A stretch of 64,000 bases of DNA, taken from assembly GCA_023382535.1 (NCBI GenBank), contig JAHDWA010000007.1, positions 1-64,000 on the forward strand. The letters run 5' to 3'. Under the pieces are notes generated by a model, which saw only the letters and a program-made list of their open reading frames with translations, made no database searches and had not been told where the DNA came from. The stretch's first letter is position 1. Each line of letters begins with the position of its first letter. The translations under genes were made by a program, and so were the position numbers. The DNA comes from Anaerolineae bacterium. Its GTDB lineage: Bacteria; Chloroflexota; Anaerolineae; 4572-78; J111. Positions 1-64,000 of this stretch are shown here, piece after piece.

Positions 1-599
1 TGGCCCGGATCATCGCCCGCGCGCCGGGGCTGCGTTTCGGCGGCCTGATGACCTACCCCAGCAACCAGAACACCGACCCCTTTGTGGTCGAAACGAAAGC
101 GCTGCTGCAAAAATCCGGACTGGAAGTGGCGCGGGTCAGCGGCGGCAGCACGCCAGGCATGTGGCAGGCCCACACTCACCCCGAAGTGACCGAGCACCGG
201 GCCGGCATGTACATCTACGGCGACCGCTACACGCTCAAAAACGGCGCGATGAGCCAGGATGATTGCTCCTTAAAAGTCATCTGCACCGTCGTCAGCCGCC
301 CCACCGCCGAGCGGGGCATTCTCGACGGCGGCAGCAAAACGTTCTCTTCGGATTTGCTGGGCCTGGAGGGCTACGGGCTGATCCTGGAATATCCTGACGC
401 CGTCTATTACGGCCAGTCGGAGGAGCACGGTCACGTGGACTTTTCCCGCTGCGCCCGCAAGCCGGAAATTGGCGAGCGGGTGACGCTCATTCCCAACCAC
501 TGCTGCGTGGTCAGCAATTTGTTCAACCAGGTGGTCGGCGTGCGGGGGGACAAGGTCGAGGTCATCTGGCCGGTGGCGGCGCGAGGGGCGTTGCAGTGA
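1..599 (+). CDS. D-threonine aldolase / D-serine dehydratase-like PLP enzyme, 3' end only
   Basis: The reading frame is open from the window edge (first full codon at position 3), so the gene starts upstream. This part is the C-terminal beta domain of the DSD1/D-threonine aldolase family, which acts on D-hydroxy amino acids with pyridoxal phosphate and a divalent metal. Visible family features are LDGGSKTFSSD, the EHGH stretch and IPNHCCVVSNLFNQ, where His and Cys of the HCC segment are the usual metal ligands. The N-terminal PLP-barrel with the Schiff-base lysine is outside the window. A lysine-independent alanine racemase-like relative is possible, but the HxC-type metal site favours this family. 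Confidence 0.85.
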   Translation, partial: ARIIARAPGLRFGGLMTYPSNQNTDPFVVETKALLQKSGLEVARVSGGSTPGMWQAHTHPEVTEHRAGMYIYGDRYTLKNGAMSQDDCSLKVICTVVSRPTAERGILDGGSKTFSSDLLGLEGYGLILEYPDAVYYGQSEEHGHVDFSRCARKPEIGERVTLIPNHCCVVSNLFNQVVGVRGDKVEVIWPVAARGALQ

Positions 600-716
600 G
601 GAGAGTTGGGGATTTTTTGAGTCACAGGGACCTGGAACTCGAGGATAGCTAACCTACTCATCCAGCAGTGCCCCACGGTGCGTCTCAAAATTTGGCAACA
701 AACCCACCTCGGCCCA

Positions 717-1157
717 CTACGGCAACGATAATTGCACGTAGACCGTCTCATTCGCTCCACCAGGCAGATTGAAGGGCGCGCTTTTGCTCATCACCGACCC
801 GCCCGGACCTTGAGTCACTACCCAGCGAAATAGTCCAGAGCCAAAATCTTTGGCTGCTACCCACCACCGGGTGTTTCCGGGCAACGGTCCCTGCCAACCT
901 TCAACATCATGCCAATTTCCGGCGCTATCTTGCCACTGCACCACCGCCCAGCCGCTGTCCGGTAACGCCGAAGCTCCTAACTCGATGTATGCCCCTAGCG
1001 GTTTATCTTTATCTTGTTTCTTTTCCTTCACCACCGCTGGGGTGGTCCGCGGCGGTAAGGCTAAAACTAGAGACGGCGTCACCAACCCCAATAGGGCCAA
1101 GACTAATCCGGTGAGTAACAATATTTGCAGTTTGTTAAGACGTGATCCAGGTTTCAT
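717..1157 (-). CDS. small secreted hypothetical protein
   Basis: A 146-residue protein. Residues 1-35 form a signal peptide or membrane anchor (basic MKPGSRLNK, then a long Leu/Val/Ala run). It is followed by a charged linker (KEKKQDKDK) and a Trp-rich region (WAVVQWQDSAGNWHDVEGW, NTRWWVAAKDF, FRWVV) that looks like a small extracellular beta domain. I do not recognise the family. Its end is 67 bp from the stop of the next minus-strand gene upstream, which is also secreted, so both may be co-expressed surface proteins. The function is unknown. Confidence 0.7.
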   Translation of the reverse strand: MKPGSRLNKLQILLLTGLVLALLGLVTPSLVLALPPRTTPAVVKEKKQDKDKPLGAYIELGASALPDSGWAVVQWQDSAGNWHDVEGWQGPLPGNTRWWVAAKDFGSGLFRWVVTQGPGGSVMSKSAPFNLPGGANETVYVQLSLP

Positions 1158-1224
1158 TTGGTAGACTCCTCATAAAAGTGTTTCTTCAGGGATGGGTTGA
1201 TTACTTGCCTTTAGTCTACTTTCT

Positions 1225-4200
1225 TTACCGCGAGCGCAGTGGGAGATAAGGGCTGGGGGCTGCTGAACCGCCGCTACTCGAAGGCACCACTGCCTGATTT
1301 ACGGCTGCCGTCGAGAGGGTTGAACTGATGTTGTTGCTCTCGCTGCTCTCCTGAATGGCCCCGTAAGTGGTTAAGGCATTGTCTGAGTCCACCTGAGCAT
1401 AGATGGCACTGCCTGGGGTCAGGCTGATCGGGTTGGCCCCCTCGGTTTGGTAGGCGTCACCGATGGTGAGGGTAATGACCCCGCCAGGGGTCAACTGTGG
1501 CAGCAGAGTTTGGGTTACTCCCCAGACCGCATACTTCTCACAGACAATCCCGCCGGAGGTACAAGTTTGGTTGACCCCGCTGGGGGGCGGCGCCGGGTTG
1601 ACATACAGATCAACCCAAAACTCATTGGCCGGATTTACCGGCACAGCGCCACCCTGGTTCTGAATAACCACCTGAACATTATTACGGGTAGCGATAATTT
1701 GCTTGACCACCAAGTCGGGAAGCCCGGATTTGAGAATAAGCGGCAGGTACAGGTTGGTTGAGGCTGAGGTGGTTGTGCCCACCCCTTGGATGGTAAAGTC
1801 GTAAGGGTTCTCATCGCTATCGTCACTGGCGATGCTCAGGGTGGCAATCCGGGTGCCGGTGAGACTGGGGCTAAATTGCACCTGGAAGGTAACGGTATTG
1901 TTGGGCGCGATGGGCGTAGTGGGCAGAACCAACAGGCTGAAATCAACGGCAGCCGGGCCGGTAATCGTCACCAGAGGCGAGCCGGTCAAGTTGAGGTTGG
2001 ATACGCCGCTGTTGGAGATAGTAAAGGTCCGAATGAGGGCCTGGCCGAGAGTCACAGGGCCAAAGTCGGTGTGGTCGGTAGCGGAGGGGGTAGTATCGCC
2101 GTCGGCAATAACCTGCCCGTTGCCGAGCACAGCTATTTCGGGGGCAATGACGACGCTTACCGGGACTGTTGCAGTATTGTTACTGGGCGAGATGTCGCCG
2201 GTAGCGGTGATGGTAGCGGAGTTAGTAAAGACACCAGCGTTGGTCAGGTTGGGGCTGATTTGGCCGGTGATGGTGATAGTTCCACCCTGGCTGAAGGCCA
2301 AATCCTGCACCTGCCAGACAAAAGCCGGGCTGGCTCCGGTGTCGGTAATGATCGCCCCACTGCTGCTGACGCTGAGATTTGTCAGGCTGATTGGCACACT
2401 GTCGGTCAAGACAACACCGCTGGCTGTGGTCAGGCCGGTATTGGAGAAAGTGAGAGTATAGGTAATAGGTTGGCCGGGCGCGGCTCCTGTAGGACTGACG
2501 CTTTTGTTCAACGACAAGTCGGGTAAAGGTCCGGTCACCTGTACGTCATCTATCGCTAAACCTGCTAGCTGAACGGTGGTATCGCTGTCCAAATGGAAAC
2601 GCAGTTCGATGTTCAGTCCCGCCAGGGCGCTGATGTCGGCGGAATGGATGGCCCATCCGGCGGACTCGGCGATTGTTACGGTCGGGTTGCCGACCGTGTT
2701 GTTCATCGTCGCATCCAGCCAGTCAAAGACGCGGATCGCATTCGACGGGTTGCCGACCTCCCGCGCTTCGACAAAGACATGGTCAAAGTTGGCCGATTCC
2801 AGGTGATACCGCATGGCCCATTGCATCCGAATCGGCCCGCTCAATCCGGCCAAATTGATATTGGGCGAGATCAGATCCTGGCTGCTGCTGGCATTGTGAG
2901 TATTGTCAAGATCGGTTTTCCAGCAGTTCACGCCGCTGTTGCAGGTAGTGATCGCCCCAAAGGTAGGCAGGCCGAGTTCCCACTCGTCCTGGGCGCCCGA
3001 ATGGGTGAAGCCGGCAGCTCCACTCTCAAAATCGGAACTGTATAGGGGGGTCTGCCCTGCCCCTGATGCAGGGAGTGGTTCGCAGAGGGTGAGACTCCAC
3101 GAGTTGAGGGTGCCTGCGTCCCCGGTTGCGTCGTCGCGGATTACCAGGGTCCAGGTACCGCCCGCATCCTCGCCGTTGAACCAGCCGAGCCGATAGGCCA
3201 ACTCCGGCTGGAGCACCATGGGGGCTGACATCGCAAAAGCAAAAGGCAGAGCAGCATTGTCGTCGAGGCGGATGTCCATTAACGTTTGCGGGCCGCCTAC
3301 CGTGCCGGCTCCGATGTCGGTGAACAGCCCGTTGTCGTTGCCCGCCGGAGAAACAAGATGCACGTCCAGGTCTTGCATGAAGGTGTGGTTCAAATTGATC
3401 GAAACGTCGAGGTCAGCGATGCGCGGGTTGCCGGGAATGGTCAGGTTGGAAGTTGCTGACCCAGGCCCGGATGGGATAGCGACCGGCGTATTGTTGGTGT
3501 AGGTGGTGCAAGGGCCGGGCTTGGGGACCGGATTGTACACGGCAACGCTCAGGTTATAAGTGGCGTTTGCTCCCAACCCGGCGGCCACAATGGAATCAAC
3601 GTAGACATAGTACGTACCGGCGGTAAGCACGGTGAAGAAGAACGCCTCCGAGTTCGGATCGGCGGCCGATGCGCCGGCATTGGCGTCGTTTGCCAGCAGG
3701 AGCTGGTTGGAGGGTGGGTTGCCGAACATTCCGAAGCCGAGCCGGCCGTTCCAGACGTTGGCATCGCGCTCGGGGTTCATATCCAGGCTTAGATAGACGC
3801 TGTCGCCCGCGGCGAGCGTCAGGCTGTAGAAATCAGCTTCACCGGGCGAGACTGCGGTGATGTTACCGCTCACCCAGCCCGAAGCCGGCAGCGGCGTCGC
3901 GGTGGCTGCCGTGTTGTTTGGCTCAACCTCGGCAAGCGGCGCACCGCTCAACAGGTTGAAGTGCAAGTCGTAAGGGCGAATCGTCCCGGTTGCTACATTG
4001 TGGCGCACCCGCAGAAAGTATGTCCCGTTGCTGGGGATCGTCGCCCCCGCGATAGTCGAGGAACTGGCATTGAATGTGCCATCGTTGGGGTCCGTTTCGA
4101 TCACGGTGGTACCGTCGGTGTTGAGCAGATCGAGCACGCTGTCTCCGCTTGCTGAAGCATCAAAGAGCGTCTGGACGGCGGCGTAGACCCGGTCGCCCGC

Positions 4201-4593
4201 CGTGGCGCTGAAAGAATAGAAGTCTACATCATTGGCCGGGAAAACCTTACCCTTGGCCTTGACGCTCGCGCCGCCGAGCGGTGTGGCCGTGGGGAAGGTC
4301 CCATTCGGTTCAGCCTCGTGGGTCTCCGTTCCGCCGCTTAAGGCGCTTATGCTGATGAGTGCTGCGGGCGCTGGCGTGTTTGCTCCACCTGGAAGGGACA
4401 TCACCTCCACGTCAGGCAGCACGTTGGTTTGGTCTTCGGCCTTTTTGGCTGGCTCAGGGCTTGGTTCCTGGGCAGCGCTGGGGGTCGGGCTGAACAGGAG
4501 CGGGGGAGTGACTAGACTCAGGATCAACAGCATGTTGATCAGGTAGAGGAGGGCATGACGGGTAAAAGACTGAATAGGTGGGGCCAGGTGCAT
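1225..4593 (-). CDS. large secreted multidomain protein (PPC, P-domain, DUF11, choice-of-anchor)
   Basis: A 1122-residue exported protein with an N-terminal hydrophobic signal (about residues 10-40). In order it shows two bacterial pre-peptidase-type domains (ADVDFYSFSATAGDRVY and EADFYSLTLAAGDSVYLSL), a proprotein-convertase P-domain (NHTFMQDLDVHLVSPAG to GTWTLVIRDDATGDAGTLNSW), a jelly-roll segment (about 520-690), a DUF11 repeat (SLNKSVSPTGAAPGQPITY), a choice-of-anchor D repeat (DFGPVTLGQALIRTFTISN) and a CARDB-like C-terminal domain. There is no catalytic domain, so it is probably a structural or adhesive surface protein. This modular style is common in Chloroflexota. No cell-wall sorting motif is visible at the C-terminus. 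Confidence 0.85.
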   Translation of the reverse strand: MHLAPPIQSFTRHALLYLINMLLILSLVTPPLLFSPTPSAAQEPSPEPAKKAEDQTNVLPDVEVMSLPGGANTPAPAALISISALSGGTETHEAEPNGTFPTATPLGGASVKAKGKVFPANDVDFYSFSATAGDRVYAAVQTLFDASASGDSVLDLLNTDGTTVIETDPNDGTFNASSSTIAGATIPSNGTYFLRVRHNVATGTIRPYDLHFNLLSGAPLAEVEPNNTAATATPLPASGWVSGNITAVSPGEADFYSLTLAAGDSVYLSLDMNPERDANVWNGRLGFGMFGNPPSNQLLLANDANAGASAADPNSEAFFFTVLTAGTYYVYVDSIVAAGLGANATYNLSVAVYNPVPKPGPCTTYTNNTPVAIPSGPGSATSNLTIPGNPRIADLDVSINLNHTFMQDLDVHLVSPAGNDNGLFTDIGAGTVGGPQTLMDIRLDDNAALPFAFAMSAPMVLQPELAYRLGWFNGEDAGGTWTLVIRDDATGDAGTLNSWSLTLCEPLPASGAGQTPLYSSDFESGAAGFTHSGAQDEWELGLPTFGAITTCNSGVNCWKTDLDNTHNASSSQDLISPNINLAGLSGPIRMQWAMRYHLESANFDHVFVEAREVGNPSNAIRVFDWLDATMNNTVGNPTVTIAESAGWAIHSADISALAGLNIELRFHLDSDTTVQLAGLAIDDVQVTGPLPDLSLNKSVSPTGAAPGQPITYTLTFSNTGLTTASGVVLTDSVPISLTNLSVSSSGAIITDTGASPAFVWQVQDLAFSQGGTITITGQISPNLTNAGVFTNSATITATGDISPSNNTATVPVSVVIAPEIAVLGNGQVIADGDTTPSATDHTDFGPVTLGQALIRTFTISNSGVSNLNLTGSPLVTITGPAAVDFSLLVLPTTPIAPNNTVTFQVQFSPSLTGTRIATLSIASDDSDENPYDFTIQGVGTTTSASTNLYLPLILKSGLPDLVVKQIIATRNNVQVVIQNQGGAVPVNPANEFWVDLYVNPAPPPSGVNQTCTSGGIVCEKYAVWGVTQTLLPQLTPGGVITLTIGDAYQTEGANPISLTPGSAIYAQVDSDNALTTYGAIQESSESNNISSTLSTAAVNQAVVPSSSGGSAAPSPYLPLRSR

Positions 4594-4670
4594 GGCAATT
4601 CTCCTTGAACAAGTTTGTAGACCGCCCTTTCGGTCCCGAAAAATTTTAGAACCGAAACTTTACCCCCATT

Positions 4671-6164
4671 TTACGGCATAAAATGGGCCTCGTCAAGGGG
4701 AAAAATGGGGCGGGGTAAATGACGATAGGGGAACCGGCTCAGATTGGCGCTGCACAGGCCGGGCGTGTCCAGCTCGATGACCCCGGCGGCGATGGGCAGG
4801 TAGGCGGCGCGGTAGGCCACAGCGGATTTGACCACGATTATCTTCTGCCCTTCGGGGCTGACGCCGATGTGACGAAGTTGGGCCAGGTCAAAGGGGGGGA
4901 TTTTGCGTTCGGTCAGGATGATGTTGACCCCGGCCACGCGCAGCCAGGCTGTCCGGCCCATGTGGATGGTCTGGCCGAAGAAAGCGGCAAAGTGGTTGTC
5001 GGGCAGCTCGCACTGAAACGTGCCGTCCGAAAGGGCTTGGACCGTACCGGTCACCGTCAGCGGTGCGCCGTGCCAGCGGTCGGTTTTACCGCCGACGGCC
5101 AGAGTCACTTCAGCGCCCTTTCCGGCGGCCCAGCAGGCGGCCGCGGCCTCCGGGTCGGCCAGCACGATGGTCCCTTCTTCTACGCTCAGGGCGAGCATGG
5201 CCCGCAAAGCTTCTGCGCCGTCGCCGGGCGTGCCCCCGCCGATGTTGTCCGCCGAGTCCACGAGAATGATCGGCCCGCCGGATTGGGCCATAGCCTGGGC
5301 GACCGCCTGCTCGGTGGGCAAAAATTGGGGCAAAGCGGCTTCGCGTTGCTGCCAGAGGATGCCGGCCAATTCCTGGACGTAGCGTTGAGCCAGGGCAGGG
5401 TTATCATTTGTTGTGACAACCAGGCTGGCCCCGGTGAACGGGGTGTCGGCGTAGGCAAAGCCGGCCATGACGCAGATAGAGATGACCTCGGCATCTGCCT
5501 TCATTTCCACGGCCCGTTCGTGGACCCGGCGCAGGGGCGGGTCTGCCGTGCCGGTGGCCTGGGGCGCGAGCAGCAGCGGCGGGTGGGCGTAAGCCGTTGT
5601 GGGTTTGATCTCCCGCCGGAGCAGCCGCTCCATCATCGCTGCGGCTTCTAAACCTTTGGCGTGGGGGTCTACGTGGGGGTTGGTGTCAAAGGCGACCAGG
5701 ACATCGGCCAGTTCGACGGTGGCCGGGCTGAGGTTGCCGTGCATGTCCAGCTCGACCACGATAGGCGTGTCCGGGCCGACGACCCGGCGTACCTGGGACA
5801 AAACGTCGCTTTCGGGGTCAAGCCGGCCGGTGGTAACCATCGCCCCGTGGAGAGCCAGGAGGACGCCATCTACCGGCATGGCCTCATTGAGCCGCTGGAG
5901 CATTTCCCGGAGAATAGTTTGATAGGCGTCTTCGGCCACCAGGCCGCCGGGCATGGCCGCGCCGTAAGCGGTGGGCACGAGCGTCCAGCCGCGAGCCTTG
6001 GCTCCCTCGATCATCCCGCCGATGGCCGAACGCGTGCCGGCCATGGCGCGCAGTACCTCATCACCGTAGTGCAGCGATTGGGTTTGGAAATCGGCCAGGG
6101 TGGTCGGCGCGCCGGCAAAACTGTGAGTTTCGTGGATGATACCGCCAAGACCAATGCGAGGCAT
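4671..6164 (-). CDS. M81 family metallopeptidase, MlrC-like
   Basis: A 497-residue protein with the MlrC (microcystinase C) architecture, in which an N-terminal DUF1485 domain carries the metal site and a C-terminal domain follows. Probable zinc ligands are visible in GGIIHETHSFAG near the N-terminus, VELDMHGN around residue 140 and DTNPHVDPHAKG around residue 160. The C-terminal half contains the SADNIGGGTPGDG loop typical of the family. Family members hydrolyse small peptides, or are annotated as such in gene neighbourhoods with amidases; the substrate here is unknown. The start ATG is close to a nested palindromic repeat (6178-6319), so its promoter may lie within or beyond that element. 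Confidence 0.88.
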   Translation of the reverse strand: MPRIGLGGIIHETHSFAGAPTTLADFQTQSLHYGDEVLRAMAGTRSAIGGMIEGAKARGWTLVPTAYGAAMPGGLVAEDAYQTILREMLQRLNEAMPVDGVLLALHGAMVTTGRLDPESDVLSQVRRVVGPDTPIVVELDMHGNLSPATVELADVLVAFDTNPHVDPHAKGLEAAAMMERLLRREIKPTTAYAHPPLLLAPQATGTADPPLRRVHERAVEMKADAEVISICVMAGFAYADTPFTGASLVVTTNDNPALAQRYVQELAGILWQQREAALPQFLPTEQAVAQAMAQSGGPIILVDSADNIGGGTPGDGAEALRAMLALSVEEGTIVLADPEAAAACWAAGKGAEVTLAVGGKTDRWHGAPLTVTGTVQALSDGTFQCELPDNHFAAFFGQTIHMGRTAWLRVAGVNIILTERKIPPFDLAQLRHIGVSPEGQKIIVVKSAVAYRAAYLPIAAGVIELDTPGLCSANLSRFPYRHLPRPIFPLDEAHFMP

Positions 6165-6177
6165 AATGTATTAGGTT

Positions 6178-6319
6178 CTGTTGACATTTGCCGATTTCGC
6201 ACGCTTCGATACGCCTTGGAGGCACTCAGCGTGCGAAATCGGCCCGAAAACGCATCCTGAGTAGGCAACAGCCGTATCGAAGGATGCGTTTTCGGGGTAA
6301 GTTGATGAAATGTCAACAG
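6178..6319. repeat. nested REP-like palindromic element with complementary loops
   Basis: A 12-bp outer inverted repeat (6178-6189 with 6308-6319) encloses two perfect 15-bp hairpins with different stem sequences: 6190-6204 with 6229-6243, and 6244-6258 with 6281-6295. The hairpin loops are complementary to one another (6205-6213 with 6273-6281; 6224-6228 with 6258-6262), so the element can also be read as two inverted copies of one module with conserved loops and replaced stems. It fills the gap between phoU and mlrC. The loop words CTGAG and TCGAAG recall a REP-type palindrome that I remember as widespread in bacterial genomes. It may also act as a terminator. Confidence 0.85.
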
Positions 6320-6330
6320 GCTCTAGTGCT

Positions 6331-7008
6331 TTAAATGTTCGGCTCATTTTCGCTATGAAATTCGCTGAGGCGGCCGGTGCTGAGAAAAACTACGCGCTCG
6401 CAGATGTTGGTCACACGGTCGGCGATGCGCTCCAGGTTATGGGCGGCAAACAGCAAAAACATGGCCCGCGTAATCAGGGTAGTATCGGTAGCAATAATCT
6501 CGACCAATTCCTGGAAAATTTCGGTGTAGAGTTGATCCACTTCGTCATCGCGCTCGGCTACCGCCTCGGCCTGTTCGATGTCCCCACTCAAAAACGCATC
6601 GAGACTCTGGCGCAGCATGTCACACGAGATGCTGGCCATACGCGGAATGTCAATTAAGGGTTTAATCGGCGGCTCGCCCCCCATACGCTGGACAATCACG
6701 GCGATGCCTTTGGCGTGGTCACCCATCCGCTCCAGTTCCAGGGCAATGTTCATCGCTGTCAGAATAGTCCGCAGGTCGCCGGCCATTGGCTGCTGGCGGG
6801 CAATCAGTTTAACGCAGTGCTCCTCAATGTCAAAGCGCAGTTCATTGATTTTTTCATCTTCGGCAATGATTTGCCCGGCCAGGGCCAGGTTGCCCTCCTT
6901 CAGGGCGCGGACAGCATCGTCTATCGCGGTGTTAACCCTGCTGCCCATTTCCAGCACGTCATCCCGCAGCTCTTTTAAGGCTTGATCAAAAGCGACACGT
7001 ATCGTCAT
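6331..7008 (-). CDS. phoU: phosphate signalling protein PhoU
   Basis: A 225-residue all-helical protein made of two PhoU repeats. The metal-binding helix signatures are ALELERMGDHAKGIA (about residues 88-102) and AAHNLERIADRVTNI (about 190-204). PhoU links the Pst transporter to a PhoR-type kinase and limits phosphate uptake. It is the last gene of pstS-pstC-pstA-pstB-phoU, 63 bp after pstB. A GAGGAG-type ribosome site precedes the ATG. No phoR or phoB gene is visible nearby. Confidence 0.95.
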   Translation of the reverse strand: MTIRVAFDQALKELRDDVLEMGSRVNTAIDDAVRALKEGNLALAGQIIAEDEKINELRFDIEEHCVKLIARQQPMAGDLRTILTAMNIALELERMGDHAKGIAVIVQRMGGEPPIKPLIDIPRMASISCDMLRQSLDAFLSGDIEQAEAVAERDDEVDQLYTEIFQELVEIIATDTTLITRAMFLLFAAHNLERIADRVTNICERVVFLSTGRLSEFHSENEPNI

Positions 7009-7071
7009 AGTCTCCTCATTGGGTTGAATAAACGGTATTCAACATAGATTTATTATACGCGGCAGCATGGA

Positions 7072-7839
7072 CTAACCAAAACGTCCGGTAATGTAATCTT
7101 CAGTGCGTTTATCGGTGGGATTGTCAAAGACATCCCTCGCTGGACCGCTCTCGATCAGTTCGCTGGAAAGCAGAAAAGCGGCATAATCGGCGACACGGAT
7201 GCCCTGCTGGATGCTATGAGGGACGATGACAATTGTGTACTGGTTTTTTAATGCTTGCAGCGAATCTTCCACTTTGGCGGTTGAGATAGGGTCAAGGCCG
7301 GAGGTTGGCTCGTCGAGCAGGATGATATCCGGCTCCAGGGCCAGGGTGCGGGCCAGGCAGAGCCGCTGCTGCTGCCCGCCGGACAGAGCCACGGCCGGAT
7401 CATCCAGGCGGTCTTTGACCTCATCCCACAGGGCAGCCTGGCGCAGGCTCTGCTCCACCAGTTCGCCCAGGCGGGCCGGCTGCTTGATCCCGGCCAGGGT
7501 GGGGCCGTAGATCAAATTCTGGCGAATCGTGCCGGGCAGCGGCAGCGGCAGGGCAAAGACCATGCCGACCCGGCGGCGCAGTTGGGTCACATCAAGGCCG
7601 GGCGCGTAAATATCCTCGCCGTCAATCAATATCCGTCCTGAAAATTGGGTGCCTTCAACCAGATCATTGAGCCGGTTGATCAAGCGTAACAGCGTGCTTT
7701 TGCCTCCCCCGGCTGGACCCAGCAGCACGGTTATGCTCCGCGGCGGTATCGCCAAAGTTATATCTTGCAAGGCAATGTTGTCGCCGTAAGCAAAAGTGAC
7801 GTGTTCAAAGGAAATTTTTGGCGTCAAAGGATCGGTCAT
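7072..7839 (-). CDS. pstB: phosphate ABC transporter ATPase PstB, operon copy with altered Q-loop
   Basis: A 255-residue ABC ATPase of the PstB family that powers phosphate import through PstA and PstC. The Walker A is GPAGGGKST, the signature LSGGQQQR is intact, the Walker B/D-loop is ILLDEPTSGLDP and the switch His is in VPHS. The Q-loop is unusual: the expected VFQxPxPFP reads VFALPLPLP, so the conserved Gln is Ala. The C-terminal TEDYITGRFG is typical of PstB. It lies 9 bp after pstA. The divergent second copy at 10718-11473 has the opposite defect, so the two may pair. Confidence 0.93.
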   Translation of the reverse strand: MTDPLTPKISFEHVTFAYGDNIALQDITLAIPPRSITVLLGPAGGGKSTLLRLINRLNDLVEGTQFSGRILIDGEDIYAPGLDVTQLRRRVGMVFALPLPLPGTIRQNLIYGPTLAGIKQPARLGELVEQSLRQAALWDEVKDRLDDPAVALSGGQQQRLCLARTLALEPDIILLDEPTSGLDPISTAKVEDSLQALKNQYTIVIVPHSIQQGIRVADYAAFLLSSELIESGPARDVFDNPTDKRTEDYITGRFG

Positions 7840-7848
7840 TTGTCCTAC

Positions 7849-8694
7849 CTACCACTGCCGGCGGCGGCGAAAATAGCTGCGGATCAGGGTGGCCGAGACA
7901 TTCAGCGACAGCACCAGAATCAGCAAGACCAGGGCCGTACCGTACTGCTGCTGAGCTGGCATGCCCGGCACCTGGGTACTGATCACATAAAGATGATAGG
8001 GCAGGGCCATGACCTGGTCAAAGGGCGAGCTGGGCAGGCGCGGCAAGAAGAAAGCAGCTACGGTGAAAAGAATCGGTGCAGTTTCGCCGGCGGCCCGCAG
8101 CATCCCCAGGATAACCCCGGTGATAATGCCCGGCAGCGCCTGCGGTAAAACAATGCGGCGGATGCCCTGCCACTGGGTCCCTCCCAGGCTGATATTGACC
8201 GTGCGAAATTCGGCCGGCACTGCCCGCAGCGCCTCCTCGGACGTGGTGATGATGATGGGCAGCGTCATAATAGCCAGCGTCAGCGAGCCGGCAATGATCG
8301 AGGTGCCAAACTGGAGGAACAGGACAAACAGCCCCAGGCCAAACAGGCCGTAAACCACCGAGGGAATCCCGGCCAGATTTACAATCGCCAGGCGGATGGC
8401 GCGGGTCAGCTTGGTATCGTGGGCATATTCGGACAGGTAGACTGCCCCGCCGACGCCCACCGGAATAGCCACCAGAGCTGTGCCCAGGGTCAAAAGGATA
8501 GTGCCGACGATGGCCGGAAAAATGCCGCCCTCTTTCATGCCGTTACGCGGAGCTGTGCTGATAAATTCCCAACTGAGGGCGGGCAGCCCCTGGACCACAA
8601 TGAGGCCAATGACCAGCAAAATAGGGGCGACCACAATCAAGGTGGTCAAGCCTAAAAGCCCAAAGCCCAGGCGTTGAATGGCCCAGCGGCTCAT
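7849..8694 (-). CDS. pstA: phosphate ABC transporter permease PstA
   Basis: A 281-residue inner-membrane permease with about six hydrophobic segments. The cytoplasmic EAA-type loop that docks the ATPase reads GMLRAAGETAPILF (about residues 197-210). It forms the membrane channel with PstC. Its ATG shares one base with the pstC stop (TGATG at 8692-8696), so translation is probably coupled. The length is normal for the family and all expected segments are present. Confidence 0.95.
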   Translation of the reverse strand: MSRWAIQRLGFGLLGLTTLIVVAPILLVIGLIVVQGLPALSWEFISTAPRNGMKEGGIFPAIVGTILLTLGTALVAIPVGVGGAVYLSEYAHDTKLTRAIRLAIVNLAGIPSVVYGLFGLGLFVLFLQFGTSIIAGSLTLAIMTLPIIITTSEEALRAVPAEFRTVNISLGGTQWQGIRRIVLPQALPGIITGVILGMLRAAGETAPILFTVAAFFLPRLPSSPFDQVMALPYHLYVISTQVPGMPAQQQYGTALVLLILVLSLNVSATLIRSYFRRRRQW

Positions 8695-9593
8695 CAGCGT
8701 AACCCCCGCCCGCCGCGCCGTTGAAAGAGCGCCGAGGCCACAGCCAGGTTGATGAGAAAGGTCAGCACAAAGAGGATAATCCCCGCGCCAAAGAGAACGT
8801 GGTAGTGAGTACTCCCCTGGGCCACCTCGCCCATCTCGGCGGCGATGGTGGCGGTCATGGTCCGTACCGGGCGCAGCACCGCGTCTAGCTCCAGGGGTAA
8901 ACGGGCAGCGTTGCCCGTGACCATCATGACGGCCATCGTCTCGCCGATAGCCCGGCCCATGCCCAACATCACCGCCGTAACTATGCCCGCTTTGGCCGCG
9001 GGCACTACCACCATCCAGATGGTCTGCCAGCGCGTCGCTCCCATCGCCAGCGAGGCGTCGCGGTAGCTTTTGGGTACGGCGTCCAGGGCATCTTCGGCCA
9101 CGCTGATAATGGTGGGCAGGGCCATGTAACCGAGCAGCAGGGCGCCGGTCAGGGCCGTCAGCCCGGTCGGCGCATCCAGGTAGATACGGACCAGCGGGGC
9201 CAGGGTAGTCAGGCCAAAAAAGCCCAGCACCACCGAGGGAATCCCGGCCAATACTTCGATGAGCGGTTTGAGAATATCCCGGACCCAGGAGGGGGCGACT
9301 TCGCGTATAAAGACAGCGCTGGCAACCCCCAGCGGCAGGGCAATGACAATCGCTACCACCGTTACCAAAATCGAGCCGAGCAGCAGCGGCGTCAGGCCAA
9401 AAAGGTCAAAGGTGGGGTACCAGCGCACGCCAAAGAGATTGCTCCACTCGACTTCGATAAAGGTGGGTAATCCTTCGCGCAGCAGGAAGAAGAAGATCAG
9501 CACGACAAAGCCGATGGTCGAAAAGCCCAAAACCTTGACGATGCTTTCGACTAGAAATTCGCTAAGGGACAGGCTGGCCGGTTTTTTCATCAA
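8694..9593 (-). CDS. pstC: phosphate ABC transporter permease PstC
   Basis: A 299-residue permease with a cytoplasmic N-terminal segment and about six transmembrane segments. The EAA loop contains GMGRAIGETMAVMMVTGNA, the usual PstC signature. It is the partner of PstA in the phosphate channel. The start lies 12 bp after the pstS stop and the stop overlaps the pstA start by one base. It is a standard member of this five-gene operon, with no missing segments seen. Confidence 0.95.
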   Translation of the reverse strand: MMKKPASLSLSEFLVESIVKVLGFSTIGFVVLIFFFLLREGLPTFIEVEWSNLFGVRWYPTFDLFGLTPLLLGSILVTVVAIVIALPLGVASAVFIREVAPSWVRDILKPLIEVLAGIPSVVLGFFGLTTLAPLVRIYLDAPTGLTALTGALLLGYMALPTIISVAEDALDAVPKSYRDASLAMGATRWQTIWMVVVPAAKAGIVTAVMLGMGRAIGETMAVMMVTGNAARLPLELDAVLRPVRTMTATIAAEMGEVAQGSTHYHVLFGAGIILFVLTFLINLAVASALFQRRGGRGLR

Positions 9594-9605
9594 GGGTGTA
9601 GGTCA

Positions 9606-10556
9606 TCACTCCGTTTGCGAGTTAGGGAGCGGTACAAAGCCCAGCTCTCTTACTTGCTGCTGGCCTTCAGTCAAAATCCAGTCGAGGTAGGCTTTAACCG
9701 CGCCGGTAGGTGGGCCAGGGGTGTACATAAAGAGGGGCCGCGAAATCGGATAGCTGCCGTCAACAACGGTCTCAATACTCGGTTCGACGTAAGGGCTGGC
9801 GGGAGAGACGGCAATGGCTATCGTTTTCTGATCAGGGGTGACGTATCCCAGGCCGTCGTAGCCAATGGCATTGGGATTCTGGCGGATTTCGCTGGAAATG
9901 CCTTCGGAGGAAGGTAACAACAGGGTGTCGGGCGAAAACAGAAGATTGCTCTTGCTGTCGCCCTGCCGGACCACCTCTTCCAGGAAAAAGACGTACGTCC
10001 CGGAGTTGGACTCGCGCGAGAGCAGCACAATGGGCCGGTCTTCACCACCTACTTCTTTCCAGTTGGTGACCTGGCCGGTGTAAATAGCGGAGATTTGTTG
10101 GATAGTGAGCTGGCTAACCGGATTTTCGGGATTGACCACCACGGCGATGGCATCTTGAGCGATGGTAATTTCATAAGGCTCGATGCCGTTGGCCTGGGCT
10201 AAGGCCACCTCTTCGGGTTTGATAGCCCGTGAGGCGTTGGCAATATCAACGGTGTTGTTGATCAAGGCCGCAATCCCGGTGCCGGAGCCGCCTCCTGTCA
10301 CCGAAATACGCACGCCGGGATGCCGGGGCATGTAAGTCTCGGCCCAGGCCAGGGCCAGGTTGACGATGGTATCGGACCCTTTGTTTTCAATGGTTTCGGC
10401 AGAAGTGGCCGGGGCTGCCTGAGCATCGGTGGAGGTGCTGCGGCAGCCTAACAGCAGGGCTGCTAAAAAAACAAAAAGGGCCAGGCTGAAACCCAGCCTT
10501 ACCCCTTCGGTTTTCCGCGGTATGTGGACCGCCCTGGTTGAGTCCCCGTTGCTCAA
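9606..10556 (-). CDS. pstS: phosphate-binding lipoprotein PstS (TTG start)
   Basis: A 316-residue extracytoplasmic phosphate-binding protein. The N-terminus is a lipoprotein signal with lipobox LLLG-Cys at about residue 38. Phosphate-contact regions are ENKGSDTIV, GGGSGTGIAAL, ASRAIKPEE and SRESNSGTYVFF. No ATG occurs in frame before the signal peptide. The start is a TTG at 10554-10556 with AGGGGTGA just upstream, which resembles a strong ribosome site. It is the first gene of the pst operon, behind a near-consensus promoter. Confidence 0.93.
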   Translation of the reverse strand: MSNGDSTRAVHIPRKTEGVRLGFSLALFVFLAALLLGCRSTSTDAQAAPATSAETIENKGSDTIVNLALAWAETYMPRHPGVRISVTGGGSGTGIAALINNTVDIANASRAIKPEEVALAQANGIEPYEITIAQDAIAVVVNPENPVSQLTIQQISAIYTGQVTNWKEVGGEDRPIVLLSRESNSGTYVFFLEEVVRQGDSKSNLLFSPDTLLLPSSEGISSEIRQNPNAIGYDGLGYVTPDQKTIAIAVSPASPYVEPSIETVVDGSYPISRPLFMYTPGPPTGAVKAYLDWILTEGQQQVRELGFVPLPNSQTE

Positions 10557-10582
10557 TTACTCACCCCTCAGTCTCGGCTGGC

Positions 10583-10611
10583 ATTATAACATCCTCACCG
10601 ACCTTTCGCAA
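10583..10611 (-). promoter_or_regulatory. sigma-70-type promoter of the pst operon
   Basis: On the minus strand a -35 box TTGCGA (10606-10611) and a perfect -10 TATAAT (10583-10588) are separated by 17 bp, in the 161-bp gap between pstS and the divergent second pstB. The distance to the pstS TTG is about 27 bp. I could not identify a convincing Pho box. Confidence 0.65.
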
Positions 10612-10657
10612 GATGGCGAGGCTTATGGTAAAATTTTGACCTATATGCCGGAGTTAA

Positions 10658-10704
10658 AAGTGACCGGCACCTGGTTAGCTGAAGAATAAAAATGCCAGTC
10701 ACTT
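10658..10704. repeat. GTGAC(C/T)GGCA palindromic repeat, copy 1
   Basis: An imperfect inverted repeat with left arm AAGTGACCGGCA (10658-10669) and right arm TGCCAGTCACTT (10693-10704), one mismatch and a loop of about 23 nt. A sister copy sits at 12075-12118 with nearly the same arms and a similar loop start (CTGGTTAG versus CTGGGTTAG). It lies just before the GTG start of the second pstB and could affect its expression. Confidence 0.7.
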
Positions 10705-10717
10705 GAGCAGGTTCTAA

Positions 10718-11473
10718 GTGAAAAATAAAATAGATGTTAAATCGTTAAACTTCTACTACGGCCAGAAACAGGCTCTTAAAGATGTTACCCTGCCGATCAA
10801 AAAACGCCAAATCACGGCTTTAATCGGCCCTTCTGGCTGCGGCAAAAGTACCTTTCTGCGCTGTCTCAACCGCATGAACGATACCATTCCCGGGGCGCGG
10901 GCCGAGGGCAAAATCTTGCTCGACGGGCAGGATATTTATGACCCCAAATTAGACGTGGTGATGCTGCGCCAGCGGGTCGGCATGGTCTTTCAACGCCCCA
11001 ACCCGTTTCCGCAGTCCATCTATAATAACGTGGCTTTTGGCCCGCGTGTCTTGGGCCAGACAAACCAGGCCCATCTGGATGGGGTCGTTGAAGAGAGCCT
11101 GGTTCGGGTGGGGCTGTGGGATGAAGTAAAAGATCAACTCAAGCAGAATGCGCTTGAACTCTCGCTGGGCCAGCAGCAACGTCTGTGCATTGCCCGGGTG
11201 GTGGCGGTAGAGCCGGAGGTAATTTTGATGGATGAACCTTGCTCGGCGCTGGACCCTATCGCCACCCTCAAAGTCGAAGACCTGATGCGCAGCTTGAAAG
11301 AGAAGTATACCATTGTGATTGTAACCCACAGTATGCAACAAGCGGCGCGGGTATCTGATTATACGGGCTTCTTCTGGTTGGGGGAGCTGGTGGAGTATGG
11401 CAAATCGGGCAAAATTTTTACAAGGCCACGGGAACAACAAACAGAGAATTATATCACCGGGCGTTACGGCTGA
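10718..11473 (+). CDS. second PstB-type phosphate ATPase, divergent from the pst operon
   Basis: A 251-residue PstB paralogue. The Walker [10 protein letters not shown] and Q-loop VFQRPNPFP are canonical, the Walker B is [12 protein letters not shown] and the switch His is in VTHS. The signature motif reads LSLGQQQR instead of LSGGQQQR, so one Gly is replaced by Leu. The start is GTG at 10718. The gene is transcribed away from pstS, so it is separately regulated. Its site defects complement those of the operon PstB, which suggests a heterodimer; an independent role as a homodimer is the alternative. Confidence 0.9.
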
Positions 11474-11482
11474 AAGACAGAG

Positions 11483-11767
11483 TTAATCGAAGAAGAGCTG
11501 GTACTGCTTGCCGGTTTTGGGAAAATTCAGATATTGTTCCAGATCGAACTCAACCAGATTTTTGCCCGCACTCCGCGCCGCCTGTTCAAATTTAGGTAGT
11601 AGATCAGGGTGCATCAGCCAGACTTCCAAAACGTTATCCACCTTCATTTTTGAAAAATTTTCCTGGCCCATTCCGTCCTGTTTGGGAATATGGGGCGAGG
11701 TTTGGTAAAATATTTCCTGGGCATTGCTTAACCTGCACATAGTTTCAATATCCTCCTTGATACTCAT
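11483..11767 (-). CDS. hypothetical protein, 94 residues
   Basis: A short soluble protein with no signal peptide and no motif that I recognise. The middle is basic (NFSKMKVDNVLEVWLMHPDLL) and the end is rich in aromatic residues (LEQYLNFPKTGKQYQLFFD). It is convergent with the second pstB, with only 9 bp between the stop codons. Codon use looks normal for the region. The function is unknown. Confidence 0.55.
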   Translation of the reverse strand: MSIKEDIETMCRLSNAQEIFYQTSPHIPKQDGMGQENFSKMKVDNVLEVWLMHPDLLPKFEQAARSAGKNLVEFDLEQYLNFPKTGKQYQLFFD

Positions 11768-12131
11768 GAATCCTCGCTTTCTGCATCGTCAACCGCCCGG
11801 CTGGCGCCGAGGGGTGGCGGCTGAGATGGTTCCATTTTGTTACTACTCAGTCCAGGCGGAGTGATGCACCTTTAGCAGGAGCAAATTTGGCAATTTCGGC
11901 CAGAAAAATGCATCGCGCCTGAGGAGTTGCTCAATTTTTATAGTGCTGGGGAAGTTGCTGAGGATGTCGGGTAAAGAACTATCTCCAGCTTAAGCTTTTC
12001 CTGGCCCTTTGTCTGTGCCCTTCGCCACAGCGAGGCTGTGATTTAAATCACTTTGGAATGACTGCTCAGGCTCAAGGTGACTGGCACTGGGTTAGAATGA
12101 GAAAAGTACCAGTCACCTGACCACTTGGCAG
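11768..12131. other. intergenic region with palindromic repeat copy 2 and a possible gene remnant
   Basis: No complete gene is visible. The right part holds the second copy of the palindrome (AGGTGACTGGCAC at 12075-12087, GTACCAGTCACCT at 12106-12118, one mismatch), just before the next gene. On the plus strand, between about 11877 and 11973, a frame without a start codon reads as a plausible protein end (...WQFRPEK... ...EELLNFYSAGEVAEDVG). It may be a decayed gene fragment, but the evidence is weak. Confidence 0.45.
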
Positions 12132-12473
12132 ATGAAACAAGTTGTGGTAGTTAACGAGGCTTTAAAGTTACCACGGGGGAAATTAGCCGCTCAGGTGGCG
12201 CACGCCGCCGTAGGCGCGTTTGTTGCCGCCAGCGTCGAGGCGCAGCAGGCGTGGCTGAACAGCGGCATGCCTAAAATTGTGTTAAAGGTTGACCACGAAG
12301 CCGACCTGACCCGGCTGTATGATCTGGCCCTGGAGCAAAATATCCCGGCCCGATTAATAAGAGACGCCGGCAGAACCGTGGTCCCGGAAGGCACGCTTAC
12401 CTGCCTGGGGCTTGGCCCTGCCAGCGATAACGAGCTTGATAAGCTGACCGGCGAGCTGAGACTGCTTAGATAG
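12132..12473 (+). CDS. peptidyl-tRNA hydrolase, PTH2 family
   Basis: A 113-residue protein matching the archaeal/eukaryotic-type peptidyl-tRNA hydrolase, which cleaves peptides from tRNA released prematurely from ribosomes. Family markers are LPRGKLAAQVAHAAVGAF (about residues 12-29, with the catalytic-site Lys and His), KIVLKV, ARLIRDAGRTVVPEGTLTCLGLGP and the closing D-K-L-T-G-E-L. The length is normal for the family. Most bacteria rely on the unrelated Pth1; PTH2 occurs in scattered bacterial genomes. The palindromic repeat ends 13 bp before the ATG. Confidence 0.92.
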   Translation: MKQVVVVNEALKLPRGKLAAQVAHAAVGAFVAASVEAQQAWLNSGMPKIVLKVDHEADLTRLYDLALEQNIPARLIRDAGRTVVPEGTLTCLGLGPASDNELDKLTGELRLLR

Positions 12474-12485
12474 CTGCTTGAATTA

Positions 12486-13451
12486 TTAGTCGGCGGCGCC
12501 GGCCTCTTTTGCCGTTTCTCTTGGCGCAAGCAAGAAAGCCACCAACGTCTCGATTTCGGCTTCCTTCAATTCCAGGTTGGGCATGTCGGTATTGGGTTTC
12601 AGGGCCGACGGATCTTTTAGCCAGGTGTGGAGAATCTTGGGATCAGTGACCAGGGTGGGTAAATCTGGACCAACCCAAAAGTCCACAAATTCCCTGCCAA
12701 ATCTCTGCCGTATATCGGCGACCGCCGCATGTCGGTGGCAGACAATACAGCCTTTGGCCACAAATAGCCTCTGCCCCAATTCCGCCGAGGCCGTTACGGT
12801 GGGCTGGTCCGGCAGCTTCGGCGTCTCGCGGGAGAAAGCGGAGGCCTGGGCCGCCAGACTAAACCCAATGACACCAATTACTGCCGCCAACGTTAGCGAA
12901 ACCAGAGCCAGGGGTGTGCGCTTGCGCCACCAAAAAAGCAAGGTCCCGACCGTAGCGATACTCCCAATAAGCCCGGCTCCCAGAGACAGGGGAAATGACC
13001 CCCCTGTTAGAGTTTGTTGAGCGCCACTTGAAGTGCTGATTTCCCGGCTGCCCGCCTGGGGAGAGGCGAGGACGGTTAGATCAGGCATCGGCTGCTGGCC
13101 GGGCATGAGGCCCGACTCGATGCCCCAGCGCCACACGCCGGCCTGGGGAAAGTTGAGTGCAGCCACATAATGTCCTTTTGCTCCTTCGGCCTCCGCCTGC
13201 ACCAATATTTTTTCCTGACTCTCAATATGAACGGCATGCACCTTCACCTGGTCATAGACCCAGGGTGTCCGCCCGTGCTGGCGGATCATAAAGCCAAGCT
13301 GAACCGGTTTTCCGGCAACCCCATGCTCAGGTAGCTGGTCGAGTGTAACCACAGCCCAACCCCCGGCTAAAGTAACCGGAACCCCGAGGAACAGCACACC
13401 GAACAACAACACTAATCCAGTTAGAGAATGTTTGTAGGCTTTCTGCCACAT
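12486..13451 (-). CDS. membrane-anchored cytochrome c with N-terminal YtkA-like domain
   Basis: A 321-residue exported protein. A signal segment (residues about 10-30) is followed by a beta-rich domain resembling YtkA/FixH-type proteins (PVQLGFMIRQHGRTP to GVWRWGIESGLMPGQQP). A central membrane region (about 155-210) contains the WRKRTPLALV stop-transfer stretch. The class I cytochrome c domain has heme motif CIVCH around residue 235 and a candidate Met ligand in NTDMPNLEL. It probably transfers electrons outside the membrane. No partner oxidase is next to it. The pairing of the two domains suggests a redox or metal-handling role, but the exact role is not shown by the sequence. Confidence 0.8.
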   Translation of the reverse strand: MWQKAYKHSLTGLVLLFGVLFLGVPVTLAGGWAVVTLDQLPEHGVAGKPVQLGFMIRQHGRTPWVYDQVKVHAVHIESQEKILVQAEAEGAKGHYVAALNFPQAGVWRWGIESGLMPGQQPMPDLTVLASPQAGSREISTSSGAQQTLTGGSFPLSLGAGLIGSIATVGTLLFWWRKRTPLALVSLTLAAVIGVIGFSLAAQASAFSRETPKLPDQPTVTASAELGQRLFVAKGCIVCHRHAAVADIRQRFGREFVDFWVGPDLPTLVTDPKILHTWLKDPSALKPNTDMPNLELKEAEIETLVAFLLAPRETAKEAGAAD

Positions 13452-13475
13452 CGTAGTGTCCCCCTTTACTAATCT

Positions 13476-13530
13476 TTGACAATGAGTTATAATACTGTAT
13501 AGATAATCTAGGTATAAGATTTATCTATAC
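13476..13530 (+). promoter_or_regulatory. promoter with overlapping 10-bp inverted repeat
   Basis: TTGACA (13476-13481) and TATAGA (13498-13503) are 16 bp apart and point at the membrane-protein gene downstream. A perfect inverted repeat GTATAGATAA (13497-13506) and TTATCTATAC (13521-13530), with a 14-bp spacer, overlaps the -10 and the likely transcription start. That is a typical operator position for a dimeric repressor. The regulator is unknown. Confidence 0.5.
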
Positions 13531-13573
13531 ATTGATCCAGGATTACCCTGAAAGATAAGGTTTGGAGGTCCCC

Positions 13574-14254
13574 TTGTCAATCCTTTTTAAGCAATTTCAC
13601 CGTTTGGCCCTGTCTCAAGGGCTGTATCCTGTTGTCTTGTCTACGCTGCTGGCCTGCACCCTTTTGGCGGGCCGGGTTTATCTGAGCAGGCAGTGGACGT
13701 ATCTCTTTTTGGTCTGGAATCTGTTTTTGGCCTGGATCCCTTATCTGACAAGTTTATGGACAAGCTCGGTCTACCAGCGCCAATCCCGGCGCTGGGGGTA
13801 TTTATTGCTGCCCGGCCTGCTCTGGCTTGCCTTCTTTCCTAACGCCCCCTACATTGTGACTGATTTTTTACATTTGCAGCACCGCCCGCCTGTACCGGTG
13901 TGGTACGATATGGGGTTAATCTCAATCTTTGCCTGGACCGGTCTTTTTCTGGCTGTTTTTTCCCTGCGAACCATGCAGATGGTGGTCAAAACCGCTGCTG
14001 GACCCGTGCTGAGTTGGCTGTTTGTCGTCAGTGTCATGGGTTTGAGTGGATTGGGTATTTATATCGGGCGCTTCCTGGGTTGGAATAGCTGGGATTTATT
14101 TATCCACCCCGAAGCCGTCTTGACCGATATCCTCATTCGATTTACCAATCCGTTCCAACATACGGCCACGTTCGGGGTCAGCTTAATGTTTGCTCTATTT
14201 CTGCTGGTTTGCTACTTAACCGTTACCACCGACTCCTTACACCGGCAGTCCTAA
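13574..14254 (+). CDS. DUF1361 family membrane protein
   Basis: A multi-spanning membrane protein of about 226 residues with six or seven hydrophobic segments. DUF1361 markers include FLVWNLFLAWIPYL, LLPGLLWLAFFPNAPYIVTDFLHL and GIYIGRFLGWNSWD. A GGAGGT ribosome site (13564-13569) lies inside the longest open frame, so I place the start at the TTG at 13574 rather than the TTG at 13562. The biochemical role of the family is unknown. Its stop codon abuts the stop of the convergent anti-sigma gene with no base between. Confidence 0.85.
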   Translation: MSILFKQFHRLALSQGLYPVVLSTLLACTLLAGRVYLSRQWTYLFLVWNLFLAWIPYLTSLWTSSVYQRQSRRWGYLLLPGLLWLAFFPNAPYIVTDFLHLQHRPPVPVWYDMGLISIFAWTGLFLAVFSLRTMQMVVKTAAGPVLSWLFVVSVMGLSGLGIYIGRFLGWNSWDLFIHPEAVLTDILIRFTNPFQHTATFGVSLMFALFLLVCYLTVTTDSLHRQS

Positions 14255-15094
14255 TTATCGGAGCGATTCCGCCACTCGCACCGCTTCTTGCAGGGACAGG
14301 TCGGTTTCCAAGCGGTAGGTAATTTCTCCTTCCACCCAAATCAAGACCCGCCCTTCGACCAGCCGCCGGAGATCGTAATCCACTCGACTGCCGCGCCGGA
14401 ATTTCAGGACGTAAGGCCCCTCCGCCCAGATGGCTCGCTGCCCATTGACGTTGGTTTCCTCGATTCGACCGGGATTGCCTTTCTCGGCAAATGTACCCGG
14501 CCCTAATTGGTGCAGGCTGAGACGTACCCGGCCGGGCTGGGCCTCATCCAGCCAGACCAAGACCACGACCGGCCCGCCGAAATCTTGCAGAAAGACCCAA
14601 TCCGGCTCTCCCAGGTTGGCCGGGTAAGCAGGGAGACGAATGGGGAAATCAACCTGAGCCTGGGCTTGGGCCAGGGTCGTGGCGCCGGCCAGGTCCAGCA
14701 GCGAAGGCAACGGTGTCGGGGAAGGGCGAGGGGTTGGGGTGAGTGGCCTTTCCTCCAAGGATGCTGCCGCCGGAGTCGGCGTTGGAGTTTGCGTCGGCTC
14801 GACCAGGAAAATACGCACAGCGCCAATTTGCAAATACTCGATCAGGGCGGCGCGGACCTGGGGCACGGCGAGCAGTCCGGCCAGGATGAGCAGAACCAGC
14901 AGGGCAGCCCAGGCCAGTCGTCTCGGCGGGAGTCCCGGCTTTTGTCTCGATCCTTCGGCCAGTTGTGCTCTGACGGTGCTCGTCACATCAGGAGTGGGGG
15001 GATAAGGGAAGCGGCGGGCTAGCTGCTGCAGCCTGGCTTCCCACTGTTCATTTTGATTGGCGCCGCCAGAACGGCTGAAAAACCGCTGGCTCAT
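14255..15094 (-). CDS. anti-sigma-like membrane protein, coupled to the sigma factor
   Basis: About 279 residues with a cytoplasmic N-terminal part (to about residue 65), one transmembrane helix (RRLAWAALLVLLILAGLLAVP), a Thr/Pro-rich linker and an outer beta domain of the DUF4367 type (RIEETNVNGQRAIWAEG, EGEITYRLETDLSLQEAVRVAESL). The ATG at 15092-15094 overlaps the stop of the upstream sigma gene as ATGA, with AAGGAA upstream, so this start is preferred over one 18 bp further 5'. It probably holds the sigma factor inactive until an outside signal is sensed. No zinc-binding anti-sigma motif is evident. Confidence 0.8.
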   Translation of the reverse strand: MSQRFFSRSGGANQNEQWEARLQQLARRFPYPPTPDVTSTVRAQLAEGSRQKPGLPPRRLAWAALLVLLILAGLLAVPQVRAALIEYLQIGAVRIFLVEPTQTPTPTPAAASLEERPLTPTPRPSPTPLPSLLDLAGATTLAQAQAQVDFPIRLPAYPANLGEPDWVFLQDFGGPVVVLVWLDEAQPGRVRLSLHQLGPGTFAEKGNPGRIEETNVNGQRAIWAEGPYVLKFRRGSRVDYDLRRLVEGRVLIWVEGEITYRLETDLSLQEAVRVAESLR

Positions 15095-15684
15095 GCGACA
15101 CGTTCCTTCCATAGACTCGGAAACTCCCGCTCGACCACCTGGCGCAGCCGTTCCAGAGCGCGGCTGAGGCGCGATTTGACCGTCCCCGGGGCGATGCCGG
15201 CGGCCTCAGCCGTCTCCGCCACCGACAGCTCCAGAAAATAGCGCAGGTAAATAATCTGCTGGTCGGTTGAATTCAGGCGGCGCACTGCCTGCCACAGCAG
15301 GTGACTATCTACTTGCGGGAGGGCCTCATCCGCCGCGGGGGCCAGCACCGGCTCCGGGGCCAGCCGAACCAGCCGCTGCAGAGCAGCCAGATATCGCCCC
15401 ACCGCCCGGCGGCGGTTATAGACAAGATTGGTCGTAATGCGCAGCAGCCAGGGGCGCAGCGGCCGCGCCGGGTCGAACTGGTGTAGGGACCGAAAGGCGC
15501 GGATGAATACCTCCTGGGTGACATCCTGGGCCTCGTCGGCGTCGCCCAGCAGCAGATAAGCCAGCCGGAAAACCCCTTCCTGGTGCTGGCCGACCAATAT
15601 TTCCCACGCGCCCGCATCCCCCTGGCGGACCTGGGTGATGAGTGTTTGTTGTCCGTTGTCCGTAATCTGTTGTAGTTCAGTCAT
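15091..15684 (-). CDS. ECF-type RNA polymerase sigma factor
   Basis: A 197-residue sigma-70 family protein lacking regions 1 and 3. Region 2 is visible as FRLAYLLLGDADEAQDVTQEVFIRAFR and RPWLLRITTNLVYNRRR. Region 4 helix-turn-helix is LELSVAETAEAAGIAPGTVKSRLSRALERLR. It directs transcription of an unknown regulon. The stop overlaps the start of its membrane-anchored partner at ATGA, a standard sigma/anti-sigma arrangement. The -35 and -10 motifs it recognises cannot be deduced here. Confidence 0.92.
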   Translation of the reverse strand: MTELQQITDNGQQTLITQVRQGDAGAWEILVGQHQEGVFRLAYLLLGDADEAQDVTQEVFIRAFRSLHQFDPARPLRPWLLRITTNLVYNRRRAVGRYLAALQRLVRLAPEPVLAPAADEALPQVDSHLLWQAVRRLNSTDQQIIYLRYFLELSVAETAEAAGIAPGTVKSRLSRALERLRQVVEREFPSLWKERVA

Positions 15685-15913
15685 TGGGAGTTAACCACTG
15701 ACAACGGACAAAAGACTACGGACCAATTTTGCTTTGCTCACGCGAGCCTCTCCGGAGAGGTTCATTTACCATATATACACCACTCCGCTGTCACCGGTTC
15801 CCTTGTTAAACCAGGCCCAAAGGCGGCCATGGGCTTTGCTGCGTCGTTGATTTAACGTGTATAATGGGTAAGTCAAATAAAAATTATGAGATAAAAGGAT
15901 GGTGTATGGTCTT

Positions 15914-16169
15914 ATGATAGAATTACCAAAACGTGTCAGTGTGCTGGATAAAGGCTTCATTGAGCTTATTGATATGATGCCTCATCCAACAGTAGGAGTT
16001 AGTGGAGACTTGGCTATCGTTAATGCGGCGCGCGTTTCTTTTCTGGGAGAGAGCAAAGGGGATGAGGCCGATAAAAAGTTGCTCTTTTATCTGCTGCGCC
16101 ATCGCCATACCTCACCGTTCGAGCAGGTAGAATTTAAATTTAGAGTCAAGGCGCCCCTGGTAGTATGGT
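15914..16169 (+). CDS. thyX: thyX exon 1 (flavin-dependent thymidylate synthase)
   Basis: The first 85 codons plus one base of thyX, which makes dTMP from dUMP with FAD and methylene-tetrahydrofolate. FAD/dUMP-contact regions RHRHTSPFEQVEFKFRVKAP are present. The frame stops in the intron two bases after the exon end, but joining 16169 to 17163 restores VVWWQWVRHRTW without any gap, which matches a known ThyX motif variant. I chose ATG 15914 (MIELPKRV); ATG 15899 is in frame but too close to the AAAGGA ribosome site. A TATAAT at 15860-15865 could be the promoter. Confidence 0.9.
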
Positions 16170-17162
16170 AAATTGATTTCTCCATCATTATTGCCTTATA
16201 TACCATTTACTTAGTATAATTGCTTTAAAGAATAATTATACTATCGGTGGTACGTGAATGCCGAAAATAACATTCAATTGCTTAAATTGCGGAAAAGAGG
16301 TTCAAAAATACGGTAGCCAAGCTATCAAGTATTGCAGCCATCAATGCTATACGGAACATAAGGCAAAAATCTCGTTTGAAAAAATTTGTCCCGTGTGTCA
16401 CAAAACCTTTTTGGGCAAAGTCAGTCAAGTGTATTGTTCGAAAAGTTGCAGGCAAAAGCGTCAGCACGAAAAAGAGATTAGTGATTTTTTGGTTAGATGT
16501 CCTCGGTGTGGAAAAGAGCGCAAAATCAAAAGGCCAAATTACCGAAAAGAAATGACTTTATGTAAAAGATGTTCAGGTTTACAGGCGAGAGCAACTACCC
16601 CGCTCCCTACTGGCAAAGACAGCCATGCTTGGAAGGGAGGCAGACGATTTGATAAGTTAGGTTATGTTAAATTACATCAGCCAGGACATCCTTATGCTGA
16701 CAGCACAAATTATGTTCGAGAACATATTTACGTTGTTTGTGAGGCATACGGAGTTGATTTTTTCGAGAAAAGTGGTGCAACTGTGCATCATATCAATGGC
16801 GACAAGCGAGATAACAGGCTGGAGAACCTCTATGTTTGTACCTCAGCCCAGAATAAGAAATATAATGCAGATTTGTTAAATTTAGCATTTGAATTAGTTA
16901 AAAGAGGTGTTATCAAATTTGTTGATGGAGAGTATCGCTGCCCCCTACTCAGTGATGAGCCAGGTGAAGCCTCTCAAATTCGGTAAACCCTACGTCAAAG
17001 GATATGGGAATACCGAGCCAAGCCCTTAAACTTTGGGAAGGTGTAACGACTAGACGGGAGGGGACTCAGTAGAGTTCAAGGTATAGTCTGAACTTACGAG
17101 AAATCGTAAGAGCTGCCCAGAAATGAGGCAGCCACTAGCGAAAGGCTAGGAGTAACATATTG
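16170..17162 (+). mobile_element. group I intron in thyX
   Basis: A 993-nt insertion. The upstream exon ends in T and the insertion ends in G, as group I rules require. The P7 core is visible as GACTA (17048-17052) pairing with TAGTC (17084-17088), within AACGACTAGACGG and AAGGTATAGTCTGAAC, which resembles the T4 td intron core. Hairpins typical of P9 follow: 17092-17109 and about 17135-17149, both with GAAA loops, and a GCTGCC/GGCAGC stem (17112-17132). A candidate P1 pairs exon 16163-16169 with intron 16193-16199 and has a U-G pair at the splice site. The GC content is clearly lower than the exons. An HNH endonuclease gene is inside. Confidence 0.9.
16258..16986 (+). CDS. intron-encoded HNH homing endonuclease
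   Basis: A 242-residue protein. The N-terminal half has three CxxC-type zinc clusters (CLNCGKEV...CSHQC, CPVCHKTF...CSKSC, CPRCGKER...CKRC). The HNH nuclease core is GATVHHINGDKRDNRLENL (about residues 176-194). The gene sits inside the thyX intron between the P1 region and the P7 core, the usual place for a homing enzyme. It probably cuts intronless thyX alleles at the conserved codons for QWVRHR and so spreads the intron. AT-rich codon use differs from flanking genes. Confidence 0.9.
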   Translation: MPKITFNCLNCGKEVQKYGSQAIKYCSHQCYTEHKAKISFEKICPVCHKTFLGKVSQVYCSKSCRQKRQHEKEISDFLVRCPRCGKERKIKRPNYRKEMTLCKRCSGLQARATTPLPTGKDSHAWKGGRRFDKLGYVKLHQPGHPYADSTNYVREHIYVVCEAYGVDFFEKSGATVHHINGDKRDNRLENLYVCTSAQNKKYNADLLNLAFELVKRGVIKFVDGEYRCPLLSDEPGEASQIR

Positions 17163-17629
17163 GGCAGTGGGTGCGTCATCGAACGTGGCATGTAAACGCC
17201 CAATCCGGGCGGTACACGCCTTTCACCGAAAATGATTTTTATGTACCGGAAACGTGGCGGAAGCAGTCGCAGGATAACAAGCAGGGCAGCGAGGGAACGA
17301 TTGACCCGGCTGAAGCTAAGCGTCTCAGCCACGCCTTGTTGGCGCATTACGAGCAAGGGTATGCCTTGTACGAGCAAGCCCTGGCAGCCGGGGTGGCCAA
17401 GGAGCAGGCCCGCCTATTTTTGTCGGGCTTTTCGGTTTACTACATCTGGGTGGCCAAAGTAGACGCCCACAACCTGCTTCACTTTCTGAGCCTGCGCATG
17501 GCCCCCGACGCTCAGGAGGAAATCCGGGTGTACGCCCAGGCTATCTACGAGCATTTCCTCAAGCCGGCCTTGCCCTGGACGGCGGAGGCGTTTGAAAAGT
17601 ACGTTCTGAGCCTACCAGGAGGCCGGTAG
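17163..17629 (+). CDS. thyX: thyX exon 2
   Basis: The rest of ThyX, about 155 residues, beginning with the split codon T|GG. It carries the ThyX signature as QWVRHRTWHVNAQSGRY (the usual form is RHRxxSxNExSxRY, so the Ser and Glu positions read W and A here), then helices typical of the family and the end LKPALPWTAEAF. Total spliced length of about 240 residues is normal. The final 71 bp overlap the convergent serine recombinase, and the very C-terminus (YVLSLPGGR) may have been altered by phage insertion. Function of the gene depends on intron splicing. Confidence 0.88.
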
Positions 17630-17640
17630 AGTCTTCGACC
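17559..17640. other. probable left prophage junction (attL)
   Basis: The recombinase and thyX share 17559-17629 on opposite strands. Serine-integrase phages usually have the integrase next to one att site, and the genes change from host to phage here. The exact core cannot be set because the right end is outside the window. A short sequence repeated at the right end would define it. Confidence 0.5.
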
Positions 17641-19283
17641 TCAACCTGTTGGCTCTTCGGGGTGATGATGGTCGTTAAATAGACAATCTTCTTCCCGTTT
17701 TCAAGGGCCAACCGGCAGCGGACATCGAGGGCCTCAATAACCTGCCGTTTGACCTCAAATGGCGGGTTGTCCTGGCTCAAGGCAAAATTGAGCCGGCCAA
17801 CAAACTCGCCGATGGCCTTGAGTTGGTCACGGCTAACCGATTCGGAAATGACCGCGATTTCGGCCTCGACCGTGCGCAGTTGCGTTTCGGCGCTGGCAAT
17901 GGCCTGTTCCAGTTTCGCCTGGTTTTGTTGCAGAGCCTGTCGGGTGGTGGTCGAGCCGGTCTTAATGTAAACCTCGATCAGCCGGGATAATTCTTCCCTT
18001 GCCTGGACCATATTACTCCTGATGGTCCCGGCCTGCAACTCCAACGCGGCGAGCAAGGCGTGTTGCTGGTGCTCAAATTCTTCGAGAGCCTGTTCCAGGC
18101 GATCAGGATTGGCCAGAACACACCTGAGCCAGCCCCAAACCGTCCGGTCCACGTCGGCGCAGCGGAACGAGGGCATGCTACAAGTCTTACCCAGATACCG
18201 CCCCCGGGGGTCTTCACGGACCGGGCAGCGGTAATAGAAGTAATGTTTGCCGTAAAGTTTGTCGTGGTTGTGGATGCAGTGGATTTTCTCTCCACACTGG
18301 CAGGTTAGACGCCTGGCCAGGAGATAATCGTACTTCTGAGTGCGAGAGGCGAAGATGCGATTCTCACTGATCCGCTGCTGGGCCAGGTTAAAGGTCTCGA
18401 CATCTATCAGGGGCGGGACCCGGGCTTCAACCCAGGTGGCCAGCGGTTGAAGCACCTGGCGGGTGGCATAGGCTTTACCCTTGCCGTAAAACCAGCGCCC
18501 GACATAAACCGGGTTGCGCAGAATCGAACGAACTGCGCGCGGATTCCAGTGACCGTACCCATTTTTCTTTTTGGTCAACTTGGGCCGTACCCCGGTATCC
18601 ACGTAGGTAGGCACCCGCATTTCGGTCAATTTGGCAGCGATTTGGCGTAAGGAGAGCGAGTTCGCCGACCTGGTATAAAGTTCAAAAATGAGTCTAACCA
18701 CGGTCGCCTCGTCCTCGTGAATGACCAGGGTAACCATGTCGTTCTTTTTACCCTGCTCCTTAACCCGGTAGCCATAAGGCGCGTGGCCGCCGACGGAGAC
18801 ATGGCCCTGCCTAACCTTGTTCCGCCGGCCGCGTTGGGTGCGCTGCGAGATTTTCTCGCGCTCGTACTCCGCAATAACCGCCTTGATGTGCTTATTCAGC
18901 CTGCCTTCCGGGTTATCGGGGTACTCGCCGAGTACGTACTCGATGCGGACACCGCACGCCTTCAACTCCTCTTCGACCAGGAGTTGCTTGATCAGACCGC
19001 GTGCCAGACGGTCCATCTCGCGCACGATCAGGACATCGAACTGGCCGGCCTGGGCCAGCGCCAGAACCTTAAGCAGCCCTTCCAGCCCCCGGTCCTTGCC
19101 GCTGGCCCCGCGGTCGTCTTCGGCTACCTCTTCGATTAGGAGATAATTCTTACGATGGATGTACTCGCGGCACAACTCCTGCTGGCCCAGGATGATGTTG
19201 CGCCGGTCGTTCTGGCGGTCGTCCGAGCTGACCCTGGCATAAGTCACCGCTCGGGGAAGGACCGCCGCTTGTTTGGGGGTCAT
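17559..19283 (-). CDS. large serine recombinase (phage integrase)
   Basis: A 574-residue serine integrase. The catalytic domain (1-150) has the nucleophile in YARVSSDD (Ser19) and REMDRLARG. The recombinase domain (about 165-290) contains GHAPYGYRV and NPVYVGRWFYGKG. A zinc ribbon follows (CQCGEKIHC, YYRCPVRED, GKTCSMPSFRC), then a coiled coil (about 400-500). It catalyses integration between short attP and attB sites. It lies at the left prophage end and its last 71 bp run antiparallel into thyX, so the att site is probably in or next to that overlap. Confidence 0.93.
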   Translation of the reverse strand: MTPKQAAVLPRAVTYARVSSDDRQNDRRNIILGQQELCREYIHRKNYLLIEEVAEDDRGASGKDRGLEGLLKVLALAQAGQFDVLIVREMDRLARGLIKQLLVEEELKACGVRIEYVLGEYPDNPEGRLNKHIKAVIAEYEREKISQRTQRGRRNKVRQGHVSVGGHAPYGYRVKEQGKKNDMVTLVIHEDEATVVRLIFELYTRSANSLSLRQIAAKLTEMRVPTYVDTGVRPKLTKKKNGYGHWNPRAVRSILRNPVYVGRWFYGKGKAYATRQVLQPLATWVEARVPPLIDVETFNLAQQRISENRIFASRTQKYDYLLARRLTCQCGEKIHCIHNHDKLYGKHYFYYRCPVREDPRGRYLGKTCSMPSFRCADVDRTVWGWLRCVLANPDRLEQALEEFEHQQHALLAALELQAGTIRSNMVQAREELSRLIEVYIKTGSTTTRQALQQNQAKLEQAIASAETQLRTVEAEIAVISESVSRDQLKAIGEFVGRLNFALSQDNPPFEVKRQVIEALDVRCRLALENGKKIVYLTTIITPKSQQVEVEDSTGLLVGSERTFQTPPPSRARPA

Positions 19284-19419
19284 ACGTATCCTCCGTTTTT
19301 GGCACGATGCCGCTGGCTGCGCCGCCCGTATCCGGCGGAAAATAACAGTCCACCAGGATGCGATAAGCGGCCATCAATGCCTGTCTTTGTTTTTTATTGA
19401 GCAGCCCGGCTTCTTCCAT
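19150..19419 (-). CDS. small hypothetical protein upstream of the integrase
   Basis: The 89-residue frame starts with a plausible protein sequence (MEEAGLLNKKQRQALMAAYRILVDCYFPP) and runs 134 bp into the recombinase gene in another frame, where it becomes Pro/Gly-rich. The first 45 residues lie outside the recombinase and look real; the overlapping tail is less certain. It could be a short regulator translated just before the integrase. I do not recognise a family. Confidence 0.45.
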   Translation of the reverse strand: MEEAGLLNKKQRQALMAAYRILVDCYFPPDTGGAASGIVPKTEDTYDPQTSGGPSPSGDLCQGQLGRPPERPAQHHPGPAGVVPRVHPS

Positions 19420-19425
19420 TTTAAC

Positions 19426-19665
19426 CTACTTTCCTCGTTTTTTCCTGGGTTGCTTGGCCCATTCCTGGTGTCCCAGCCCCAATTCGCGCAGACGCTTCGC
19501 CTTTTCCAGCATCTGCTGGAGCAGTTCGGTCTCTTCAGGGTTATCTGTCAGGCGGGAAAGCTCGACAATTAAATCGCGCAGGTCGAGGCTCAGGGCGATG
19601 ACCTCACCGGCAAAATGAATGGCCTGATTACCAGTTGGACTTTTCGGCGATTTCTCTTCGGCCAC
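19426..19665 (-). CDS. small helical hypothetical protein
   Basis: A 79-residue soluble protein starting at a GTG (19663-19665). It is predominantly helical (VIALSLDLRDLIVELSRLTDNPEETELLQQMLEKAKRL) with a basic tail (KQPRKKRGK). It overlaps the upstream membrane-protein gene by 38 bp and ends 6 bp before the next frame, so it is part of the integrase-side operon. The function is unknown. Confidence 0.55.
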   Translation of the reverse strand: MAEEKSPKSPTGNQAIHFAGEVIALSLDLRDLIVELSRLTDNPEETELLQQMLEKAKRLRELGLGHQEWAKQPRKKRGK

Positions 19666-19930
19666 GGTCTGCCTCGCTGGTTTCCCTGTCTATATCCATT
19701 CCACCCTTGATAACACCGGCCAGGCCGAAAGCGACAAATAAAATGATTACAGTGCGGAGGTCCAGGTTACCCGACAAGGCCAGGGGAGCAGCCCACGAGA
19801 AGACGGTCAAAATACCCAGCGCCCACCGCGCCCACTCGCGCCGCCGCCAGCGCCGATAAAACAGGACGTGTTCAATGGCGATAACAACCGCAAGAACCAG
19901 ATAATATCCGGCTAATTCGAGGTATGTCAC
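19628..19930 (-). CDS. small membrane protein
   Basis: About 100 residues with three hydrophobic segments (YYLVLAVVIAIEHVLFY, WALGILTVFSWAAPLAL, TVIILFVAFGLAGVI). I use the GTG at 19928-19930 because AAGGAG lies 8 bp upstream; the frame is open further 5' but without a ribosome site. The C-terminal tail is charged. It lies downstream of the XRE repressor in a lysogeny-type operon. The role is unknown; superinfection exclusion is one possibility. Confidence 0.55.
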   Translation of the reverse strand: MTYLELAGYYLVLAVVIAIEHVLFYRRWRRREWARWALGILTVFSWAAPLALSGNLDLRTVIILFVAFGLAGVIKGGMDIDRETSEADRGRREIAEKSNW

Positions 19931-20087
19931 CCAAGACTCCTTATGGAATTTATGGTTTAATACAGTTAAAGAAATTGCTCCGACCACTGCATTTTGTGAT
20001 CGGAGCAATTACCTAAAAGGAGGATACGTGCAGGCAGTTGCCAGGTCTGCCCCGACCAGGCTCAAAAAGAAACTGGTCGCGACAGGC

Positions 20088-20324
20088 CTAATTCAACTGC
20101 AACGCCTCCTTTAGTTCACTTAACGGTCTGGTGATGCGAGGATCGGTCACGCTGACGCCAAGCGCAGCCTCAATTCGTTTTAGCTGTTCCGGTTCGGGGC
20201 GGCGGCCTTTCTCGATAGAGATCAAGGTGGGCCGCGATAAACCGGCCAGCCTCGCCACGTCTTCCTGATACAACCCTTTGAGGCGGCGCACAATAAAAAT
20301 GACTTCATTGGGAGTTAAAAGCAT
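20088..20324 (-). CDS. XRE-family transcriptional regulator
   Basis: A 78-residue single-domain helix-turn-helix protein. The HTH is YQEDVARLAGLSRPTLISIEKGRRPEPEQLKRIEAALGV (about residues 18-56). It is divergent from a second XRE gene at 20512, with the operator region between them, and is transcribed in the direction of the integrase. It probably forms half of a lysogeny switch. Its own promoter is near consensus. Confidence 0.85.
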   Translation of the reverse strand: MLLTPNEVIFIVRRLKGLYQEDVARLAGLSRPTLISIEKGRRPEPEQLKRIEAALGVSVTDPRITRPLSELKEALQLN

Positions 20325-20399
20325 TGTCTATCCTCATCAAATAAATGTCTGTACGCATCACACACTATACACCAAGTTTATCTTGATGTCAATAGACAA
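20324..20399 (-). promoter_or_regulatory. switch promoter and operator half-sites
   Basis: On the minus strand TTGACA (20387-20392) and TATAGT (20364-20369) are exactly 17 bp apart, a strong promoter for the XRE gene. TTGTCTAT (20324-20331) and its reverse complement ATAGACAA (20392-20399) flank the promoter and could be operator half-sites for one of the two regulators. The left one overlaps the XRE start codon. Confidence 0.65.
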
Positions 20400-20511
20400 C
20401 TTGCTAATGGACACAAGCATTTATTTTATTGGTACAATACCACAGGGGGAAAGGATAAAAATCATAGTGAACGGAAGCACACCGACTCTTTTTTCTCTTG
20501 AGGAGATATTG

Positions 20512-20847
20512 ATGAACACACCATTTGCGCAGTGGTTGCAGGAGCAACTGGCTGAGCGTGACTGGATTCCGGCCGAGTTGGCTAAGCGGGCAGGGATTCA
20601 AGGAGGAAGCCTGAGCCACATCCTAAATGGCACTCGGAAGGTTGGCCCGGAGAGTTGCATCGCTATTGCAAAAGCCCTAAATTTGCCGCCGGAAGTTGTT
20701 TTTAGAAGGGCTGGTCTGCTGCCTGAAACAGAAAACGAAGGTGATGTAACTTTTCAGGAGATAGTAGAAATCATCAAGCGGCTTAACGCTGACGACAGAC
20801 GCACCTTGCTTCGGATTGCTCGCTCGTTTCACAAGAGCGATGAATGA
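20512..20847 (+). CDS. XRE-family repressor-like protein
   Basis: About 111 residues. The frame is open upstream, but a GAGGAG site supports the ATG at 20512. The N-terminal HTH is LAERDWIPAELAKRAGIQGGSLSHILNGTRKVGPESCIAIAKALNLPPEVVF. The C-terminal part (EIVEIIKRLNADDRRTLLRIARSF) is an oligomerisation-like helix seen in other XRE regulators. It diverges from the 78-residue XRE gene and probably opposes it in phage control. Confidence 0.82.
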   Translation: MNTPFAQWLQEQLAERDWIPAELAKRAGIQGGSLSHILNGTRKVGPESCIAIAKALNLPPEVVFRRAGLLPETENEGDVTFQEIVEIIKRLNADDRRTLLRIARSFHKSDE

Positions 20848-21268
20848 TCCAGATAGAGTGGAGGTAACACGAAAACCCGGGGTCACGGTGAGCCATAAGC
20901 CAGATGGTCAAGCTAACCAATGGGGTAAAATCTACATACCTTTCAGAAAGGTGATACAGAAGGTGATATAGAAGAGACAAGGGGCCTCCTTTGAGTTAGT
21001 AAAGAACCTGTATTTTACTTTTTGTAGTTTGTTTGCGGAGAGACGGGACTAATATAACAAATATCTGGCGTCTTGTCACCACTGGTCTCTTGGTTTTAAG
21101 TAAATTTTAAGTAATTTTTAAGTCTTCTAACCGATTTCTAATATTTTGAACGGTTTTTTTTGATTAACCCACATTTCTTTTATAAGAAAACGTTGCAAAA
21201 GTAGTAAAACACCTTGACACGCAGACCATCCCGTGTTAAACTGGTCCTAAACTTCGAGGCACGCAAGC
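20848..21268 (+). other. AT-rich intergenic region with an octamer iteron and a promoter
   Basis: No gene is seen in these 421 bp. TTTTAAGT occurs three times at exact 11-bp spacing (21094, 21105 and 21116), one helical turn apart, as for a protein-binding array or an origin-type element. Further right, TTGACA (21214-21219) and TAAACT (21237-21242) with a 17-bp spacer form a plus-strand promoter for the excisionase-like gene and the block after it. Confidence 0.55.
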
Positions 21269-21460
21269 GTGACAACAGAGACGCCGAACACCAAAATGTG
21301 GACCACCAATGAACTTGCCAAACGGGCCAATTGCGATCCTTCAAATATTCGTAAGGCTATCGCGCGTGGGAAGTTGACCGGGGAAAAGATCGGGCGCGAT
21401 TGGTTCATTTCGGACCAGGAAGCGCGGCGGTGGCTCAGTGAGCGGCAGACGCGATTATAG
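21269..21460 (+). CDS. excisionase-like helix-turn-helix protein
   Basis: A 63-residue protein with a MerR/excisionase-type winged helix (MWTTNELAKRANCDPSNIRKAIARGKLTGEKIGRDWFISDQEARRWL). Such proteins bend DNA or set the direction of integrase action, or act as small regulators. The start is GTG at 21269, 26 bp after the -10 box of a strong promoter. It leads the plus-strand early block. Confidence 0.75.
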   Translation: MTTETPNTKMWTTNELAKRANCDPSNIRKAIARGKLTGEKIGRDWFISDQEARRWLSERQTRL

Positions 21461-21679
21461 TTTGCGTCTCTTTTTTTGCGGTTCAATTCACGCATACGTG
21501 ACAGGGGAAAAAAGCATGCTATACTGTCTAATATCCGGCTCAATTTTCTCAAGAGTTGTTCACCGGCAGCGGGTCAGCCGCGAACGCTAACCGGCTGCCC
21601 GGATATTTTTTTAACCGTTGAGCTGCATATAGACATCGTAAAGATGACAGTACGCACTATGAGAAAGGAGGCTAGAATT

Positions 21680-22609
21680 ATGGATAATTTTGCAGAGATG
21701 ATCGAGACAGGTGTGGGGAAAACGGTCCATCTCATTTTTCGGACCAAGACACTAGGATGGGCGATTTACATCGCCCTGCTGGGCGCGTTGCTGCCGCACA
21801 CGAAATGGGCCTTTAGCCGGTTCCAGGATTCGGCAGACCCATTTTTTGGTGATGGCATGGCCTGGCTGCTGGCTGTGGCCTTTGAGGGGGGCATTTTCTG
21901 GTTCACCCACCGTTTGGTGGACAGTATCGAGCGAGCGTACCGTTTGCGGACGCGGGCGACCGATAATATATGGAGCTTTTACTGGCGTCGCTACTCTCGC
22001 GCCTACTTAAACATAAATTTACTCGGGCTAACGGCGTCTTCACTGGTCAGCGGTTTAGCAAACTTTTCCTATGCAGCCGAGTTTGGTCAACAGTTCGGGG
22101 TGTACGACAAGTATGGAATCCAGCCCCTGACCTATCAACTTTTCTTCGGTGGCATTTTACCGTTTATGAGTTTGCTGTTCTCGCTGGTGCTGGCCCAAAT
22201 TCCAGGTGAAGACGAGGGCCACCCGACCGAAGATACCATTCAGGCTGAACTGCGGCGAGTGAAGAGCGAGTTAAGCCAGACATTAGCCAAACTGACGATG
22301 ACTGAACAAACCGTTCAGTCGGCCCGGCAGGAAAACAGAAAACTGACGGAGGAGATGGCGGCACTAAAGCTCCAGTTGCGAACGAATGAAGGCCTACTTC
22401 AGTTTAGCGGATTACTGCATGAGAACGCCGAAGAGCGAATTAAGGCAGCCAACAGGCTCTGGCCAAACTTGAGCCAGGCAGCAAAGGCCGAGATTGCCAA
22501 CGCTTCACCGGCCTGGGTTAGCCAGGTGCTTAACCAGGCGAAAGTGCTCCGTGAACTGCCAGGACAGGTGAATGGCAGTAACGGAAGCGTGGCGATACAC
22601 CAGGGTTAG
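21680..22609 (+). CDS. multispanning membrane protein with coiled-coil tail
   Basis: About 309 residues. AAAGGAGG lies 8 bp before the ATG at 21680, so the longer open frame is not used. Hydrophobic segments occur near residues 25-42, 55-72, about 110-125 and 155-175. The rest is cytoplasmic and helical (EDTIQAELRRVKSELSQTLAKL), ending in an HTH-like segment (NLSQAAKAEIANASPAWVSQVL). Its position before an FtsK-like ATPase recalls the DUF2637 membrane proteins of actinobacterial conjugative elements, but I cannot show homology. The role is unknown. Confidence 0.65.
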   Translation: MDNFAEMIETGVGKTVHLIFRTKTLGWAIYIALLGALLPHTKWAFSRFQDSADPFFGDGMAWLLAVAFEGGIFWFTHRLVDSIERAYRLRTRATDNIWSFYWRRYSRAYLNINLLGLTASSLVSGLANFSYAAEFGQQFGVYDKYGIQPLTYQLFFGGILPFMSLLFSLVLAQIPGEDEGHPTEDTIQAELRRVKSELSQTLAKLTMTEQTVQSARQENRKLTEEMAALKLQLRTNEGLLQFSGLLHENAEERIKAANRLWPNLSQAAKAEIANASPAWVSQVLNQAKVLRELPGQVNGSNGSVAIHQG

Positions 22610-22615
22610 GGAAAT

Positions 22616-22725
22616 GTAATTGACTTTGTAATTTAGCAAACGGGACTGCCGCTCGGACGAATTTGCTGGGAGAATGTGCAAAGCTCTCTAAATTACAAGG
22701 TTGATTACAAGGTTGATTACAAGGC
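22616..22725. repeat. 12-bp direct repeats with an inverted partner
   Basis: ATTACAAGGTTG occurs in tandem at 22692-22703 and 22704-22715 with a partial third unit (22716-22725). The reverse-complementary form lies at 22616-22634, giving an imperfect 19-bp inverted repeat with 22690-22708 (15 of 19 match). This 125-bp gap precedes the operon with the FtsK-like pump and could be its DNA recognition site or an operator. Confidence 0.6.
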
Positions 22726-22734
22726 AGGTACGAG

Positions 22735-23058
22735 ATGCGAAAACGAATCCGACGAAAAATAAGAGCGAGTGTGCAATTCTATCCGGCCATTGTGATGGCC
22801 GTGACGAGTGATGGCGGGGAAGAAGCGGCGATCCCCATCCCGGTGATGGAGATCAAAACGTTTATGAAATATCTTTTGATCATGCTGCTGCACTGGATGG
22901 GGGCGTGGTTGACCGGACAAACACTGGTGGTCGAGCGAAGGCTCGTCCGGTTGAGTGAGCGGCTAAATAATATGCTGCTGACCCTGGGCGGGTCACTCAG
23001 AGGCAGCCGGTATGCGCTCAGTTTCGCCTGGGCCTGGACCGGGCCGCTGGCTGGCTGA
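22735..23058 (+). CDS. small protein with one membrane segment
   Basis: A 107-residue protein with a very basic N-terminus (MRKRIRRKIR) and one hydrophobic segment (YLLIMLLHWMGAWLTG). It ends 10 bp before the ATPase gene, and codon use resembles its neighbours. I do not recognise a family. It may be a membrane partner of the ATPase. Confidence 0.55.
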   Translation: MRKRIRRKIRASVQFYPAIVMAVTSDGGEEAAIPIPVMEIKTFMKYLLIMLLHWMGAWLTGQTLVVERRLVRLSERLNNMLLTLGGSLRGSRYALSFAWAWTGPLAG

Positions 23059-23068
23059 GGAGGGTGGA

Positions 23069-24601
23069 ATGAATTTTCAAATACCTTTTTCCAAGAAAAT
23101 AACGAGTTTGGTAAAACGCCCGCAGGCCATGCCGGTGGTCCATGGCCAACCCGCGCCGGTCTTCACCGCAAACAACCTCGCCGAGGGGATGGGGATGCAA
23201 TATTTGATGGCCACCGTGCGGATCCTCAGAGACGAAAAGGTACCCCTCGGCAATCCGGTCAACGGGCGGGTGACGCGCGGAGCGCGGTTCCTGGAAATTC
23301 CGGTCAGACTTGACCCCAATCGTGTTGGCCCGGTGGCGATGCGGAAAGTGACCTCTGCGGGGATGCTCCAGGCGATCCAGGCCGCTGCCCAGGTTTCGGC
23401 GGTGATGGCGCGGCAGGAAGAGAGCCAGATCATCTACCAGTACCAGTTAGAGCGGTCGCTCTGGCAGCAGTATACCCGCGCCGACTTGAGCAGGCCGGGC
23501 GGAATCGGACTGGGGGCCGGGCGGCGAGTGGTTGAGTTCAGTCCGACCATGCACACGATGGTGGCGGGGATGACCCGCAGCGGTAAGTCGGTGACTATCG
23601 AATCGCTAATCTTTGCGCTGATGGCAATTTTTCGGCCGAACCAGTTGCGATTGGCTCTGGTGGACCCGCACCATACCTTCGGGGTTCGCAAGGTTGGCAT
23701 GGGGGTCAACCATATCGGTGAGTTCGCCAACGCCGCGCATCTGTACTGCCCGATAGCATACACAGCCGAACAGGTGGGCTGGACGGTCGAGGCGGTTTAT
23801 CATGAATGGAAGCGCCGTAAGACCAACAATATCCAGGATGGGCCGGTAATCGTCCTGGTCATTGACGAATTACTTGACGAGGCAGTGCTGGGGGAGGAAA
23901 TCAGCAAGGGCAAGTACGTCTACCAAAAGCGTCTGGCGATGTTGGCTCAACTGGCAGGTGGGGGGGCCAAATTTAATATCTTCCTGGTTTTGGGCACGCA
24001 AGACCCCAAGATCTCGACCACCGATGCAACGTTGATGCGTAACCTCGGCCGGCGGTTGATCGGTCACTGCACCGATGATGTTGCCAGCCGAACGCTGACC
24101 GGTATGCCTAATGCCCAGGCGCACCTGTTGACAATGGCCGGCGATTTCCTGGACATCTCGCCTGAGACGATTGGCGAGAGTTCGTTCCAGATCAGGAGCC
24201 GCTTCCAGGTAGCCGCGCCGACAAGGGATGACTTCGAGCGGTTGGCGCGGCAGGAAAGCCCGCCCTGGCCGGTGGCTCAAACCGAACTTATGGACGAGCC
24301 GGTGGAACCGGTCCCGGCGCCGGAGTGGGGTAGTTTTGAAATCGAGATGGCCGCCGCCAACCGGGGCGGTAACCGGGAGATCATAGTAGACCCGTTCACC
24401 CTGGCTTTCTATTTCGCCTACAAGGACCTCTCGCTCAGTCAGGCCGAACGCCTGGGTGTGCTCAGACGGTGCCATGAGAAGCACCGGGCTTTCGGAAAGG
24501 ACTTTTTTGAAGAGGTAGGCAGGCTGCGGGCTGGGCTGGAGCCGCGCTCACCGCACTATCAAAGGATGAAGGCTCGGCAAGACAAAGGGGGGGAGACATG
24601 A
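23069..24601 (+). CDS. FtsK/TraB-like DNA translocase ATPase
   Basis: About 510 residues. The start ATG follows GAGGAGGG closely; the longer frame is not needed. Walker A GMTRSGKS is at about residues 167-174 and Walker B VLVIDE at about 262. Further FtsK-type motifs are LVDPHH, QLAGGGAKFNIFLVLGTQDP and TLMRNLGRRLIG. There is no N-terminal membrane region in the protein, so flanking membrane proteins may anchor it. FtsK-type pumps move double-stranded DNA in conjugation or segregation; it is not a terminase. Its role in a phage could be plasmid-like segregation or transfer. Confidence 0.85.
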   Translation: MNFQIPFSKKITSLVKRPQAMPVVHGQPAPVFTANNLAEGMGMQYLMATVRILRDEKVPLGNPVNGRVTRGARFLEIPVRLDPNRVGPVAMRKVTSAGMLQAIQAAAQVSAVMARQEESQIIYQYQLERSLWQQYTRADLSRPGGIGLGAGRRVVEFSPTMHTMVAGMTRSGKSVTIESLIFALMAIFRPNQLRLALVDPHHTFGVRKVGMGVNHIGEFANAAHLYCPIAYTAEQVGWTVEAVYHEWKRRKTNNIQDGPVIVLVIDELLDEAVLGEEISKGKYVYQKRLAMLAQLAGGGAKFNIFLVLGTQDPKISTTDATLMRNLGRRLIGHCTDDVASRTLTGMPNAQAHLLTMAGDFLDISPETIGESSFQIRSRFQVAAPTRDDFERLARQESPPWPVAQTELMDEPVEPVPAPEWGSFEIEMAAANRGGNREIIVDPFTLAFYFAYKDLSLSQAERLGVLRRCHEKHRAFGKDFFEEVGRLRAGLEPRSPHYQRMKARQDKGGET

Positions 24602-25008
24602 GTACGAAAGGTTTGACCCTGATTGCGTTTATGGTCGTCGCGCTAGTCGTCTGGATTATCAACCTTGCCCGCGGTGGAGATTGGGTCGGGCTGGGTATTT
24701 TGTTTTTTACAGGCCTGATTATCCTGATCCTGGTAGGTGCAATGGCCTTCTCGATTGTCAGAGGCGGGCTGCGGCGGGAGCGCAGCCACCAGGAATACCA
24801 CGAATTGACGAGGGCGTTGACTGACCAGACCAAAACCGTGATTGTGATGAGTAGAATGACGGCAAACGCAACTTTCCCGATTCACGAAGAAAGTGCTGGG
24901 GCGCCGCCAGCGTTGCCCGACTTGCCACCCGGGCACCTGCTCACCGTTGGAGGGCTGGTAATTGACAGTAACGCCTTTAGAGAAGTAGATCAAGACCAAT
25001 CTAATTAG
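24598..25008 (+). CDS. membrane protein coupled to the FtsK-like gene
   Basis: A 136-residue protein with two N-terminal transmembrane helices (LIAFMVVALVVWIINLA and LGILFFTGLIILILVGAMAFSI) and a cytoplasmic tail. Its ATG overlaps the ATPase stop as ATGA, so the two are translationally coupled and probably act together at the membrane. I do not recognise a family. Confidence 0.65.
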   Translation: MSTKGLTLIAFMVVALVVWIINLARGGDWVGLGILFFTGLIILILVGAMAFSIVRGGLRRERSHQEYHELTRALTDQTKTVIVMSRMTANATFPIHEESAGAPPALPDLPPGHLLTVGGLVIDSNAFREVDQDQSN

Positions 25009-25026
25009 TTTTAGAAGGAGACAAAT

Positions 25027-25854
25027 ATGACCGACAACCTGAATATATTGAATACGGATGGCTATGCCGCTCAAATCCAGATTTTCGCCGTCAACGGCGA
25101 TGATCTGTTCACCCGTGAGGATATTGGGGTGATTGATAGTCTGGGGTTAGACGGCTGGGCGTTGCGCCTACCCGAGGCCAGTTGGCGGGATGCTCTGCTA
25201 CCGCTGGACCGGCTACCGCCGGCCGTGCGCAGTTACCTGGTCAACCGGGCGATTGCCCACCTAAAAATCCCGGTGCGTTATGCAATGCCCATCCGTTACC
25301 TGGGGCGGGTTCTGATTTATGTAATTTTACCCGCTCCAGAGCGGGTCGTGGATGGGGCGGTGACAATCAGAGTAATTCGACCTCCCGCGCCACAGCCGAC
25401 TCCGCAGCTCACGCCGCAATCGGCGTCGGGGTCCCGGCAGCCAGCCCCGCCTCGCGTGAAACGAGACCCACCGGTCCCCTGGCCGGTCCTGGGCCTGTTA
25501 GACCGGTCAGGGATTGAGCGGCATGCGCAGATGGTGCGCGACTTTCTGGGAGGAGGCAACGCGGCCACAGTGGAGCGGGCCTTGCCGGCAATCCTGGAAA
25601 ACTTTGCGGCGGTGGGTCAAGCCACCCGGTCAGAGGTCTTTTATTATGCAAATATGCTTGACGCTTTGAAAACCGGGGCCTGGATGCAGAACCCGGATTA
25701 CTGGAATCTACTGGTCATCGAGGAGGTCCTGGCGCGGTCAGAGACGCCGTTCAACCCGGTTCTGGCCCAGCAATTGGTGCAGGCTCACCTGATCGAGGGT
25801 AAACCACTCCAATGGGAGGGGTACGACCCGCTGACGATCCAGATGCAAATCTGA
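25027..25854 (+). CDS. hypothetical protein, last gene of the plus-strand block
   Basis: A 275-residue soluble protein. A strong AGAAGGAG site precedes the ATG. The first 115 residues form a mixed domain, residues about 120-145 are a Pro-rich linker (PPAPQPTPQLTPQSASGS), and the C-terminal part is helical (QMVRDFLGGGNAATVERALPAI, LVIEEVLARSE). There are no catalytic motifs that I know. It ends at a bidirectional terminator. The block position suggests replication or partition. Confidence 0.55.
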   Translation: MTDNLNILNTDGYAAQIQIFAVNGDDLFTREDIGVIDSLGLDGWALRLPEASWRDALLPLDRLPPAVRSYLVNRAIAHLKIPVRYAMPIRYLGRVLIYVILPAPERVVDGAVTIRVIRPPAPQPTPQLTPQSASGSRQPAPPRVKRDPPVPWPVLGLLDRSGIERHAQMVRDFLGGGNAATVERALPAILENFAAVGQATRSEVFYYANMLDALKTGAWMQNPDYWNLLVIEEVLARSETPFNPVLAQQLVQAHLIEGKPLQWEGYDPLTIQMQI

Positions 25855-25885
25855 GAGAGGGCTGGCAATGTTGCCAGCCCTCTCT
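25854..25885. terminator. bidirectional terminator between convergent genes
   Basis: A perfect 15-bp stem (25854-25868 with 25871-25885) with a 2-nt loop lies exactly between the stops of two convergent genes. The T-tract is short on both sides, so efficiency is uncertain. Confidence 0.75.
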
Positions 25886-26433
25886 TATTCCTGGCGGTCG
25901 GTCGTTATTTGTTCGTCATCCCGGCGAAAAGCCAGGCGATTTTGCAAAACCAAGATAAGATTGGCCAAAGAATTACGAATGTTGCCCAGCGCGACCATGT
26001 GTTCGTCGTGACGTTGGTGCATCCAGTCCCGGAGCAGGCTGTCAAAGTCGTCCCGGAGACTACCCAGTCTGCCTAGAACATATTGAAGGACGGCGGAAAC
26101 GCTTGCCTGAATAACCAGGTATTCGACCAGGATAGCGGATAGAATTAAAAACATCGTGTCTTCAAGGACGCGACCAAGGTTCGCCTTTGAAAACCAAACC
26201 AGGTAGACAATTGTCTCGACAATTATCAGGAGCATGGCTGTCGGGCCACCCCAGATACCCGCCATTATGAGGAGGAAGAGCATAGGCGTGCTGGTCGGTT
26301 CATAGCCTGCTATCTCAATAAATAAAGCAGTCTTGAATAACAGGACAAGAAAGCCGGCTGCTGCCCATAACCAGGTTTCCCGCTTGACCAGCTCGTGCCA
26401 CCGGCTCTCGACTTTTAGCCTCCAATCGGACAT
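25885..26433 (-). CDS. membrane protein at the end of the late operon
   Basis: A 182-residue protein with four predicted membrane segments (WAAAGFLVLLFKTALF, PMLFLLIMAGIWGG, AMLLIIVETIVYLVWF, FLILSAILVEYLVI) and a C-terminal helical tail (SLRDDFDSLLRDWMHQ). It is the last minus-strand gene after the tail fibre, a place where phages often put lysis or exclusion genes. There is no direct evidence for a holin function. The real function is unknown. Confidence 0.6.
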   Translation of the reverse strand: MSDWRLKVESRWHELVKRETWLWAAAGFLVLLFKTALFIEIAGYEPTSTPMLFLLIMAGIWGGPTAMLLIIVETIVYLVWFSKANLGRVLEDTMFLILSAILVEYLVIQASVSAVLQYVLGRLGSLRDDFDSLLRDWMHQRHDEHMVALGNIRNSLANLILVLQNRLAFRRDDEQITTDRQE

Positions 26434-26511
26434 AGATCCCTCATTTTCGCCCTTGGCTGGTGGAAGAAGTCAGCCGAGGGGTGTATGTGCTGGTAGAGAG
26501 GGTAAGATAAT

Positions 26512-28257
26512 CTACAGACCCGCTTCAAAAATAAGATAGCCATTTCCGGCCAGGGTTGACTGCAGCACGGCCGGCCGGTGTTGGGTTAAACCGCTCGCAA
26601 CGGTTGCCAAAATGCGGGCAAACTTGGTGTTCGTGGCGCCGCCAAGAGTAGGAACGCTGCTTAGGTTGGTGTTTGCTGCGGCTGAATCAGAAACGGCATA
26701 ATCGCTGGCAGTCCCACTCTGAACCAGCGTTGGCGTTGTCCTCATTTCCACCGGAAATTGAACATGCAGGGATGCGGTTGTTGACGAAGTGCAGTAACCA
26801 CTGGGACACAGCATATGAGCAGCCGCTGTAAACCGATTGACCTCCCAACAGTATCGCTGGCACAAAGAGATAACATTGGGAGCCTCCGCAAAGGCAGTAT
26901 CTACGCTGCCAGGAACCAGGTTAGGTTCAGCCAGCCTGACTATATCACTGGCAACCAAACTACCACTTGGAATCCGCAGCCGGAACTCCACCCCGTTGTC
27001 AATGTTAGTGTAACCCGAAATGTCAGCAGTCCAGGTAACTTTGGTCCACTGGCCGTCAGCACACGATTGTAAATCCTCACCGCTCCCCCCTCCGTTGCGA
27101 ACCGTCGAGCTGGCCCAATTGTCTGTAGCGGAAGGAGTGCTGACAAATAATTTGGGAGTAAAGGCAGCGCCAGTGTCATTATAAACATAAACAGAAAAAT
27201 CAACCTGCCCTTTATATCTGCCGGAAAAGATAGATTCAATCCGCTGGTCCACATCTACAGTCGTTACCCCGGTCGCGCCTTCAAGTTCCATTGCATAACG
27301 TGACTTGGCCCCGCTGCGAACCGTCGAGGTTTGTTTGACGTGAGCCAGCGTTCCAGCCCCGGTTTTAACCGCCCAACAGTCGAAAGTATACTTTCGGGTC
27401 GTCGTCACACCCGTATCATCCCTGGCCGAAGTCATACGCTGTGCAACTATAAAGCTGCCGTTGATGAAAATATTAGGGATAGGCGCAAGTGAAGCGTAGC
27501 TCAAATCAAGAGATAGAGTCCGGTTTGCTGATAGGTCGCCGCCACCGGATAACGGCGCGGTAGTTGAGATAGTTCGGGTCACAGGAACGCGAGTGCCAAT
27601 CAACATATCAGTATACGATTTGATGGCGCGCTGACTGGGAATCTTTGCGTCTGAGTCTGCCATCAGGCCCGTATCTGTGTCCAAATCTGCCCCATCCAAC
27701 TTGTCGGTATTGAGGTTTGGTACAACGGTTGTGCTGAACACGACCAGCGGAGGAGAACCGGTTGATTGCAGGCTGGAAAGTTGGCCGGTCACAGCCAACG
27801 AATCAATACCAAAAACCCCACCATTAGCATCGGCCACATAAAAGGCATCGCCCGAATTGTCCAATTTGCGAAGTTTCGTAACGCTCGTCGCGTCCAATAA
27901 TGCCCCCAACCAGGTTTGTAAGGTTGCTTTAAGATTGGCCCAGGTCAGTTTCTTTAACGCCCAACTCGCCTCACTATCCACCAATCCCAATTCGTCATCA
28001 TCTACCGGCGTGGTCTTACCGGCTGCCGCGTGGATTGCTGCGGCTACATCGGTTGTGCCTCCGCTGCCCAGTTCCTCCCACGTTCCCGGCGAGCCGGCCA
28101 CAGTGCAACGCCAATAGGAGCCATCGCTATCCAGCCATAAATCCCCCAGGCTGAAAGTTCCTGAGACAGGTGCGCCTGGATCGTCAGCCGGAGTCAGGCC
28201 AAACACTGGTAGCCCGGTCCCTCTCAAGTTGTAAAGTCTTGCATCTTCGATTGCCAT
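26512..28257 (-). CDS. tail fibre / receptor-binding protein
   Basis: A 581-residue virion protein. The N-terminus (GTFSLGDLWLDSDGSYWRCT) attaches to the tail, and residues 90-230 look like a beta-rich shaft. A carbohydrate-binding-like module follows (VDQRIESIFSGRYKGQVDFSVYVYND), ending in the phage fibre segment AEPNLVPGSVDTAFAEAPNVISLCQRYCWEV. The C-terminal tip (460-581) probably binds the host surface. It is last in the tail block, 14 bp after the previous gene. No collagen repeats are seen. Confidence 0.78.
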   Translation of the reverse strand: MAIEDARLYNLRGTGLPVFGLTPADDPGAPVSGTFSLGDLWLDSDGSYWRCTVAGSPGTWEELGSGGTTDVAAAIHAAAGKTTPVDDDELGLVDSEASWALKKLTWANLKATLQTWLGALLDATSVTKLRKLDNSGDAFYVADANGGVFGIDSLAVTGQLSSLQSTGSPPLVVFSTTVVPNLNTDKLDGADLDTDTGLMADSDAKIPSQRAIKSYTDMLIGTRVPVTRTISTTAPLSGGGDLSANRTLSLDLSYASLAPIPNIFINGSFIVAQRMTSARDDTGVTTTRKYTFDCWAVKTGAGTLAHVKQTSTVRSGAKSRYAMELEGATGVTTVDVDQRIESIFSGRYKGQVDFSVYVYNDTGAAFTPKLFVSTPSATDNWASSTVRNGGGSGEDLQSCADGQWTKVTWTADISGYTNIDNGVEFRLRIPSGSLVASDIVRLAEPNLVPGSVDTAFAEAPNVISLCQRYCWEVNRFTAAAHMLCPSGYCTSSTTASLHVQFPVEMRTTPTLVQSGTASDYAVSDSAAANTNLSSVPTLGGATNTKFARILATVASGLTQHRPAVLQSTLAGNGYLIFEAGL

Positions 28258-28271
28258 GTTCTAATTCCTTT

Positions 28272-29543
28272 CTACGTTAGCTTGGCATAATAAATAAAAA
28301 CATCAACGCGGCCGGCGCTCCCGCCGGTGCCAGCATCAAAGGTGCCGATGATACCGTCAGGACTGGTGCTCTCGTCGAAAATAACCGCAAGCTCGTAAAT
28401 GCCCGCTCGCCCCAGATTGATCGCGCCAGTAGGAACGTAACGCTCCGTCGAGTCGGCTACTCCAACGACCAGGCTAGCTCCTGCTGCATCAAAAGCGATT
28501 GCAACCCGCGCCACGACTCTAAGAATCGTGGCGTTGGCCGGTGGGGTGAACATCGTCACCGGAGTCGAATCGTTCCAATCTACCTGGAAGCGGCGAACCA
28601 GAACTACATTTTCAGACTGTTCAGCGTCGTCGTCTTCACCGCCCAAAACCACAAGGGTCCCATCCAGAACCAGTTGCCCGGAGATGGTAAAGGTATCGAA
28701 AATTACCAGTTGCCGCCCGGCCGGAACGGCCAGCCGGGTCAGGGGAGGGACCTGCCCGGCATTGGCGTGGTAGGCGCTGCCGGTACTGTTGCCTCCAATA
28801 ATCTGGCGGAGGTCGCCGGCCAGGTCACTGGCCGCCAGGGTCGCCTGGCCCGCCCGCAGTTTGACCAGGGCTGAGGGGATGGTATCGTTGGGCGGCAGCG
28901 GCGTGAAGGGTGTGATTGTGGGCGTGTCGAGAGCCGGGTCACTGGCAACGCTGCTAATAGTAGTAGTTGCCATATCGAGGTAGATCACGACCTGGACCTT
29001 GTAACCGCTCGCGGGCAGGTGGGCGGTCAGGTCGTAATGGCGCAGGCCGGGAAAGTAACGAAGCTGGTAGTTCCAATAGTAGACGGCCGGGGCAATGTCC
29101 ACCTTGAGACCGCTGTCCAGGGTAACCTTCAGCGGGGTCAGGCTCTCCGGGTAAATCCAGAGGGGGTCATTCCCCCAGGGCAGGTGCTGCTCGGCATGCT
29201 TTTCCAGGGCAGGCAGGTCGCCCACTGCTGGGGTGTCTACCATCGAGGAAACATCTATTGCCGTAATCTCATAATAGGGAGCGTTCGGGTAAGGGCGCTC
29301 CAGCCGAACCGGGGTATTGGCCTCCAGGGTGCGGCCCCGGTAAAACGCCTGAAAAACGCCGCCATTGATACCGTAGACCTTGACCCATAGAAACTTGGGC
29401 CGGTCAAAGACAGCCGGGGTAACTCGACCATCGGGCCAGGAGACGGCAATGATGACCCCCTTTAACTCTTCCAGAGCAACGGCGAAGTTCTGCTCGTGTT
29501 CGATTTCGAGAATTTCAATGTCGCGAATATCCATCAGAGCCAC
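28272..29543 (-). CDS. tail-associated structural protein
   Basis: A 423-residue protein between the tail-tip protein and the fibre. It overlaps the upstream gene by 10 bp, so it is part of the same operon. The first 130 residues look like a beta domain (LKGVIIAVSWPDGRVTPAVF). A middle part (LRYFPGLRHYDLTAHLPASG) leads to a C-terminal beta-sandwich (residues 280-423) as in decoration domains. I infer a baseplate or fibre-connector role from position alone. Confidence 0.55.
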   Translation of the reverse strand: MALMDIRDIEILEIEHEQNFAVALEELKGVIIAVSWPDGRVTPAVFDRPKFLWVKVYGINGGVFQAFYRGRTLEANTPVRLERPYPNAPYYEITAIDVSSMVDTPAVGDLPALEKHAEQHLPWGNDPLWIYPESLTPLKVTLDSGLKVDIAPAVYYWNYQLRYFPGLRHYDLTAHLPASGYKVQVVIYLDMATTTISSVASDPALDTPTITPFTPLPPNDTIPSALVKLRAGQATLAASDLAGDLRQIIGGNSTGSAYHANAGQVPPLTRLAVPAGRQLVIFDTFTISGQLVLDGTLVVLGGEDDDAEQSENVVLVRRFQVDWNDSTPVTMFTPPANATILRVVARVAIAFDAAGASLVVGVADSTERYVPTGAINLGRAGIYELAVIFDESTSPDGIIGTFDAGTGGSAGRVDVFIYYAKLT

Positions 29544-32500
29544 CTGAGCGATCTTATGCCGTCCACTGAGGTCAAGCCGTCGCTGATGTCGGTCCAGTTG
29601 CCACCTGGCCAGCCTTTTACGACAACAGCGGCGGCGGCATCCCCAATTGCCACCAGTCCCTTCTGATTGATAGCCATCCCATCTGGCGCAACCGAACCAA
29701 CCGGGACCGGCTTGTAACTCAACATTTTCTTGGGTGTGCCTGGGTCCAGGTAAATTTCGCAGCCGGATGACCCGCTGATTTTTACCTCGTCTATCTGTAA
29801 GATAAAGCTGCCCGTCCCAACCGTATCGTGATAGATGAAGGCGATATTGGTTAGCTCCGAACCCTCGGGAACCGGGTAAGAGGCCTCGGTCCAGTCAACG
29901 TTGGCAGTCAGCGGGCCAATGATGGTCTCTGTTACCATATCCTGAAGATAGACCTCCACAGTTCCGGTAATGGTCAGCTTGTACTTAAAAGAAAAATTGT
30001 CGCCGGGCATGGCTGTATAGGTCAGCTTTTTACCAACAATGAACTCGCCCGTACTGGCAGCCACCTCGCATTTGAGGCAGCCGGGATCCGGGCTGCCATC
30101 CGTGCCGTCGTAGGACGCGGCGGCCATGCCGGGATCGTCCAGGCCATTGACCGGAACGAACGGGCCGTTCAGCCAGCCCTGGGCGTCACTGGCGAAGCTG
30201 AAGGCAACGGTGGAGCCGGCAGCCGTGTTGCGAATGGCGTAAATATAGGAGCGCGCCCCGCCAAGGGGGTTGTAGAATTTAAGCGATCCACAGACATCGC
30301 TCCCCCAGCCATCCTCACCGCCGACAATGGCATCGGGGGCCAACTCACCGCCAAGCACTTCCACAATCTGACAGTTACCCGTCAGCCCGGGCGGTGCGTT
30401 GAGCAGGCCGTAAACAACAAAGTCACTGAGGTGCGGCCAAAAGGCAGGATAGGCCCGCCAGGTTCCGGCGACAGCTTCCTCTACGGTGCAGGTCCCCAGG
30501 TTGGTTTCGACCGGCCCGGTGGCCGGCAGGAGGCGGGCTGTCTCCTCGCCAAGGGCAGGTTCTTCCGGGACTTCCGCGGGGACCTGGTTAAGAATGTAAA
30601 TCAAAGCGGCCAATACGCCTCCCCGCTGAGCGGTCACCGTCAGCGTCAGGTCGTCTTCGCTAACGTCGAACCAGAGGGGATAGGTATCAATATTGGCGTC
30701 GAGGGTGGTATTGACATCACTGAACCGGATGTAGCGGTAAAAAACGGCTTGAGATGAGCCGTGACTACCATTGGCAAGTTCTATATAAGCCAATGTTCGG
30801 CCGGCCCAGGGTGCAAAGGACCAGGTGGGAGAATAGGAGCCTGCATTTTCGGGATAGTAGTCAAATAACTCCTTGCTGCCGTCAGAGAAAACAGCAATCC
30901 AGCCAAATCCAGCCACGCTAGTTACATAGCTTGTGGAAAGCACAGTGCTGGCGGTAATCCCGACATTGAGGGGCGGGGATTTGATACCCACATAATTTGC
31001 GCCCGGTCCACCAGATTCCTGCATCCCTGGTTCACCAAAAGCACTATGGTAGAGTTGGCCCTCAGTGGATGCCCCAAAAATATCCATCGCAGCCTGGGCG
31101 TCAAGCGCCCAGCCTTCAAGGTCAGTGTTAAACTCAAAATTAAGGTTACCGAGGGCCAGCCCATGATCCAGCCCCAACCACTCCCAGTCGGACTCGCCGT
31201 TATCCATCGTCCGGGCAACCCAGCCGCGCCAGAGGTTGGACGGATTTTCCCAGCGATACAGGACATAAACCGTGCCATACTTCGAGCAGTAAACCTGCAC
31301 CGCGGTCAGCTCGGCCAGGGTGGGGACAGGATCGTCATCCCAACTATTGGGCGGGTCCAGCCGTGGCCCCATTTCGCGCCAGTTCTGCCCGCCGTTGGTG
31401 GTCACATAGACCTTGTTGGCGTTAAGCCGGTACATCTTGGCATTTTCCGGGTTAGCAGTCGCGGCGTCCTGTTTCCAGGCCGGCCGGGTAGTGCCATGAA
31501 CATCGGCCCCGGCAATGCCGCCGCTGGCATCCTGCCAACCAGCCACCAGGTCTTCCAGGAGCAGGCAGCTACCCCAGGCCGCCAGGGGCGGGAAGGAGCT
31601 TTCTGCTTCCGGGGGGATTTCGGTCGGTGGCAGAGTAATGTCGTAGGTGTCAGGGAGCGGATTTATCTCGGTCGGCCAGGAAATGGGCGGGCTGGATGGA
31701 GAGGGGATCGAGGTAGGATAATCTCCGGTAACACCGTCTACCGCAATAACCTCGCGCTCCAGGATAACCGAGGTGGTGACATCGCCCTTGGCGCTATCGT
31801 AATTCAGGCTGACTTCCTGGCACAGAAAACGGGCATTACTCAGGGTGATTTGGCGATTATTGAAATTGCCGTTGACGGTCATGCGGTACCAGCGGCGCGG
31901 CATGGTGGCAAAGACGCCGGAATAATCACCAATCATATTTAGCCGGAACTCTCGGTACTCGGCGTTATGATAGGCGTGGACCCGCCCGACGAGCTGGTTG
32001 CTGCGGGTCTGGTTGATCAGAGCCTGCCGCTCGACGTTGACGATGCCCTCCCCGGCCCATTCGGGCGCGTCGCCAGGCGCTTTGCTGATGAGAGGTGTTG
32101 ATTGGGCGCTGTTAGGATTGTAATAAAAGCCACTCAGGTGGGTCATAGAGGTGGACAGTTCCGGCTGGCGAACGATGGTTGCAGAGCCGTCTACATCCTC
32201 CCGTTCGATTTCCATGACCTCAGACAGGGCGTTTTTCTCGCTCGCGTCAAGGTATTGAGGATTGCGCTGGAAGTACATCCGCCCCTTGTTATCACCGCTA
32301 AATTGGGCCAGGATGCTCTGGTTGAGGGCCAGCCCCGAGGCCTGGCTAAAGAGGGTCGCTTCCAGGAAGTCTACAGCCTTGAGATAGATGGCGTCGGTCG
32401 CCAGCCCAATCCAGTCCGACCGGCGCATGGCCGTGCTGTGCTCCTTGATCAGGTGGTAGATAGCCGCGCCGGGAGTCAGTAGGTTACTCTTGAACTCGTA

Positions 32501-33565
32501 CCATTTCTTGGGATTGCCGGCTGCGTTGAGCGAAATCGAGAACATGCGGTGCCGGCTGAGCAGGTGGCCGATGGTCGTCGCCTGGAAGGTCGTCAGTGGG
32601 TTGTTTTTAGGATCGCCGTGAATGAATTGGTCGTTGCGGATAAAGCCACTGAACAGAATCGAGCCGTAAGGGTCAAGCGCCACGGGGTCGCTGCTGTCGG
32701 CATACTCGTCCTCTTTCCAGATAAGGATGGTGGCGTTGTCAGGAAAGTCGGCCAGTGTTGCCGAACCGCCAACCTCAATTCGGGTTGAGAAGCCGGGCTG
32801 GTCCACCCGGCCAGTGATGGGCGAGGCCAGCCGAAACCTGGTAATAGGGGCATTGGCCCCGCTGCGATTGTGGGCAATGTAGACCCGGTAGGTCTTGTAG
32901 GTCTTGCCGTTGGCGGCTGTAGCCGAAAATTCGATCAGCCGGCTGCCGGCGGTGGTCAGGGTAATGGTCCCGATGCCTGTACCGGAGTTCAATGAAATGC
33001 TGACCCCGGTTGACGGATAGGCAGCGGCGCTGAAGCTCGAAATAGTCGAGCCGGGACAGTACGAGGCGGACAGGTCCACGGGAAGGGCCAGGCTGCCCGC
33101 ACTCAAAAAACCAGCCCGGTCCGGCCCGGCGATAACGACCGGGTCAAGCAGCCGGTTCTGGTTGGTGTAGGTGACATCGTAGTCCTTGTAAAAGATGTCG
33201 TCGTCAAAACGCGGCCAGACCGACCAGATACCCACCTCGCGCAGGATGGTGATGTAGGCGGCGTTCTGCCAGGGGATCGCATTTTCGGCAACGGTGATTT
33301 GAGTCCCGCTAATAGCTCGCAGCCGAACCTTGCCCAGGTCGTGAAGGCCGGGCGCGGTCCCGATCCAGACGGTGAAGAGGGGCAGAACATCGGCCAGGTT
33401 GCCCGTGGCGTTGTTGTAGGTAACAACCCGGGTCCCATTAGTGATGCCGGGCTGGTTGACCTGGGCGGTGTAGACCGTGGCGGGCTGGTAGACAGACAAA
33501 TAAAGCCGCGCTTTGTGCGGCGAGCGCAGTCGGGTCTGCTGCTCGGTCGAAACCAGGAAGGTCAT
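29534..33565 (-). CDS. large tail-tip (baseplate hub/Tal-like) protein
   Basis: A 1343-residue protein. The N-terminal 620 residues have the layout of phage tail hub/tail-tip proteins (WSVWPRFDDDIFYKDYDVTY, ILWKEDE..., FSGFIRNDQFI, RRWYRMTVNGNF). A Pro-rich linker near residue 640 leads to BNR-like propeller sequence (YVTTNGGQNWREMG) and carbohydrate-binding-like beta domains to the end. It probably closes the tail and starts DNA ejection. Start and stop overlap both neighbours (ATGA at the start). It is the largest virion protein here. Confidence 0.75.
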   Translation of the reverse strand: MTFLVSTEQQTRLRSPHKARLYLSVYQPATVYTAQVNQPGITNGTRVVTYNNATGNLADVLPLFTVWIGTAPGLHDLGKVRLRAISGTQITVAENAIPWQNAAYITILREVGIWSVWPRFDDDIFYKDYDVTYTNQNRLLDPVVIAGPDRAGFLSAGSLALPVDLSASYCPGSTISSFSAAAYPSTGVSISLNSGTGIGTITLTTAGSRLIEFSATAANGKTYKTYRVYIAHNRSGANAPITRFRLASPITGRVDQPGFSTRIEVGGSATLADFPDNATILIWKEDEYADSSDPVALDPYGSILFSGFIRNDQFIHGDPKNNPLTTFQATTIGHLLSRHRMFSISLNAAGNPKKWYEFKSNLLTPGAAIYHLIKEHSTAMRRSDWIGLATDAIYLKAVDFLEATLFSQASGLALNQSILAQFSGDNKGRMYFQRNPQYLDASEKNALSEVMEIEREDVDGSATIVRQPELSTSMTHLSGFYYNPNSAQSTPLISKAPGDAPEWAGEGIVNVERQALINQTRSNQLVGRVHAYHNAEYREFRLNMIGDYSGVFATMPRRWYRMTVNGNFNNRQITLSNARFLCQEVSLNYDSAKGDVTTSVILEREVIAVDGVTGDYPTSIPSPSSPPISWPTEINPLPDTYDITLPPTEIPPEAESSFPPLAAWGSCLLLEDLVAGWQDASGGIAGADVHGTTRPAWKQDAATANPENAKMYRLNANKVYVTTNGGQNWREMGPRLDPPNSWDDDPVPTLAELTAVQVYCSKYGTVYVLYRWENPSNLWRGWVARTMDNGESDWEWLGLDHGLALGNLNFEFNTDLEGWALDAQAAMDIFGASTEGQLYHSAFGEPGMQESGGPGANYVGIKSPPLNVGITASTVLSTSYVTSVAGFGWIAVFSDGSKELFDYYPENAGSYSPTWSFAPWAGRTLAYIELANGSHGSSQAVFYRYIRFSDVNTTLDANIDTYPLWFDVSEDDLTLTVTAQRGGVLAALIYILNQVPAEVPEEPALGEETARLLPATGPVETNLGTCTVEEAVAGTWRAYPAFWPHLSDFVVYGLLNAPPGLTGNCQIVEVLGGELAPDAIVGGEDGWGSDVCGSLKFYNPLGGARSYIYAIRNTAAGSTVAFSFASDAQGWLNGPFVPVNGLDDPGMAAASYDGTDGSPDPGCLKCEVAASTGEFIVGKKLTYTAMPGDNFSFKYKLTITGTVEVYLQDMVTETIIGPLTANVDWTEASYPVPEGSELTNIAFIYHDTVGTGSFILQIDEVKISGSSGCEIYLDPGTPKKMLSYKPVPVGSVAPDGMAINQKGLVAIGDAAAAVVVKGWPGGNWTDISDGLTSVDGIRSLRWL

Positions 33566-33951
33566 AGAGCGTACCAGCCATCGCTAAAGCGGACGAGGTG
33601 CAGCAGTGCCCCGGCTTCGGAGACATAATCCGCCGGCAAGTTGACCGCCGCGGCCCGGATGGTTGTGTTGGCGTCGGCGAACCGCAGAATCAAATGCTGG
33701 CCGTCAACACCGTCGTCAAGGGCGGTGATGGTCGTCGGGCTGGCGTTGGTGATAACCATCGCGGTCACATTGGCAACCGAGGGAGTGCTGTCTCCGGCCG
33801 CATAAGTGCCCAATTTGGGCAGAAAAATAGTGCTTTCGATGCCGGCATCATCTTTGACATAAATCCGGCCATCCTTGACCCGAATAGCCGTATAACCGGC
33901 CGGCGGGGTCGGAATCGAGTTTTCGTCTTTAAGAATAATTTGGGCCGGCAT
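33562..33951 (-). CDS. small virion protein with decoration-type beta domain
   Basis: A 129-residue protein. The last 70 residues (VTAMVITNASPTTITALDDG and LVRFSDGWYAL) resemble a beta-helix-like domain that is shared, more distantly, with the secreted proteins at 33969-34394 and 51013-51489. It overlaps the tail-tip start by 4 bp (ATGA) and the gap to the previous gene is 17 bp. It probably decorates the tail tip. Confidence 0.55.
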   Translation of the reverse strand: MPAQIILKDENSIPTPPAGYTAIRVKDGRIYVKDDAGIESTIFLPKLGTYAAGDSTPSVANVTAMVITNASPTTITALDDGVDGQHLILRFADANTTIRAAAVNLPADYVSEAGALLHLVRFSDGWYAL

Positions 33952-33968
33952 GGGCGCCCCCTTCCCGA

Positions 33969-34394
33969 TTACTGATTGTTAATGAACGATTTTTCGGCCC
34001 AGACCGAGCCGTTAAAAATGAGGTCCAGGACATCGGTATCGGTGAGGGTCCGGTTGCCTCCGGTCGCCGTGGCCCCGGTGTCCACGATGATGGTTTCGGT
34101 CGTAACGGATCCGACCAGGGTCAGGAAGTCGCCTGCCTTGGCCGTACTGGTCACCAGGGTGATGGTCGCGGTTGCAGTCGGGGCCAGAAGGTAGACACTG
34201 CTGGTCGGGGTCAGAACCTGTGTACCGGCAGTGATGACGGTCACCGGCTGGATGCGCAGGGTGCCGACGATGGTCGTTGAGGGCTGCACCCGCTCGACGG
34301 CGGCCGGGCTGGCCAGGGCCAGGCGGGTGACGAGCAGCCAGCCGCCAGTCAGGGCAAGCAGCGATAAAAGGATGGGTGCAATTAAACGGCGCAT
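33969..34394 (-). CDS. virion-like protein with N-terminal signal peptide
   Basis: About 141 residues starting at the ATG at 34392-34394, which has AAAGGAG upstream. The N-terminus is a clear signal or anchor (RRLIAPILLSLLALTGGWLLVTRLALAS). The C-terminal 90 residues are the same beta domain as in 51013-51489, ending in GGNRTLTDTDVLDLIFNGSVW. Export signals are rare in tail genes, so it may be shown on the cell surface. Confidence 0.6.
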   Translation of the reverse strand: MRRLIAPILLSLLALTGGWLLVTRLALASPAAVERVQPSTTIVGTLRIQPVTVITAGTQVLTPTSSVYLLAPTATATITLVTSTAKAGDFLTLVGSVTTETIIVDTGATATGGNRTLTDTDVLDLIFNGSVWAEKSFINNQ

Positions 34395-34428
34395 AGGGTC
34401 TCCTTTCATACCCTGGTAGTTCCCAGGG

Positions 34429-34863
34429 TCATGTAAATACAGCCGGGTCGGTCAGGACCTGGATGTCGTTAATAAACCAGACCACGCCTTGCACAGCCTG
34501 GCCGTCGCTGCCGTTATACGGCGAGTAAGTTGGATAGTGGGGGATGCCCTTGACATCCACCCAATCCGGGCCGGCTGAGCGGCCGTCATTGCGGTCAATG
34601 GTCAGGTAGGTGTAGCCATCTCCGGCGACGGCGGCATCTATATAGCTCATGATCAGGGCCAGGTGCGTCGCAGTCATCGAGCGAAAAGGCATGGTCAGAT
34701 TGGCAAAACCGGTCCGAAATTGGCCGCCGACACTGGTTAGCTTCTGGTCGGCATAATCCTTGTAAACCGGTTCGTAAGGCATAGGTAGCCCCAAAAAACG
34801 GAAGTAGCCGCGAGCCAGGCCGCCTTGAGTAGTCGCAATGCGCCACCGGTCACGCACAATCAT
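34429..34863 (-). CDS. minor tail protein
   Basis: A 144-residue protein directly after the tape measure gene (4-bp overlap), a position usually held by the distal tail protein. Sequence RGYFRFLGLPMPYEPVYKDYADQKL and MPFRSMTATHLALIMSYIDA is not one I can tie to a known family. It probably connects tube and tail tip; the assignment is by position. Confidence 0.6.
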   Translation of the reverse strand: MIVRDRWRIATTQGGLARGYFRFLGLPMPYEPVYKDYADQKLTSVGGQFRTGFANLTMPFRSMTATHLALIMSYIDAAVAGDGYTYLTIDRNDGRSAGPDWVDVKGIPHYPTYSPYNGSDGQAVQGVVWFINDIQVLTDPAVFT

Positions 34864-37610
34864 TTTCGCCTCACTTTGAGGGCTGCCACTACCCCCAGGG
34901 CCAGTTCACGCGCCTGGGCTTCCTGGCCGGGGGTCAGCCGATCAGGCGGGATTTCCAGGTTGACCACCTCGTAAATAGTCGAAGTCGCACCGCCTGATGC
35001 GGTTGAGGGCGGGCTAAATTTAAGTTGTTCGTTGGGTACAATAAAGCCGTTCGTGGCCGGGACGAACAGTTCCGGGCCGCGTTCCCCAACCACATAAGGC
35101 GTCGAGGCGGCTACCGGTCCACCCTCGGCCTTTCCGCCCAGAAGAACGGTCTTGCCCTGGGCATACTGTTGATCCTTGATGCTGTCGAGGCTCTTGTCCA
35201 ATTCCAGCCGGCGCTGGATCGCCAGTTGGGTCACCCGCTGAGTGTAAGCCGAGATCAATTCCAGTTCTTTGGCCAGGGCCTCCTGGAGCTTGGCTAACCG
35301 CTGCTGGTTGGCCCGGTCCTCATCCTCCTGCTTCCGCCGCAGCCACTTATCGTAATCGGCGTTTTTGCGCTGTTCGTAGAGGTTCTGTTGTTCCAGCTCG
35401 CGTTCGTAGCGCCGTTCGTTGGCTTCCAGTTCGCGGTTAAGCCGCTGTTGGAGTTGTTGCAGCTTGCGCTGGTGCTGGCGCTGGTCGGCCTCAATTTCAC
35501 GCTGCTGCTGGATCTGCATCTCTTCTCGGGCGCGGTCATTGGCAATCTTCGCCTGGTCCAACTGGTCGGCGCGGGTCTGCTGGGCGTTGGTCAGGTCGCG
35601 GTCACGCTGGCGCATCAGGCGCAGGTAGCCGACCGCATCGCGGTTGCGTTCGTACTCCTCGGCGTCCTGCTCGAACCGCTGGCGGATGTCGCGCAGGGCC
35701 TGGCGGTAGTTGGTTTCGATGTCTACCCGTCGCTGGGCGGCGCCCCGCTCGAAGTCAATCCGGGCCTGGGCCTGCTTGATGGCCTGCTCCTGCTGGCCTT
35801 CATCGAAGCCGATGTTTTCATCTTCGACCCCGTCACGGAATTTAGTGTAAATGTCCTCGACACGTTGTTGGTTTTTGAGTTCGAGGTCCAGCCGCCGCTC
35901 GGCGAAATCTTCGAGCATGTCGTAACGGCGGCGCTCGGCCTCGATGTCAATCTTTTCCAGGGCCTCCTTGTGTTTTTCTTCGTTTTCCTGGATCTTCTTG
36001 TTGACCTTATCCTGGGCCGCCAGGAAGTCAGCCTCAGCCGAACCGGTCTCTTCGGGAGGCGTTTCTTCTTTGGGTGTTTCGACTTTTTTGTTGCGGTCCT
36101 CCATCCACTGCCGCCAGCGGTCGTCATTGGTCTCGATGTCTGTTTTAACCTTTTCCCGTTCGGCGACGTAGTTTTGATAGGACTGGCGGGTGGCCTGTTG
36201 GCCGGTACTCCAAATCTGGTTCCAGGCGTCCTCCGAACGTTTGCTGTACTCGATAGCCATCGCCATATCGCCTTCCCAGGCGGCCTCAAGCGACTTGAGG
36301 GTTAGTTGGAGCGATTCGACAGCCTTGCTCATCATAGCAAACAAACCTTCATACCCCGCCTTGGATTGAGCCAGCAGATCGGTCAGCCATTGCATGATGC
36401 CGCCGCTGCTGGACATGGCATTAGAGGTGGAGTCAATTGCGCCGACCAGGGGGAACATGGCATTGATCAACTCTCGGGTCGTTGGAGGCAGTTTCTGGTA
36501 CTGTTCGTAGAACGTAGTGGCGGCTTTGGTCGCACCGCCGCCCACGACTGCGGCCCACTCGCCAAAAACGGTAACCAGGAACTTCATCTGCTGAACAAAA
36601 TCGTAGAGACCGTCGAGACCCTCGATGATGGCGTCTCTGTTCTCGACGATTTGTTCCAGGACGCCGAGCTTGACATCGCCCTGAACGCCGGCAATGGAGG
36701 CCATGATGTCGCCGATAGGCTGGGCGATAGCGATAAAATCTTCAGCGTGTTCGTCAAGATATTCGTACAGGTCAATGGCTTGCTGGCGGATCTCTTCAAA
36801 AAATGGCTTGCCGGCTTCCCGGATCAGCATGCCCTGAAAGTCAGCCAGGTTGCTGGTCACGCCGGTAAAGGTCTTGGAGAGTTCCTCCATCTGGCCTTTG
36901 TAACGCCCGGCAACGTTGGTGATGAAATATTCCCAAATCTTATTACCATCTGCGCCGGCCTTCTGCATCTGCTCCATTTGCAGACGGTTCTCACCGGAGA
37001 GGATAGCCATCTCCTGCAAGCGGGCCGCGGCCTCACCGAACGGCTGGCCGTTGTTGACAGCCGTGTAAAGGCGGCCTACCCAAACCGCCAGGTTGCCAAA
37101 ATCGCCGCCGGTCGCGGCAGCCATGTCGCCGATCTGGGTCAGGGCTTCTCCGGTGGCCAGGACATCGCCGCCGAAGGTCTGCAAAATCAGGTCAGCAGCA
37201 ACGATTTCGGGCAGCTCGAACGGGGTTTTCTGCCCAAATACGGCCAATTCCTGGATGCGAGCCTCGGCCGCTTCGGCTGAGCCGAGCAGGGTCTTGAACT
37301 TGGTTTCGTAGGTTTCAAATTGGGCGTTTGCGGCGACGGCCATCTGGCCGAGCGCCTCAAGGGTGCTCTTGACCTGGTTGGCAAAGCCGATGACCTGGTT
37401 GGTGGCAGCCATCACCACACCGGCCACGCCGCCCATGACGGCGGCGAACTGAGTCCCCTGCGCGGCCGCTTCACCTAATCCTTGACCCATGCCACTAAAT
37501 TGGCCGTCGGCCTCATTGCCGAGATCGTCTACCTTCTTCTCGATCCCCTCCAACGCCTCAAGAACCTGGCTGTCATCAAGTTCGGCTTTCAGTTCATAAT
37601 CAGCCGGCAT
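34860..37610 (-). CDS. tail tape measure protein
   Basis: A 916-residue protein. The N-terminal third is tape-measure-like (KVDDLGNEADGQFSGMGQGLG, LFG-type FGQKTPFELPEIVAADLIL, FAAVMGGVAGVVMAATNQVI). Hydrophobic segments occur near residues 340-400. Residues about 560-790 form a long charged coiled coil rich in Gln, Arg and Glu. At roughly 1.5 angstrom per residue the tail would be near 140 nm. The coiled coil is closely similar to the end of the MuF-like protein at 56735-59611. It sits just before the tail-tip genes, as expected. Confidence 0.88.
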   Translation of the reverse strand: MPADYELKAELDDSQVLEALEGIEKKVDDLGNEADGQFSGMGQGLGEAAAQGTQFAAVMGGVAGVVMAATNQVIGFANQVKSTLEALGQMAVAANAQFETYETKFKTLLGSAEAAEARIQELAVFGQKTPFELPEIVAADLILQTFGGDVLATGEALTQIGDMAAATGGDFGNLAVWVGRLYTAVNNGQPFGEAAARLQEMAILSGENRLQMEQMQKAGADGNKIWEYFITNVAGRYKGQMEELSKTFTGVTSNLADFQGMLIREAGKPFFEEIRQQAIDLYEYLDEHAEDFIAIAQPIGDIMASIAGVQGDVKLGVLEQIVENRDAIIEGLDGLYDFVQQMKFLVTVFGEWAAVVGGGATKAATTFYEQYQKLPPTTRELINAMFPLVGAIDSTSNAMSSSGGIMQWLTDLLAQSKAGYEGLFAMMSKAVESLQLTLKSLEAAWEGDMAMAIEYSKRSEDAWNQIWSTGQQATRQSYQNYVAEREKVKTDIETNDDRWRQWMEDRNKKVETPKEETPPEETGSAEADFLAAQDKVNKKIQENEEKHKEALEKIDIEAERRRYDMLEDFAERRLDLELKNQQRVEDIYTKFRDGVEDENIGFDEGQQEQAIKQAQARIDFERGAAQRRVDIETNYRQALRDIRQRFEQDAEEYERNRDAVGYLRLMRQRDRDLTNAQQTRADQLDQAKIANDRAREEMQIQQQREIEADQRQHQRKLQQLQQRLNRELEANERRYERELEQQNLYEQRKNADYDKWLRRKQEDEDRANQQRLAKLQEALAKELELISAYTQRVTQLAIQRRLELDKSLDSIKDQQYAQGKTVLLGGKAEGGPVAASTPYVVGERGPELFVPATNGFIVPNEQLKFSPPSTASGGATSTIYEVVNLEIPPDRLTPGQEAQARELALGVVAALKVRRK

Positions 37611-37983
37611 AGGTCACATCCTGCTTGTTCTCAGAGATGGTTTGGGTAAACTTGGCGCGAACTGCCTCAAAGGCCCTGAAATACTGCTCAGCCTTGACCA
37701 GGAGCCGCCGCTTATCCTCCAATGAGCTTTTCAGAGCCAGCCGGCGGCAGGCACGAATTTTGTCGGCCAGGGAGTCGAGCGCGTATTTATAGACTGCCGC
37801 TTTTTGGAATCGTTCGATTTCTCGCTGGCGCTGTAAGAGGTAGACTCCCAGCAGTTGGCGCATACTGGGGGTGTCGTAGGGCAGGCCGAGGGCCTGGTAA
37901 CGTTCAATTTCGTGCAGAATCAATAAGCCGATGAAGGTGGAGCTTATTTGGGGTTTGGCAGATTTTGGGGCAGATTTGTTCAT
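37600..37983 (-). CDS. small helical tail protein upstream of the tape measure
   Basis: About 127 residues from the ATG at 37981-37983. It is strongly helical and basic (YLLQRQREIERFQKAAVYKYALDSLADKIRACRRLALK). It overlaps the tape measure start by 11 bp. The frame is open further upstream through a terminator-like hairpin, so the shorter start is likely. The start lies in a GTGAACTACCAGG motif also found near 34410 and 56160. It might be a tail assembly factor; the function is unproven. Confidence 0.55.
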   Translation of the reverse strand: MNKSAPKSAKPQISSTFIGLLILHEIERYQALGLPYDTPSMRQLLGVYLLQRQREIERFQKAAVYKYALDSLADKIRACRRLALKSSLEDKRRLLVKAEQYFRAFEAVRAKFTQTISENKQDVTYAG

Positions 37984-38014
37984 AGCCTGGTAGTTCACAG
38001 GGCCGACCATAGAA

Positions 38015-38078
38015 TAAAAAGAAAAGCGGCGCAGAGACCATGAGGGTCTGTGCGCCGCTGGGTTTACACCGTTAGGCT
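38015..38078 (-). terminator. duplicated hairpin terminator, copy A
   Basis: On the minus strand a GC-rich hairpin (38026-38058; GCGGCGCA arms extended by GAGACC/GGGTCT) is followed by a T-rich tract (38015-38025). The hairpin and a further 20 bp up to 38078 are nearly identical to copy B at 55990-56053. It should stop or reduce transcription entering the tape measure block, or act as an attenuator in its leader. Confidence 0.7.
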
Positions 38079-38205
38079 TGATGTCTAAAAGCACGATTTA
38101 ATTGTCTCTATTTTAGCACGATTTTGGGGCGAGGTCAATCACTCACCGTAGTCGTATGATTGAAGTTGTGTTAAAATGGAAAGAACCCAAGAAAGGAGTC
38201 CGCTC

Positions 38206-38826
38206 ATGTCAAAATCACAAAAATTCATCCTGGCTATTTTATCGTTGATCCTCTTGTGCGTATGTCTGGCGTTCATCCCGGTTCTCTTTTTCAACATCGC
38301 TGTACCAGGCGAAGTTCAAAAACAGGTGGAGGTACAAGTCACCGTAGCTCCTCCATCACCGCCGACCCCCACTCCGGTTCCAATTGCAACCGAAGCGGCC
38401 GAGGTGGCCACGGATGCAACGATTCCCGGACTGGAAGCGGCAGATGTCATAGTCAGCCTGGAAGAGAGAGATTTCACCTGCACCCAGGCCGAAAAGCATG
38501 AGGCGGGCTACTACTCGTGGACCTGCAAAGAGGAAGCGGGGGATTACTCGGTAGAGGTGAACATCTGCGGGGAGACTCTGCGGACGGTTGATTACATTTC
38601 GGTTTACACGCTTGATTTTGGCACAAACGGGGAATTACTGAGTCTGATCCTGGGTTTTGTTGCCACCGCCCCTTATGAGGGCGCCCAGCCCGGCGAGGCG
38701 CGGGTTTGGGTCGAGAATAATTACCGCGGCAATGAAAGCCATGAAGCGACGTTCGGTGGGGTCAAGTATGCCCTGTATGGAGAGCCGAGCGCCAGGTCGC
38801 TCACGATGGGAGTATTTAAGTGGTAA
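38206..38826 (+). CDS. cargo gene: anchored or secreted protein
   Basis: About 206 residues on the strand opposite to the late genes, with its own terminator. AAAGGAG precedes the ATG at 38206. The N-terminal helix (FILAILSLILLCVCLAFIPVLFF) is a signal or anchor, then a Thr/Pro-rich linker (PPSPPTPTPVPIAT) and a Cys-containing outer domain (FTCTQAEKHEAGYYSWTCKEEAGDYSVEVNICGE). This layout fits a lysogenic-conversion gene. I do not recognise a family. Confidence 0.65.
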   Translation: MSKSQKFILAILSLILLCVCLAFIPVLFFNIAVPGEVQKQVEVQVTVAPPSPPTPTPVPIATEAAEVATDATIPGLEAADVIVSLEERDFTCTQAEKHEAGYYSWTCKEEAGDYSVEVNICGETLRTVDYISVYTLDFGTNGELLSLILGFVATAPYEGAQPGEARVWVENNYRGNESHEATFGGVKYALYGEPSARSLTMGVFKW

Positions 38827-38962
38827 CCCCAGATTCTGTATCTGCTTTACCTACACTTATATTTAGCCGAACACGGATTTCGTTACAGCCACCGCAAGGA
38901 TATTACGCCCATGTTTCTTTCTTTCCTTGACCGTGTGGGTAGGGCGTGCTAGGCTGAGTAAT

Positions 38963-38991
38963 AAAAAGGCCATTCCTGGAATGGCCTTTTT
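38963..38991. terminator. bidirectional terminator
   Basis: A 12-bp stem AAAAAGGCCATT (38963-38974) and AATGGCCTTTTT (38980-38991) with a 5-nt loop. T-runs on both strands make it active in both directions. It separates the plus-strand cargo gene from the minus-strand AT-rich cassette. Confidence 0.85.
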
Positions 38992-39014
38992 CGATACTTA
39001 ACGAGAAAGGAGAT

Positions 39015-39431
39015 TTAATTATCTTGCGGAATGAATATCTCCCATTGAAGCAGGCTTAATAACTTTAGCCTGGCTTCGGTGTTATGTTGTATCTTAACTT
39101 CTTTTCCCTTCACAAGAGAATGTGCCCTATTGTCATCAGACGGTTTATGTATCACTTCTAAATTCAACTCATTTCTTAATGGACCAACTATAAAGCTCAC
39201 AATACCGTTCTGTTGTGGGTTGCTATTGGCCCGTTGTCTACTTTGCTCAGGTGTTGAATACTTTTCCCAATCCGTAGACATTCCATCTCCTCTTTCGCAA
39301 AAAGCACCAGGTATTAAATCACCATCCCTAACATACATTGCGTGGATTCTATAATAAAGCTTGTCATCGTTAAGTATATCCTCTACCCGATACATTTCTT
39401 TGCCCATACCAGAAAAGCCAATAAGCCACAA
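39015..39431 (-). CDS. AT-rich cassette, gene 5: unknown protein
   Basis: A 138-residue protein overlapping the previous gene by 49 bp. The frame's first methionines may not be the real start; MGKEMYRVEDIL lies a few residues in. Segments such as LYYRIHAMYVRDGDLIPGAF and MSTDWEKYSTPEQSRQRA resemble an uncharacterised family I have seen next to mobile genes, but I cannot name it. It is AT-rich compared with phage genes on either side. It is the last gene of a five-gene operon. Confidence 0.65.
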   Translation of the reverse strand: MWLIGFSGMGKEMYRVEDILNDDKLYYRIHAMYVRDGDLIPGAFCERGDGMSTDWEKYSTPEQSRQRANSNPQQNGIVSFIVGPLRNELNLEVIHKPSDDNRAHSLVKGKEVKIQHNTEARLKLLSLLQWEIFIPQDN

Positions 39432-39967
39432 CTCTCCTCTGTGGGGTCAAATGTACCTTTGATAGTTTCTATATTGAAATTGTCCCCATAAAACGAAGCA
39501 GATGAATTTTCATCTTCTGGAAAGTTAACAAGTAACTGATACCTGTCACTACGCCAAAGCACATCTATACTTCCCCCGTGTGCATGATAAATACGAGGAG
39601 TGTCAAGAATTACAGCAAAGGACTCTAAAGCTTTTTGATATAGCTTTATTAAAAAGATAGCTACTCTTTCCCAAGCAAGAGGTTGATAACCCTTACTACC
39701 TTCAGTATCCCAATCATCTTCAAGTTCCAGAATATATCTCGATTGTTCTATTGCCCTTAATATATCCACCAATTCGATTGGTATACCTTCTGGTGTCTGA
39801 GTAACCAAATTAATGGACAATGTATGATCTGATTTACTGGATACAATCGGAATCAAATGACGTTTTTCTGTTTTCCGCTGGAAAGACGACGTTTTTTGTT
39901 CCCCACTTTTGTAACTTATGTCCACCGGCCAAGCAGGAATCTTGAAATAACTAATAGTTGTTTCCAT
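39383..39967 (-). CDS. AT-rich cassette, gene 4: unknown protein
   Basis: A 194-residue protein. The central motif LELEDDWDTEGSKGYQPLAWERVAIFL and GGSIDVLWRSDRYQLLVNFP is a recurring pattern in uncharacterised bacterial proteins. No catalytic site is recognised. It begins 5 bp after the stop of gene 3. Low GC marks recent acquisition. The role is unknown, probably in complex with gene 5. Confidence 0.7.
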   Translation of the reverse strand: METTISYFKIPAWPVDISYKSGEQKTSSFQRKTEKRHLIPIVSSKSDHTLSINLVTQTPEGIPIELVDILRAIEQSRYILELEDDWDTEGSKGYQPLAWERVAIFLIKLYQKALESFAVILDTPRIYHAHGGSIDVLWRSDRYQLLVNFPEDENSSASFYGDNFNIETIKGTFDPTEESCGLLAFLVWAKKCIG

Positions 39968-39972
39968 TATGC

Positions 39973-40635
39973 TTAAGCCTCCTCATCTTCTAAATCTATG
40001 AAGGTAAAATCTTCTGTGCCAAATTTTGACTTAATTGCCCCTTCTCTTAATTCAGCATCCTGAATACTATCCTTCAATTTCCTTAAGTCTTGCCGATCCA
40101 CAGCAAAATAAATAGTACGAGTATCCTCCCCTTCAGTGTACTCTATCTTTAAGTTATGAATAATTACCGAGCTTTTGAGTTTATTACCATTAAAAATAGG
40201 TCTAATATCTGTAATAAGTTCTGTATCTAAAAGTAATTTCCCTCGATTAGCTGCTGCCACAGATGCTTTAATAGTAGTAAAAATAGCGCCTTCTATACTC
40301 ATTACTTTTAGCAGATATTCCTTACATGGAGCATCCTTAAGTTTTTCGTTTTCTGTCCCTTGTAGAGCCTCTACCAAATCGTCAGCAATTTTTTCAGAAC
40401 TAAATCCCGTGACCGCTTTTAGGTGATTTAGATTAAACACTAAACCTAATATGTTCTTTAATTCTTCTTTGCTAATACCTGTAGCCTCATGAACACGCTC
40501 AGCCAGTTTCTCAGGAGCAATCCCAATTTCAGCCTTTTCGAGTTGGCTAAGTATAACTGTAAGCGACTCCATTGGAAGAGCTAAAAGGTTTTCAAGCCTG
40601 TACTCAAAATCTTTGTTTATTCTAATATTTGCCAT
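39973..40635 (-). CDS. AT-rich cassette, gene 3: unknown protein
   Basis: About 220 residues. The start is placed at the ATG at 40633-40635 (MANIRINKDFEY); a GTG 21 bp upstream is in frame. The N-terminal half is helical (LLALPMESLTVILSQLEKAE, LAERVHEATGISKEELKNIL), the C-terminal half beta-rich with an acidic end (FIDLEDEEA). I do not recognise a family. It is separated by 84 bp from gene 2. Confidence 0.7.
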   Translation of the reverse strand: MANIRINKDFEYRLENLLALPMESLTVILSQLEKAEIGIAPEKLAERVHEATGISKEELKNILGLVFNLNHLKAVTGFSSEKIADDLVEALQGTENEKLKDAPCKEYLLKVMSIEGAIFTTIKASVAAANRGKLLLDTELITDIRPIFNGNKLKSSVIIHNLKIEYTEGEDTRTIYFAVDRQDLRKLKDSIQDAELREGAIKSKFGTEDFTFIDLEDEEA

Positions 40636-40719
40636 TTTTCCCCATAGAGTAGACACTCACCAAATACCTATAAGAAGTTAGTTCGGCCCGTTTTCTCTGA
40701 TATTGAGTTGTAAAGCCGT

Positions 40720-40962
40720 TTATTTCTTACCTTTTGTATGTTTGGTTGGAGTGCTAACTTTTTCTAGTGCATCAAAGAAGTCCTTACGGGTAAATACCTC
40801 CCTATCCTCAATTTCATCAACATCTACTAATTCAATCAATTGAAGATTTCCAACTACTTCTGTAGTCGTAAGGGTTTGATTAGCAATTCTGGGGTCATAG
40901 GGAATGATAGTATTATTAAAGTCAATATCAGTTATAATTGGGTTAAGCTTTATTTTTGACAT
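40720..40962 (-). CDS. AT-rich cassette, gene 2: small unknown protein
   Basis: An 80-residue acidic protein with a basic tail (STPTKHTKGKK). It overlaps the Ntn-hydrolase gene by 20 bp and is probably translated together with it. It could be a substrate, inhibitor or adaptor of the peptidase, but nothing in the sequence shows this. Confidence 0.6.
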   Translation of the reverse strand: MSKIKLNPIITDIDFNNTIIPYDPRIANQTLTTTEVVGNLQLIELVDVDEIEDREVFTRKDFFDALEKVSTPTKHTKGKK

Positions 40963-41662
40963 TGCTAACTCCCTCTAAGAAAAATCGCTTTAACCGTTTA
41001 TTTTGGTTATCATTTGTCTTGATAATTTTTCCTACCTCGTTTTTATCTAGTTCGATGTATCCATCTTTTTCGGTTATCTGAGCTATGCGGATTGGTCCGC
41101 CAACTTTTGGGTCTTGTGTAGCAGTTTCACTAATCAGGTATACGGCCAATCTAGCAGCCTGCTCAACATTCATACCAGAGTCGTAAAATCTATGCTTTAG
41201 ATATATTGCATATTGTGGAACACCAGCCATCATACAACCATCAACTGCAAGTTGAGGAGCAAAATCGGTACTACTAGATAAAAGGTATGTTCTTGCTTTG
41301 AAGGTGTTATCATTATTGGGCTGTAATCCAACCATTATAAAATTGATGTTTGGTCTTTCATTGATATTAAATTTCGGAAACCAATCATCATATCGAGAAC
41401 GAATTAGAGTTCGAGTATGAACTAAAATACTATCAACTTCTGTGGCTTTTTTACTCTCTAACTCTATCTTTAATTCGTCTACTAGCTTAGATGCTAATTC
41501 GGCAGCCCCGGAAATGCCTATACCGCATCTTTCTCCTAATTGAAAAATCTTTACAACCCCATCGTTCATAGCAGTAAGGGAACGTGGATCGCCAATGGTT
41601 GATCGGCTATCCGCCGCCAATACTAAGCCATCGATTCCCTTAAGCGCAACAAGTAAAGTCAT
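40943..41662 (-). CDS. AT-rich cassette, gene 1: proteasome-type Ntn hydrolase
   Basis: A 239-residue member of the proteasome beta/HslV superfamily. After Met removal the N-terminal residue is Thr1 (TLLVALKGIDGLVLAADSRS), Asp17 is in AADSR and the catalytic Lys is in NDGVVKIF (position 37, shifted by a short insertion relative to Lys33). All three active-site residues are therefore present and a protease activity is likely. No ATPase or alpha subunit is nearby, so it may self-assemble or act on unfolded peptides. It leads a five-gene AT-rich operon controlled by a palindromic operator. Confidence 0.8.
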   Translation of the reverse strand: MTLLVALKGIDGLVLAADSRSTIGDPRSLTAMNDGVVKIFQLGERCGIGISGAAELASKLVDELKIELESKKATEVDSILVHTRTLIRSRYDDWFPKFNINERPNINFIMVGLQPNNDNTFKARTYLLSSSTDFAPQLAVDGCMMAGVPQYAIYLKHRFYDSGMNVEQAARLAVYLISETATQDPKVGGPIRIAQITEKDGYIELDKNEVGKIIKTNDNQNKRLKRFFLEGVSNVKNKA

Positions 41663-41803
41663 TCTTTAAAGAGATTCATCCCTTGATTAAATCCCATAAA
41701 TTCTACAGTCATCCCTGACCCCCCTAAGTTGAATTAATGGAAAAAAGCAAGCGAATTGTGGCAAGAAAAAGACAACACTATGCCAAGTCATTATATCATA
41801 CTT

Positions 41804-41826
41804 TTGTTCTATAGTCTATAGAACAA
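41804..41826. promoter_or_regulatory. palindromic operator of the AT-rich cassette
   Basis: A perfect palindrome TTGTTCTATAG-T-CTATAGAACAA. Just after it on the minus strand is a TATAAT box (about 41790-41795), so the palindrome covers the -35 region of the operon promoter. This position fits a dimeric repressor, perhaps an XRE protein. Confidence 0.75.
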
Positions 41827-41845
41827 CGTTAAAACAATTCTGGCT

Positions 41846-41926
41846 TTAAATATCCTCAAATAAATCAGACATAGGAACATCTAAAGCCTGCGCTGTCGTC
41901 CTAATATAGTCCCCAAGGAAAACTCT
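41846..41926 (-). pseudogene. 3' remnant of an XRE regulator gene
   Basis: About 27 codons end the frame: LRVFLGDYIRTTAQALDVPMSDLFEDI, which is the typical last helix and tail of an XRE helix-turn-helix protein. A stop codon lies just upstream and the DNA then changes to phage sequence, so the 5' part with the HTH is lost. It probably marks the right edge of the inserted cassette. Confidence 0.65.
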
Positions 41927-41945
41927 TAACTATCAAACACACCCC

Positions 41946-42512
41946 TCATTCCTTCGTTGCCTTCAAAGCGGCCCGGTAGCCGCTGCCAACGGCGTTATCG
42001 AATTTCTCTTTCAGATCCTTGTTGATCGCCTCGCTGAAATGGCGCGGCGGGAAACCGGGATGGTTGACGTAGCGAAAGAAGCGCATCGTCCCTCCCTGCA
42101 CCGTGCCAGGACCGCCGAAACGGGCCGGGCCAGGACCGGTCTTACTCAGGTAACTGCCGGGGCCACCCCATTCAAAGGCCAGCAAACTGCGCCCGTTCAA
42201 GGGAATCCGGTGGGCCTTGGTGCCGGTCACGTCCAGCCAATACCACAACTGGCCGATAGTGGCTCCGCCGCTGGTCAACTGCTGGTCTTTGTTGGTAATG
42301 ACGACCAGGACGTAAATCGTCTTGGGGCCGACCCCGGTCTTGCCCTCGAATTGGGGCTGGTTGGTCCAGTTGGCGGTAATCGCCTGCCGGCTGCGGGCAT
42401 GAGCGTCAGCGACCGGTTGCAGCTTGGCCCGGACGATGTCACGGGCGGCTTTGTACTGCAAGATGGCGTTGCGGGGTTTACGGATGACTTTTAAGCCGAG
42501 GGAACGAGCCAT
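41946..42512 (-). CDS. phage tail or neck protein
   Basis: A 188-residue protein in the tail-assembly part of the operon. The basic helical N-terminus (VIRKPRNAILQYKAARDIVRAKL) is followed by a conserved-looking core (WYWLDVTGTKAHRIPLNGRSLLAFEWGG) and the C-terminal HPGFPPRHFSEAINKDLKEKF. Proteins of the HK97 gp10 type have a similar end. It could join head and tail, although it lies after the tail chaperone; the assignment is tentative. Confidence 0.55.
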   Translation of the reverse strand: MARSLGLKVIRKPRNAILQYKAARDIVRAKLQPVADAHARSRQAITANWTNQPQFEGKTGVGPKTIYVLVVITNKDQQLTSGGATIGQLWYWLDVTGTKAHRIPLNGRSLLAFEWGGPGSYLSKTGPGPARFGGPGTVQGGTMRFFRYVNHPGFPPRHFSEAINKDLKEKFDNAVGSGYRAALKATKE

Positions 42513-42531
42513 TGAGAGGTGTTCTCTGCTA

Positions 42532-42795
42532 TCATTCCCATTTTTCGGGATTAGTCATGGGATACTTTTTCTCGTTCTTGGTCAGGAAGCTGTAGAAGTG
42601 GTCTACGACCTCGCTAAAGTCGCCCTCACCGTCAATGTAAGCTTGCATCAACTTGCCAATCCGGGAGCCATCTTGGGCGATCCAATCCTTTTCAGCCTGC
42701 CGGAATTGCTTTTTGGCCTCGCGCCCTGTCTTGGTCGAGCCGAGAGACATCTCGATAGGGCCGAGATAGTCCCCCCCCCGCAACTCATTCAGCAT
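42532..42795 (-). CDS. C-terminal part of an out-of-frame tagged gene
   Basis: An 87-residue frame starting at ATG 42793-42795. The open frame extends upstream and would join the tag frame at 42836-43024 if the nine-G tract (42848-42856) lost one base. A second nine-G tract lies inside this part (42771-42779). The sequence (GREAKKQFRQAEKDWIAQDG) is helical and charged without a recognised family. It may be made only after slippage, or be a sequencing artefact. Confidence 0.55.
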   Translation of the reverse strand: MLNELRGGDYLGPIEMSLGSTKTGREAKKQFRQAEKDWIAQDGSRIGKLMQAYIDGEGDFSEVVDHFYSFLTKNEKKYPMTNPEKWE

Positions 42796-42835
42796 CTCCC
42801 GCTCATCTTCTTTGGATAGGCCGGTCCCGGCTGTT

Positions 42836-43024
42836 TTAGCTTTGCCGCCCCCCCCCTTTGCCCTTACCCTTGCTGCCAGCGGCAGCCCCGCCAGGCTTAG
42901 AAGTAAACTCCCCGGTGGCCGTATCGTGGTAGGTCCCGGCAGGGCTGGTAACCACCGCTTTTAAGGCATCGAGCTTGAGCCACTCATCCAAAATTTTGCT
43001 TTGAACATCTGTTACTGCTGTCAT
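42836..43024 (-). CDS. tag protein 1, frame ended by a poly-G tract
   Basis: A 62-residue frame that consists of the repeated tag (residues 10-46, KILDEWLKLDALKAV then SPAGTYHDTATGEF) and a Gly/Lys-rich linker. The frame stops 12 bases after a run of nine G (42848-42856). One base fewer would carry it into the next frame (42532-42795), giving a protein of about 164 residues. It sits between the tail chaperone and a neck protein. It overlaps the chaperone end by 4 bp. Confidence 0.65.
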   Translation of the reverse strand: MTAVTDVQSKILDEWLKLDALKAVVTSPAGTYHDTATGEFTSKPGGAAAGSKGKGKGGGRQS

Positions 43025-43428
43025 GATACCTCCGATGAATTTGCTTTCATTTCCCGGCTAACCCGGTCACTCTCCAGAATATTGAGCCATTCGGGTAGCT
43101 TGACCGTGCAGACCATTCGGGCGCGACGAGGGATGGGCAGTTCGATCCAGTCCGCCTCATCTATGCGGAAATAGGCCATTGCCTGGAGTTCCCACAGCGG
43201 CAGGGCGTTGATCTCGCCGCCCCCGCCCTTGACTGCGGCCATCGCCTCAAAGATGGGCTTGCCCTCAAACTGAGCCTGGAAAGTAGCGACGGAGGGCCGC
43301 CGCAATATCCTCCTTACCCAAACGAGGGGGCCGCCCCGCCTCATAAATGGTAGTGTAATCCGCCGCAGTAACCACGCGCTTGCGGTCCTTGGGCTTGAGG
43401 CACTCCTGGATAATCTTTTTGGCCGCAT
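43021..43428 (-). CDS. tail assembly chaperone, frameshifted C-terminal part
   Basis: This frame is +1 (equivalently -2) to the upstream chaperone frame and overlaps it by 164 bp. The conserved half (FEGKPIFEAMAAVKGG and LWELQAMAYFRIDEADW) begins near the end of the overlap, as in lambda gpGT-type products. It is probably expressed as an extension of the 43265-43720 protein by ribosomal frameshifting. Independent starts in the overlap are unlikely. Confidence 0.65.
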   Translation of the reverse strand: MRPKRLSRSASSPRTASAWLLRRITLPFMRRGGPLVWVRRILRRPSVATFQAQFEGKPIFEAMAAVKGGGGEINALPLWELQAMAYFRIDEADWIELPIPRRARMVCTVKLPEWLNILESDRVSREMKANSSEVS

Positions 43429-43720
43429 TACGCACGTATTGCTCTTTCACGAGAAACCGACGCTGCTGATGAGCGACCGCCGCCTGAAATCGCTGATATT
43501 CGACAATTTCCCACTCGTCGGCGTCAGAGCCAGGCAGGGGTGGGGGATTCTGGAGCCGCTCGGCCAGGGGGTAAATTTCGCGGTAGGTTTCCCCGGTCAG
43601 AGCCTTGACCTCGTAGGTGAAGTCGCCGGGATCATCGGGGCCAACGTCCTCCAGGTCGAACAGGCCAAGGGTGGCGACTTCGCAGGGTAGGTTGTCAGAG
43701 AGGATGACTGTCTTGGGCAT
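43265..43720 (-). CDS. tail assembly chaperone (gpG-like)
   Basis: A 151-residue protein upstream of the tape measure and downstream of the probable major tail protein. The overlap arrangement with the next frame is the hallmark of tail assembly chaperones. Candidate shift sites are TTT-C (43279-43282, where tRNA-Phe can move +1) and a run of five C (43326-43330). The C-terminus reads GKEDIAAALRRYFPGSV before the stop. Chaperones coat the tape measure during tail growth. Confidence 0.7.
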   Translation of the reverse strand: MPKTVILSDNLPCEVATLGLFDLEDVGPDDPGDFTYEVKALTGETYREIYPLAERLQNPPPLPGSDADEWEIVEYQRFQAAVAHQQRRFLVKEQYVRNAAKKIIQECLKPKDRKRVVTAADYTTIYEAGRPPRLGKEDIAAALRRYFPGSV

Positions 43721-43724
43721 AGGG

Positions 43725-44264
43725 TCATCCAGCTTCTAAAGCGGTAAGCCTGGTCTCAATAGCCGCCAGGCGCTCCAGGAGAGGCATAACGCCAGTCCGC
43801 CGCAGTTGATAGGTCAGGTGCAGGCCGGTGTGGTCGGCCAGTGTCCCCGCGCCGGCCACGACATCACTGGAATACTCCGGTTCGAGCAAGTAAACGGTGA
43901 TGCCACCCGGTTCTCCTGCCCGAACCTGGCTGCCCTGGATCTGGTCAATCTGGCCGCTGCCAGCAGTTGGCACAATAAAGGCGCGGTGGGGTGGCGGTGG
44001 ACTCCATAGGAAATCAGGGCTGAGGGTGAATTGGTCGGCAGTGCTGTAGGAGAAGGCGACCCGGACATTGGGTAAAGGAAAGCCATTCTCGTCAACCACC
44101 AGGACGACAACCCGCTGCTCCTCAAAGGACTTGGGTTTGGTCGGGCGGATGTTGACCAGGTAAAAATGGCCCTGAGCCTGGGGACTGACCTGCCGTTGCA
44201 ACGTCGCCATCCAGTTCGACTGGATGGCCACAGGCAATACGTTTAAGGGTCGGTGATTTTGCAT
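43725..44264 (-). CDS. virion protein with Ig-like core and leucine-rich end
   Basis: A 179-residue protein. Strands such as EEQRVVVLVVDENGFPLPNV and a motif HRAFIVPTAGSGQIDQIQGS point to a beta-sandwich that may decorate the particle. The end GVMPLLERLAAIETRLTALE is a coiled coil. A second, truncated copy of this end occurs at 44702-44794. The exact role is unknown. Confidence 0.6.
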   Translation of the reverse strand: MQNHRPLNVLPVAIQSNWMATLQRQVSPQAQGHFYLVNIRPTKPKSFEEQRVVVLVVDENGFPLPNVRVAFSYSTADQFTLSPDFLWSPPPPHRAFIVPTAGSGQIDQIQGSQVRAGEPGGITVYLLEPEYSSDVVAGAGTLADHTGLHLTYQLRRTGVMPLLERLAAIETRLTALEAG

Positions 44265-44279
44265 GATTTCACCTCGTTT

Positions 44280-44705
44280 CTATTGACCGTTTAAGGTTTC
44301 AGGCGGGATTATTTTGCCAGCAGCATCTTCAATACGTCTGGAGTAAACAGTGGCCACCTTTTTGGCTTTTCGATTCAAACTACTGTTAAGCCAGGTGTCG
44401 GTATCAATCGTGTGCAGCGTTGAGTCTAGGTCATAGACAACCATCCCACTTGACAAATCGTGTTCCTGAATCAGCGCACGAGCTTGCCTGACCATTTTTG
44501 TAAACGCCGTCCCGTATTGATTAACTATATTACCTTTGGAACTCGATGCAGCTCTACCCGCTCCACCCTTGTTGGCACTATGAGTAAAGCGCCCTGTGGC
44601 TGAATCGTGGTAGGTGCCGGCAGGGCTGGTGATGACAGCCTTGATAGCTTCGAGGCTAAGCCACTCATCCAGGATGGCGGCTTTAGCTTCAGGAATTGTT
44701 TTCAT
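44280..44705 (-). CDS. tag protein 2, possible HAD-like domain
   Basis: A 141-residue protein. Residues 8-41 are the repeated tag (ILDEWLSLEAIKAV and SPAGTYHDSATGRF) with numbering identical to tag proteins 1, 4 and 5 in this window. After a Ser/Gly linker comes MVVYDLDSTLHTIDTDTW, where YDLDSTL resembles the first motif of HAD phosphatases (DxDxT); the rest is too short for a full HAD fold. AAGGAG is upstream and the ATG overlaps the remnant frame as ATGA. Confidence 0.65.
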   Translation of the reverse strand: MKTIPEAKAAILDEWLSLEAIKAVITSPAGTYHDSATGRFTHSANKGGAGRAASSSKGNIVNQYGTAFTKMVRQARALIQEHDLSSGMVVYDLDSTLHTIDTDTWLNSSLNRKAKKVATVYSRRIEDAAGKIIPPETLNGQ

Positions 44706-44794
44706 AAGTCATCTCCTTTTTCTAAGGTGGCGAGTCTTGCCTCGATATTTGCCAGGCGCTCCAGGAGAGGCACAACGCCGGTCCGCCCTTTACC
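44702..44794 (-). pseudogene. 3' remnant of a second Ig-like virion gene
   Basis: A frame starting right after the esterase stop encodes GRTGVVPLLERLANIEARLATLE, matching the end of the 43725-44264 protein (RRTGVMPLLERLAAIETRL). There is no start of its own. This shows that part of the neighbouring gene was duplicated, with tag gene 2 inserted between the copies. Confidence 0.75.
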
Positions 44795-45913
44795 TTATTT
44801 CTGTTTTTGAGTCGCCAGCTTCCATTCAGCAAACGCAAAAGCGGCGGCCTGGCGATTGTGAGTTTGGGTGACAATCTCGCCGGCTCCCTCTTTGACGAGC
44901 CTGGAAACCCACTTGCCCTGTGTTTCGCCCTGCTCGCTCTGGTAAACAATAGAGGTGAAAGCGCCCTGCGTCTTGGAAAATAGTTTGCCGCCAATGCCCT
45001 TCATCCGGCTCCAGCCATTGGCTTGATCGTTGGACTTAAACAGAGTCGCGATCCGCTGACCAAGTTTTGACATCTCAGCAGGGGTCTTTTGATCCATGCG
45101 ATTCAGTTCACCGCCCGAGCGTCCACCGCCCGGCTTTGAGGCAAACTTCCCAGTAGCCGTGTCGTGATAGGTCCCTGCCGGGCTAGTAATAGTCGCTTTT
45201 AAGGCTTCAAGCCTGAGCAACTCATCCAAGATCGCCGCCTTGGTCGAACCGGCCAGTTGGCTGCGCACCCAGGAGACAAAGTCGGCCTTGGCCTGGTCGG
45301 TGGTGTAATGCTTGCCGCCGTAATCCTTGGCCGTGACCTCTGCTCCCGCCTCGCCGAGGGCCTCGCGGGCCTCGTGCGCGTGGCTGACCGGGATGGTGTC
45401 GTCGCCTTTGCCGTGGGCGATAAAGACCGGCGTCTTGACCTTGCCTGCCGGTTGCATACCCAACTTGCCAGAGAACATGGCCAGACCGGCGATGCGCTCG
45501 TGCGACAGGGTGTACTTGCTGCCCAGGACCGCGCCCTCACTGAAACCGGCAACGTAAACCCGGTTGGGATCAACCGGGTAGAGGTCGGGCAAGGCATCAA
45601 CGAACTTGATCAGCGGAGCCTGGTTCGTGCCCCAGGAAAAGCGACCCGTTCCTTCCCCTTTCGCCGTATTGGGCGCGCGCGGGGAGACAATGGCCAGGTT
45701 CTGGGGTAGCCCGCTGACATAGTCCCACATCTGGCGCTCGTTGCCACCAAAGCCGTGCAGCATAAGCAGGACCGGCACGCGCCGGTTAGGGCCGGCATTG
45801 GGCGGGACGTAGGCAAAGTGAATGAGGCCGCTTTTCTTAGTAGCCTCATCGTCCGGGCCAGCCCAGGTCACGCCGTCGCGCTGTTTGGGGAGAGTGGGGT
45901 TATAATCGGTCAT
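44795..45913 (-). CDS. tagged alpha/beta-hydrolase (carboxylesterase-like)
   Basis: A 372-residue protein. Residues 1-220 are an alpha/beta hydrolase: oxyanion region LMLHGFGGNER, nucleophile motif GFSEG (Ser near 125), acid region near residue 180 (AHGKGDDTIPV, catalytic Asp) and His in GKHYTTDQ near 205. It resembles phospholipase/carboxylesterase family proteins. Residues about 224-261 are the tag (ILDELLRLEALKA, SPAGTYHDTATGKF). The last 110 residues form another domain with no recognised family. Here the tag joins two domains instead of being N-terminal. It could attack host envelope lipids or esters. Confidence 0.8.
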   Translation of the reverse strand: MTDYNPTLPKQRDGVTWAGPDDEATKKSGLIHFAYVPPNAGPNRRVPVLLMLHGFGGNERQMWDYVSGLPQNLAIVSPRAPNTAKGEGTGRFSWGTNQAPLIKFVDALPDLYPVDPNRVYVAGFSEGAVLGSKYTLSHERIAGLAMFSGKLGMQPAGKVKTPVFIAHGKGDDTIPVSHAHEAREALGEAGAEVTAKDYGGKHYTTDQAKADFVSWVRSQLAGSTKAAILDELLRLEALKATITSPAGTYHDTATGKFASKPGGGRSGGELNRMDQKTPAEMSKLGQRIATLFKSNDQANGWSRMKGIGGKLFSKTQGAFTSIVYQSEQGETQGKWVSRLVKEGAGEIVTQTHNRQAAAFAFAEWKLATQKQK

Positions 45914-45953
45914 TTAACCTCCGACTTGTGCTGCGGTCGTTATTGTGTTGCTC

Positions 45954-46691
45954 CTATTGCTTGATTACCTGCTTCCATCCTGGTCTGGACCGAGGCTCCT
46001 GCCAATTTGGCTCCCAAGGATGCTCCTTTTCGTAATAAGCCTGCTGAGCCTTCCCCTGCCGGCCAATGTGCTGCTTAAAAACCCCTTCCAGAGTGAGCGG
46101 CTTTTGGCCCATTTCGGTTCGGGCATTGTTAAGCGCGGTCAAGGTTACGTCACGACTAATGCTGGAAGCATAGGCTTGACGACGCGGGCGTAGACCGCCG
46201 CCAGGAATAGGTTTGCCTTCCCCGGTGGTGCTGGACGTACCCTTGGAAACGATGTGCTCATTCACAATCCTGTCAACCAGTTGGTTTTCGAGCTTCTGGC
46301 CGGCCGCGGGATCGTCCTTGTAGACCTGGGCCAGGGATTTACCCCGGTGTTTTGGTACATTGGCCACAAAAGCCGGCTGTTTCCCCAGAGGACTGGTGAT
46401 CTTCCCGCCCCCGGCAGGCATATTTCCATCGGCATCCAGGTTATCCGAGAAGGGGGCTGACTCGCCGTGTTTCAGGCCCTTGTCACCGTACCGGCCACCC
46501 CCCCCTCCACCGCCTTTGGCCCCGGCCTTTCCGCCGCCCTTACCCCCAGCCGCGCCGCCCGGCTTGGAGGTGAACTTGCCGGAAGCGGTGTCGTGATAGG
46601 TGCCGGCCGGGCTGGTGACAACGGCTTTAAGGGCTTCAAGTTTAAGCCACTCGTCCAGGATTTGGCTGCTGACTTCTGCTGCGGTTGCCAT
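45954..46691 (-). CDS. tag protein 4 with unknown C-terminal domain
   Basis: A 245-residue protein. Residues 9-46 are the tag in the same numbering as tag proteins 1, 2 and 5. It is followed by a Gly-rich linker encoded by a poly-G tract (C8 on the plus strand at 46498-46505), which is in frame here. The rest (LGKQPAFVANVPKHRGKSLAQVY, SISRDVTLTALNNARTEMGQ, WEPNWQEPRSRPGW) is not recognised. It ends 40 bp before the esterase gene. Confidence 0.6.
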   Translation of the reverse strand: MATAAEVSSQILDEWLKLEALKAVVTSPAGTYHDTASGKFTSKPGGAAGGKGGGKAGAKGGGGGGGRYGDKGLKHGESAPFSDNLDADGNMPAGGGKITSPLGKQPAFVANVPKHRGKSLAQVYKDDPAAGQKLENQLVDRIVNEHIVSKGTSSTTGEGKPIPGGGLRPRRQAYASSISRDVTLTALNNARTEMGQKPLTLEGVFKQHIGRQGKAQQAYYEKEHPWEPNWQEPRSRPGWKQVIKQ

Positions 46692-46695
46692 GAGG

Positions 46696-47010
46696 TTACC
46701 CTTTCAACCGGTGCGGATCGAACCGGTGCGCCACCTGGGAGACGACCCAAATCGCAACCGGCGCGACCAGGAAGAAGAGAGAGGTAACTGCCGCGTTGAC
46801 CTCGCCGAACTCAGGCCGCCAGTACGGTTGCAGAAAAACGAGGACATAGGGCAAGACCAGGTTGATGACGGCATTGACGAGCTGCTTGACCGAGGGGGAC
46901 AGGTCATGGAACTTACCAAACCGCTCCTGGATAAACGACGTGCCGGTGCCGTAAAACACGGTGACCAGGCCAATGAGAAAAACGAGGGTTGGATCTAGGT
47001 TAGGGTTCAT
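46696..47010 (-). CDS. holin-like small membrane protein
   Basis: A 104-residue protein with three hydrophobic segments (PTLVFLIGLVTVFYGTG, AVINLVLPYVLVFLQP, AAVTSLFFLVAPVAIWVV) and a charged tail (HRFDPHRLKG). Size and layout fit a holin, which would permeabilise the membrane at lysis. No endolysin is next to it. The tagged hydrolase nearby might take part in lysis, but this is speculation. Confidence 0.55.
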   Translation of the reverse strand: MNPNLDPTLVFLIGLVTVFYGTGTSFIQERFGKFHDLSPSVKQLVNAVINLVLPYVLVFLQPYWRPEFGEVNAAVTSLFFLVAPVAIWVVSQVAHRFDPHRLKG

Positions 47011-47040
47011 CAGAAAATACCTCCTTGATTGAAAAGTAAA

Positions 47041-48528
47041 TTAACCCTGCTTGAGTAAGTGGATGGCGCCGACAGTATCGGCGTCCCCGACAATGACGTA
47101 GTGATTGCCGTACTTGCTGGCATAAACGCCGTTGTAGCCGACATTGGTCAGGGTCTCGATCTGGCGGAACCTGGCCCCGCCTTCAACCGACTCGTAAACC
47201 AGACCGCTGCCAGGGGTGCTGTCATCCACGAAGATACGGAAAGTTTCGGTATCGCCCACGTCGAACAGCTTGGCCTTGCCCTCAAGCTCGATAGCGATAG
47301 GAGATTTATTACTCCCGAAGTCCTTGAGGGTCGTCCAGCCGCCCGCGTTGAAAGCATCATTGCCATTGCGGTAGAGCTTGGTCCCTGACCCTAACAGAAT
47401 CGTGCCGTCATAACCGAGGGCAATCGCGGTGCTGGCCGCGCCGTCCGAAGGGCCGGTCTTGGTCGTAAACACGCCCCTGTTGTTGTAGGACTCCTTGAGG
47501 ATGGTGTTGCTCGCCCCCACAGCCCAAACCGAGCCAAATCGGTCTCTGGCAAAGGCGTTGATCTGATTGGCCCCACTGTGGACCAGTGACCAGCTTTCAC
47601 CCTGAGTAGTCGAGACATAGATTTTGCCGTCGCTCAGGCCGGCGTAGACCCGGTTATATTCCGGCCAGGCCAGAGCGGTGACGGTGGCCGCGCCGGCGAC
47701 GATGGTCACTGAGGTGAACGTGCCGGCCCCCTCCGCCCCCAGGTCAATGTCTACGTAGGCGACACGCACGTTGGCTGCCGTGCTGCCGCAGGCCACGATG
47801 ACCCGAAACTTGGTTGCGGCAATGGGCCGCATAACGATCTTGGAGATGTGCTCGTCGTTGGCGAACGGCTGGTTAGCCATTGCCGCCCACGTGCCACCTC
47901 CGGTTTTGGAGTAAAGCACATTGGCCTTGGCTCCGGTCCCCGCATTGCAGCCGGCGTAGAGAATTTTGTCCGCGCCAGGGTAGCCGGTTCCTTCCAGGGC
48001 ATGCTCTTCTTTGAGGCCGGCGATGCAGTTGATGTTTTCGGCTTCAGTTGTAGTCAAGGCGGACAGCGCCAGTTTAAGGATGTCCACGACGGTAAAGAAA
48101 GTGCCGCGGATTTCGTTACGCTGGAGCGCGCCGTTGGCAGTCAGGTCAGGGCCTTCGGGCATCTTTTTGCCCGTCGCTCGCCCATCAGCCAGGTGCCAGA
48201 TCCGGCTCCAGCCATGCGGGTTGTCAATGCTGCTAAACGGGTTAAACCGCTTCTGGGCGTGGAACCGCTTGTTCTTGGCCGCCATCTGTTCCAGGAAGTT
48301 GACCTCAGCCTCCTGGAAGAAGGTAAAGTTGACATCCGGTTGGCCGCCAGGCGGGGACTCTTCAACGCCGTAAGGAACAAAGTCGCCATCCGGCCCATTA
48401 ACATAAACAACCTTGCGCCCGCCAAGCGGGTCGTCGGCTCCGCTCATGCCGCCGGGCCGAAAGATGTCCATCAGTGAGCCGGGGCCATCGGTAGGAAACC
48501 AGGTTGCATATCGATTCATCGTGCTCAT
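47041..48528 (-). CDS. probable major tail protein with beta-propeller
   Basis: A 495-residue protein. The first 150 residues (PDGDFVPYGVEESPPGGQPDVNF, FFQEAEVNFLEQMAAKNKRF) look like a tail tube domain. The rest is a propeller-like array with BNR/sortilin-type repeats (VLYSKTGGGTWAAM, KIYVSTTQGESWSLV). It lies between connector genes and the tail chaperone, where the major tail protein is expected. The propeller may be displayed around the tail. AAGGAG precedes the ATG, and the start overlaps the upstream stop (TAATG). Confidence 0.65.
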   Translation of the reverse strand: MSTMNRYATWFPTDGPGSLMDIFRPGGMSGADDPLGGRKVVYVNGPDGDFVPYGVEESPPGGQPDVNFTFFQEAEVNFLEQMAAKNKRFHAQKRFNPFSSIDNPHGWSRIWHLADGRATGKKMPEGPDLTANGALQRNEIRGTFFTVVDILKLALSALTTTEAENINCIAGLKEEHALEGTGYPGADKILYAGCNAGTGAKANVLYSKTGGGTWAAMANQPFANDEHISKIVMRPIAATKFRVIVACGSTAANVRVAYVDIDLGAEGAGTFTSVTIVAGAATVTALAWPEYNRVYAGLSDGKIYVSTTQGESWSLVHSGANQINAFARDRFGSVWAVGASNTILKESYNNRGVFTTKTGPSDGAASTAIALGYDGTILLGSGTKLYRNGNDAFNAGGWTTLKDFGSNKSPIAIELEGKAKLFDVGDTETFRIFVDDSTPGSGLVYESVEGGARFRQIETLTNVGYNGVYASKYGNHYVIVGDADTVGAIHLLKQG

Positions 48529-48845
48529 TACTTCTTACTCCTTCTACCCTCAAAGACGGGCAGTTGACTAGCGCCAGGTTGAACCTCGTCGGGGGCCTCC
48601 TCTACGACGACCGGCGGCTCATCCGGCAAGGGTTGTTTGACTTTTTCGACCAGGTAGGCGGTCAATTGATGGATGTCGCAGCCGCAAATATTGCGGCGAA
48701 AGATGCCAGGCAGGTTAGCCACCGTTTCGGGCGTCACGTCAACCTGGCTAAAGTGCTTTTCCAGACAGGCCGTATATTTCTCGAACGGGGAGCCGGCCAG
48801 TAATTTGTTTAGGTGCCCTGAAAGGCGAGTATTTGAATCAAGCAT
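48528..48845 (-). CDS. small phage protein with disordered acidic tail
   Basis: A 105-residue protein. The first half is helical (LSGHLNKLLAGSPFEKYTACL) with two Cys in RRNICGCDIHQL; the second half is Pro/Glu-rich (PLPDEPPVVVEEAPDEVQPG). It overlaps both neighbours. No family is recognised. Confidence 0.55.
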   Translation of the reverse strand: MLDSNTRLSGHLNKLLAGSPFEKYTACLEKHFSQVDVTPETVANLPGIFRRNICGCDIHQLTAYLVEKVKQPLPDEPPVVVEEAPDEVQPGASQLPVFEGRRSKK

Positions 48846-49188
48846 AGAAGTCTCCTGGATAAACCATAATTGCTGCGACGATCACGTCCGTGGCGTCGCT
48901 GTAAGTAACCTGGACCTCGTTATTGTCGCCCCGGTAGCCCTCGACAAAGGGTCCGATATAAACCCGCTCACCGGCTGCCACAGTCCTGGTCAGAGGAGTC
49001 ACGGTCTGTCCGGCCACTTCCTGACGGTAGGGAATGGTAATGGTTCGGGATGAGAGACCGTCATTCTGGACCACCAGAAACGTTGTCAACCCACCCTGAA
49101 AGTAGTTACCGCCGGTATGGGCTGCTTCAAGGATCGGAACGAGGCCGGCAATGGTGATCTGCTGGACCTTTAACTCTCTACTGGCCAT
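48838..49188 (-). CDS. small virion protein, beta-rich
   Basis: A 116-residue protein of alternating strands (FLVVQNDGLSSRTITIPYRQEV, TRTVAAGERVYIGPFVEGY, VQVTYSDATDVIVAAIMVYPG). It lies between the tail terminator-like gene and a helical small gene. It resembles a decoration or head-completion protein, but the assignment is by position and composition. Confidence 0.55.
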   Translation of the reverse strand: MASRELKVQQITIAGLVPILEAAHTGGNYFQGGLTTFLVVQNDGLSSRTITIPYRQEVAGQTVTPLTRTVAAGERVYIGPFVEGYRGDNNEVQVTYSDATDVIVAAIMVYPGDFYA

Positions 49189-49196
49189 AATGCCCC

Positions 49197-49685
49197 CTAA
49201 TCATCCGCCGCGATAAAGACCGGGCTGGGCTTCTGTTTGAGATGAACCACCTGCACCGAAAGGTTGAGTTTGAAGCCGTGGCAGTCCATAAACGGATAGT
49301 TCAGGGCGGCGCCGTTGGTCGGCGACGGCAGGATAGCCGACATCTGGAGCGGGCTGTCCGGGTCCACCTGGACCACCGGGTTGTAGGAGATCGGCTCCGC
49401 GCCCTGCTGTAAATGCTTGCGGTAAAGCGCCGCCAACTTGTCCATGTATTCCAGGCAAACCTGTTTGACCATGTTGAAGTCCCCCTGCCCGATGGCCTCG
49501 ACGATGACATCTATCTCGAACGGCATGGAGGTCTGGTACGGCCCGATGACGGCTGCGCCTGGCCAGGTCAGGATGAGCGGTAGGTGCGCCGTCGTCACCG
49601 AGGTCGGATATTCCGCCAGGGGTGGCGCGTTGCCGATAGACCGGTTTACGGCCTGGAGTGCGTCAATCGCGGCCAGGTAGATCAC
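49197..49685 (-). CDS. tail terminator-like protein
   Basis: A 162-residue protein coupled by ATGA overlap to the connector gene. The pattern LPLILTWPGAAVIGPYQTSMPFEIDVIVEAI and the YMDKLAALYRKHLQQ helix fits proteins that close the tail tube near the head-tail joint. It occupies the position expected for this role. Direct homology cannot be shown. Confidence 0.6.
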   Translation of the reverse strand: MIYLAAIDALQAVNRSIGNAPPLAEYPTSVTTAHLPLILTWPGAAVIGPYQTSMPFEIDVIVEAIGQGDFNMVKQVCLEYMDKLAALYRKHLQQGAEPISYNPVVQVDPDSPLQMSAILPSPTNGAALNYPFMDCHGFKLNLSVQVVHLKQKPSPVFIAADD

Positions 49686-50590
49686 GAAACATACTCCTCG
49701 TTGCCGCCCATGTAGGGCGTGAGGTACATCATGATGTCGCCCGGCAGCCGCGCCGGCAGGACGGTGATGCCGGTTTGAGTGATGATGGCCCGGTCGTTGT
49801 CGGTGGCGCTGTCCTTCTGGGTGTAGAGCCAGTTGGCAATCCGCTTGGTAACCTGAACAATGTCGTCCATCGGTTGAAAAATCTTGATCGAAGCACCGGC
49901 CAGGTGCGCCGCCGCGGTCGAACCGAACATCCCCCGCCGAACCTCGATGGTGTTAGCGGCGAGATCAATCACTTGCGGTTCGATAAATTCGTCGTCTATC
50001 CGCCAGAGCTGATACCGCTTGAAGCGGGGTGACATCCCGGCGTCGTCGGCGCCCGAAGCATCATTGACCGTAAATGTCCGGGTTGAAGCATTAACCGGGT
50101 CAGCCAGGGTGTCCAGGCTGTCAAGCCAGGCCTCGGTGGTATACCGTTCGTGATAACCCCAAATTCCGGTGATGTGGTGAGCCTTTTGTGGAGTGCTAAC
50201 AAACCCAAAAAAGCCCGACACAGTATTGAGACTGAGGGCAATCCGGTCGTAAGGTTGGAGGTTGTACGAGTCGCCACACTTCAGGAAGCAATCACTCAAG
50301 GCGATGGTCCGGTCGCCGTTATCGGTCTTGACCTCGATCAGTTCGAGCAGGTCCTGGCGAAGTCGCAGTGTATCTACGACCACACGTGCGTCCAGGATTC
50401 GGGCGGTCTGATGGTTCTGCCTGCTGTAGTCGTAATAGAGAGTCTCCCGGCGCGGGTAAAAGGTCCGCTTGCAGGTCTGGTTGACTACCCGAGTAGCTGC
50501 CCGGAGGAAGGTGAGCAGTAGGTCTTCATCCCGTTCCAGGCTCTTGAGGTTGCGGTATCGCTTCAGGTCATCCAGGCTGACGTACAGCAT
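49682..50590 (-). CDS. head-tail connector protein
   Basis: A 302-residue protein. The N-terminal 120 residues are gp6-like adaptor helices (YVSLDDLKRYRNLKSLERDEDLLLTFLRAATRVVNQ). The middle (QLWRIDDEFIEPQVID) and the rest (MFGSTAAAHLAGASIKIFQP) are common in phage neck proteins. It binds the portal ring after packaging. The operon order capsid-connector-terminator supports the call. Confidence 0.7.
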   Translation of the reverse strand: MLYVSLDDLKRYRNLKSLERDEDLLLTFLRAATRVVNQTCKRTFYPRRETLYYDYSRQNHQTARILDARVVVDTLRLRQDLLELIEVKTDNGDRTIALSDCFLKCGDSYNLQPYDRIALSLNTVSGFFGFVSTPQKAHHITGIWGYHERYTTEAWLDSLDTLADPVNASTRTFTVNDASGADDAGMSPRFKRYQLWRIDDEFIEPQVIDLAANTIEVRRGMFGSTAAAHLAGASIKIFQPMDDIVQVTKRIANWLYTQKDSATDNDRAIITQTGITVLPARLPGDIMMYLTPYMGGNEEYVS

Positions 50591-50593
50591 TGG

Positions 50594-50923
50594 CTATTTG
50601 TTACCGCCCTTCTTGCCTTTGGCCGGAGCAGGTGGTTCAACCACCTCAGTAGGTGGTTCAACCACCTCAGCAGGCGGTTCAGCCAGAGCAGGTGGTTCAA
50701 CCACCTCAGCAGGCGGTTCAGCCAGAGCAGGCGGTTCAACCACCTCAGCAGGTGGTTCAGTCGGCTTCGACTTGGCTGGCTCAGCCAGTTTCGCATTGAT
50801 CAGGAACGTGGCATAACCGTCAGGAAAATCCGCCTCAACCCCCCGTGCCAGATGTTTGGCTCGCAAAGCGCGAGGGGACTCGTAATCCCGGTAAGGGCCG
50901 GCAACCAAAATTGTGACTTTCAT
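50594..50923 (-). CDS. small protein with Pro/Glu/Val repeats
   Basis: About 109 residues from the ATG at 50921-50923. The N-terminal MKVTILVAGPYRDYES domain is followed by a repeat region (EPPAEVVEPPALAE units) and a basic end (KGKKGGNK). The repeats are coded by tandem DNA with inverted-repeat units. It lies 3 bp before the connector gene. The function is unknown. Confidence 0.6.
   Translation of the reverse strand: MKVTILVAGPYRDYESPRALRAKHLARGVEADFPDGYATFLINAKLAEPAKSKPTEPPAEVVEPPALAEPPAEVVEPPALAEPPAEVVEPPTEVVEPPAPAKGKKGGNK
50626..50760. repeat. tandem repeats with 15-bp palindromes inside a coding region
   Basis: A palindrome GGTGGTTCAACCACC occurs at 50631-50645, 50652-50666 and 50691-50705, with variants (GCGGTTCAACCACC) after that. 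Together they make up a tandem array with a main period of about 39 bp. Copy number may vary between relatives. Confidence 0.7.
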
Positions 50924-51012
50924 AAAACAACCTTTCTGTATCTTTCGCCTCAAAAAAGAGTGGCGCGACCCGTTGGGCCAGGCCACTCTTTTAGCTCAGA
51001 GAAAGCCTACGG

Positions 51013-51489
51013 CTAATTGTTGGCGAACCCAGTCTCAACCCAATTCGTGCCGTCATTGATCAGCGACACAGAATCATATTGGCCGAGCGAGCGGTTCCCT
51101 CCCAGATGGAGGGTTGCGGTCTCCGAGATGATAATAGTGTCGGTGTCCACATTGGTCAGGACCAACACCTTACCGGCCGCTCCGCCGGCGATAGCGGTAA
51201 TGGTAATGGCGGCATTGGCGTTCAGGGTAACCAGAGACCCGGTCGGGGTGATGGTCGCCCCGGAAACGGTCAGGCTCTGCGGGGTGTAAAACAGGTCCCC
51301 GGACATATTCAGGTCGCCCGGAACATCCAGGTCACCCCCGACCACCCAACGCGCGCCGCCCTGGTCCATGTAGTTGGGCGTTTGTGGCGCGGCCTCAGCA
51401 ATTACCCCCAGCGAGCGAGCCATTCCACCAGCCATTGCTGCCAGGATCAGCAGCATGAACAAGAAACGATACGAAATGTTTTTCATCAT
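51013..51489 (-). CDS. virion-like protein with signal peptide
   Basis: About 158 residues; ATGs at 51489 and 51492 are both possible. The N-terminal MMKNISYRFLFMLLILAAMAGGMARSLGVIAEA is a signal peptide or anchor. The C-terminal part is the shared beta domain (AAITITAIAGGAAGKVLVLTNVDTDTIII and GGNRSLGQYDSVSLINDGTNW) also in 33969-34394. It is unusual for a phage head-region protein to be exported. It may decorate the cell or act in entry. Confidence 0.6.
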   Translation of the reverse strand: MMKNISYRFLFMLLILAAMAGGMARSLGVIAEAAPQTPNYMDQGGARWVVGGDLDVPGDLNMSGDLFYTPQSLTVSGATITPTGSLVTLNANAAITITAIAGGAAGKVLVLTNVDTDTIIISETATLHLGGNRSLGQYDSVSLINDGTNWVETGFANN

Positions 51490-51496
51490 TGCTTCA

Positions 51497-51961
51497 TCAC
51501 CCCGTAAAGTTATGCTGACTGGCCGTCGGCAAGACGGTCGGGTCCTGGGTGACCGGCAGGTGGTTCGGCATCCCAAGCAAGACCATCTCGGCGTAATTGT
51601 TGCCGGAGACACCCGACACGTCCAGGGTCACAAAAAACTTGCCGTTGTTGATGTCGAGTTTGCGAGTCTCGACGGTGAAGGCGACATATTCCCCGTCGTC
51701 GTCGGCGGCGATGGTGTGCTGGCAGTCGGTCGTGTCAATGTCGGCCAACGCACCGTTGGCCGCAGCCGCCTGCTTGACCTTAAAGGTCAGGGCGTCGGCG
51801 ATGGACCCCAGGTGGATCAGAACGTGAAACCGCTCGTAAGCGGATACATCAATGTAACTACCCGAGGCCGGGTATTGCCCGGTAACCAGGGCCGTATCCG
51901 GCTTGTCAATCAGCCGGTGGACTTTGAATTGGTTGGCAAAAACTTGCCCGATTGGAAACAT
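51497..51961 (-). CDS. head decoration or stabilising protein
   Basis: A 154-residue protein directly after the capsid gene. Strand pattern (SYIDVSAYERFHVLIHLGSIADALTFKVKQ) and size fit capsid decoration proteins. The end (GVSGNNYAEMVLLGMPNHLPV) resembles a domain found in other tailed phage head proteins. The assignment rests mainly on position. Confidence 0.6.
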   Translation of the reverse strand: MFPIGQVFANQFKVHRLIDKPDTALVTGQYPASGSYIDVSAYERFHVLIHLGSIADALTFKVKQAAAANGALADIDTTDCQHTIAADDDGEYVAFTVETRKLDINNGKFFVTLDVSGVSGNNYAEMVLLGMPNHLPVTQDPTVLPTASQHNFTG

Positions 51962-52007
51962 ATTGGATCTCCTTTATGGTTAAGCTAAAAAGACAATTTG
52001 CTCAGGC

Positions 52008-53399
52008 TTAAGCCGCCGCCGCAACCTTTTGAGCCGCGATCTTCCAGGGCTGCCAGACATCCCCACCGACCCGCCGCCTGACATGGAACTCGACCAGGTT
52101 GATCCCGGTGTTGGAGTCGTTGTAACGGCGAATGGCGAGGCCCAACCGCTCGACGATCATATAGCCGCTCATGTCGCCAAACAGCAGCGGGTAAGCGCCT
52201 GCGGCGATGTCGGGCATGGCCTCGGTCTCGTTCCAGGGAGAGCGCAGGAACCGCTCGCCGTTATCCAGGTACTCAAAGTAAAACCTCCCCTGGCCGTCGG
52301 TGAAGTTCTCGATGACGCTGGCGGTGTCGCTGTTACCCAGCCAGGAGGCCCGGTTGGGGTTGCGGTACTGGGTGGCGATGCCGCGGCGCAGTTTCTTGAC
52401 CCCAGTCACCAATAGGTCGGTCGCGCTGCCGGAGACGACCTCATTGAAGAGGTGCTTATTTTCCCCGTTGGGCAGCAGGCCGCGCGGCTGGCCGGCCCCG
52501 GACCCGGTGGCAAAAACAATGTCTTCATCCACGGCCAGGGTATCGGCGACTTCCTCGTTAAAGACATCCACGATATTCTGGGCGTCTTCCAGCATGCTGG
52601 CCGAGATGCGGACCTTGTAGGTATACAGCTCGACGTTGATGCGTTCGAGGCCGAAGGTCATGTTCTGCTGGCCGGGATTGGCCGTTTCCGATCCCCACTG
52701 GCCGCGAATATTGCCGGTGTAGCGGTTGTCACCGCCGGTAATTTTGAGCCATTCAATCGAGTTGCTGGCGGTCTGAACGATCCGTGCCCCGGAGTTGCGG
52801 ATAGCGGTCAGACCGCGGATGCGGCGGTTGATGTCGTTGGAGATTTGCGGAGGCACGGCAAAGCCGCCCAGGATTTCCTGGCCTTCGACCATCGTCGCCT
52901 TGATTTCAGGTACGCCAAAACCGCTGACAATCATACTTTTGACGTGTTCGGGCAGCCACAATTGGCGGCGCAAGATCGCTTCCGGCCGGCCACCACGCAG
53001 GTAAGCGCCAAAGGCTTTGGTCTGGTCGTGGATGAGCTGGCGGTAGTCGCCTCCATAAATCTCACGCATGACGACACTCTCTGCGTTGGCTTCCAGCTTG
53101 CCCAGGGCTTCAAGCTGGATGTCGCGCACCGCCTTGGTGACCTTGTCTTCCGGGCCGAAGCCTGCATCGGGGTCATCGTCGGGGTCATCGTCAGGCAAAT
53201 CAACGTCACCCCGGTCAGGCTCGTCCAGCTCGGCCATCATGATTTGGGTTTTTGCCGCGACTTCGGCCTGGCGACGGAGATCGGCCGCTTCTTTGGTTAA
53301 TTGTTCGGCCTTATCCGGGTCGGGGACATCCAACTCCAGGTGAGCCTTTGCTTCCAGCAGTTTCTGTTTTGCCTGCCGGTAGAGTTCTTGAGGGTCCAT
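52008..53399 (-). CDS. major capsid protein, HK97 fold
   Basis: A 463-residue capsid protein. The N-terminal 130 residues are a helical, acidic delta domain (YRQAKQKLLEAKAHLELD, DVDLPDDDPDDDPDAGFG) that is probably removed by the protease. The HK97 core follows with the usual elements (GGFAVPPQISNDINRRI, EWLKITGGDNRYTGN, RISASMLEDAQ, GTGSGAGQPRGLL-type region written FATGSGAGQPRGLLPNG). It is placed after the protease and a tag gene, as in many siphoviruses. Confidence 0.9.
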   Translation of the reverse strand: MDPQELYRQAKQKLLEAKAHLELDVPDPDKAEQLTKEAADLRRQAEVAAKTQIMMAELDEPDRGDVDLPDDDPDDDPDAGFGPEDKVTKAVRDIQLEALGKLEANAESVVMREIYGGDYRQLIHDQTKAFGAYLRGGRPEAILRRQLWLPEHVKSMIVSGFGVPEIKATMVEGQEILGGFAVPPQISNDINRRIRGLTAIRNSGARIVQTASNSIEWLKITGGDNRYTGNIRGQWGSETANPGQQNMTFGLERINVELYTYKVRISASMLEDAQNIVDVFNEEVADTLAVDEDIVFATGSGAGQPRGLLPNGENKHLFNEVVSGSATDLLVTGVKKLRRGIATQYRNPNRASWLGNSDTASVIENFTDGQGRFYFEYLDNGERFLRSPWNETEAMPDIAAGAYPLLFGDMSGYMIVERLGLAIRRYNDSNTGINLVEFHVRRRVGGDVWQPWKIAAQKVAAAA

Positions 53400-53479
53400 A
53401 ATGTTTTTGCTCCTTTTGTAAAGATAAGGTTAAAGTAGATAAGAGAACGCCGCCGTTAGAGGGCGACCAGGGTCAACGG

Positions 53480-54031
53480 TTACGATTTTTTGGCATTGGT
53501 TTCCTCCAACTCCCGATAGTGCTGCCGTAAATGTTTTTGCCCCTGAGCCACCGCTTCGGGGCTGAGTTTGGGCTTTGACCTGGCCCCGTTGATCGCCCCC
53601 CACGCTGCGGCTAATCCGCGTCGGCTGAGCACCACCTGGCCGTCCACCATCTCGTGATGCGGCCCCCAGCCCATCGAGGCGAAGAACTTGGGCTTCCCGT
53701 CAGTTCCTTTCCCGAAAGCCTGGGGTGGAACGTAGGTGTAAATGTCTTCAACCTGCTGGCGGGTTAGCTCGCCGTTCGCATACATGCGGGCGGCCTGGTT
53801 GCCGAGCTGAACCTTGTCTACCTCGCTCCAGGGCCGCTCACTGACTTGCATCGGCTGGGCTTTACCTTGAAAATCGGGTAGCCGTCTGGCGGCACTACCG
53901 GGCCGGGAGGTAAACTTCCCGGTGGCGCTGTCGTGGTAGGTGCCCGCGCCGGTGGTGATAACCGCCCGGAGCGACTCCAGGGCCAACCATTCGTCAAGTA
54001 GCGCCGCTTTGAGCGCAGCAACATTGGCCAC
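53480..54031 (-). CDS. tag protein 5 between protease and capsid
   Basis: A 183-residue protein. Residues 8-45 are the tag (ALLDEWLALESLRAV, GAGTYHDSATGKF) with the standard numbering. The C-terminal part (IYTYVPPQAFGKGTDGKP, FFASMGWGPHHEMVDGQ, RRGLAAAWGAINGARSKPKLSP) is unlike known families. The position between protease and capsid is where scaffolds are found, so the tag may be a head-assembly or packaging signal. Confidence 0.65.
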   Translation of the reverse strand: MANVAALKAALLDEWLALESLRAVITTGAGTYHDSATGKFTSRPGSAARRLPDFQGKAQPMQVSERPWSEVDKVQLGNQAARMYANGELTRQQVEDIYTYVPPQAFGKGTDGKPKFFASMGWGPHHEMVDGQVVLSRRGLAAAWGAINGARSKPKLSPEAVAQGQKHLRQHYRELEETNAKKS

Positions 54032-54045
54032 ACCGGCACTCTCCG

Positions 54046-55959
54046 TCAGGGTACAAAAATCTGGTAGCGGTCGGGTAACTGCTCCAGCTTGAGCAGCTCG
54101 TCCAACACTGCCGCCTTGGTGGTTGCCACAATTTCGGCAGGGGTCGGTGCCGGCACTGCCGGCGATTCGGCCTCCGCTGCCGCTAATGGGTCATCCAGCC
54201 CCAGCACCCGGTAAGCCGACTTGATCTGCTCAATAGGCAGCAGCCGGTGCTGCATGGGCGTAGGGGTCAGGGTGTCTTCGATAACGGGAAAAGCCTTGAG
54301 GCAGCCATCCTCCGCCCGGCGAACCAGGTGGCTGGCCGACCCCGGCGAGTAAAAGAGGGCCTTGGCCTCCAGTAGGGGGCGAACCATCTTGAGGTACTTG
54401 CTGCGCTTGTCGAGCCAGCTTTCGACCCAGACGCCGATGTCGTCGGGCATCGCCTTGATCCGATGTCCAACCACGCTCAGCCCCACGGCCTGGTCCAGGC
54501 CGTGATGGAAGAGGGTCGGGGCTTTGGGATAACGGTCGAGCCACAGCTCGGTGGACTTGATGAAGTAATCCCCGCTCAGGTCCTTCTCATCCGGCGCACC
54601 ATACAGGACCAGCGGACCGCCGATAATGAGGCCATCCGAGGTTTCACCCAGGGCTTTGATAGCAAAATCGGGGTCATTAAAGCTGGTGAGGGCCTTGGTC
54701 TCCTCGTAGCGCACGACGACCGGGACCGGCTCGTCAAAGGTCACCTCACCGTTGACGATTGTGTAGGGGTAGGAAAACAACTTGCCGTCGCGCCCGATGA
54801 CGAGGGCGTCGTCCAGGACATCGCGAGGGTAGCCCGGGATACGTTTGTTGTCCCAGGCCGCTGCCACCTGCATCTGCCGTTCGTTCAGGCTCCAGGCTTT
54901 GGTGCCAGTCACGGTGAACTTGTTGGCATCGCTGGCGCAGGCGGCCCCCAACTTGACCGAGGTGTCGTGCATGGTCTGGATAGCCTCAAAGTCTGCCTTG
55001 CTATGCCGTGCGCCGGTCTTGATGTCTTCTAACGCCTCTGGCGACGGGACCGCTTTGGCCTCACCGGCCGCTCCTTCGGCCACTTCTTCGGCCGCGCCCT
55101 CGCCCTCACCTTCAGCCTCAGTCGCCGCATCGTTTTCGAGGAAGTCGTCACAAACAAACGTGTCCTCGACCGCGATTTCGTAGTTTTCACAACGACCGTT
55201 GCGGAAGAAGTTGCAGTTGGCACAACTGCTGCCTTTCTCGGTGGCTTTGTGGTAGTTGGGTGGGCCATCTTCCCCCTCTGCCTTGATTTCGGGTTTTGGA
55301 GCCGCGTCCTGCGACCGAAGGGAGTGTCGAAGGGCCTCGCCGGCCGGCTCTGTCACTTCCGGCGTAGGGGCCGGTTCGGTCTCGACCGGCGGGTCTTGCA
55401 CTTCAACCGATTTGGCTTCTGCCGAAGCGGTTGAATCGGCTGGCTTTGTCATGGATTCCTCCTTGTCAGCTAACTTGAATGGGTAAACATCGAACGTGCC
55501 ATCCTCCTTTTTGTGGGAGTAGGACAGTTCAGTAAAGGTGATTTGCAATGGGGGCAGGTCGGGAACCTCGACTTCGGTGCGGTCTCCCTCTAGGTACTTC
55601 AAGGTGATGTGGGGATCGAAGCCGTGGTCGTCGGCCAGGGTGTAGCCATTCTCGACCAGTGTCTCGGCCAGGGATTGGCGAAACTCGGGTAGAGCCGGAG
55701 AATCGAAAGTGGCGTGCAGAACCGGGCGACCGTCGCCACCTTCACTAAACACGCCAAAACCGGAGATTTCGCCGCTGAGCGGCGGATGCTCGCTGCACCA
55801 ACGTTCGAGCAGGTTAGCTAGGTGCTCGTGGGTCAGCCTGTCCTTGTCATCAAACGCGACCAGGGTTAAATGTAGACGGTTGGCCGGCTCACCGTCCGGC
55901 ACGGCCAGGACCTCAGCGGCCGGTTGGGGCAAATAAAGAATGATGAATCGGTCTGGCAT
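54046..55959 (-). CDS. 2H phosphoesterase fused to prohead protease
   Basis: About 637 residues from the ATG at 55957-55959. Residues 1-160 are a 2H phosphoesterase (LigT-like) with motifs HLTL and HITL. A charged linker carries a Cys cluster (SCANCNFFRNGRCENYEI, FVCDDF). The C-terminal 350 residues are a prohead protease, with His in FHHGLDQAVG, Ser in KALFYSPGSASHLV and a helix end. The protein closes with half a tag (TKAAVLDELLKLEQL). The protease cleaves delta domain and possibly tagged proteins. Confidence 0.75.
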   Translation of the reverse strand: MPDRFIILYLPQPAAEVLAVPDGEPANRLHLTLVAFDDKDRLTHEHLANLLERWCSEHPPLSGEISGFGVFSEGGDGRPVLHATFDSPALPEFRQSLAETLVENGYTLADDHGFDPHITLKYLEGDRTEVEVPDLPPLQITFTELSYSHKKEDGTFDVYPFKLADKEESMTKPADSTASAEAKSVEVQDPPVETEPAPTPEVTEPAGEALRHSLRSQDAAPKPEIKAEGEDGPPNYHKATEKGSSCANCNFFRNGRCENYEIAVEDTFVCDDFLENDAATEAEGEGEGAAEEVAEGAAGEAKAVPSPEALEDIKTGARHSKADFEAIQTMHDTSVKLGAACASDANKFTVTGTKAWSLNERQMQVAAAWDNKRIPGYPRDVLDDALVIGRDGKLFSYPYTIVNGEVTFDEPVPVVVRYEETKALTSFNDPDFAIKALGETSDGLIIGGPLVLYGAPDEKDLSGDYFIKSTELWLDRYPKAPTLFHHGLDQAVGLSVVGHRIKAMPDDIGVWVESWLDKRSKYLKMVRPLLEAKALFYSPGSASHLVRRAEDGCLKAFPVIEDTLTPTPMQHRLLPIEQIKSAYRVLGLDDPLAAAEAESPAVPAPTPAEIVATTKAAVLDELLKLEQLPDRYQIFVP

Positions 55960-55989
55960 TTTTGCGTCCGTTTTGCTCACGAAATTGGC

Positions 55990-56053
55990 AAAAAGAAAAA
56001 GCGGCGCAGAGACCACGAGGGTCTGTGCGCCGCTGGGTTTACACCGTTAGGCT
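55990..56053 (-). terminator. duplicated hairpin terminator, copy B
   Basis: A hairpin at 56001-56033 (GCGGCGCA arms, plus GAGACC/GGGTCT) and a T-rich tract on the minus strand (55990-56000). It is nearly identical to copy A at 38015-38078. It lies between the small head genes and the protease gene and may regulate read-through to the capsid part. Confidence 0.7.
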
Positions 56054-56143
56054 AATCCGGCCAGCTTCCTGGCCGCGTGATGTCTTATGACATCTTATTT
56101 ATGCTGTTAGACACATTGTAACACAAGTATAAATCTGTGTCAA

Positions 56144-56446
56144 TCAGGATTCGTTCATATCCTGGTAGTTCACGGGGCCGCCGCGCCGCTCTTCCCGGCT
56201 GGGCACAGTCCGGGGCAGCCCCAACATTTCGTCGGTCAGGCAAAGGGCCGAAATGAGAACACGCCGCTGCTGCTCGCCCAGGCGGCGTTGTTCCGGGGAT
56301 AGAAGGAGTTGGGGCAGAGGAGTATAGCCTACATTGGGGACGGAGCGGGGCATGCCGAGCAGGTCCTCCAGCAGGCAGAGGATTCGTATTGTCTCATGGC
56401 GGTGGCCTTCAAAAAAAACCGCCACTTCGGTTCGTAGCGTTACCAC
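56144..56446 (-). CDS. small helical phage protein with internal repeat
   Basis: A 100-residue protein starting at GTG (56444-56446). Two similar segments, RILCLLEDLLGMPRSVP and SALCLTDEMLGLPRTVP, show an internal duplication. The last residues GPVNYQDMNES use the same DNA motif (GTGAACTACCAGG) as near 37983 and 34410. The start overlaps the upstream stop. The function is unknown. Confidence 0.6.
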   Translation of the reverse strand: MVTLRTEVAVFFEGHRHETIRILCLLEDLLGMPRSVPNVGYTPLPQLLLSPEQRRLGEQQRRVLISALCLTDEMLGLPRTVPSREERRGGPVNYQDMNES

Positions 56447-56742
56447 GTGCCCGCCTCTAATTTGGAGTGAATGTAGCGGATGGCCTGCTCGCAGATGGCG
56501 GCAAACTTGGGCCGGCGCGTTCGCTGCCTGATCAGGCTATTAAGCCGTTTGGGGGTCACGCCGCGCCGCAGCGCCTTCTCAAATACCTCACACAAGGCGA
56601 GGTTGCGTTCCTGGAGCCAGGAGTAAGCATCCCGGTCCAGGATTTGAGCCACTTCGTCGAGAGCTTCGGCGGCCGCCTCGTTGGGCGTGGGGTCGGCGAC
56701 CGGTTGCAGGTCCTGGGTTAATAGGTGGTCAAAGTCAAGCAT
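56440..56742 (-). CDS. small helical phage protein
   Basis: A 100-residue protein. It is all-helical (EAAAEALDEVAQILDRDAYSWLQE, NLALCEVFEKALRRGVTPKRLNSLI). Start and stop overlap both neighbours. It is in the head-assembly region after the MuF-like gene, and is not recognised as a known family. Confidence 0.55.
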   Translation of the reverse strand: MLDFDHLLTQDLQPVADPTPNEAAAEALDEVAQILDRDAYSWLQERNLALCEVFEKALRRGVTPKRLNSLIRQRTRRPKFAAICEQAIRYIHSKLEAGTW

Positions 56743-59611
56743 GGGTTGTTCCCTCCTGTTTCTTCTTTGGCTTGGCTAATTCTTGGGCCTGGTCTTTGAG
56801 GGCTTGCGCGGCGTCCTCCTGGAGCCGCCTGGCCCATTCACCAAACGTCTTTTGGCCCTGCGCCTCGGCTCGCTCCTGCTGGCCAACCTGACGGCGGTAG
56901 GCCCGCTCGTTGGCGGCCATCGCCTTTCCCAATCGCCGGTTTGCCTGGCGCATCTGCCGCTGCTGCTGGCGTTCCATCGCCTCAACTTCCCGCTCCTGTT
57001 GGGTACCCAACCTGGCCCGGCTCTGCTCGGCCTGGTTGTTCAGCTTTGCCATGTCATCACCCAGCGATTGAGTAGCCCCGGCCAGGGCCTGGTCGCGGGC
57101 CTTCTGTCGTTTGAGGTGGCCGACCGCGTCGCGGCTGCGCTCCATCTCTTCCGCATCGGCGGCGGCAGCCTGGCGGATGTTGCGCATCTGCTTCTGGTGG
57201 CTCCTCAGCCGGTCCTCACGAGCGTGAGTGAGCTTGCGCTCCAGGTCGGCCCTCTGTTCGGCCTGGCGGATTGCTGCCTCCTGGGTTGCCTCGGCAAACC
57301 CATTCTTGGCGTCTTCCAGGTATTCCTTGTGGGCCTGAAGGGTGTCTTCTGTGCGCTGGCGCTGGGCGATCTCCTGGTCCTGGCGCTGCCGGGCGAAGCC
57401 TTCGAGCATGTCCAGCCGCTCCCGCTCGGTGGCGACGGCGACTTCCTGCTCCAGGAAGTCCCGTTCGAGGGCCAGCTCGCGGGCCAGCCTGGCCGCGTCG
57501 GCCTCCGCCTCCTGCTCCTCCTCGGGCGCGCCGCCCGCGACCGGCTTGGCCCCCCCCTGCTTGGGCGCAAACTGGCCCGTGGCCGAATCGTGGCTGGTCC
57601 CGGCCGGGCTGGTCACGACCGCTTTTTGGCCCGGAGTGACCAGCAGAATCGGCACAAAGAAACGAGGGGAGGTCGCCTTAAGCGCGACAGTCTGCTTCGG
57701 TTTAAAGGACTTGTCCGGGTCGCCGTAAAAATACTCGTCCATGTCGAGCTGGTAAATGGTGTAGCTCTTAATCCAGGAGGGCGGGATGGGCTTCTCTAGC
57801 CGCCAGCCCTCCTTGTTTTTGGCCGCCGAGAGCAGCCCCGGCTCTTTGGTGTCGAAGATCAGTTCGCCGGCCTGGTCGGCCGGGATCTCAAGCTCAAAGA
57901 CGATGCCCTGGACGATGTCGGTCTTGTTGAAGGGGCGGTTACGGGCGCGTTCAAAAGCGTAGTGCATGGCCATGTCCGGGTCTTCGGCGACGTAAACCGA
58001 GGGCGCCCGGCCATGCCAGGACTTGCCGGGCTTGAGACCGTTGGCGGTCACTTCTTGCAAGATCTGGGGGACGGTCCCGTGAAAGGTGGTGACCGGCTGG
58101 GCCGCTGCTCCCGGCTTGTGGGTAAATTTGCCGGTCGCCGTATCGTGGTAGGTACCCGCCTCGGTTACGATGATCGCCTTGAGACTGGTCTCGACCTCGA
58201 AGGATTCGCCGCTGTCGAGCGGGGTCATCTCGATGATGACCTTGGTCCGTTCATCTAACCCCTCAACCTTTTTGAGCGCGTTCATCGTGGCGTGGATGTT
58301 GCGCACCGACTTCTTATCCCAGGCCCGGTCAAAAAAGGAGACACCCGATGCGCCCTGGTTGAAGGTGATGCTTTCGACCGAGCCGTCTTTGCGCAGGCGG
58401 AAGTCGAAACGGGTGTGGCTGTCCTCCCAGCCGCGCTGCTTGCCGGTCTGGCCAGGAAAGAGGGCATGCGCAAAATCCTGGTGAGAGCCGTTCAAGCCAA
58501 AGACCATGATTTGGCCGTTGGCCGGGTTGCGCACAGCAGGAACGCGCAGGATGTCCGGCTCATTAAAGGTCTTGCTCGCCTTTTTAGCCAGGGCCTCGCG
58601 ATTGGAGCGAACGAAGTCATGGATTTCGGCCACGCTTTGCGGGTTCTTGATGTGGCCAGCCAGGAAGTTGCCGTACTGGTCCAGGCTGTGGGGGACCGCG
58701 AGGTGGGTCTGCGGCCCGAAACCAGCGGGCCGGCGGGTAAATTTGCCGGTCGCCGAATCGTGATAGGTGCCGGCCCGGCTGAGAACCACCGCCTTGAGTA
58801 CCGAACGCGGTTTGGGCACGCGCAGAGGATTCCACTGCTCGCTCAGCTTGACACAGTCATCGCAATGTTCGGCAGCCGGGTCGAGTACCCAATATACCAG
58901 CCAGCCGTCTTCCTGCTCCACAATGCGCAGGTGGCAGCGACAGCGGGTCCGGCAGCGTGTCTGGCCGTCGCCAGGAACGCGAGACAGGTAGTCGTAAAGG
59001 TTGCCACCAAAAACGGCGATTTTGCCTTTCTCGAAAGCCTGGGTCGCCGACTCGATATAGAGCTTGATCCGGTTGGCGATGCGGACGATCAGGTTTTCCG
59101 GGTTGGCGCTGCGGTACTTGCCGCTTTGAATATCCTGCCCGAAGGCTTGCAGGTACTCATACTGCTTCTTGAGAGCCGCGCCAATGCGTCCATAATCCTG
59201 GGGCGTCATCTGGGAGCGCCCGCCCTTAGCCATCGCGTATTGGGACAGGTAGGTGTCCTTGATGAGTTGGCGCTGCCGGAGCAGCCAGTCTTGCAGGCTG
59301 ATGTCGCCCCGGACCAACTGCGCGGTGAGCTGCTCCGCTCGCAGGCTTTGCCGGTCGGTGTAGAGGTCGCGCAGTTCGAGCATGCGCTTGGCCCCAATGA
59401 TTTGGCCGGTAGCCAGGTGGCGGTATTGGTGCAGTCGGGGATCCCATTCCCAGAGCGGTTTGTTAGAGGCATCAGCCTTGGTGTGGTCGAGGAGGGTGTA
59501 GGTCAGGCCAGGTAGGGACCGATAGCGGGTAGGCAGGACACCGAGCGGTTGTACGTCATCGCCGGCCAGAAAAGAAAGACCCGGGTGTGAATCGTAAAGA
59601 GCGTTGGTCAC
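56735..59611 (-). CDS. MuF-like multidomain head protein with three tags and ART-like domain
   Basis: A 958-residue protein starting at GTG (GTGA overlap with the upstream stop). Residues 1-260 resemble minor capsid MuF proteins, with a Cys-rich motif (TRCRTRCRC, HCDDCVKL). Tag copies lie at about 269-292, 475-500 and 660-686. Between copies 1 and 2 is a domain of unknown family (PHSLDQYGNFLAGHI, GLNGSHQDFAHALFPG). Between copies 2 and 3 is an ADP-ribosyltransferase-like domain (FHGTVPQILQEVTANGLKPG, VYVAEDPDMAMHYAF). Residues about 730-950 are a coiled coil closely similar to the tape measure. It probably carries effector domains into the host. Confidence 0.75.
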   Translation of the reverse strand: MTNALYDSHPGLSFLAGDDVQPLGVLPTRYRSLPGLTYTLLDHTKADASNKPLWEWDPRLHQYRHLATGQIIGAKRMLELRDLYTDRQSLRAEQLTAQLVRGDISLQDWLLRQRQLIKDTYLSQYAMAKGGRSQMTPQDYGRIGAALKKQYEYLQAFGQDIQSGKYRSANPENLIVRIANRIKLYIESATQAFEKGKIAVFGGNLYDYLSRVPGDGQTRCRTRCRCHLRIVEQEDGWLVYWVLDPAAEHCDDCVKLSEQWNPLRVPKPRSVLKAVVLSRAGTYHDSATGKFTRRPAGFGPQTHLAVPHSLDQYGNFLAGHIKNPQSVAEIHDFVRSNREALAKKASKTFNEPDILRVPAVRNPANGQIMVFGLNGSHQDFAHALFPGQTGKQRGWEDSHTRFDFRLRKDGSVESITFNQGASGVSFFDRAWDKKSVRNIHATMNALKKVEGLDERTKVIIEMTPLDSGESFEVETSLKAIIVTEAGTYHDTATGKFTHKPGAAAQPVTTFHGTVPQILQEVTANGLKPGKSWHGRAPSVYVAEDPDMAMHYAFERARNRPFNKTDIVQGIVFELEIPADQAGELIFDTKEPGLLSAAKNKEGWRLEKPIPPSWIKSYTIYQLDMDEYFYGDPDKSFKPKQTVALKATSPRFFVPILLVTPGQKAVVTSPAGTSHDSATGQFAPKQGGAKPVAGGAPEEEQEAEADAARLARELALERDFLEQEVAVATERERLDMLEGFARQRQDQEIAQRQRTEDTLQAHKEYLEDAKNGFAEATQEAAIRQAEQRADLERKLTHAREDRLRSHQKQMRNIRQAAAADAEEMERSRDAVGHLKRQKARDQALAGATQSLGDDMAKLNNQAEQSRARLGTQQEREVEAMERQQQRQMRQANRRLGKAMAANERAYRRQVGQQERAEAQGQKTFGEWARRLQEDAAQALKDQAQELAKPKKKQEGTTHA

Positions 59612-60168
59612 TGGTTTAATTCCTCCTCTAACCTTGCCACTTCGTTTTGGAGGTCCTCAATCTCAAGCTGAAGCTCAACCGGCACCGCCAGGCCGTACAT
59701 GGCCTGCTTCTCCTGGAGCTTTTGCAAGCGTCGCGTTTTGATCCACAACATATTTCGTTTGGCCTCCATCTCCTCAGTCAGGGAAACGACCGCTTTCGAC
59801 GGCAGCGGCCTGAGCGCGATCAGGCGCATCATCTCGTGATAGAGCTTGCGGTAATCCGGGGGTTTACGAAAAAAGGCGCTGGCCCCCAGTTGCCGGCAGC
59901 GGTCACGGGTATTTTTATCGTCATAAGCAGTGATGATGATGATGGGCAAGGTGGAATCTATCCGTCGAATCGCCTCCAGAATGGTCGTTCCGTGACCCCC
60001 CGGCAGCCGCAGATCCAGCAGGACGGCGTCAAACTCGTTATGAGTAAAGGCTACAATCGCCTCGGTCGCGTCGCCTACGGCCAGAATATCCAGGTCGCCG
60101 TGCCGCTTTAGCAGAGCCGCCGCGATAAAGGGCTGCTGGTCTTCTACCAGCAAAACCTTGTGCGTCAT
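59608..60168 (-). CDS. response-regulator receiver protein inside the head operon
   Basis: A 186-residue protein. The receiver domain (1-125) has the acidic pair in LLVEDQQ, phosphoacceptor Asp in DAVLLDLRLPGG, Thr in IIITAYDD and Lys in FFRKPPD, so it looks active. The C-terminal helices (LQKLQEKQAMYGLAVPVELQ, LEIEDLQNEVARLEEEL) form a hairpin I recall from many Chloroflexota signalling and conflict proteins. No DNA-binding domain is present. It is tightly between portal-side and MuF genes. Confidence 0.8.
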   Translation of the reverse strand: MTHKVLLVEDQQPFIAAALLKRHGDLDILAVGDATEAIVAFTHNEFDAVLLDLRLPGGHGTTILEAIRRIDSTLPIIIITAYDDKNTRDRCRQLGASAFFRKPPDYRKLYHEMMRLIALRPLPSKAVVSLTEEMEAKRNMLWIKTRRLQKLQEKQAMYGLAVPVELQLEIEDLQNEVARLEEELNQ

Positions 60169-60176
60169 GCCAAACC

Positions 60177-60551
60177 TTATTTCTTTGACCCACTCCGTAG
60201 CGCCTCCAGTTGCGTTTTAGCCTCTTCCAATTGCTGGCGGGTCTCTTCCAGCTTCGCGCTTAAATCTGCAATTGTCGTCAATGCGCCTTGCAGTTCGGCG
60301 TCCTGCTTGATCAACTGCGTCCGAACTTCAACAATTTCACCGGCCAATCTCCGGTTCTCCTCCGCCAGCGCCTTGCGCTCGACCCGCAAATCGCGCCGGT
60401 CCTGTGTCGCGTCCCGGTAGTTGCGGGTCGTCGTCCACCAGCCGATGAGATACGCCCCAATCAGGGCCAGGCTAAAAAACAGGGTCGTAGCCCCGACCAG
60501 CCCCAGGCCAACAACAAGGATAATGATTTGAGGGTCAATTGTTTGGTTCAT
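60177..60551 (-). CDS. small membrane protein with coiled coil
   Basis: About 124 residues from the ATG at 60549-60551. One N-terminal transmembrane segment (IIILVVGLGLVGATTLFFSLALIGAYLIGWW) and a long coiled coil (ERKALAEENRRLAGEIVEVRTQL, TIADLSAKLEETRQQLEEAKTQLEAL). It overlaps the portal end by 17 bp. The topology is like a spanin or anchor, but its location suggests a different role. The function is unknown. Confidence 0.6.
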   Translation of the reverse strand: MNQTIDPQIIILVVGLGLVGATTLFFSLALIGAYLIGWWTTTRNYRDATQDRRDLRVERKALAEENRRLAGEIVEVRTQLIKQDAELQGALTTIADLSAKLEETRQQLEEAKTQLEALRSGSKK

Positions 60552-62427
60552 CTTCTTTGACCTCTTTCTTGAGCTGAACCGCACTGAGCAGTCCGGTCAC
60601 TTCCGGCATAACCTCGTCGTAATCCAGGGCTGCCGCCTTGAGGTCTTCGTCACTTAATCCCTCGTCGTTTGTCAGGATAGGCAGTTCCTCATCCTGCCCC
60701 ACAAACTTGATCGGCTCAGGCGGCGGCGCTTCCAGGTGATCGGCAAAAGCCGCCTTGATTTCGGCCTCCGTGCGGGCCGACCAGAGCGTAACCAGGATGT
60801 CTGACTTGATCCAGGCAGGGATCGGGCTGTCCGGGATACTGCCAGCCTCCGCCGGATGACCGCCCTGACGCAAGTTGATCAGGGCCGTTTCCTGCCAGGC
60901 CAGCAGGTCGGGATGATAGGATGAATGAGCCTTGAGTTCACCCCCGGCCGGCAGGGCCTCACCACCGCCCTCCAAACCCGGCAAACTGGCTGCCAGGTCT
61001 GGGCCGGCGCCGTTCTTGCCGGCAGCCTGAACCACTTTTTCGCCCACGCTCTCAACCCCCTCATCCAGGGTCGCCGCTTGACCACCAGGCTTATCCACGG
61101 GGTTGTTCTTGCCCGCTGCCGGAGATGCGCCCGGCGCACCTCCCAGAGGTGAACCGCCTGGTGCGCCTACCTTACCGCTGATCGCCAGGAGAAAGAGGGT
61201 TTCCCCCAACTCGCCGCCAATCTTGGGTTTACCCAACTCCTCGCGGACCTCGTCGAGCTTATAGGCTCGCCAGTAGGTATTGCGCTCGCGCAGCAATAAG
61301 TCCCGATCTACCGGGCTGATTTCCTTGAATCGGGCACGTAGGTTGGGGCCGTAGTAGCGGCGGATAAGCTGGGCCGAGACAGCCCGCTGGAAGCTGACCA
61401 TAAGCGGCCAGATGGTCAAATCAATCAGGGCCGCCCGGGCAGCCAGGGCGTTGGCCCGGTTTGCCTTCTCCGACCAGAAGCCTTCGGGGATACCCATGAC
61501 CCGGTCAATTTCTTTTCGGTTCATCTCGCGCAGGGCCAGGTACTCGGCGTCGCGGTGGTTCAGCCCGACTGCCTGGGCGTTGAAATGGCCGGCCCGGACA
61601 ATCATAAACCGCTGCTGCTCCGCGACGAGAGCCTGCTTGATGTCTTCCTTTGCCCGTTGAAACAGCGGCTCGGCCAGGTCCGACGGCAGGCTGAGGATAG
61701 TTTGCAGGGCCAGCCCATTTTCAAAGGTACTCAGATTCCACTCTTTGGCCGCCTGGTCGGTCTTGAGGGCAATCGAGAGGGGAGTAAAGAGGGGAAAGCC
61801 GCGGTGGTAGTTGAGCAGGTTAGGCCGCCGCCAGTATAGGACCCGCTCGTTCGGTAAAGGAATGGGATCACCGCCACTGACCGGCAGGTAGTTGAAATAT
61901 TTGATGTACTTCTTGGCGTCGGGTTCGGGCCAGCAGCGGTCAGCCGGGATGGGCAGAACCTCTGCGACCTGGTCGCGCGGCTTATTGGGCGAGACCAGCC
62001 AGTAAGCTTCACCGCGGAGGACGGCCCACAATGCCGTGTAGCCCCACAGGAACGAGGCGTCCATAAATTCCAGGCTGGACGGGGTTTCAAGAAGCTGCTC
62101 GAACTGGTGGTTGTGCAGCGGTCGGGGCTTGTCTTCCCCCCGCCACTCGACCACCTCCATTTCACCCTGGCTGAACTCGTTGGCAATGACCGAAGCATTG
62201 CTAAAAACCCAGGCCGATTGCAGGGCCAGCCGTTTAAGCTGCTCGTCGCTCCAATCTATGGTCAGCAAGCTGGAAGCGCCGCCGCTGCCCAACTCGACCT
62301 CCCCGGCAAAGAGGGCTTCTCGGCCGGCTTCCATTTGGGCCGCTTTGACCTGGGCCTCCGATTCAGAGACGGTGATGTAGCCTTCTCGCCGGACGAATCT
62401 GTCAAGCCATTTGCTATAGAAAGGCAT
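60535..62427 (-). CDS. portal protein
   Basis: A 630-residue HK97-type portal. Family patterns include WVFSNASVIANEFSQGEMEVV, GYTALWAVLRGEAYWLV, GGDPIPLPNERVLYW and NRKEIDRVMGIPEGFW. The C-terminal third is Gly/Pro-rich and unique to this phage group. It forms the ring through which DNA is packaged. The GGAGG ribosome site is within the upstream gene's last codons (the stop is 1 bp from the ATG). Confidence 0.88.
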   Translation of the reverse strand: MPFYSKWLDRFVRREGYITVSESEAQVKAAQMEAGREALFAGEVELGSGGASSLLTIDWSDEQLKRLALQSAWVFSNASVIANEFSQGEMEVVEWRGEDKPRPLHNHQFEQLLETPSSLEFMDASFLWGYTALWAVLRGEAYWLVSPNKPRDQVAEVLPIPADRCWPEPDAKKYIKYFNYLPVSGGDPIPLPNERVLYWRRPNLLNYHRGFPLFTPLSIALKTDQAAKEWNLSTFENGLALQTILSLPSDLAEPLFQRAKEDIKQALVAEQQRFMIVRAGHFNAQAVGLNHRDAEYLALREMNRKEIDRVMGIPEGFWSEKANRANALAARAALIDLTIWPLMVSFQRAVSAQLIRRYYGPNLRARFKEISPVDRDLLLRERNTYWRAYKLDEVREELGKPKIGGELGETLFLLAISGKVGAPGGSPLGGAPGASPAAGKNNPVDKPGGQAATLDEGVESVGEKVVQAAGKNGAGPDLAASLPGLEGGGEALPAGGELKAHSSYHPDLLAWQETALINLRQGGHPAEAGSIPDSPIPAWIKSDILVTLWSARTEAEIKAAFADHLEAPPPEPIKFVGQDEELPILTNDEGLSDEDLKAAALDYDEVMPEVTGLLSAVQLKKEVKEDEPNN

Positions 62428-62428
62428 G

Positions 62429-62902
62429 TTACCTCCGCTTGGAATTTATGAGCACTGCTTCGTAGTCGGAAACAGCACGGGCAAGGTCGGCCAGCGAATA
62501 CACGATTGTTACATCTGGCCGGACCAGGTTGGTTTGGATCTGGACATCCTGGAGCCGGGCGTAGTCAGGATCAACGCCAACAAATAAGGGCTTACCGGCC
62601 ATAGACCAGGCCCCCAGTTCGTACATGACAATGGGTTGCAGTTTTTCGGCGCAAAACCAGAAAGAAATAACATTGGCCTTCCGCAGGTGGTCGAACTCCC
62701 ACTTAATCTGTGCGTAAGCCGCGCTCGAATCGTGTATAGGAAACTGTGCCCGTCTGGGGTTTAGAACGGCGTAATTTGTGCCCGACAGCAGTTTGACCAT
62801 TTCCGTCTGCCAGTCAGGACAGCCGACAATCCCTCCGGCCAGAAAGAGGCCCGGTTGGCCCAGTAAAGGGTCCCACGCTTTTGGACACTCGATGTATTCC
62901 AT
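62429..62902 (-). CDS. nucleoside 2-deoxyribosyltransferase-like protein
   Basis: A 157-residue protein of the NDT-like/DUF4406 type. It has an N-terminal LFLAGGIVGCPDW motif, a central NPRRAQFPI and a catalytic-type segment ISFWFCAEKLQPIVMYELGAW with the conserved Glu. These enzymes exchange or cut nucleoside bases. In a phage late operon it could modify nucleotides or hydrolyse signals. It is between terminase and portal. Confidence 0.7.
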   Translation of the reverse strand: MEYIECPKAWDPLLGQPGLFLAGGIVGCPDWQTEMVKLLSGTNYAVLNPRRAQFPIHDSSAAYAQIKWEFDHLRKANVISFWFCAEKLQPIVMYELGAWSMAGKPLFVGVDPDYARLQDVQIQTNLVRPDVTIVYSLADLARAVSDYEAVLINSKRR

Positions 62903-62913
62903 AAATCCTCCGC

Positions 62914-64000
62914 TTAAGCGAACCCATACGAAAACGCAATGCCGGCGGACAACTTATTAAACGCGCCGCTGCTGCCGTCTACCTGGTCATCGTTGCGGCC
63001 AAACGGAAAAGCCGTAATTTCGTCCAGCCAATCGGCGGTCCAATTGGCCCGCAGCACCCGCACATTGCCTGCCTCGGCCTGAGCGGCGAAAGGCTTGGCC
63101 GCGACCTCTTTGTTGGTCAATGCGCGCTGGGCATAAACCGGGTGGCCGGCCAGCAACCGGATAATGGCATCAGTCGAGATTTTGCCGCCGCTCCCGCCTT
63201 CCTGCTCGACCCAAACCTCGACTGTATTGCGGTACTTGTCGGCATCGAGCCGAGTTGTCTGCAAAATAACCTGCTGCACCTCGTAGGCGCTGTAGCGCCC
63301 GCAGACAACATCCTCGACGTAATAAAAGCCTTCGGGCGTCTTGGCCATCAGAACACCCGCGGTCTGGTCGTTGCGCATGCTTTCGCCGGAGGCCAGGTCC
63401 CAATAGCGCACCCGCTGGGCGTCCAGCGGCACCGCGTCCACCAGCTTGAACCACGGCCGGCGGAACAAGCTGCCTTCGGTCGGGCGAGGCACGCCCTGGT
63501 ACTCGGCGGCCCAGGCGTTCGAGCCAACCTCGCGCATGATTTCAAGCAGCGCCGCCCGGCTGAAGCGCAGGGGAGACAGCGGCTCGCCTGCCTCCCGGCC
63601 AATCGGGTCTGGCAGCCCTTCCGCCAGCCCGACGAACTTGTTGTTAATATCCCGCTCTTCCTGGGTCTCGGCCAGCGCCGGCAGGCGCAGGATGTGCCAG
63701 CTTTCGGACTGGTCGGCGATCAGGCGGCCCACCAGGTCGTCCTGGTGCCAGCGGGTCATAATAATGATGATGACGCCGTTTTCCCAGATGCGGGTGCGGA
63801 ACGTCCCGCGATACCAGTCCCAGATGCGGTCCCGAACCGTCTCGCGGTAAGCATCCTGCCAGCCAGAGAACGGGTCATCAACGATCCCCAGGCGCGCGCC
63901 GTGCCCGGTAATCGCACCCCCCACACCTACCGCCAGCAGGCTGGCCAGGCGGTTGTGAATCTGCCAGTGTTCAACCGAGCGGTGGCGCGGAGCCGTGCGA
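62914..64000 (-). CDS. terminase large subunit, 5' end cut by the window
   Basis: The frame is open to the window edge; upstream residues read RHRSVEHWQIHNRLASLLAV. The ATPase part retains GGAITGHGARLGIVDDPF (Walker B-like region) and IIIIMTRWHQDDLVGRL. The nuclease domain has VRYWDLASGES with a metal Asp, and DAIIRLL and NDDQVDGSSGAFNKL near the end. TerL packages DNA into heads and makes the first and final cut. It is first in the visible late operon. Confidence 0.88.
   Translation of the reverse strand, partial: RTAPRHRSVEHWQIHNRLASLLAVGVGGAITGHGARLGIVDDPFSGWQDAYRETVRDRIWDWYRGTFRTRIWENGVIIIIMTRWHQDDLVGRLIADQSESWHILRLPALAETQEERDINNKFVGLAEGLPDPIGREAGEPLSPLRFSRAALLEIMREVGSNAWAAEYQGVPRPTEGSLFRRPWFKLVDAVPLDAQRVRYWDLASGESMRNDQTAGVLMAKTPEGFYYVEDVVCGRYSAYEVQQVILQTTRLDADKYRNTVEVWVEQEGGSGGKISTDAIIRLLAGHPVYAQRALTNKEVAAKPFAAQAEAGNVRVLRANWTADWLDEITAFPFGRNDDQVDGSSGAFNKLSAGIAFSYGFA

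What the first reader, a model, noticed from the sequence alone, without database searches (positions are those of the whole stretch)
42887..58803. A repeated peptide tag links unrelated proteins across the head and tail operon
A sequence of two halves, a helix LDEWLxLEALKAV and then SPAGTYHDxATGKFTSKPG, occurs nine times, one copy having only the helix half: 42887-42997, 44583-44684, 45131-45243, 46554-46667, 53897-54010, half at 54046-54120, and three in 56735-59611 (57552-57630, 58111-58185, 58735-58803). In four proteins it starts the protein with identical numbering (Trp15, Gly30, Tyr32, His33). Attached domains differ: alpha/beta hydrolase, ART-like, possible HAD-like, and unknown. Inference: it is a modular signal that sends cargo into the head or to the protease and host. 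I do not know a published name for it; a loose likeness to RDxxGRF-type stretches in phage head proteins is from memory.
Basis: partly seen in the sequence, partly recalled or inferred. Interest (0 to 1): 0.92.

Follow-up and report, generated by a model that had tools for sequence, protein, structure and literature searches.

The report
Shared address tag on phage proteins
A prophage in a Chloroflexota-type bacterium carries the same short peptide on several unrelated head-related proteins, and a related prophage carries its own version, which looks like a label for loading proteins into the virus head, although this has not been shown by experiment.

Summary
The repeated peptide is real, but not quite as described. 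Of nine places, five carry both halves (acidic helix plus YHDxATGKFxxKPGG core). The three in the minor head protein carry only the core. One, at the C-terminus of a prohead-protease-type protein, carries only the helix. Synonymous sites are near saturation while amino acids are kept (core dN/dS about 0.18), so the peptide is under selection. A collinear prophage in another genome (G010) has six tags of its own version plus one helix-only copy, within 15 kb of 7.9 Mb. The two phages share many structural genes, but most tagged accessory genes differ, and modules change at the tag. Of copies that have a core, 12 of 12 outside the minor head protein have the helix and 0 of 7 inside it do, so the halves probably do different jobs. 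Best reading: a prohead-targeting label, analogous to the T4 capsid targeting sequence. The helix brings proteins in, a [LIV][KR]A junction is a candidate maturation-protease site, and core plus linker hold swappable cargo. Virion location, cleavage and partner are untested. No repeated tag was seen at 45 loci with related proteases, so the system looks narrow, though strongly diverged tags could be missed.

The parts
42887..43006 (-). tag, helix + core, N-terminal in 62-aa tag-only protein 42836-43024
44568..44687 (-). tag, helix + core, N-terminal in 44280-44705 (short protein with a weak, sub-threshold Acid_PPase match)
45125..45244 (-). tag, helix + core, internal in 44795-45913 between alpha/beta hydrolase and an unknown C-terminal module
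46554..46673 (-). tag, helix + core, N-terminal in 45954-46691, followed by Gly/Lys-rich linker and unknown module
53894..54013 (-). tag, helix + core, N-terminal in 53480-54031; rest resembles a scaffold/protease-associated domain
54076..54123 (-). helix half only (no KA junction, no core), at the C-terminus of the prohead-protease-type protein
54046..56016 (-). 2H phosphoesterase + prohead-protease-type protein ending in the tag helix
58721..58822 (-). tag core a (no helix) in minor head protein, after the cysteine-rich part
58106..58207 (-). tag core b (no helix) in minor head protein
57551..57649 (-). tag core c (no helix) in minor head protein, before the coiled C-terminal part
56735..59611 (-). 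minor head protein: conserved N-terminal part, tag a, cargo a, tag b, cargo b (ART-like, weak), tag c, coil
52008..53399 (-). HK97-type major capsid protein; presumed pro-domain junction EIKATMVEGQEILGG
60535..62427 (-). portal protein (untagged)

Best explanation
The peptide is a two-part prohead address label. Helix half: a short acidic amphipathic helix that brings a separately made protein into the assembling prohead, as the T4 capsid targeting sequence does. Junction: [LIV][KR]A, a candidate site for the phage's own maturation protease. Core half: YHDxxTGKFxxKxGG plus, in several copies, a flexible Gly/Lys linker, which tethers or marks swappable cargo. In the minor head protein, already part of the head, only junction and core are needed; in the window the protease-type protein needs only the helix. 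Shown: the repeats, selection, restriction to a prophage late operon in the genomes searched, module exchange at the tag, and the helix/core split. Inferred: entry into the prohead, cutting at the junction, delivery of cargo with the DNA.
For: Nine places in window late genes. Core pS 0.64, pN 0.22, dN/dS about 0.18. A collinear prophage in G010 has six tags of its own version plus one helix-only copy, all in C6:163530-178300; best hit outside E 0.024. Mean identity over a 15-residue core 0.695 within and 0.468 between the two phages (p 0.0001 by 10,000 label shuffles). Of copies with a core, helix in 12 of 12 outside the minor head protein (5 window, 4 G010, P0002-P0004) and 0 of 7 inside it (3 window, 2 G010, P0006, P0007), counted by eye; Fisher p 2e-5, but copies share descent. 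The protease-type protein's C-terminus matches the window tag helix (0 of 500 shuffles for each of four window helices), which parallels the SPN3US protease C-terminal propeptide that its authors propose targets it to the prohead (PMC7411985, passages). K or R at the junction in 20 of 20 copies that reach it, A next in 19 of 20. MCPs have [ILM]K at the presumed pro-domain junction in 8 of 9 aligned. P0006 and P0007 minor heads lack the two cargo modules. Hydrolases of the two phages (42-43% identity) are both followed by a tag, while the modules after it show no BLASTP match at E 1.
Against: No virion proteomics. The [LIV][KR]A site is not shown to be cut; the window's helix-only copy lacks it, and an LxE site of the T4 type also lies in the window helix (by eye). 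The G010 protease C-terminus matches its own tag helix only weakly (p 0.03-0.16), and an untagged phage's protease C-terminus (L066) matches the G010 helix at p 0.004-0.03, so acidic helices can match by composition. The tag helix is not like its own MCP N-terminal region (p 0.26-0.46), so no partner is indicated. The window hydrolase's core is nearly as close to its G010 counterpart (0.67) as to other window tags (0.75), so the two versions are only partly separate there. No repeated short tag at 45 loci around related proteases or 11 loci around related minor heads: phages with this protease do without it. Conservation of the core beyond the candidate cut is not explained by targeting alone.
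Confidence: 0.5

Rival explanations
1. Processing linker: the conserved part is mainly a maturation-protease recognition site that cuts multidomain head proteins into separate pieces inside the prohead; the helix is incidental or a chaperone handle.
For: In the minor head protein the cores sit between modules; K or R in 20 of 20 junctions; MCP junction similar in 8 of 9.
Against: Does not explain the N-terminal helix at a near-fixed place in separate proteins, the helix-only copies, or conservation of YHDxxTGKF after the candidate cut.
Confidence: 0.2
2. Neutral or mechanical module joint: a linker that spread by intragenomic recombination as domains were shuffled, with no targeting role.
For: G010 tags share more codons than codon usage predicts (193 of 284 against 124 expected), a sign of recent spread or conversion; window tags slightly more too (246 of 494 against 198). 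Modules change at the tag.
Against: Window tags have near-saturated synonymous change but conserved amino acids. Copies start at near-fixed N-terminal positions in separate proteins, where no joint is needed.
Confidence: 0.15
3. Address for another destination: the tag binds the tail, the portal/neck or a phage chaperone, so tagged proteins ride on the tail or at the portal rather than in the head.
For: Four of the six tagged or half-tagged genes other than minor head lie between the head-tail adaptor and tape-measure genes; minor head is fused to portal in G010.
Against: Tag or helix is on protease-type and scaffold-like proteins, kinds that act inside proheads; the window scan found it in no identified tail gene.
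Confidence: 0.15

Closest known systems
T4 capsid targeting sequence (IPI, IPII, IPIII, Alt) and gp21 processing
   Same: Short N-terminal peptide on several otherwise unrelated internal proteins; cargo turns over between related phages; one T4 cargo (Alt) is an ADP-ribosyltransferase (PMC9026906, passages).
   Different: In T4 the first 10 residues of IPIII suffice and gp21 cuts after L/I-X-E; here the label is about 40 residues with a conserved core after the junction, occurs internally and at a C-terminus, and sits in an HK97-type phage. Cutting and targeting untested.
Phage P1 DarB N-terminal packaging signal
   Same: N-terminal signal sending defence cargo into a head; 30 residues sufficed for a reporter (PMC9024508, passages).
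   Different: The P1 authors report that BLAST shows no consensus among Dar N-termini; here the consensus is plain across the copies.
SPN3US prohead protease gp245 C-terminal propeptide
   Same: Protease C-terminus proposed as its own prohead-targeting element (PMC7411985, passages).
   Different: Here a similarly placed helix is shared with cargo proteins; removal by auto-cleavage untested.
MuF polymorphic toxins and polyvalent proteins
   Same: Minor head protein carrying variable effector-like modules; ART modules and 2H phosphoesterase fused to MuF or portal are described (PMC5576092, PMC5512222, passages).
   Different: Modules are separated by a reiterated tag that also labels separate genes; the passages read mention no such tag ('linker' 0 occurrences in PMC5512222).

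Membership tests
Capsid targeting sequence of the T4 kind | one short terminal peptide shared by several unrelated proteins of one phage | tested here: met
   second phage
Capsid targeting sequence of the T4 kind | sufficient to bring a foreign protein into proheads | not testable with these tools
   needs a GFP-fusion experiment
Capsid targeting sequence of the T4 kind | removed by the prohead protease | tested here: inconclusive
   conserved [LIV][KR]A junction and similar MCP junction, no cleavage data
MuF-type minor head protein with cargo modules | minor head family N-terminal part followed by variable modules | tested here: met
   phrog_24776 (function unknown in PHROGs) E 2e-23; fused to portal in G010; P0006/P0007 lack the modules. 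The MuF name for this part is recalled; no call gives it
HK97-type prohead protease (54046-56016) | located next to, or fused to, the major capsid protein | tested here: met
   one gene from the MCP in the window; A10 domain and MCP match in one reading frame in 7 relatives (L098, L106, L111, L118, L121, L125, L126) and in neighbouring genes in L063, L065, L066, L067
HK97-type prohead protease (54046-56016) | protease fold and catalytic residues | tested here: inconclusive
   phrog_3894 only E 0.06; structure model failed, pLDDT 33; invariant His and Ser in 5 aligned sequences
ADP-ribosyltransferase fold (cargo b) | ART fold | tested here: inconclusive

The most novel reading that the evidence does not exclude
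A modular loading system in HK97-type phages: each phage lineage has its own version of a two-part label. The helix that brings the maturation protease into the prohead has been copied onto any protein to be loaded, and a reiterated core lets effector modules be strung in the minor head protein and released by the protease.
Probability: 0.28. Interest if true: 0.85.

Novelty: new variant of a known kind. Interest (0 to 1): 0.66.

Why it matters
The papers read here define capsid targeting peptides in T4 and P1, and the P1 authors saw no shared consensus among P1's Dar proteins. A phage with a plain consensus at nine places, and a relative with its own version, makes the rules of protein loading into HK97-type heads directly testable, gives a sequence handle for finding unknown ejected proteins, and could serve as a general loading tag.

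Tried and rejected
Tag searches that found no true relative: viral contigs with the tag alignment (14 stretches, none confirmed), a degenerate DNA pattern (4 hits, all chance on reading), an exact pattern in genome contigs (0), tblastn against 50,697 phage records (one halovirus hit at E 10, in two records; none). G010-type tags in 400 phylum genomes gave 0, but G010 was evidently not in that sample, so the call had no positive control. The class search scored at most 18 candidates a genome and found only 2 of G010's tags, so diverged versions can be missed. Minor head and protease proteins as single queries found no viral relatives.

Considered and dropped: the protease's own N-terminal AIKAL as a cleavage site; in relatives this is the start of the domain. 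Likeness of tag helix to the MCP N-terminal region: none. Homology of the 45954 module with the G010 hydrolase C-terminal module: E 0.001, largely Gly-rich, not claimed. A DNA-level recombination handle in the window: synonymous sites too diverged. Protease structure prediction failed. HK97 cleavage after Lys103 is recalled; the paper search for it gave nothing, and PMC12749128 passages give only a 102-residue scaffold domain.
Full report
What is there. The window is a prophage late operon, minus strand, with host-type genes (MlrC, an ABC transporter ATPase) and a serine recombinase at its low end. Its MlrC gene product is 91% identical to that of Anaerolineales H5_CFX7. No whole genome is held for the window. 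Head genes run from the terminase (62914-63924) through portal, minor head, protease-type protein and HK97-type MCP, with a head-tail adaptor and then the tape measure at 34860-37610. Against 50,697 phage records the MCP and terminase found only matches under 60% identity (259 and 2287 records).

The repeat. A six-frame scan and gene-against-gene BLASTP find the peptide at the nine stated places and, at the thresholds used, nowhere else in the window. Five places hold helix plus core, the three in the minor head protein hold the core only, and the protease-type protein ends with the helix only. Over 26 core codons and 28 pairs, pS is 0.64 and pN 0.22, dN/dS about 0.18; for the helix, synonymous sites are saturated. 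Identical codons among same-residue pairs are 246 of 494 against 198 expected from codon usage. So the copies are old and kept at protein level.

Relatives. In a word- and length-limited search of 5.8 billion proteins, the tag region of 45954 found itself and three proteins, P0002-P0004, with a closely similar tag on another module (4 of 15 candidates). Two minor head proteins, P0006 and P0007, are 72% and 70% identical over the matched part but have one degenerate core and lack both cargo modules of the window protein. A tag profile over 25 order genomes had matches in 2, and over 396 class genomes in 11, at E 0.05; only G010 (E 0.002) was convincing. For eight of the other ten I looked at the locus's best match to the core; none was tag-like. 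P0009, the G010 hydrolase, is from an Anaerolineae MAG.

The G010 prophage is collinear in its head part. By BLASTP, MCP is 65% identical, the protease-type protein 50% over 326 residues, and portal and minor head 39%, fused there into one 1361-aa protein; of 37 window late genes compared, 18 had a match at E 1e-3, several of them mainly through the tag. Its tags read like LLEAELTLASVKANPYHDPKTGKFAPKAGG: on three accessory proteins (one of 61 aa, little more than the tag), in the hydrolase fusion, and twice, core only, in the minor head protein. A seventh, helix-only copy ends a DUF6496 protein. All lie in C6:163530-178300. The hydrolases match (42-43%) and each is followed by a tag, but the modules after it show no match at E 1. 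Cargo a of the minor head protein is shared (28%, E 1e-18), while cargo b is ART-like in the window (weak) and has an HExxH stretch in G010. G010 tags share more codons than expected (193 of 284 against 124), so they spread or converted more recently there. Core identity is 0.695 within and 0.468 between phages, but for the hydrolase alone the contrast is small (0.75 against 0.67).

Two halves. Among copies with a core, helix is present in 12 of 12 outside the minor head protein and 0 of 7 inside it (counted by eye; table tested; relatedness makes the p value of 2e-5 only indicative). The junction has K or R in 20 of 20, A in 19 of 20, and I/L/V before it in 19 of 20 copies that reach it; the window's protease-end helix does not. 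[LIV][KR]A makes up 39 of 11,137 tripeptides in the window's late genes. Between KA and HD lie 9 residues in the window and 3 in G010, so junction and core are separate elements. MCPs related to this phage have [ILM]K at the presumed pro-domain junction in 8 of 9 aligned.

Which proteins carry it. Apart from cargo, the tag or its helix is on the protease-type protein and on 53480, whose remainder matches the N-terminal part of the Geobacillus phage GBK1 scaffold protein (E 2e-6) and a Thermus phage head maturation protease (E 3e-3). The protease assignment rests on relatives: in 7 loci the same domain and an HK97-type MCP match lie in one reading frame, and in 4 viral contigs in neighbouring genes. 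The structure model failed.

Mechanism. These facts fit a prohead label: helix for entry, junction for possible maturation cutting, core and linker for holding cargo. The T4 and SPN3US precedents come from passages of PMC9026906, PMC7411985 and PMC10052503, P1 from PMC9024508. The P1 authors state that BLAST found no consensus among Dar N-termini. Nine searches of the held open-access library listed no title or abstract start that describes this tag; the lists are capped, and only passages of seven papers were read.

Limits. No repeated short tag was seen in 45 loci around protease relatives, many of them short or partly cellular contigs (up to six matching pairs shown per locus), or in 11 around minor-head relatives. 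The system is thus known from two prophages and five proteins without genome context. The core resembles a YRDxxTGRF-like stretch at the N-terminus of minor head relatives (loose pattern in 8 of 14, three of them the window protein, P0006 and P0007), so it may have been borrowed from there. Cargo b's ART likeness rests on a low-confidence model.

Noticed in passing
window 56735-59611 and 34860-37610: The coiled C-terminal part of the minor head protein (residues 696-952) matches a piece of the phage's own tape measure protein (residues 519-782), 38% identity, E 1e-45.
   Followed up: partly
window 59608-60168: A response-regulator receiver domain (PF00072, E 2e-19) lies in the head operon between the portal and minor head genes.
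   Followed up: no
window 40943-41662: A proteasome-subunit-like protein (PF00227, E 2e-11) lies in the stretch between the neck and tape-measure genes.
   Followed up: no
window 54046-56016: A 2H phosphoesterase domain is fused in front of the prohead-protease-type domain; 2H fused to MuF or portal is known from polyvalent proteins.
   Followed up: partly
L023 10962-15047 (G010): Portal and minor head protein with cargo are fused into one 1361-aa protein.
   Followed up: partly
window 50622-50760: Short tandem repeats in the gene 50594-50986, whose protein holds repeated AEPPAEVVEPP-like units.
   Followed up: no
L098, L106, L111, L118, L121, L125, L126: The protease-type domain and an HK97-type capsid protein match lie in one reading frame in these Anaerolineae-class loci.
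   Followed up: partly
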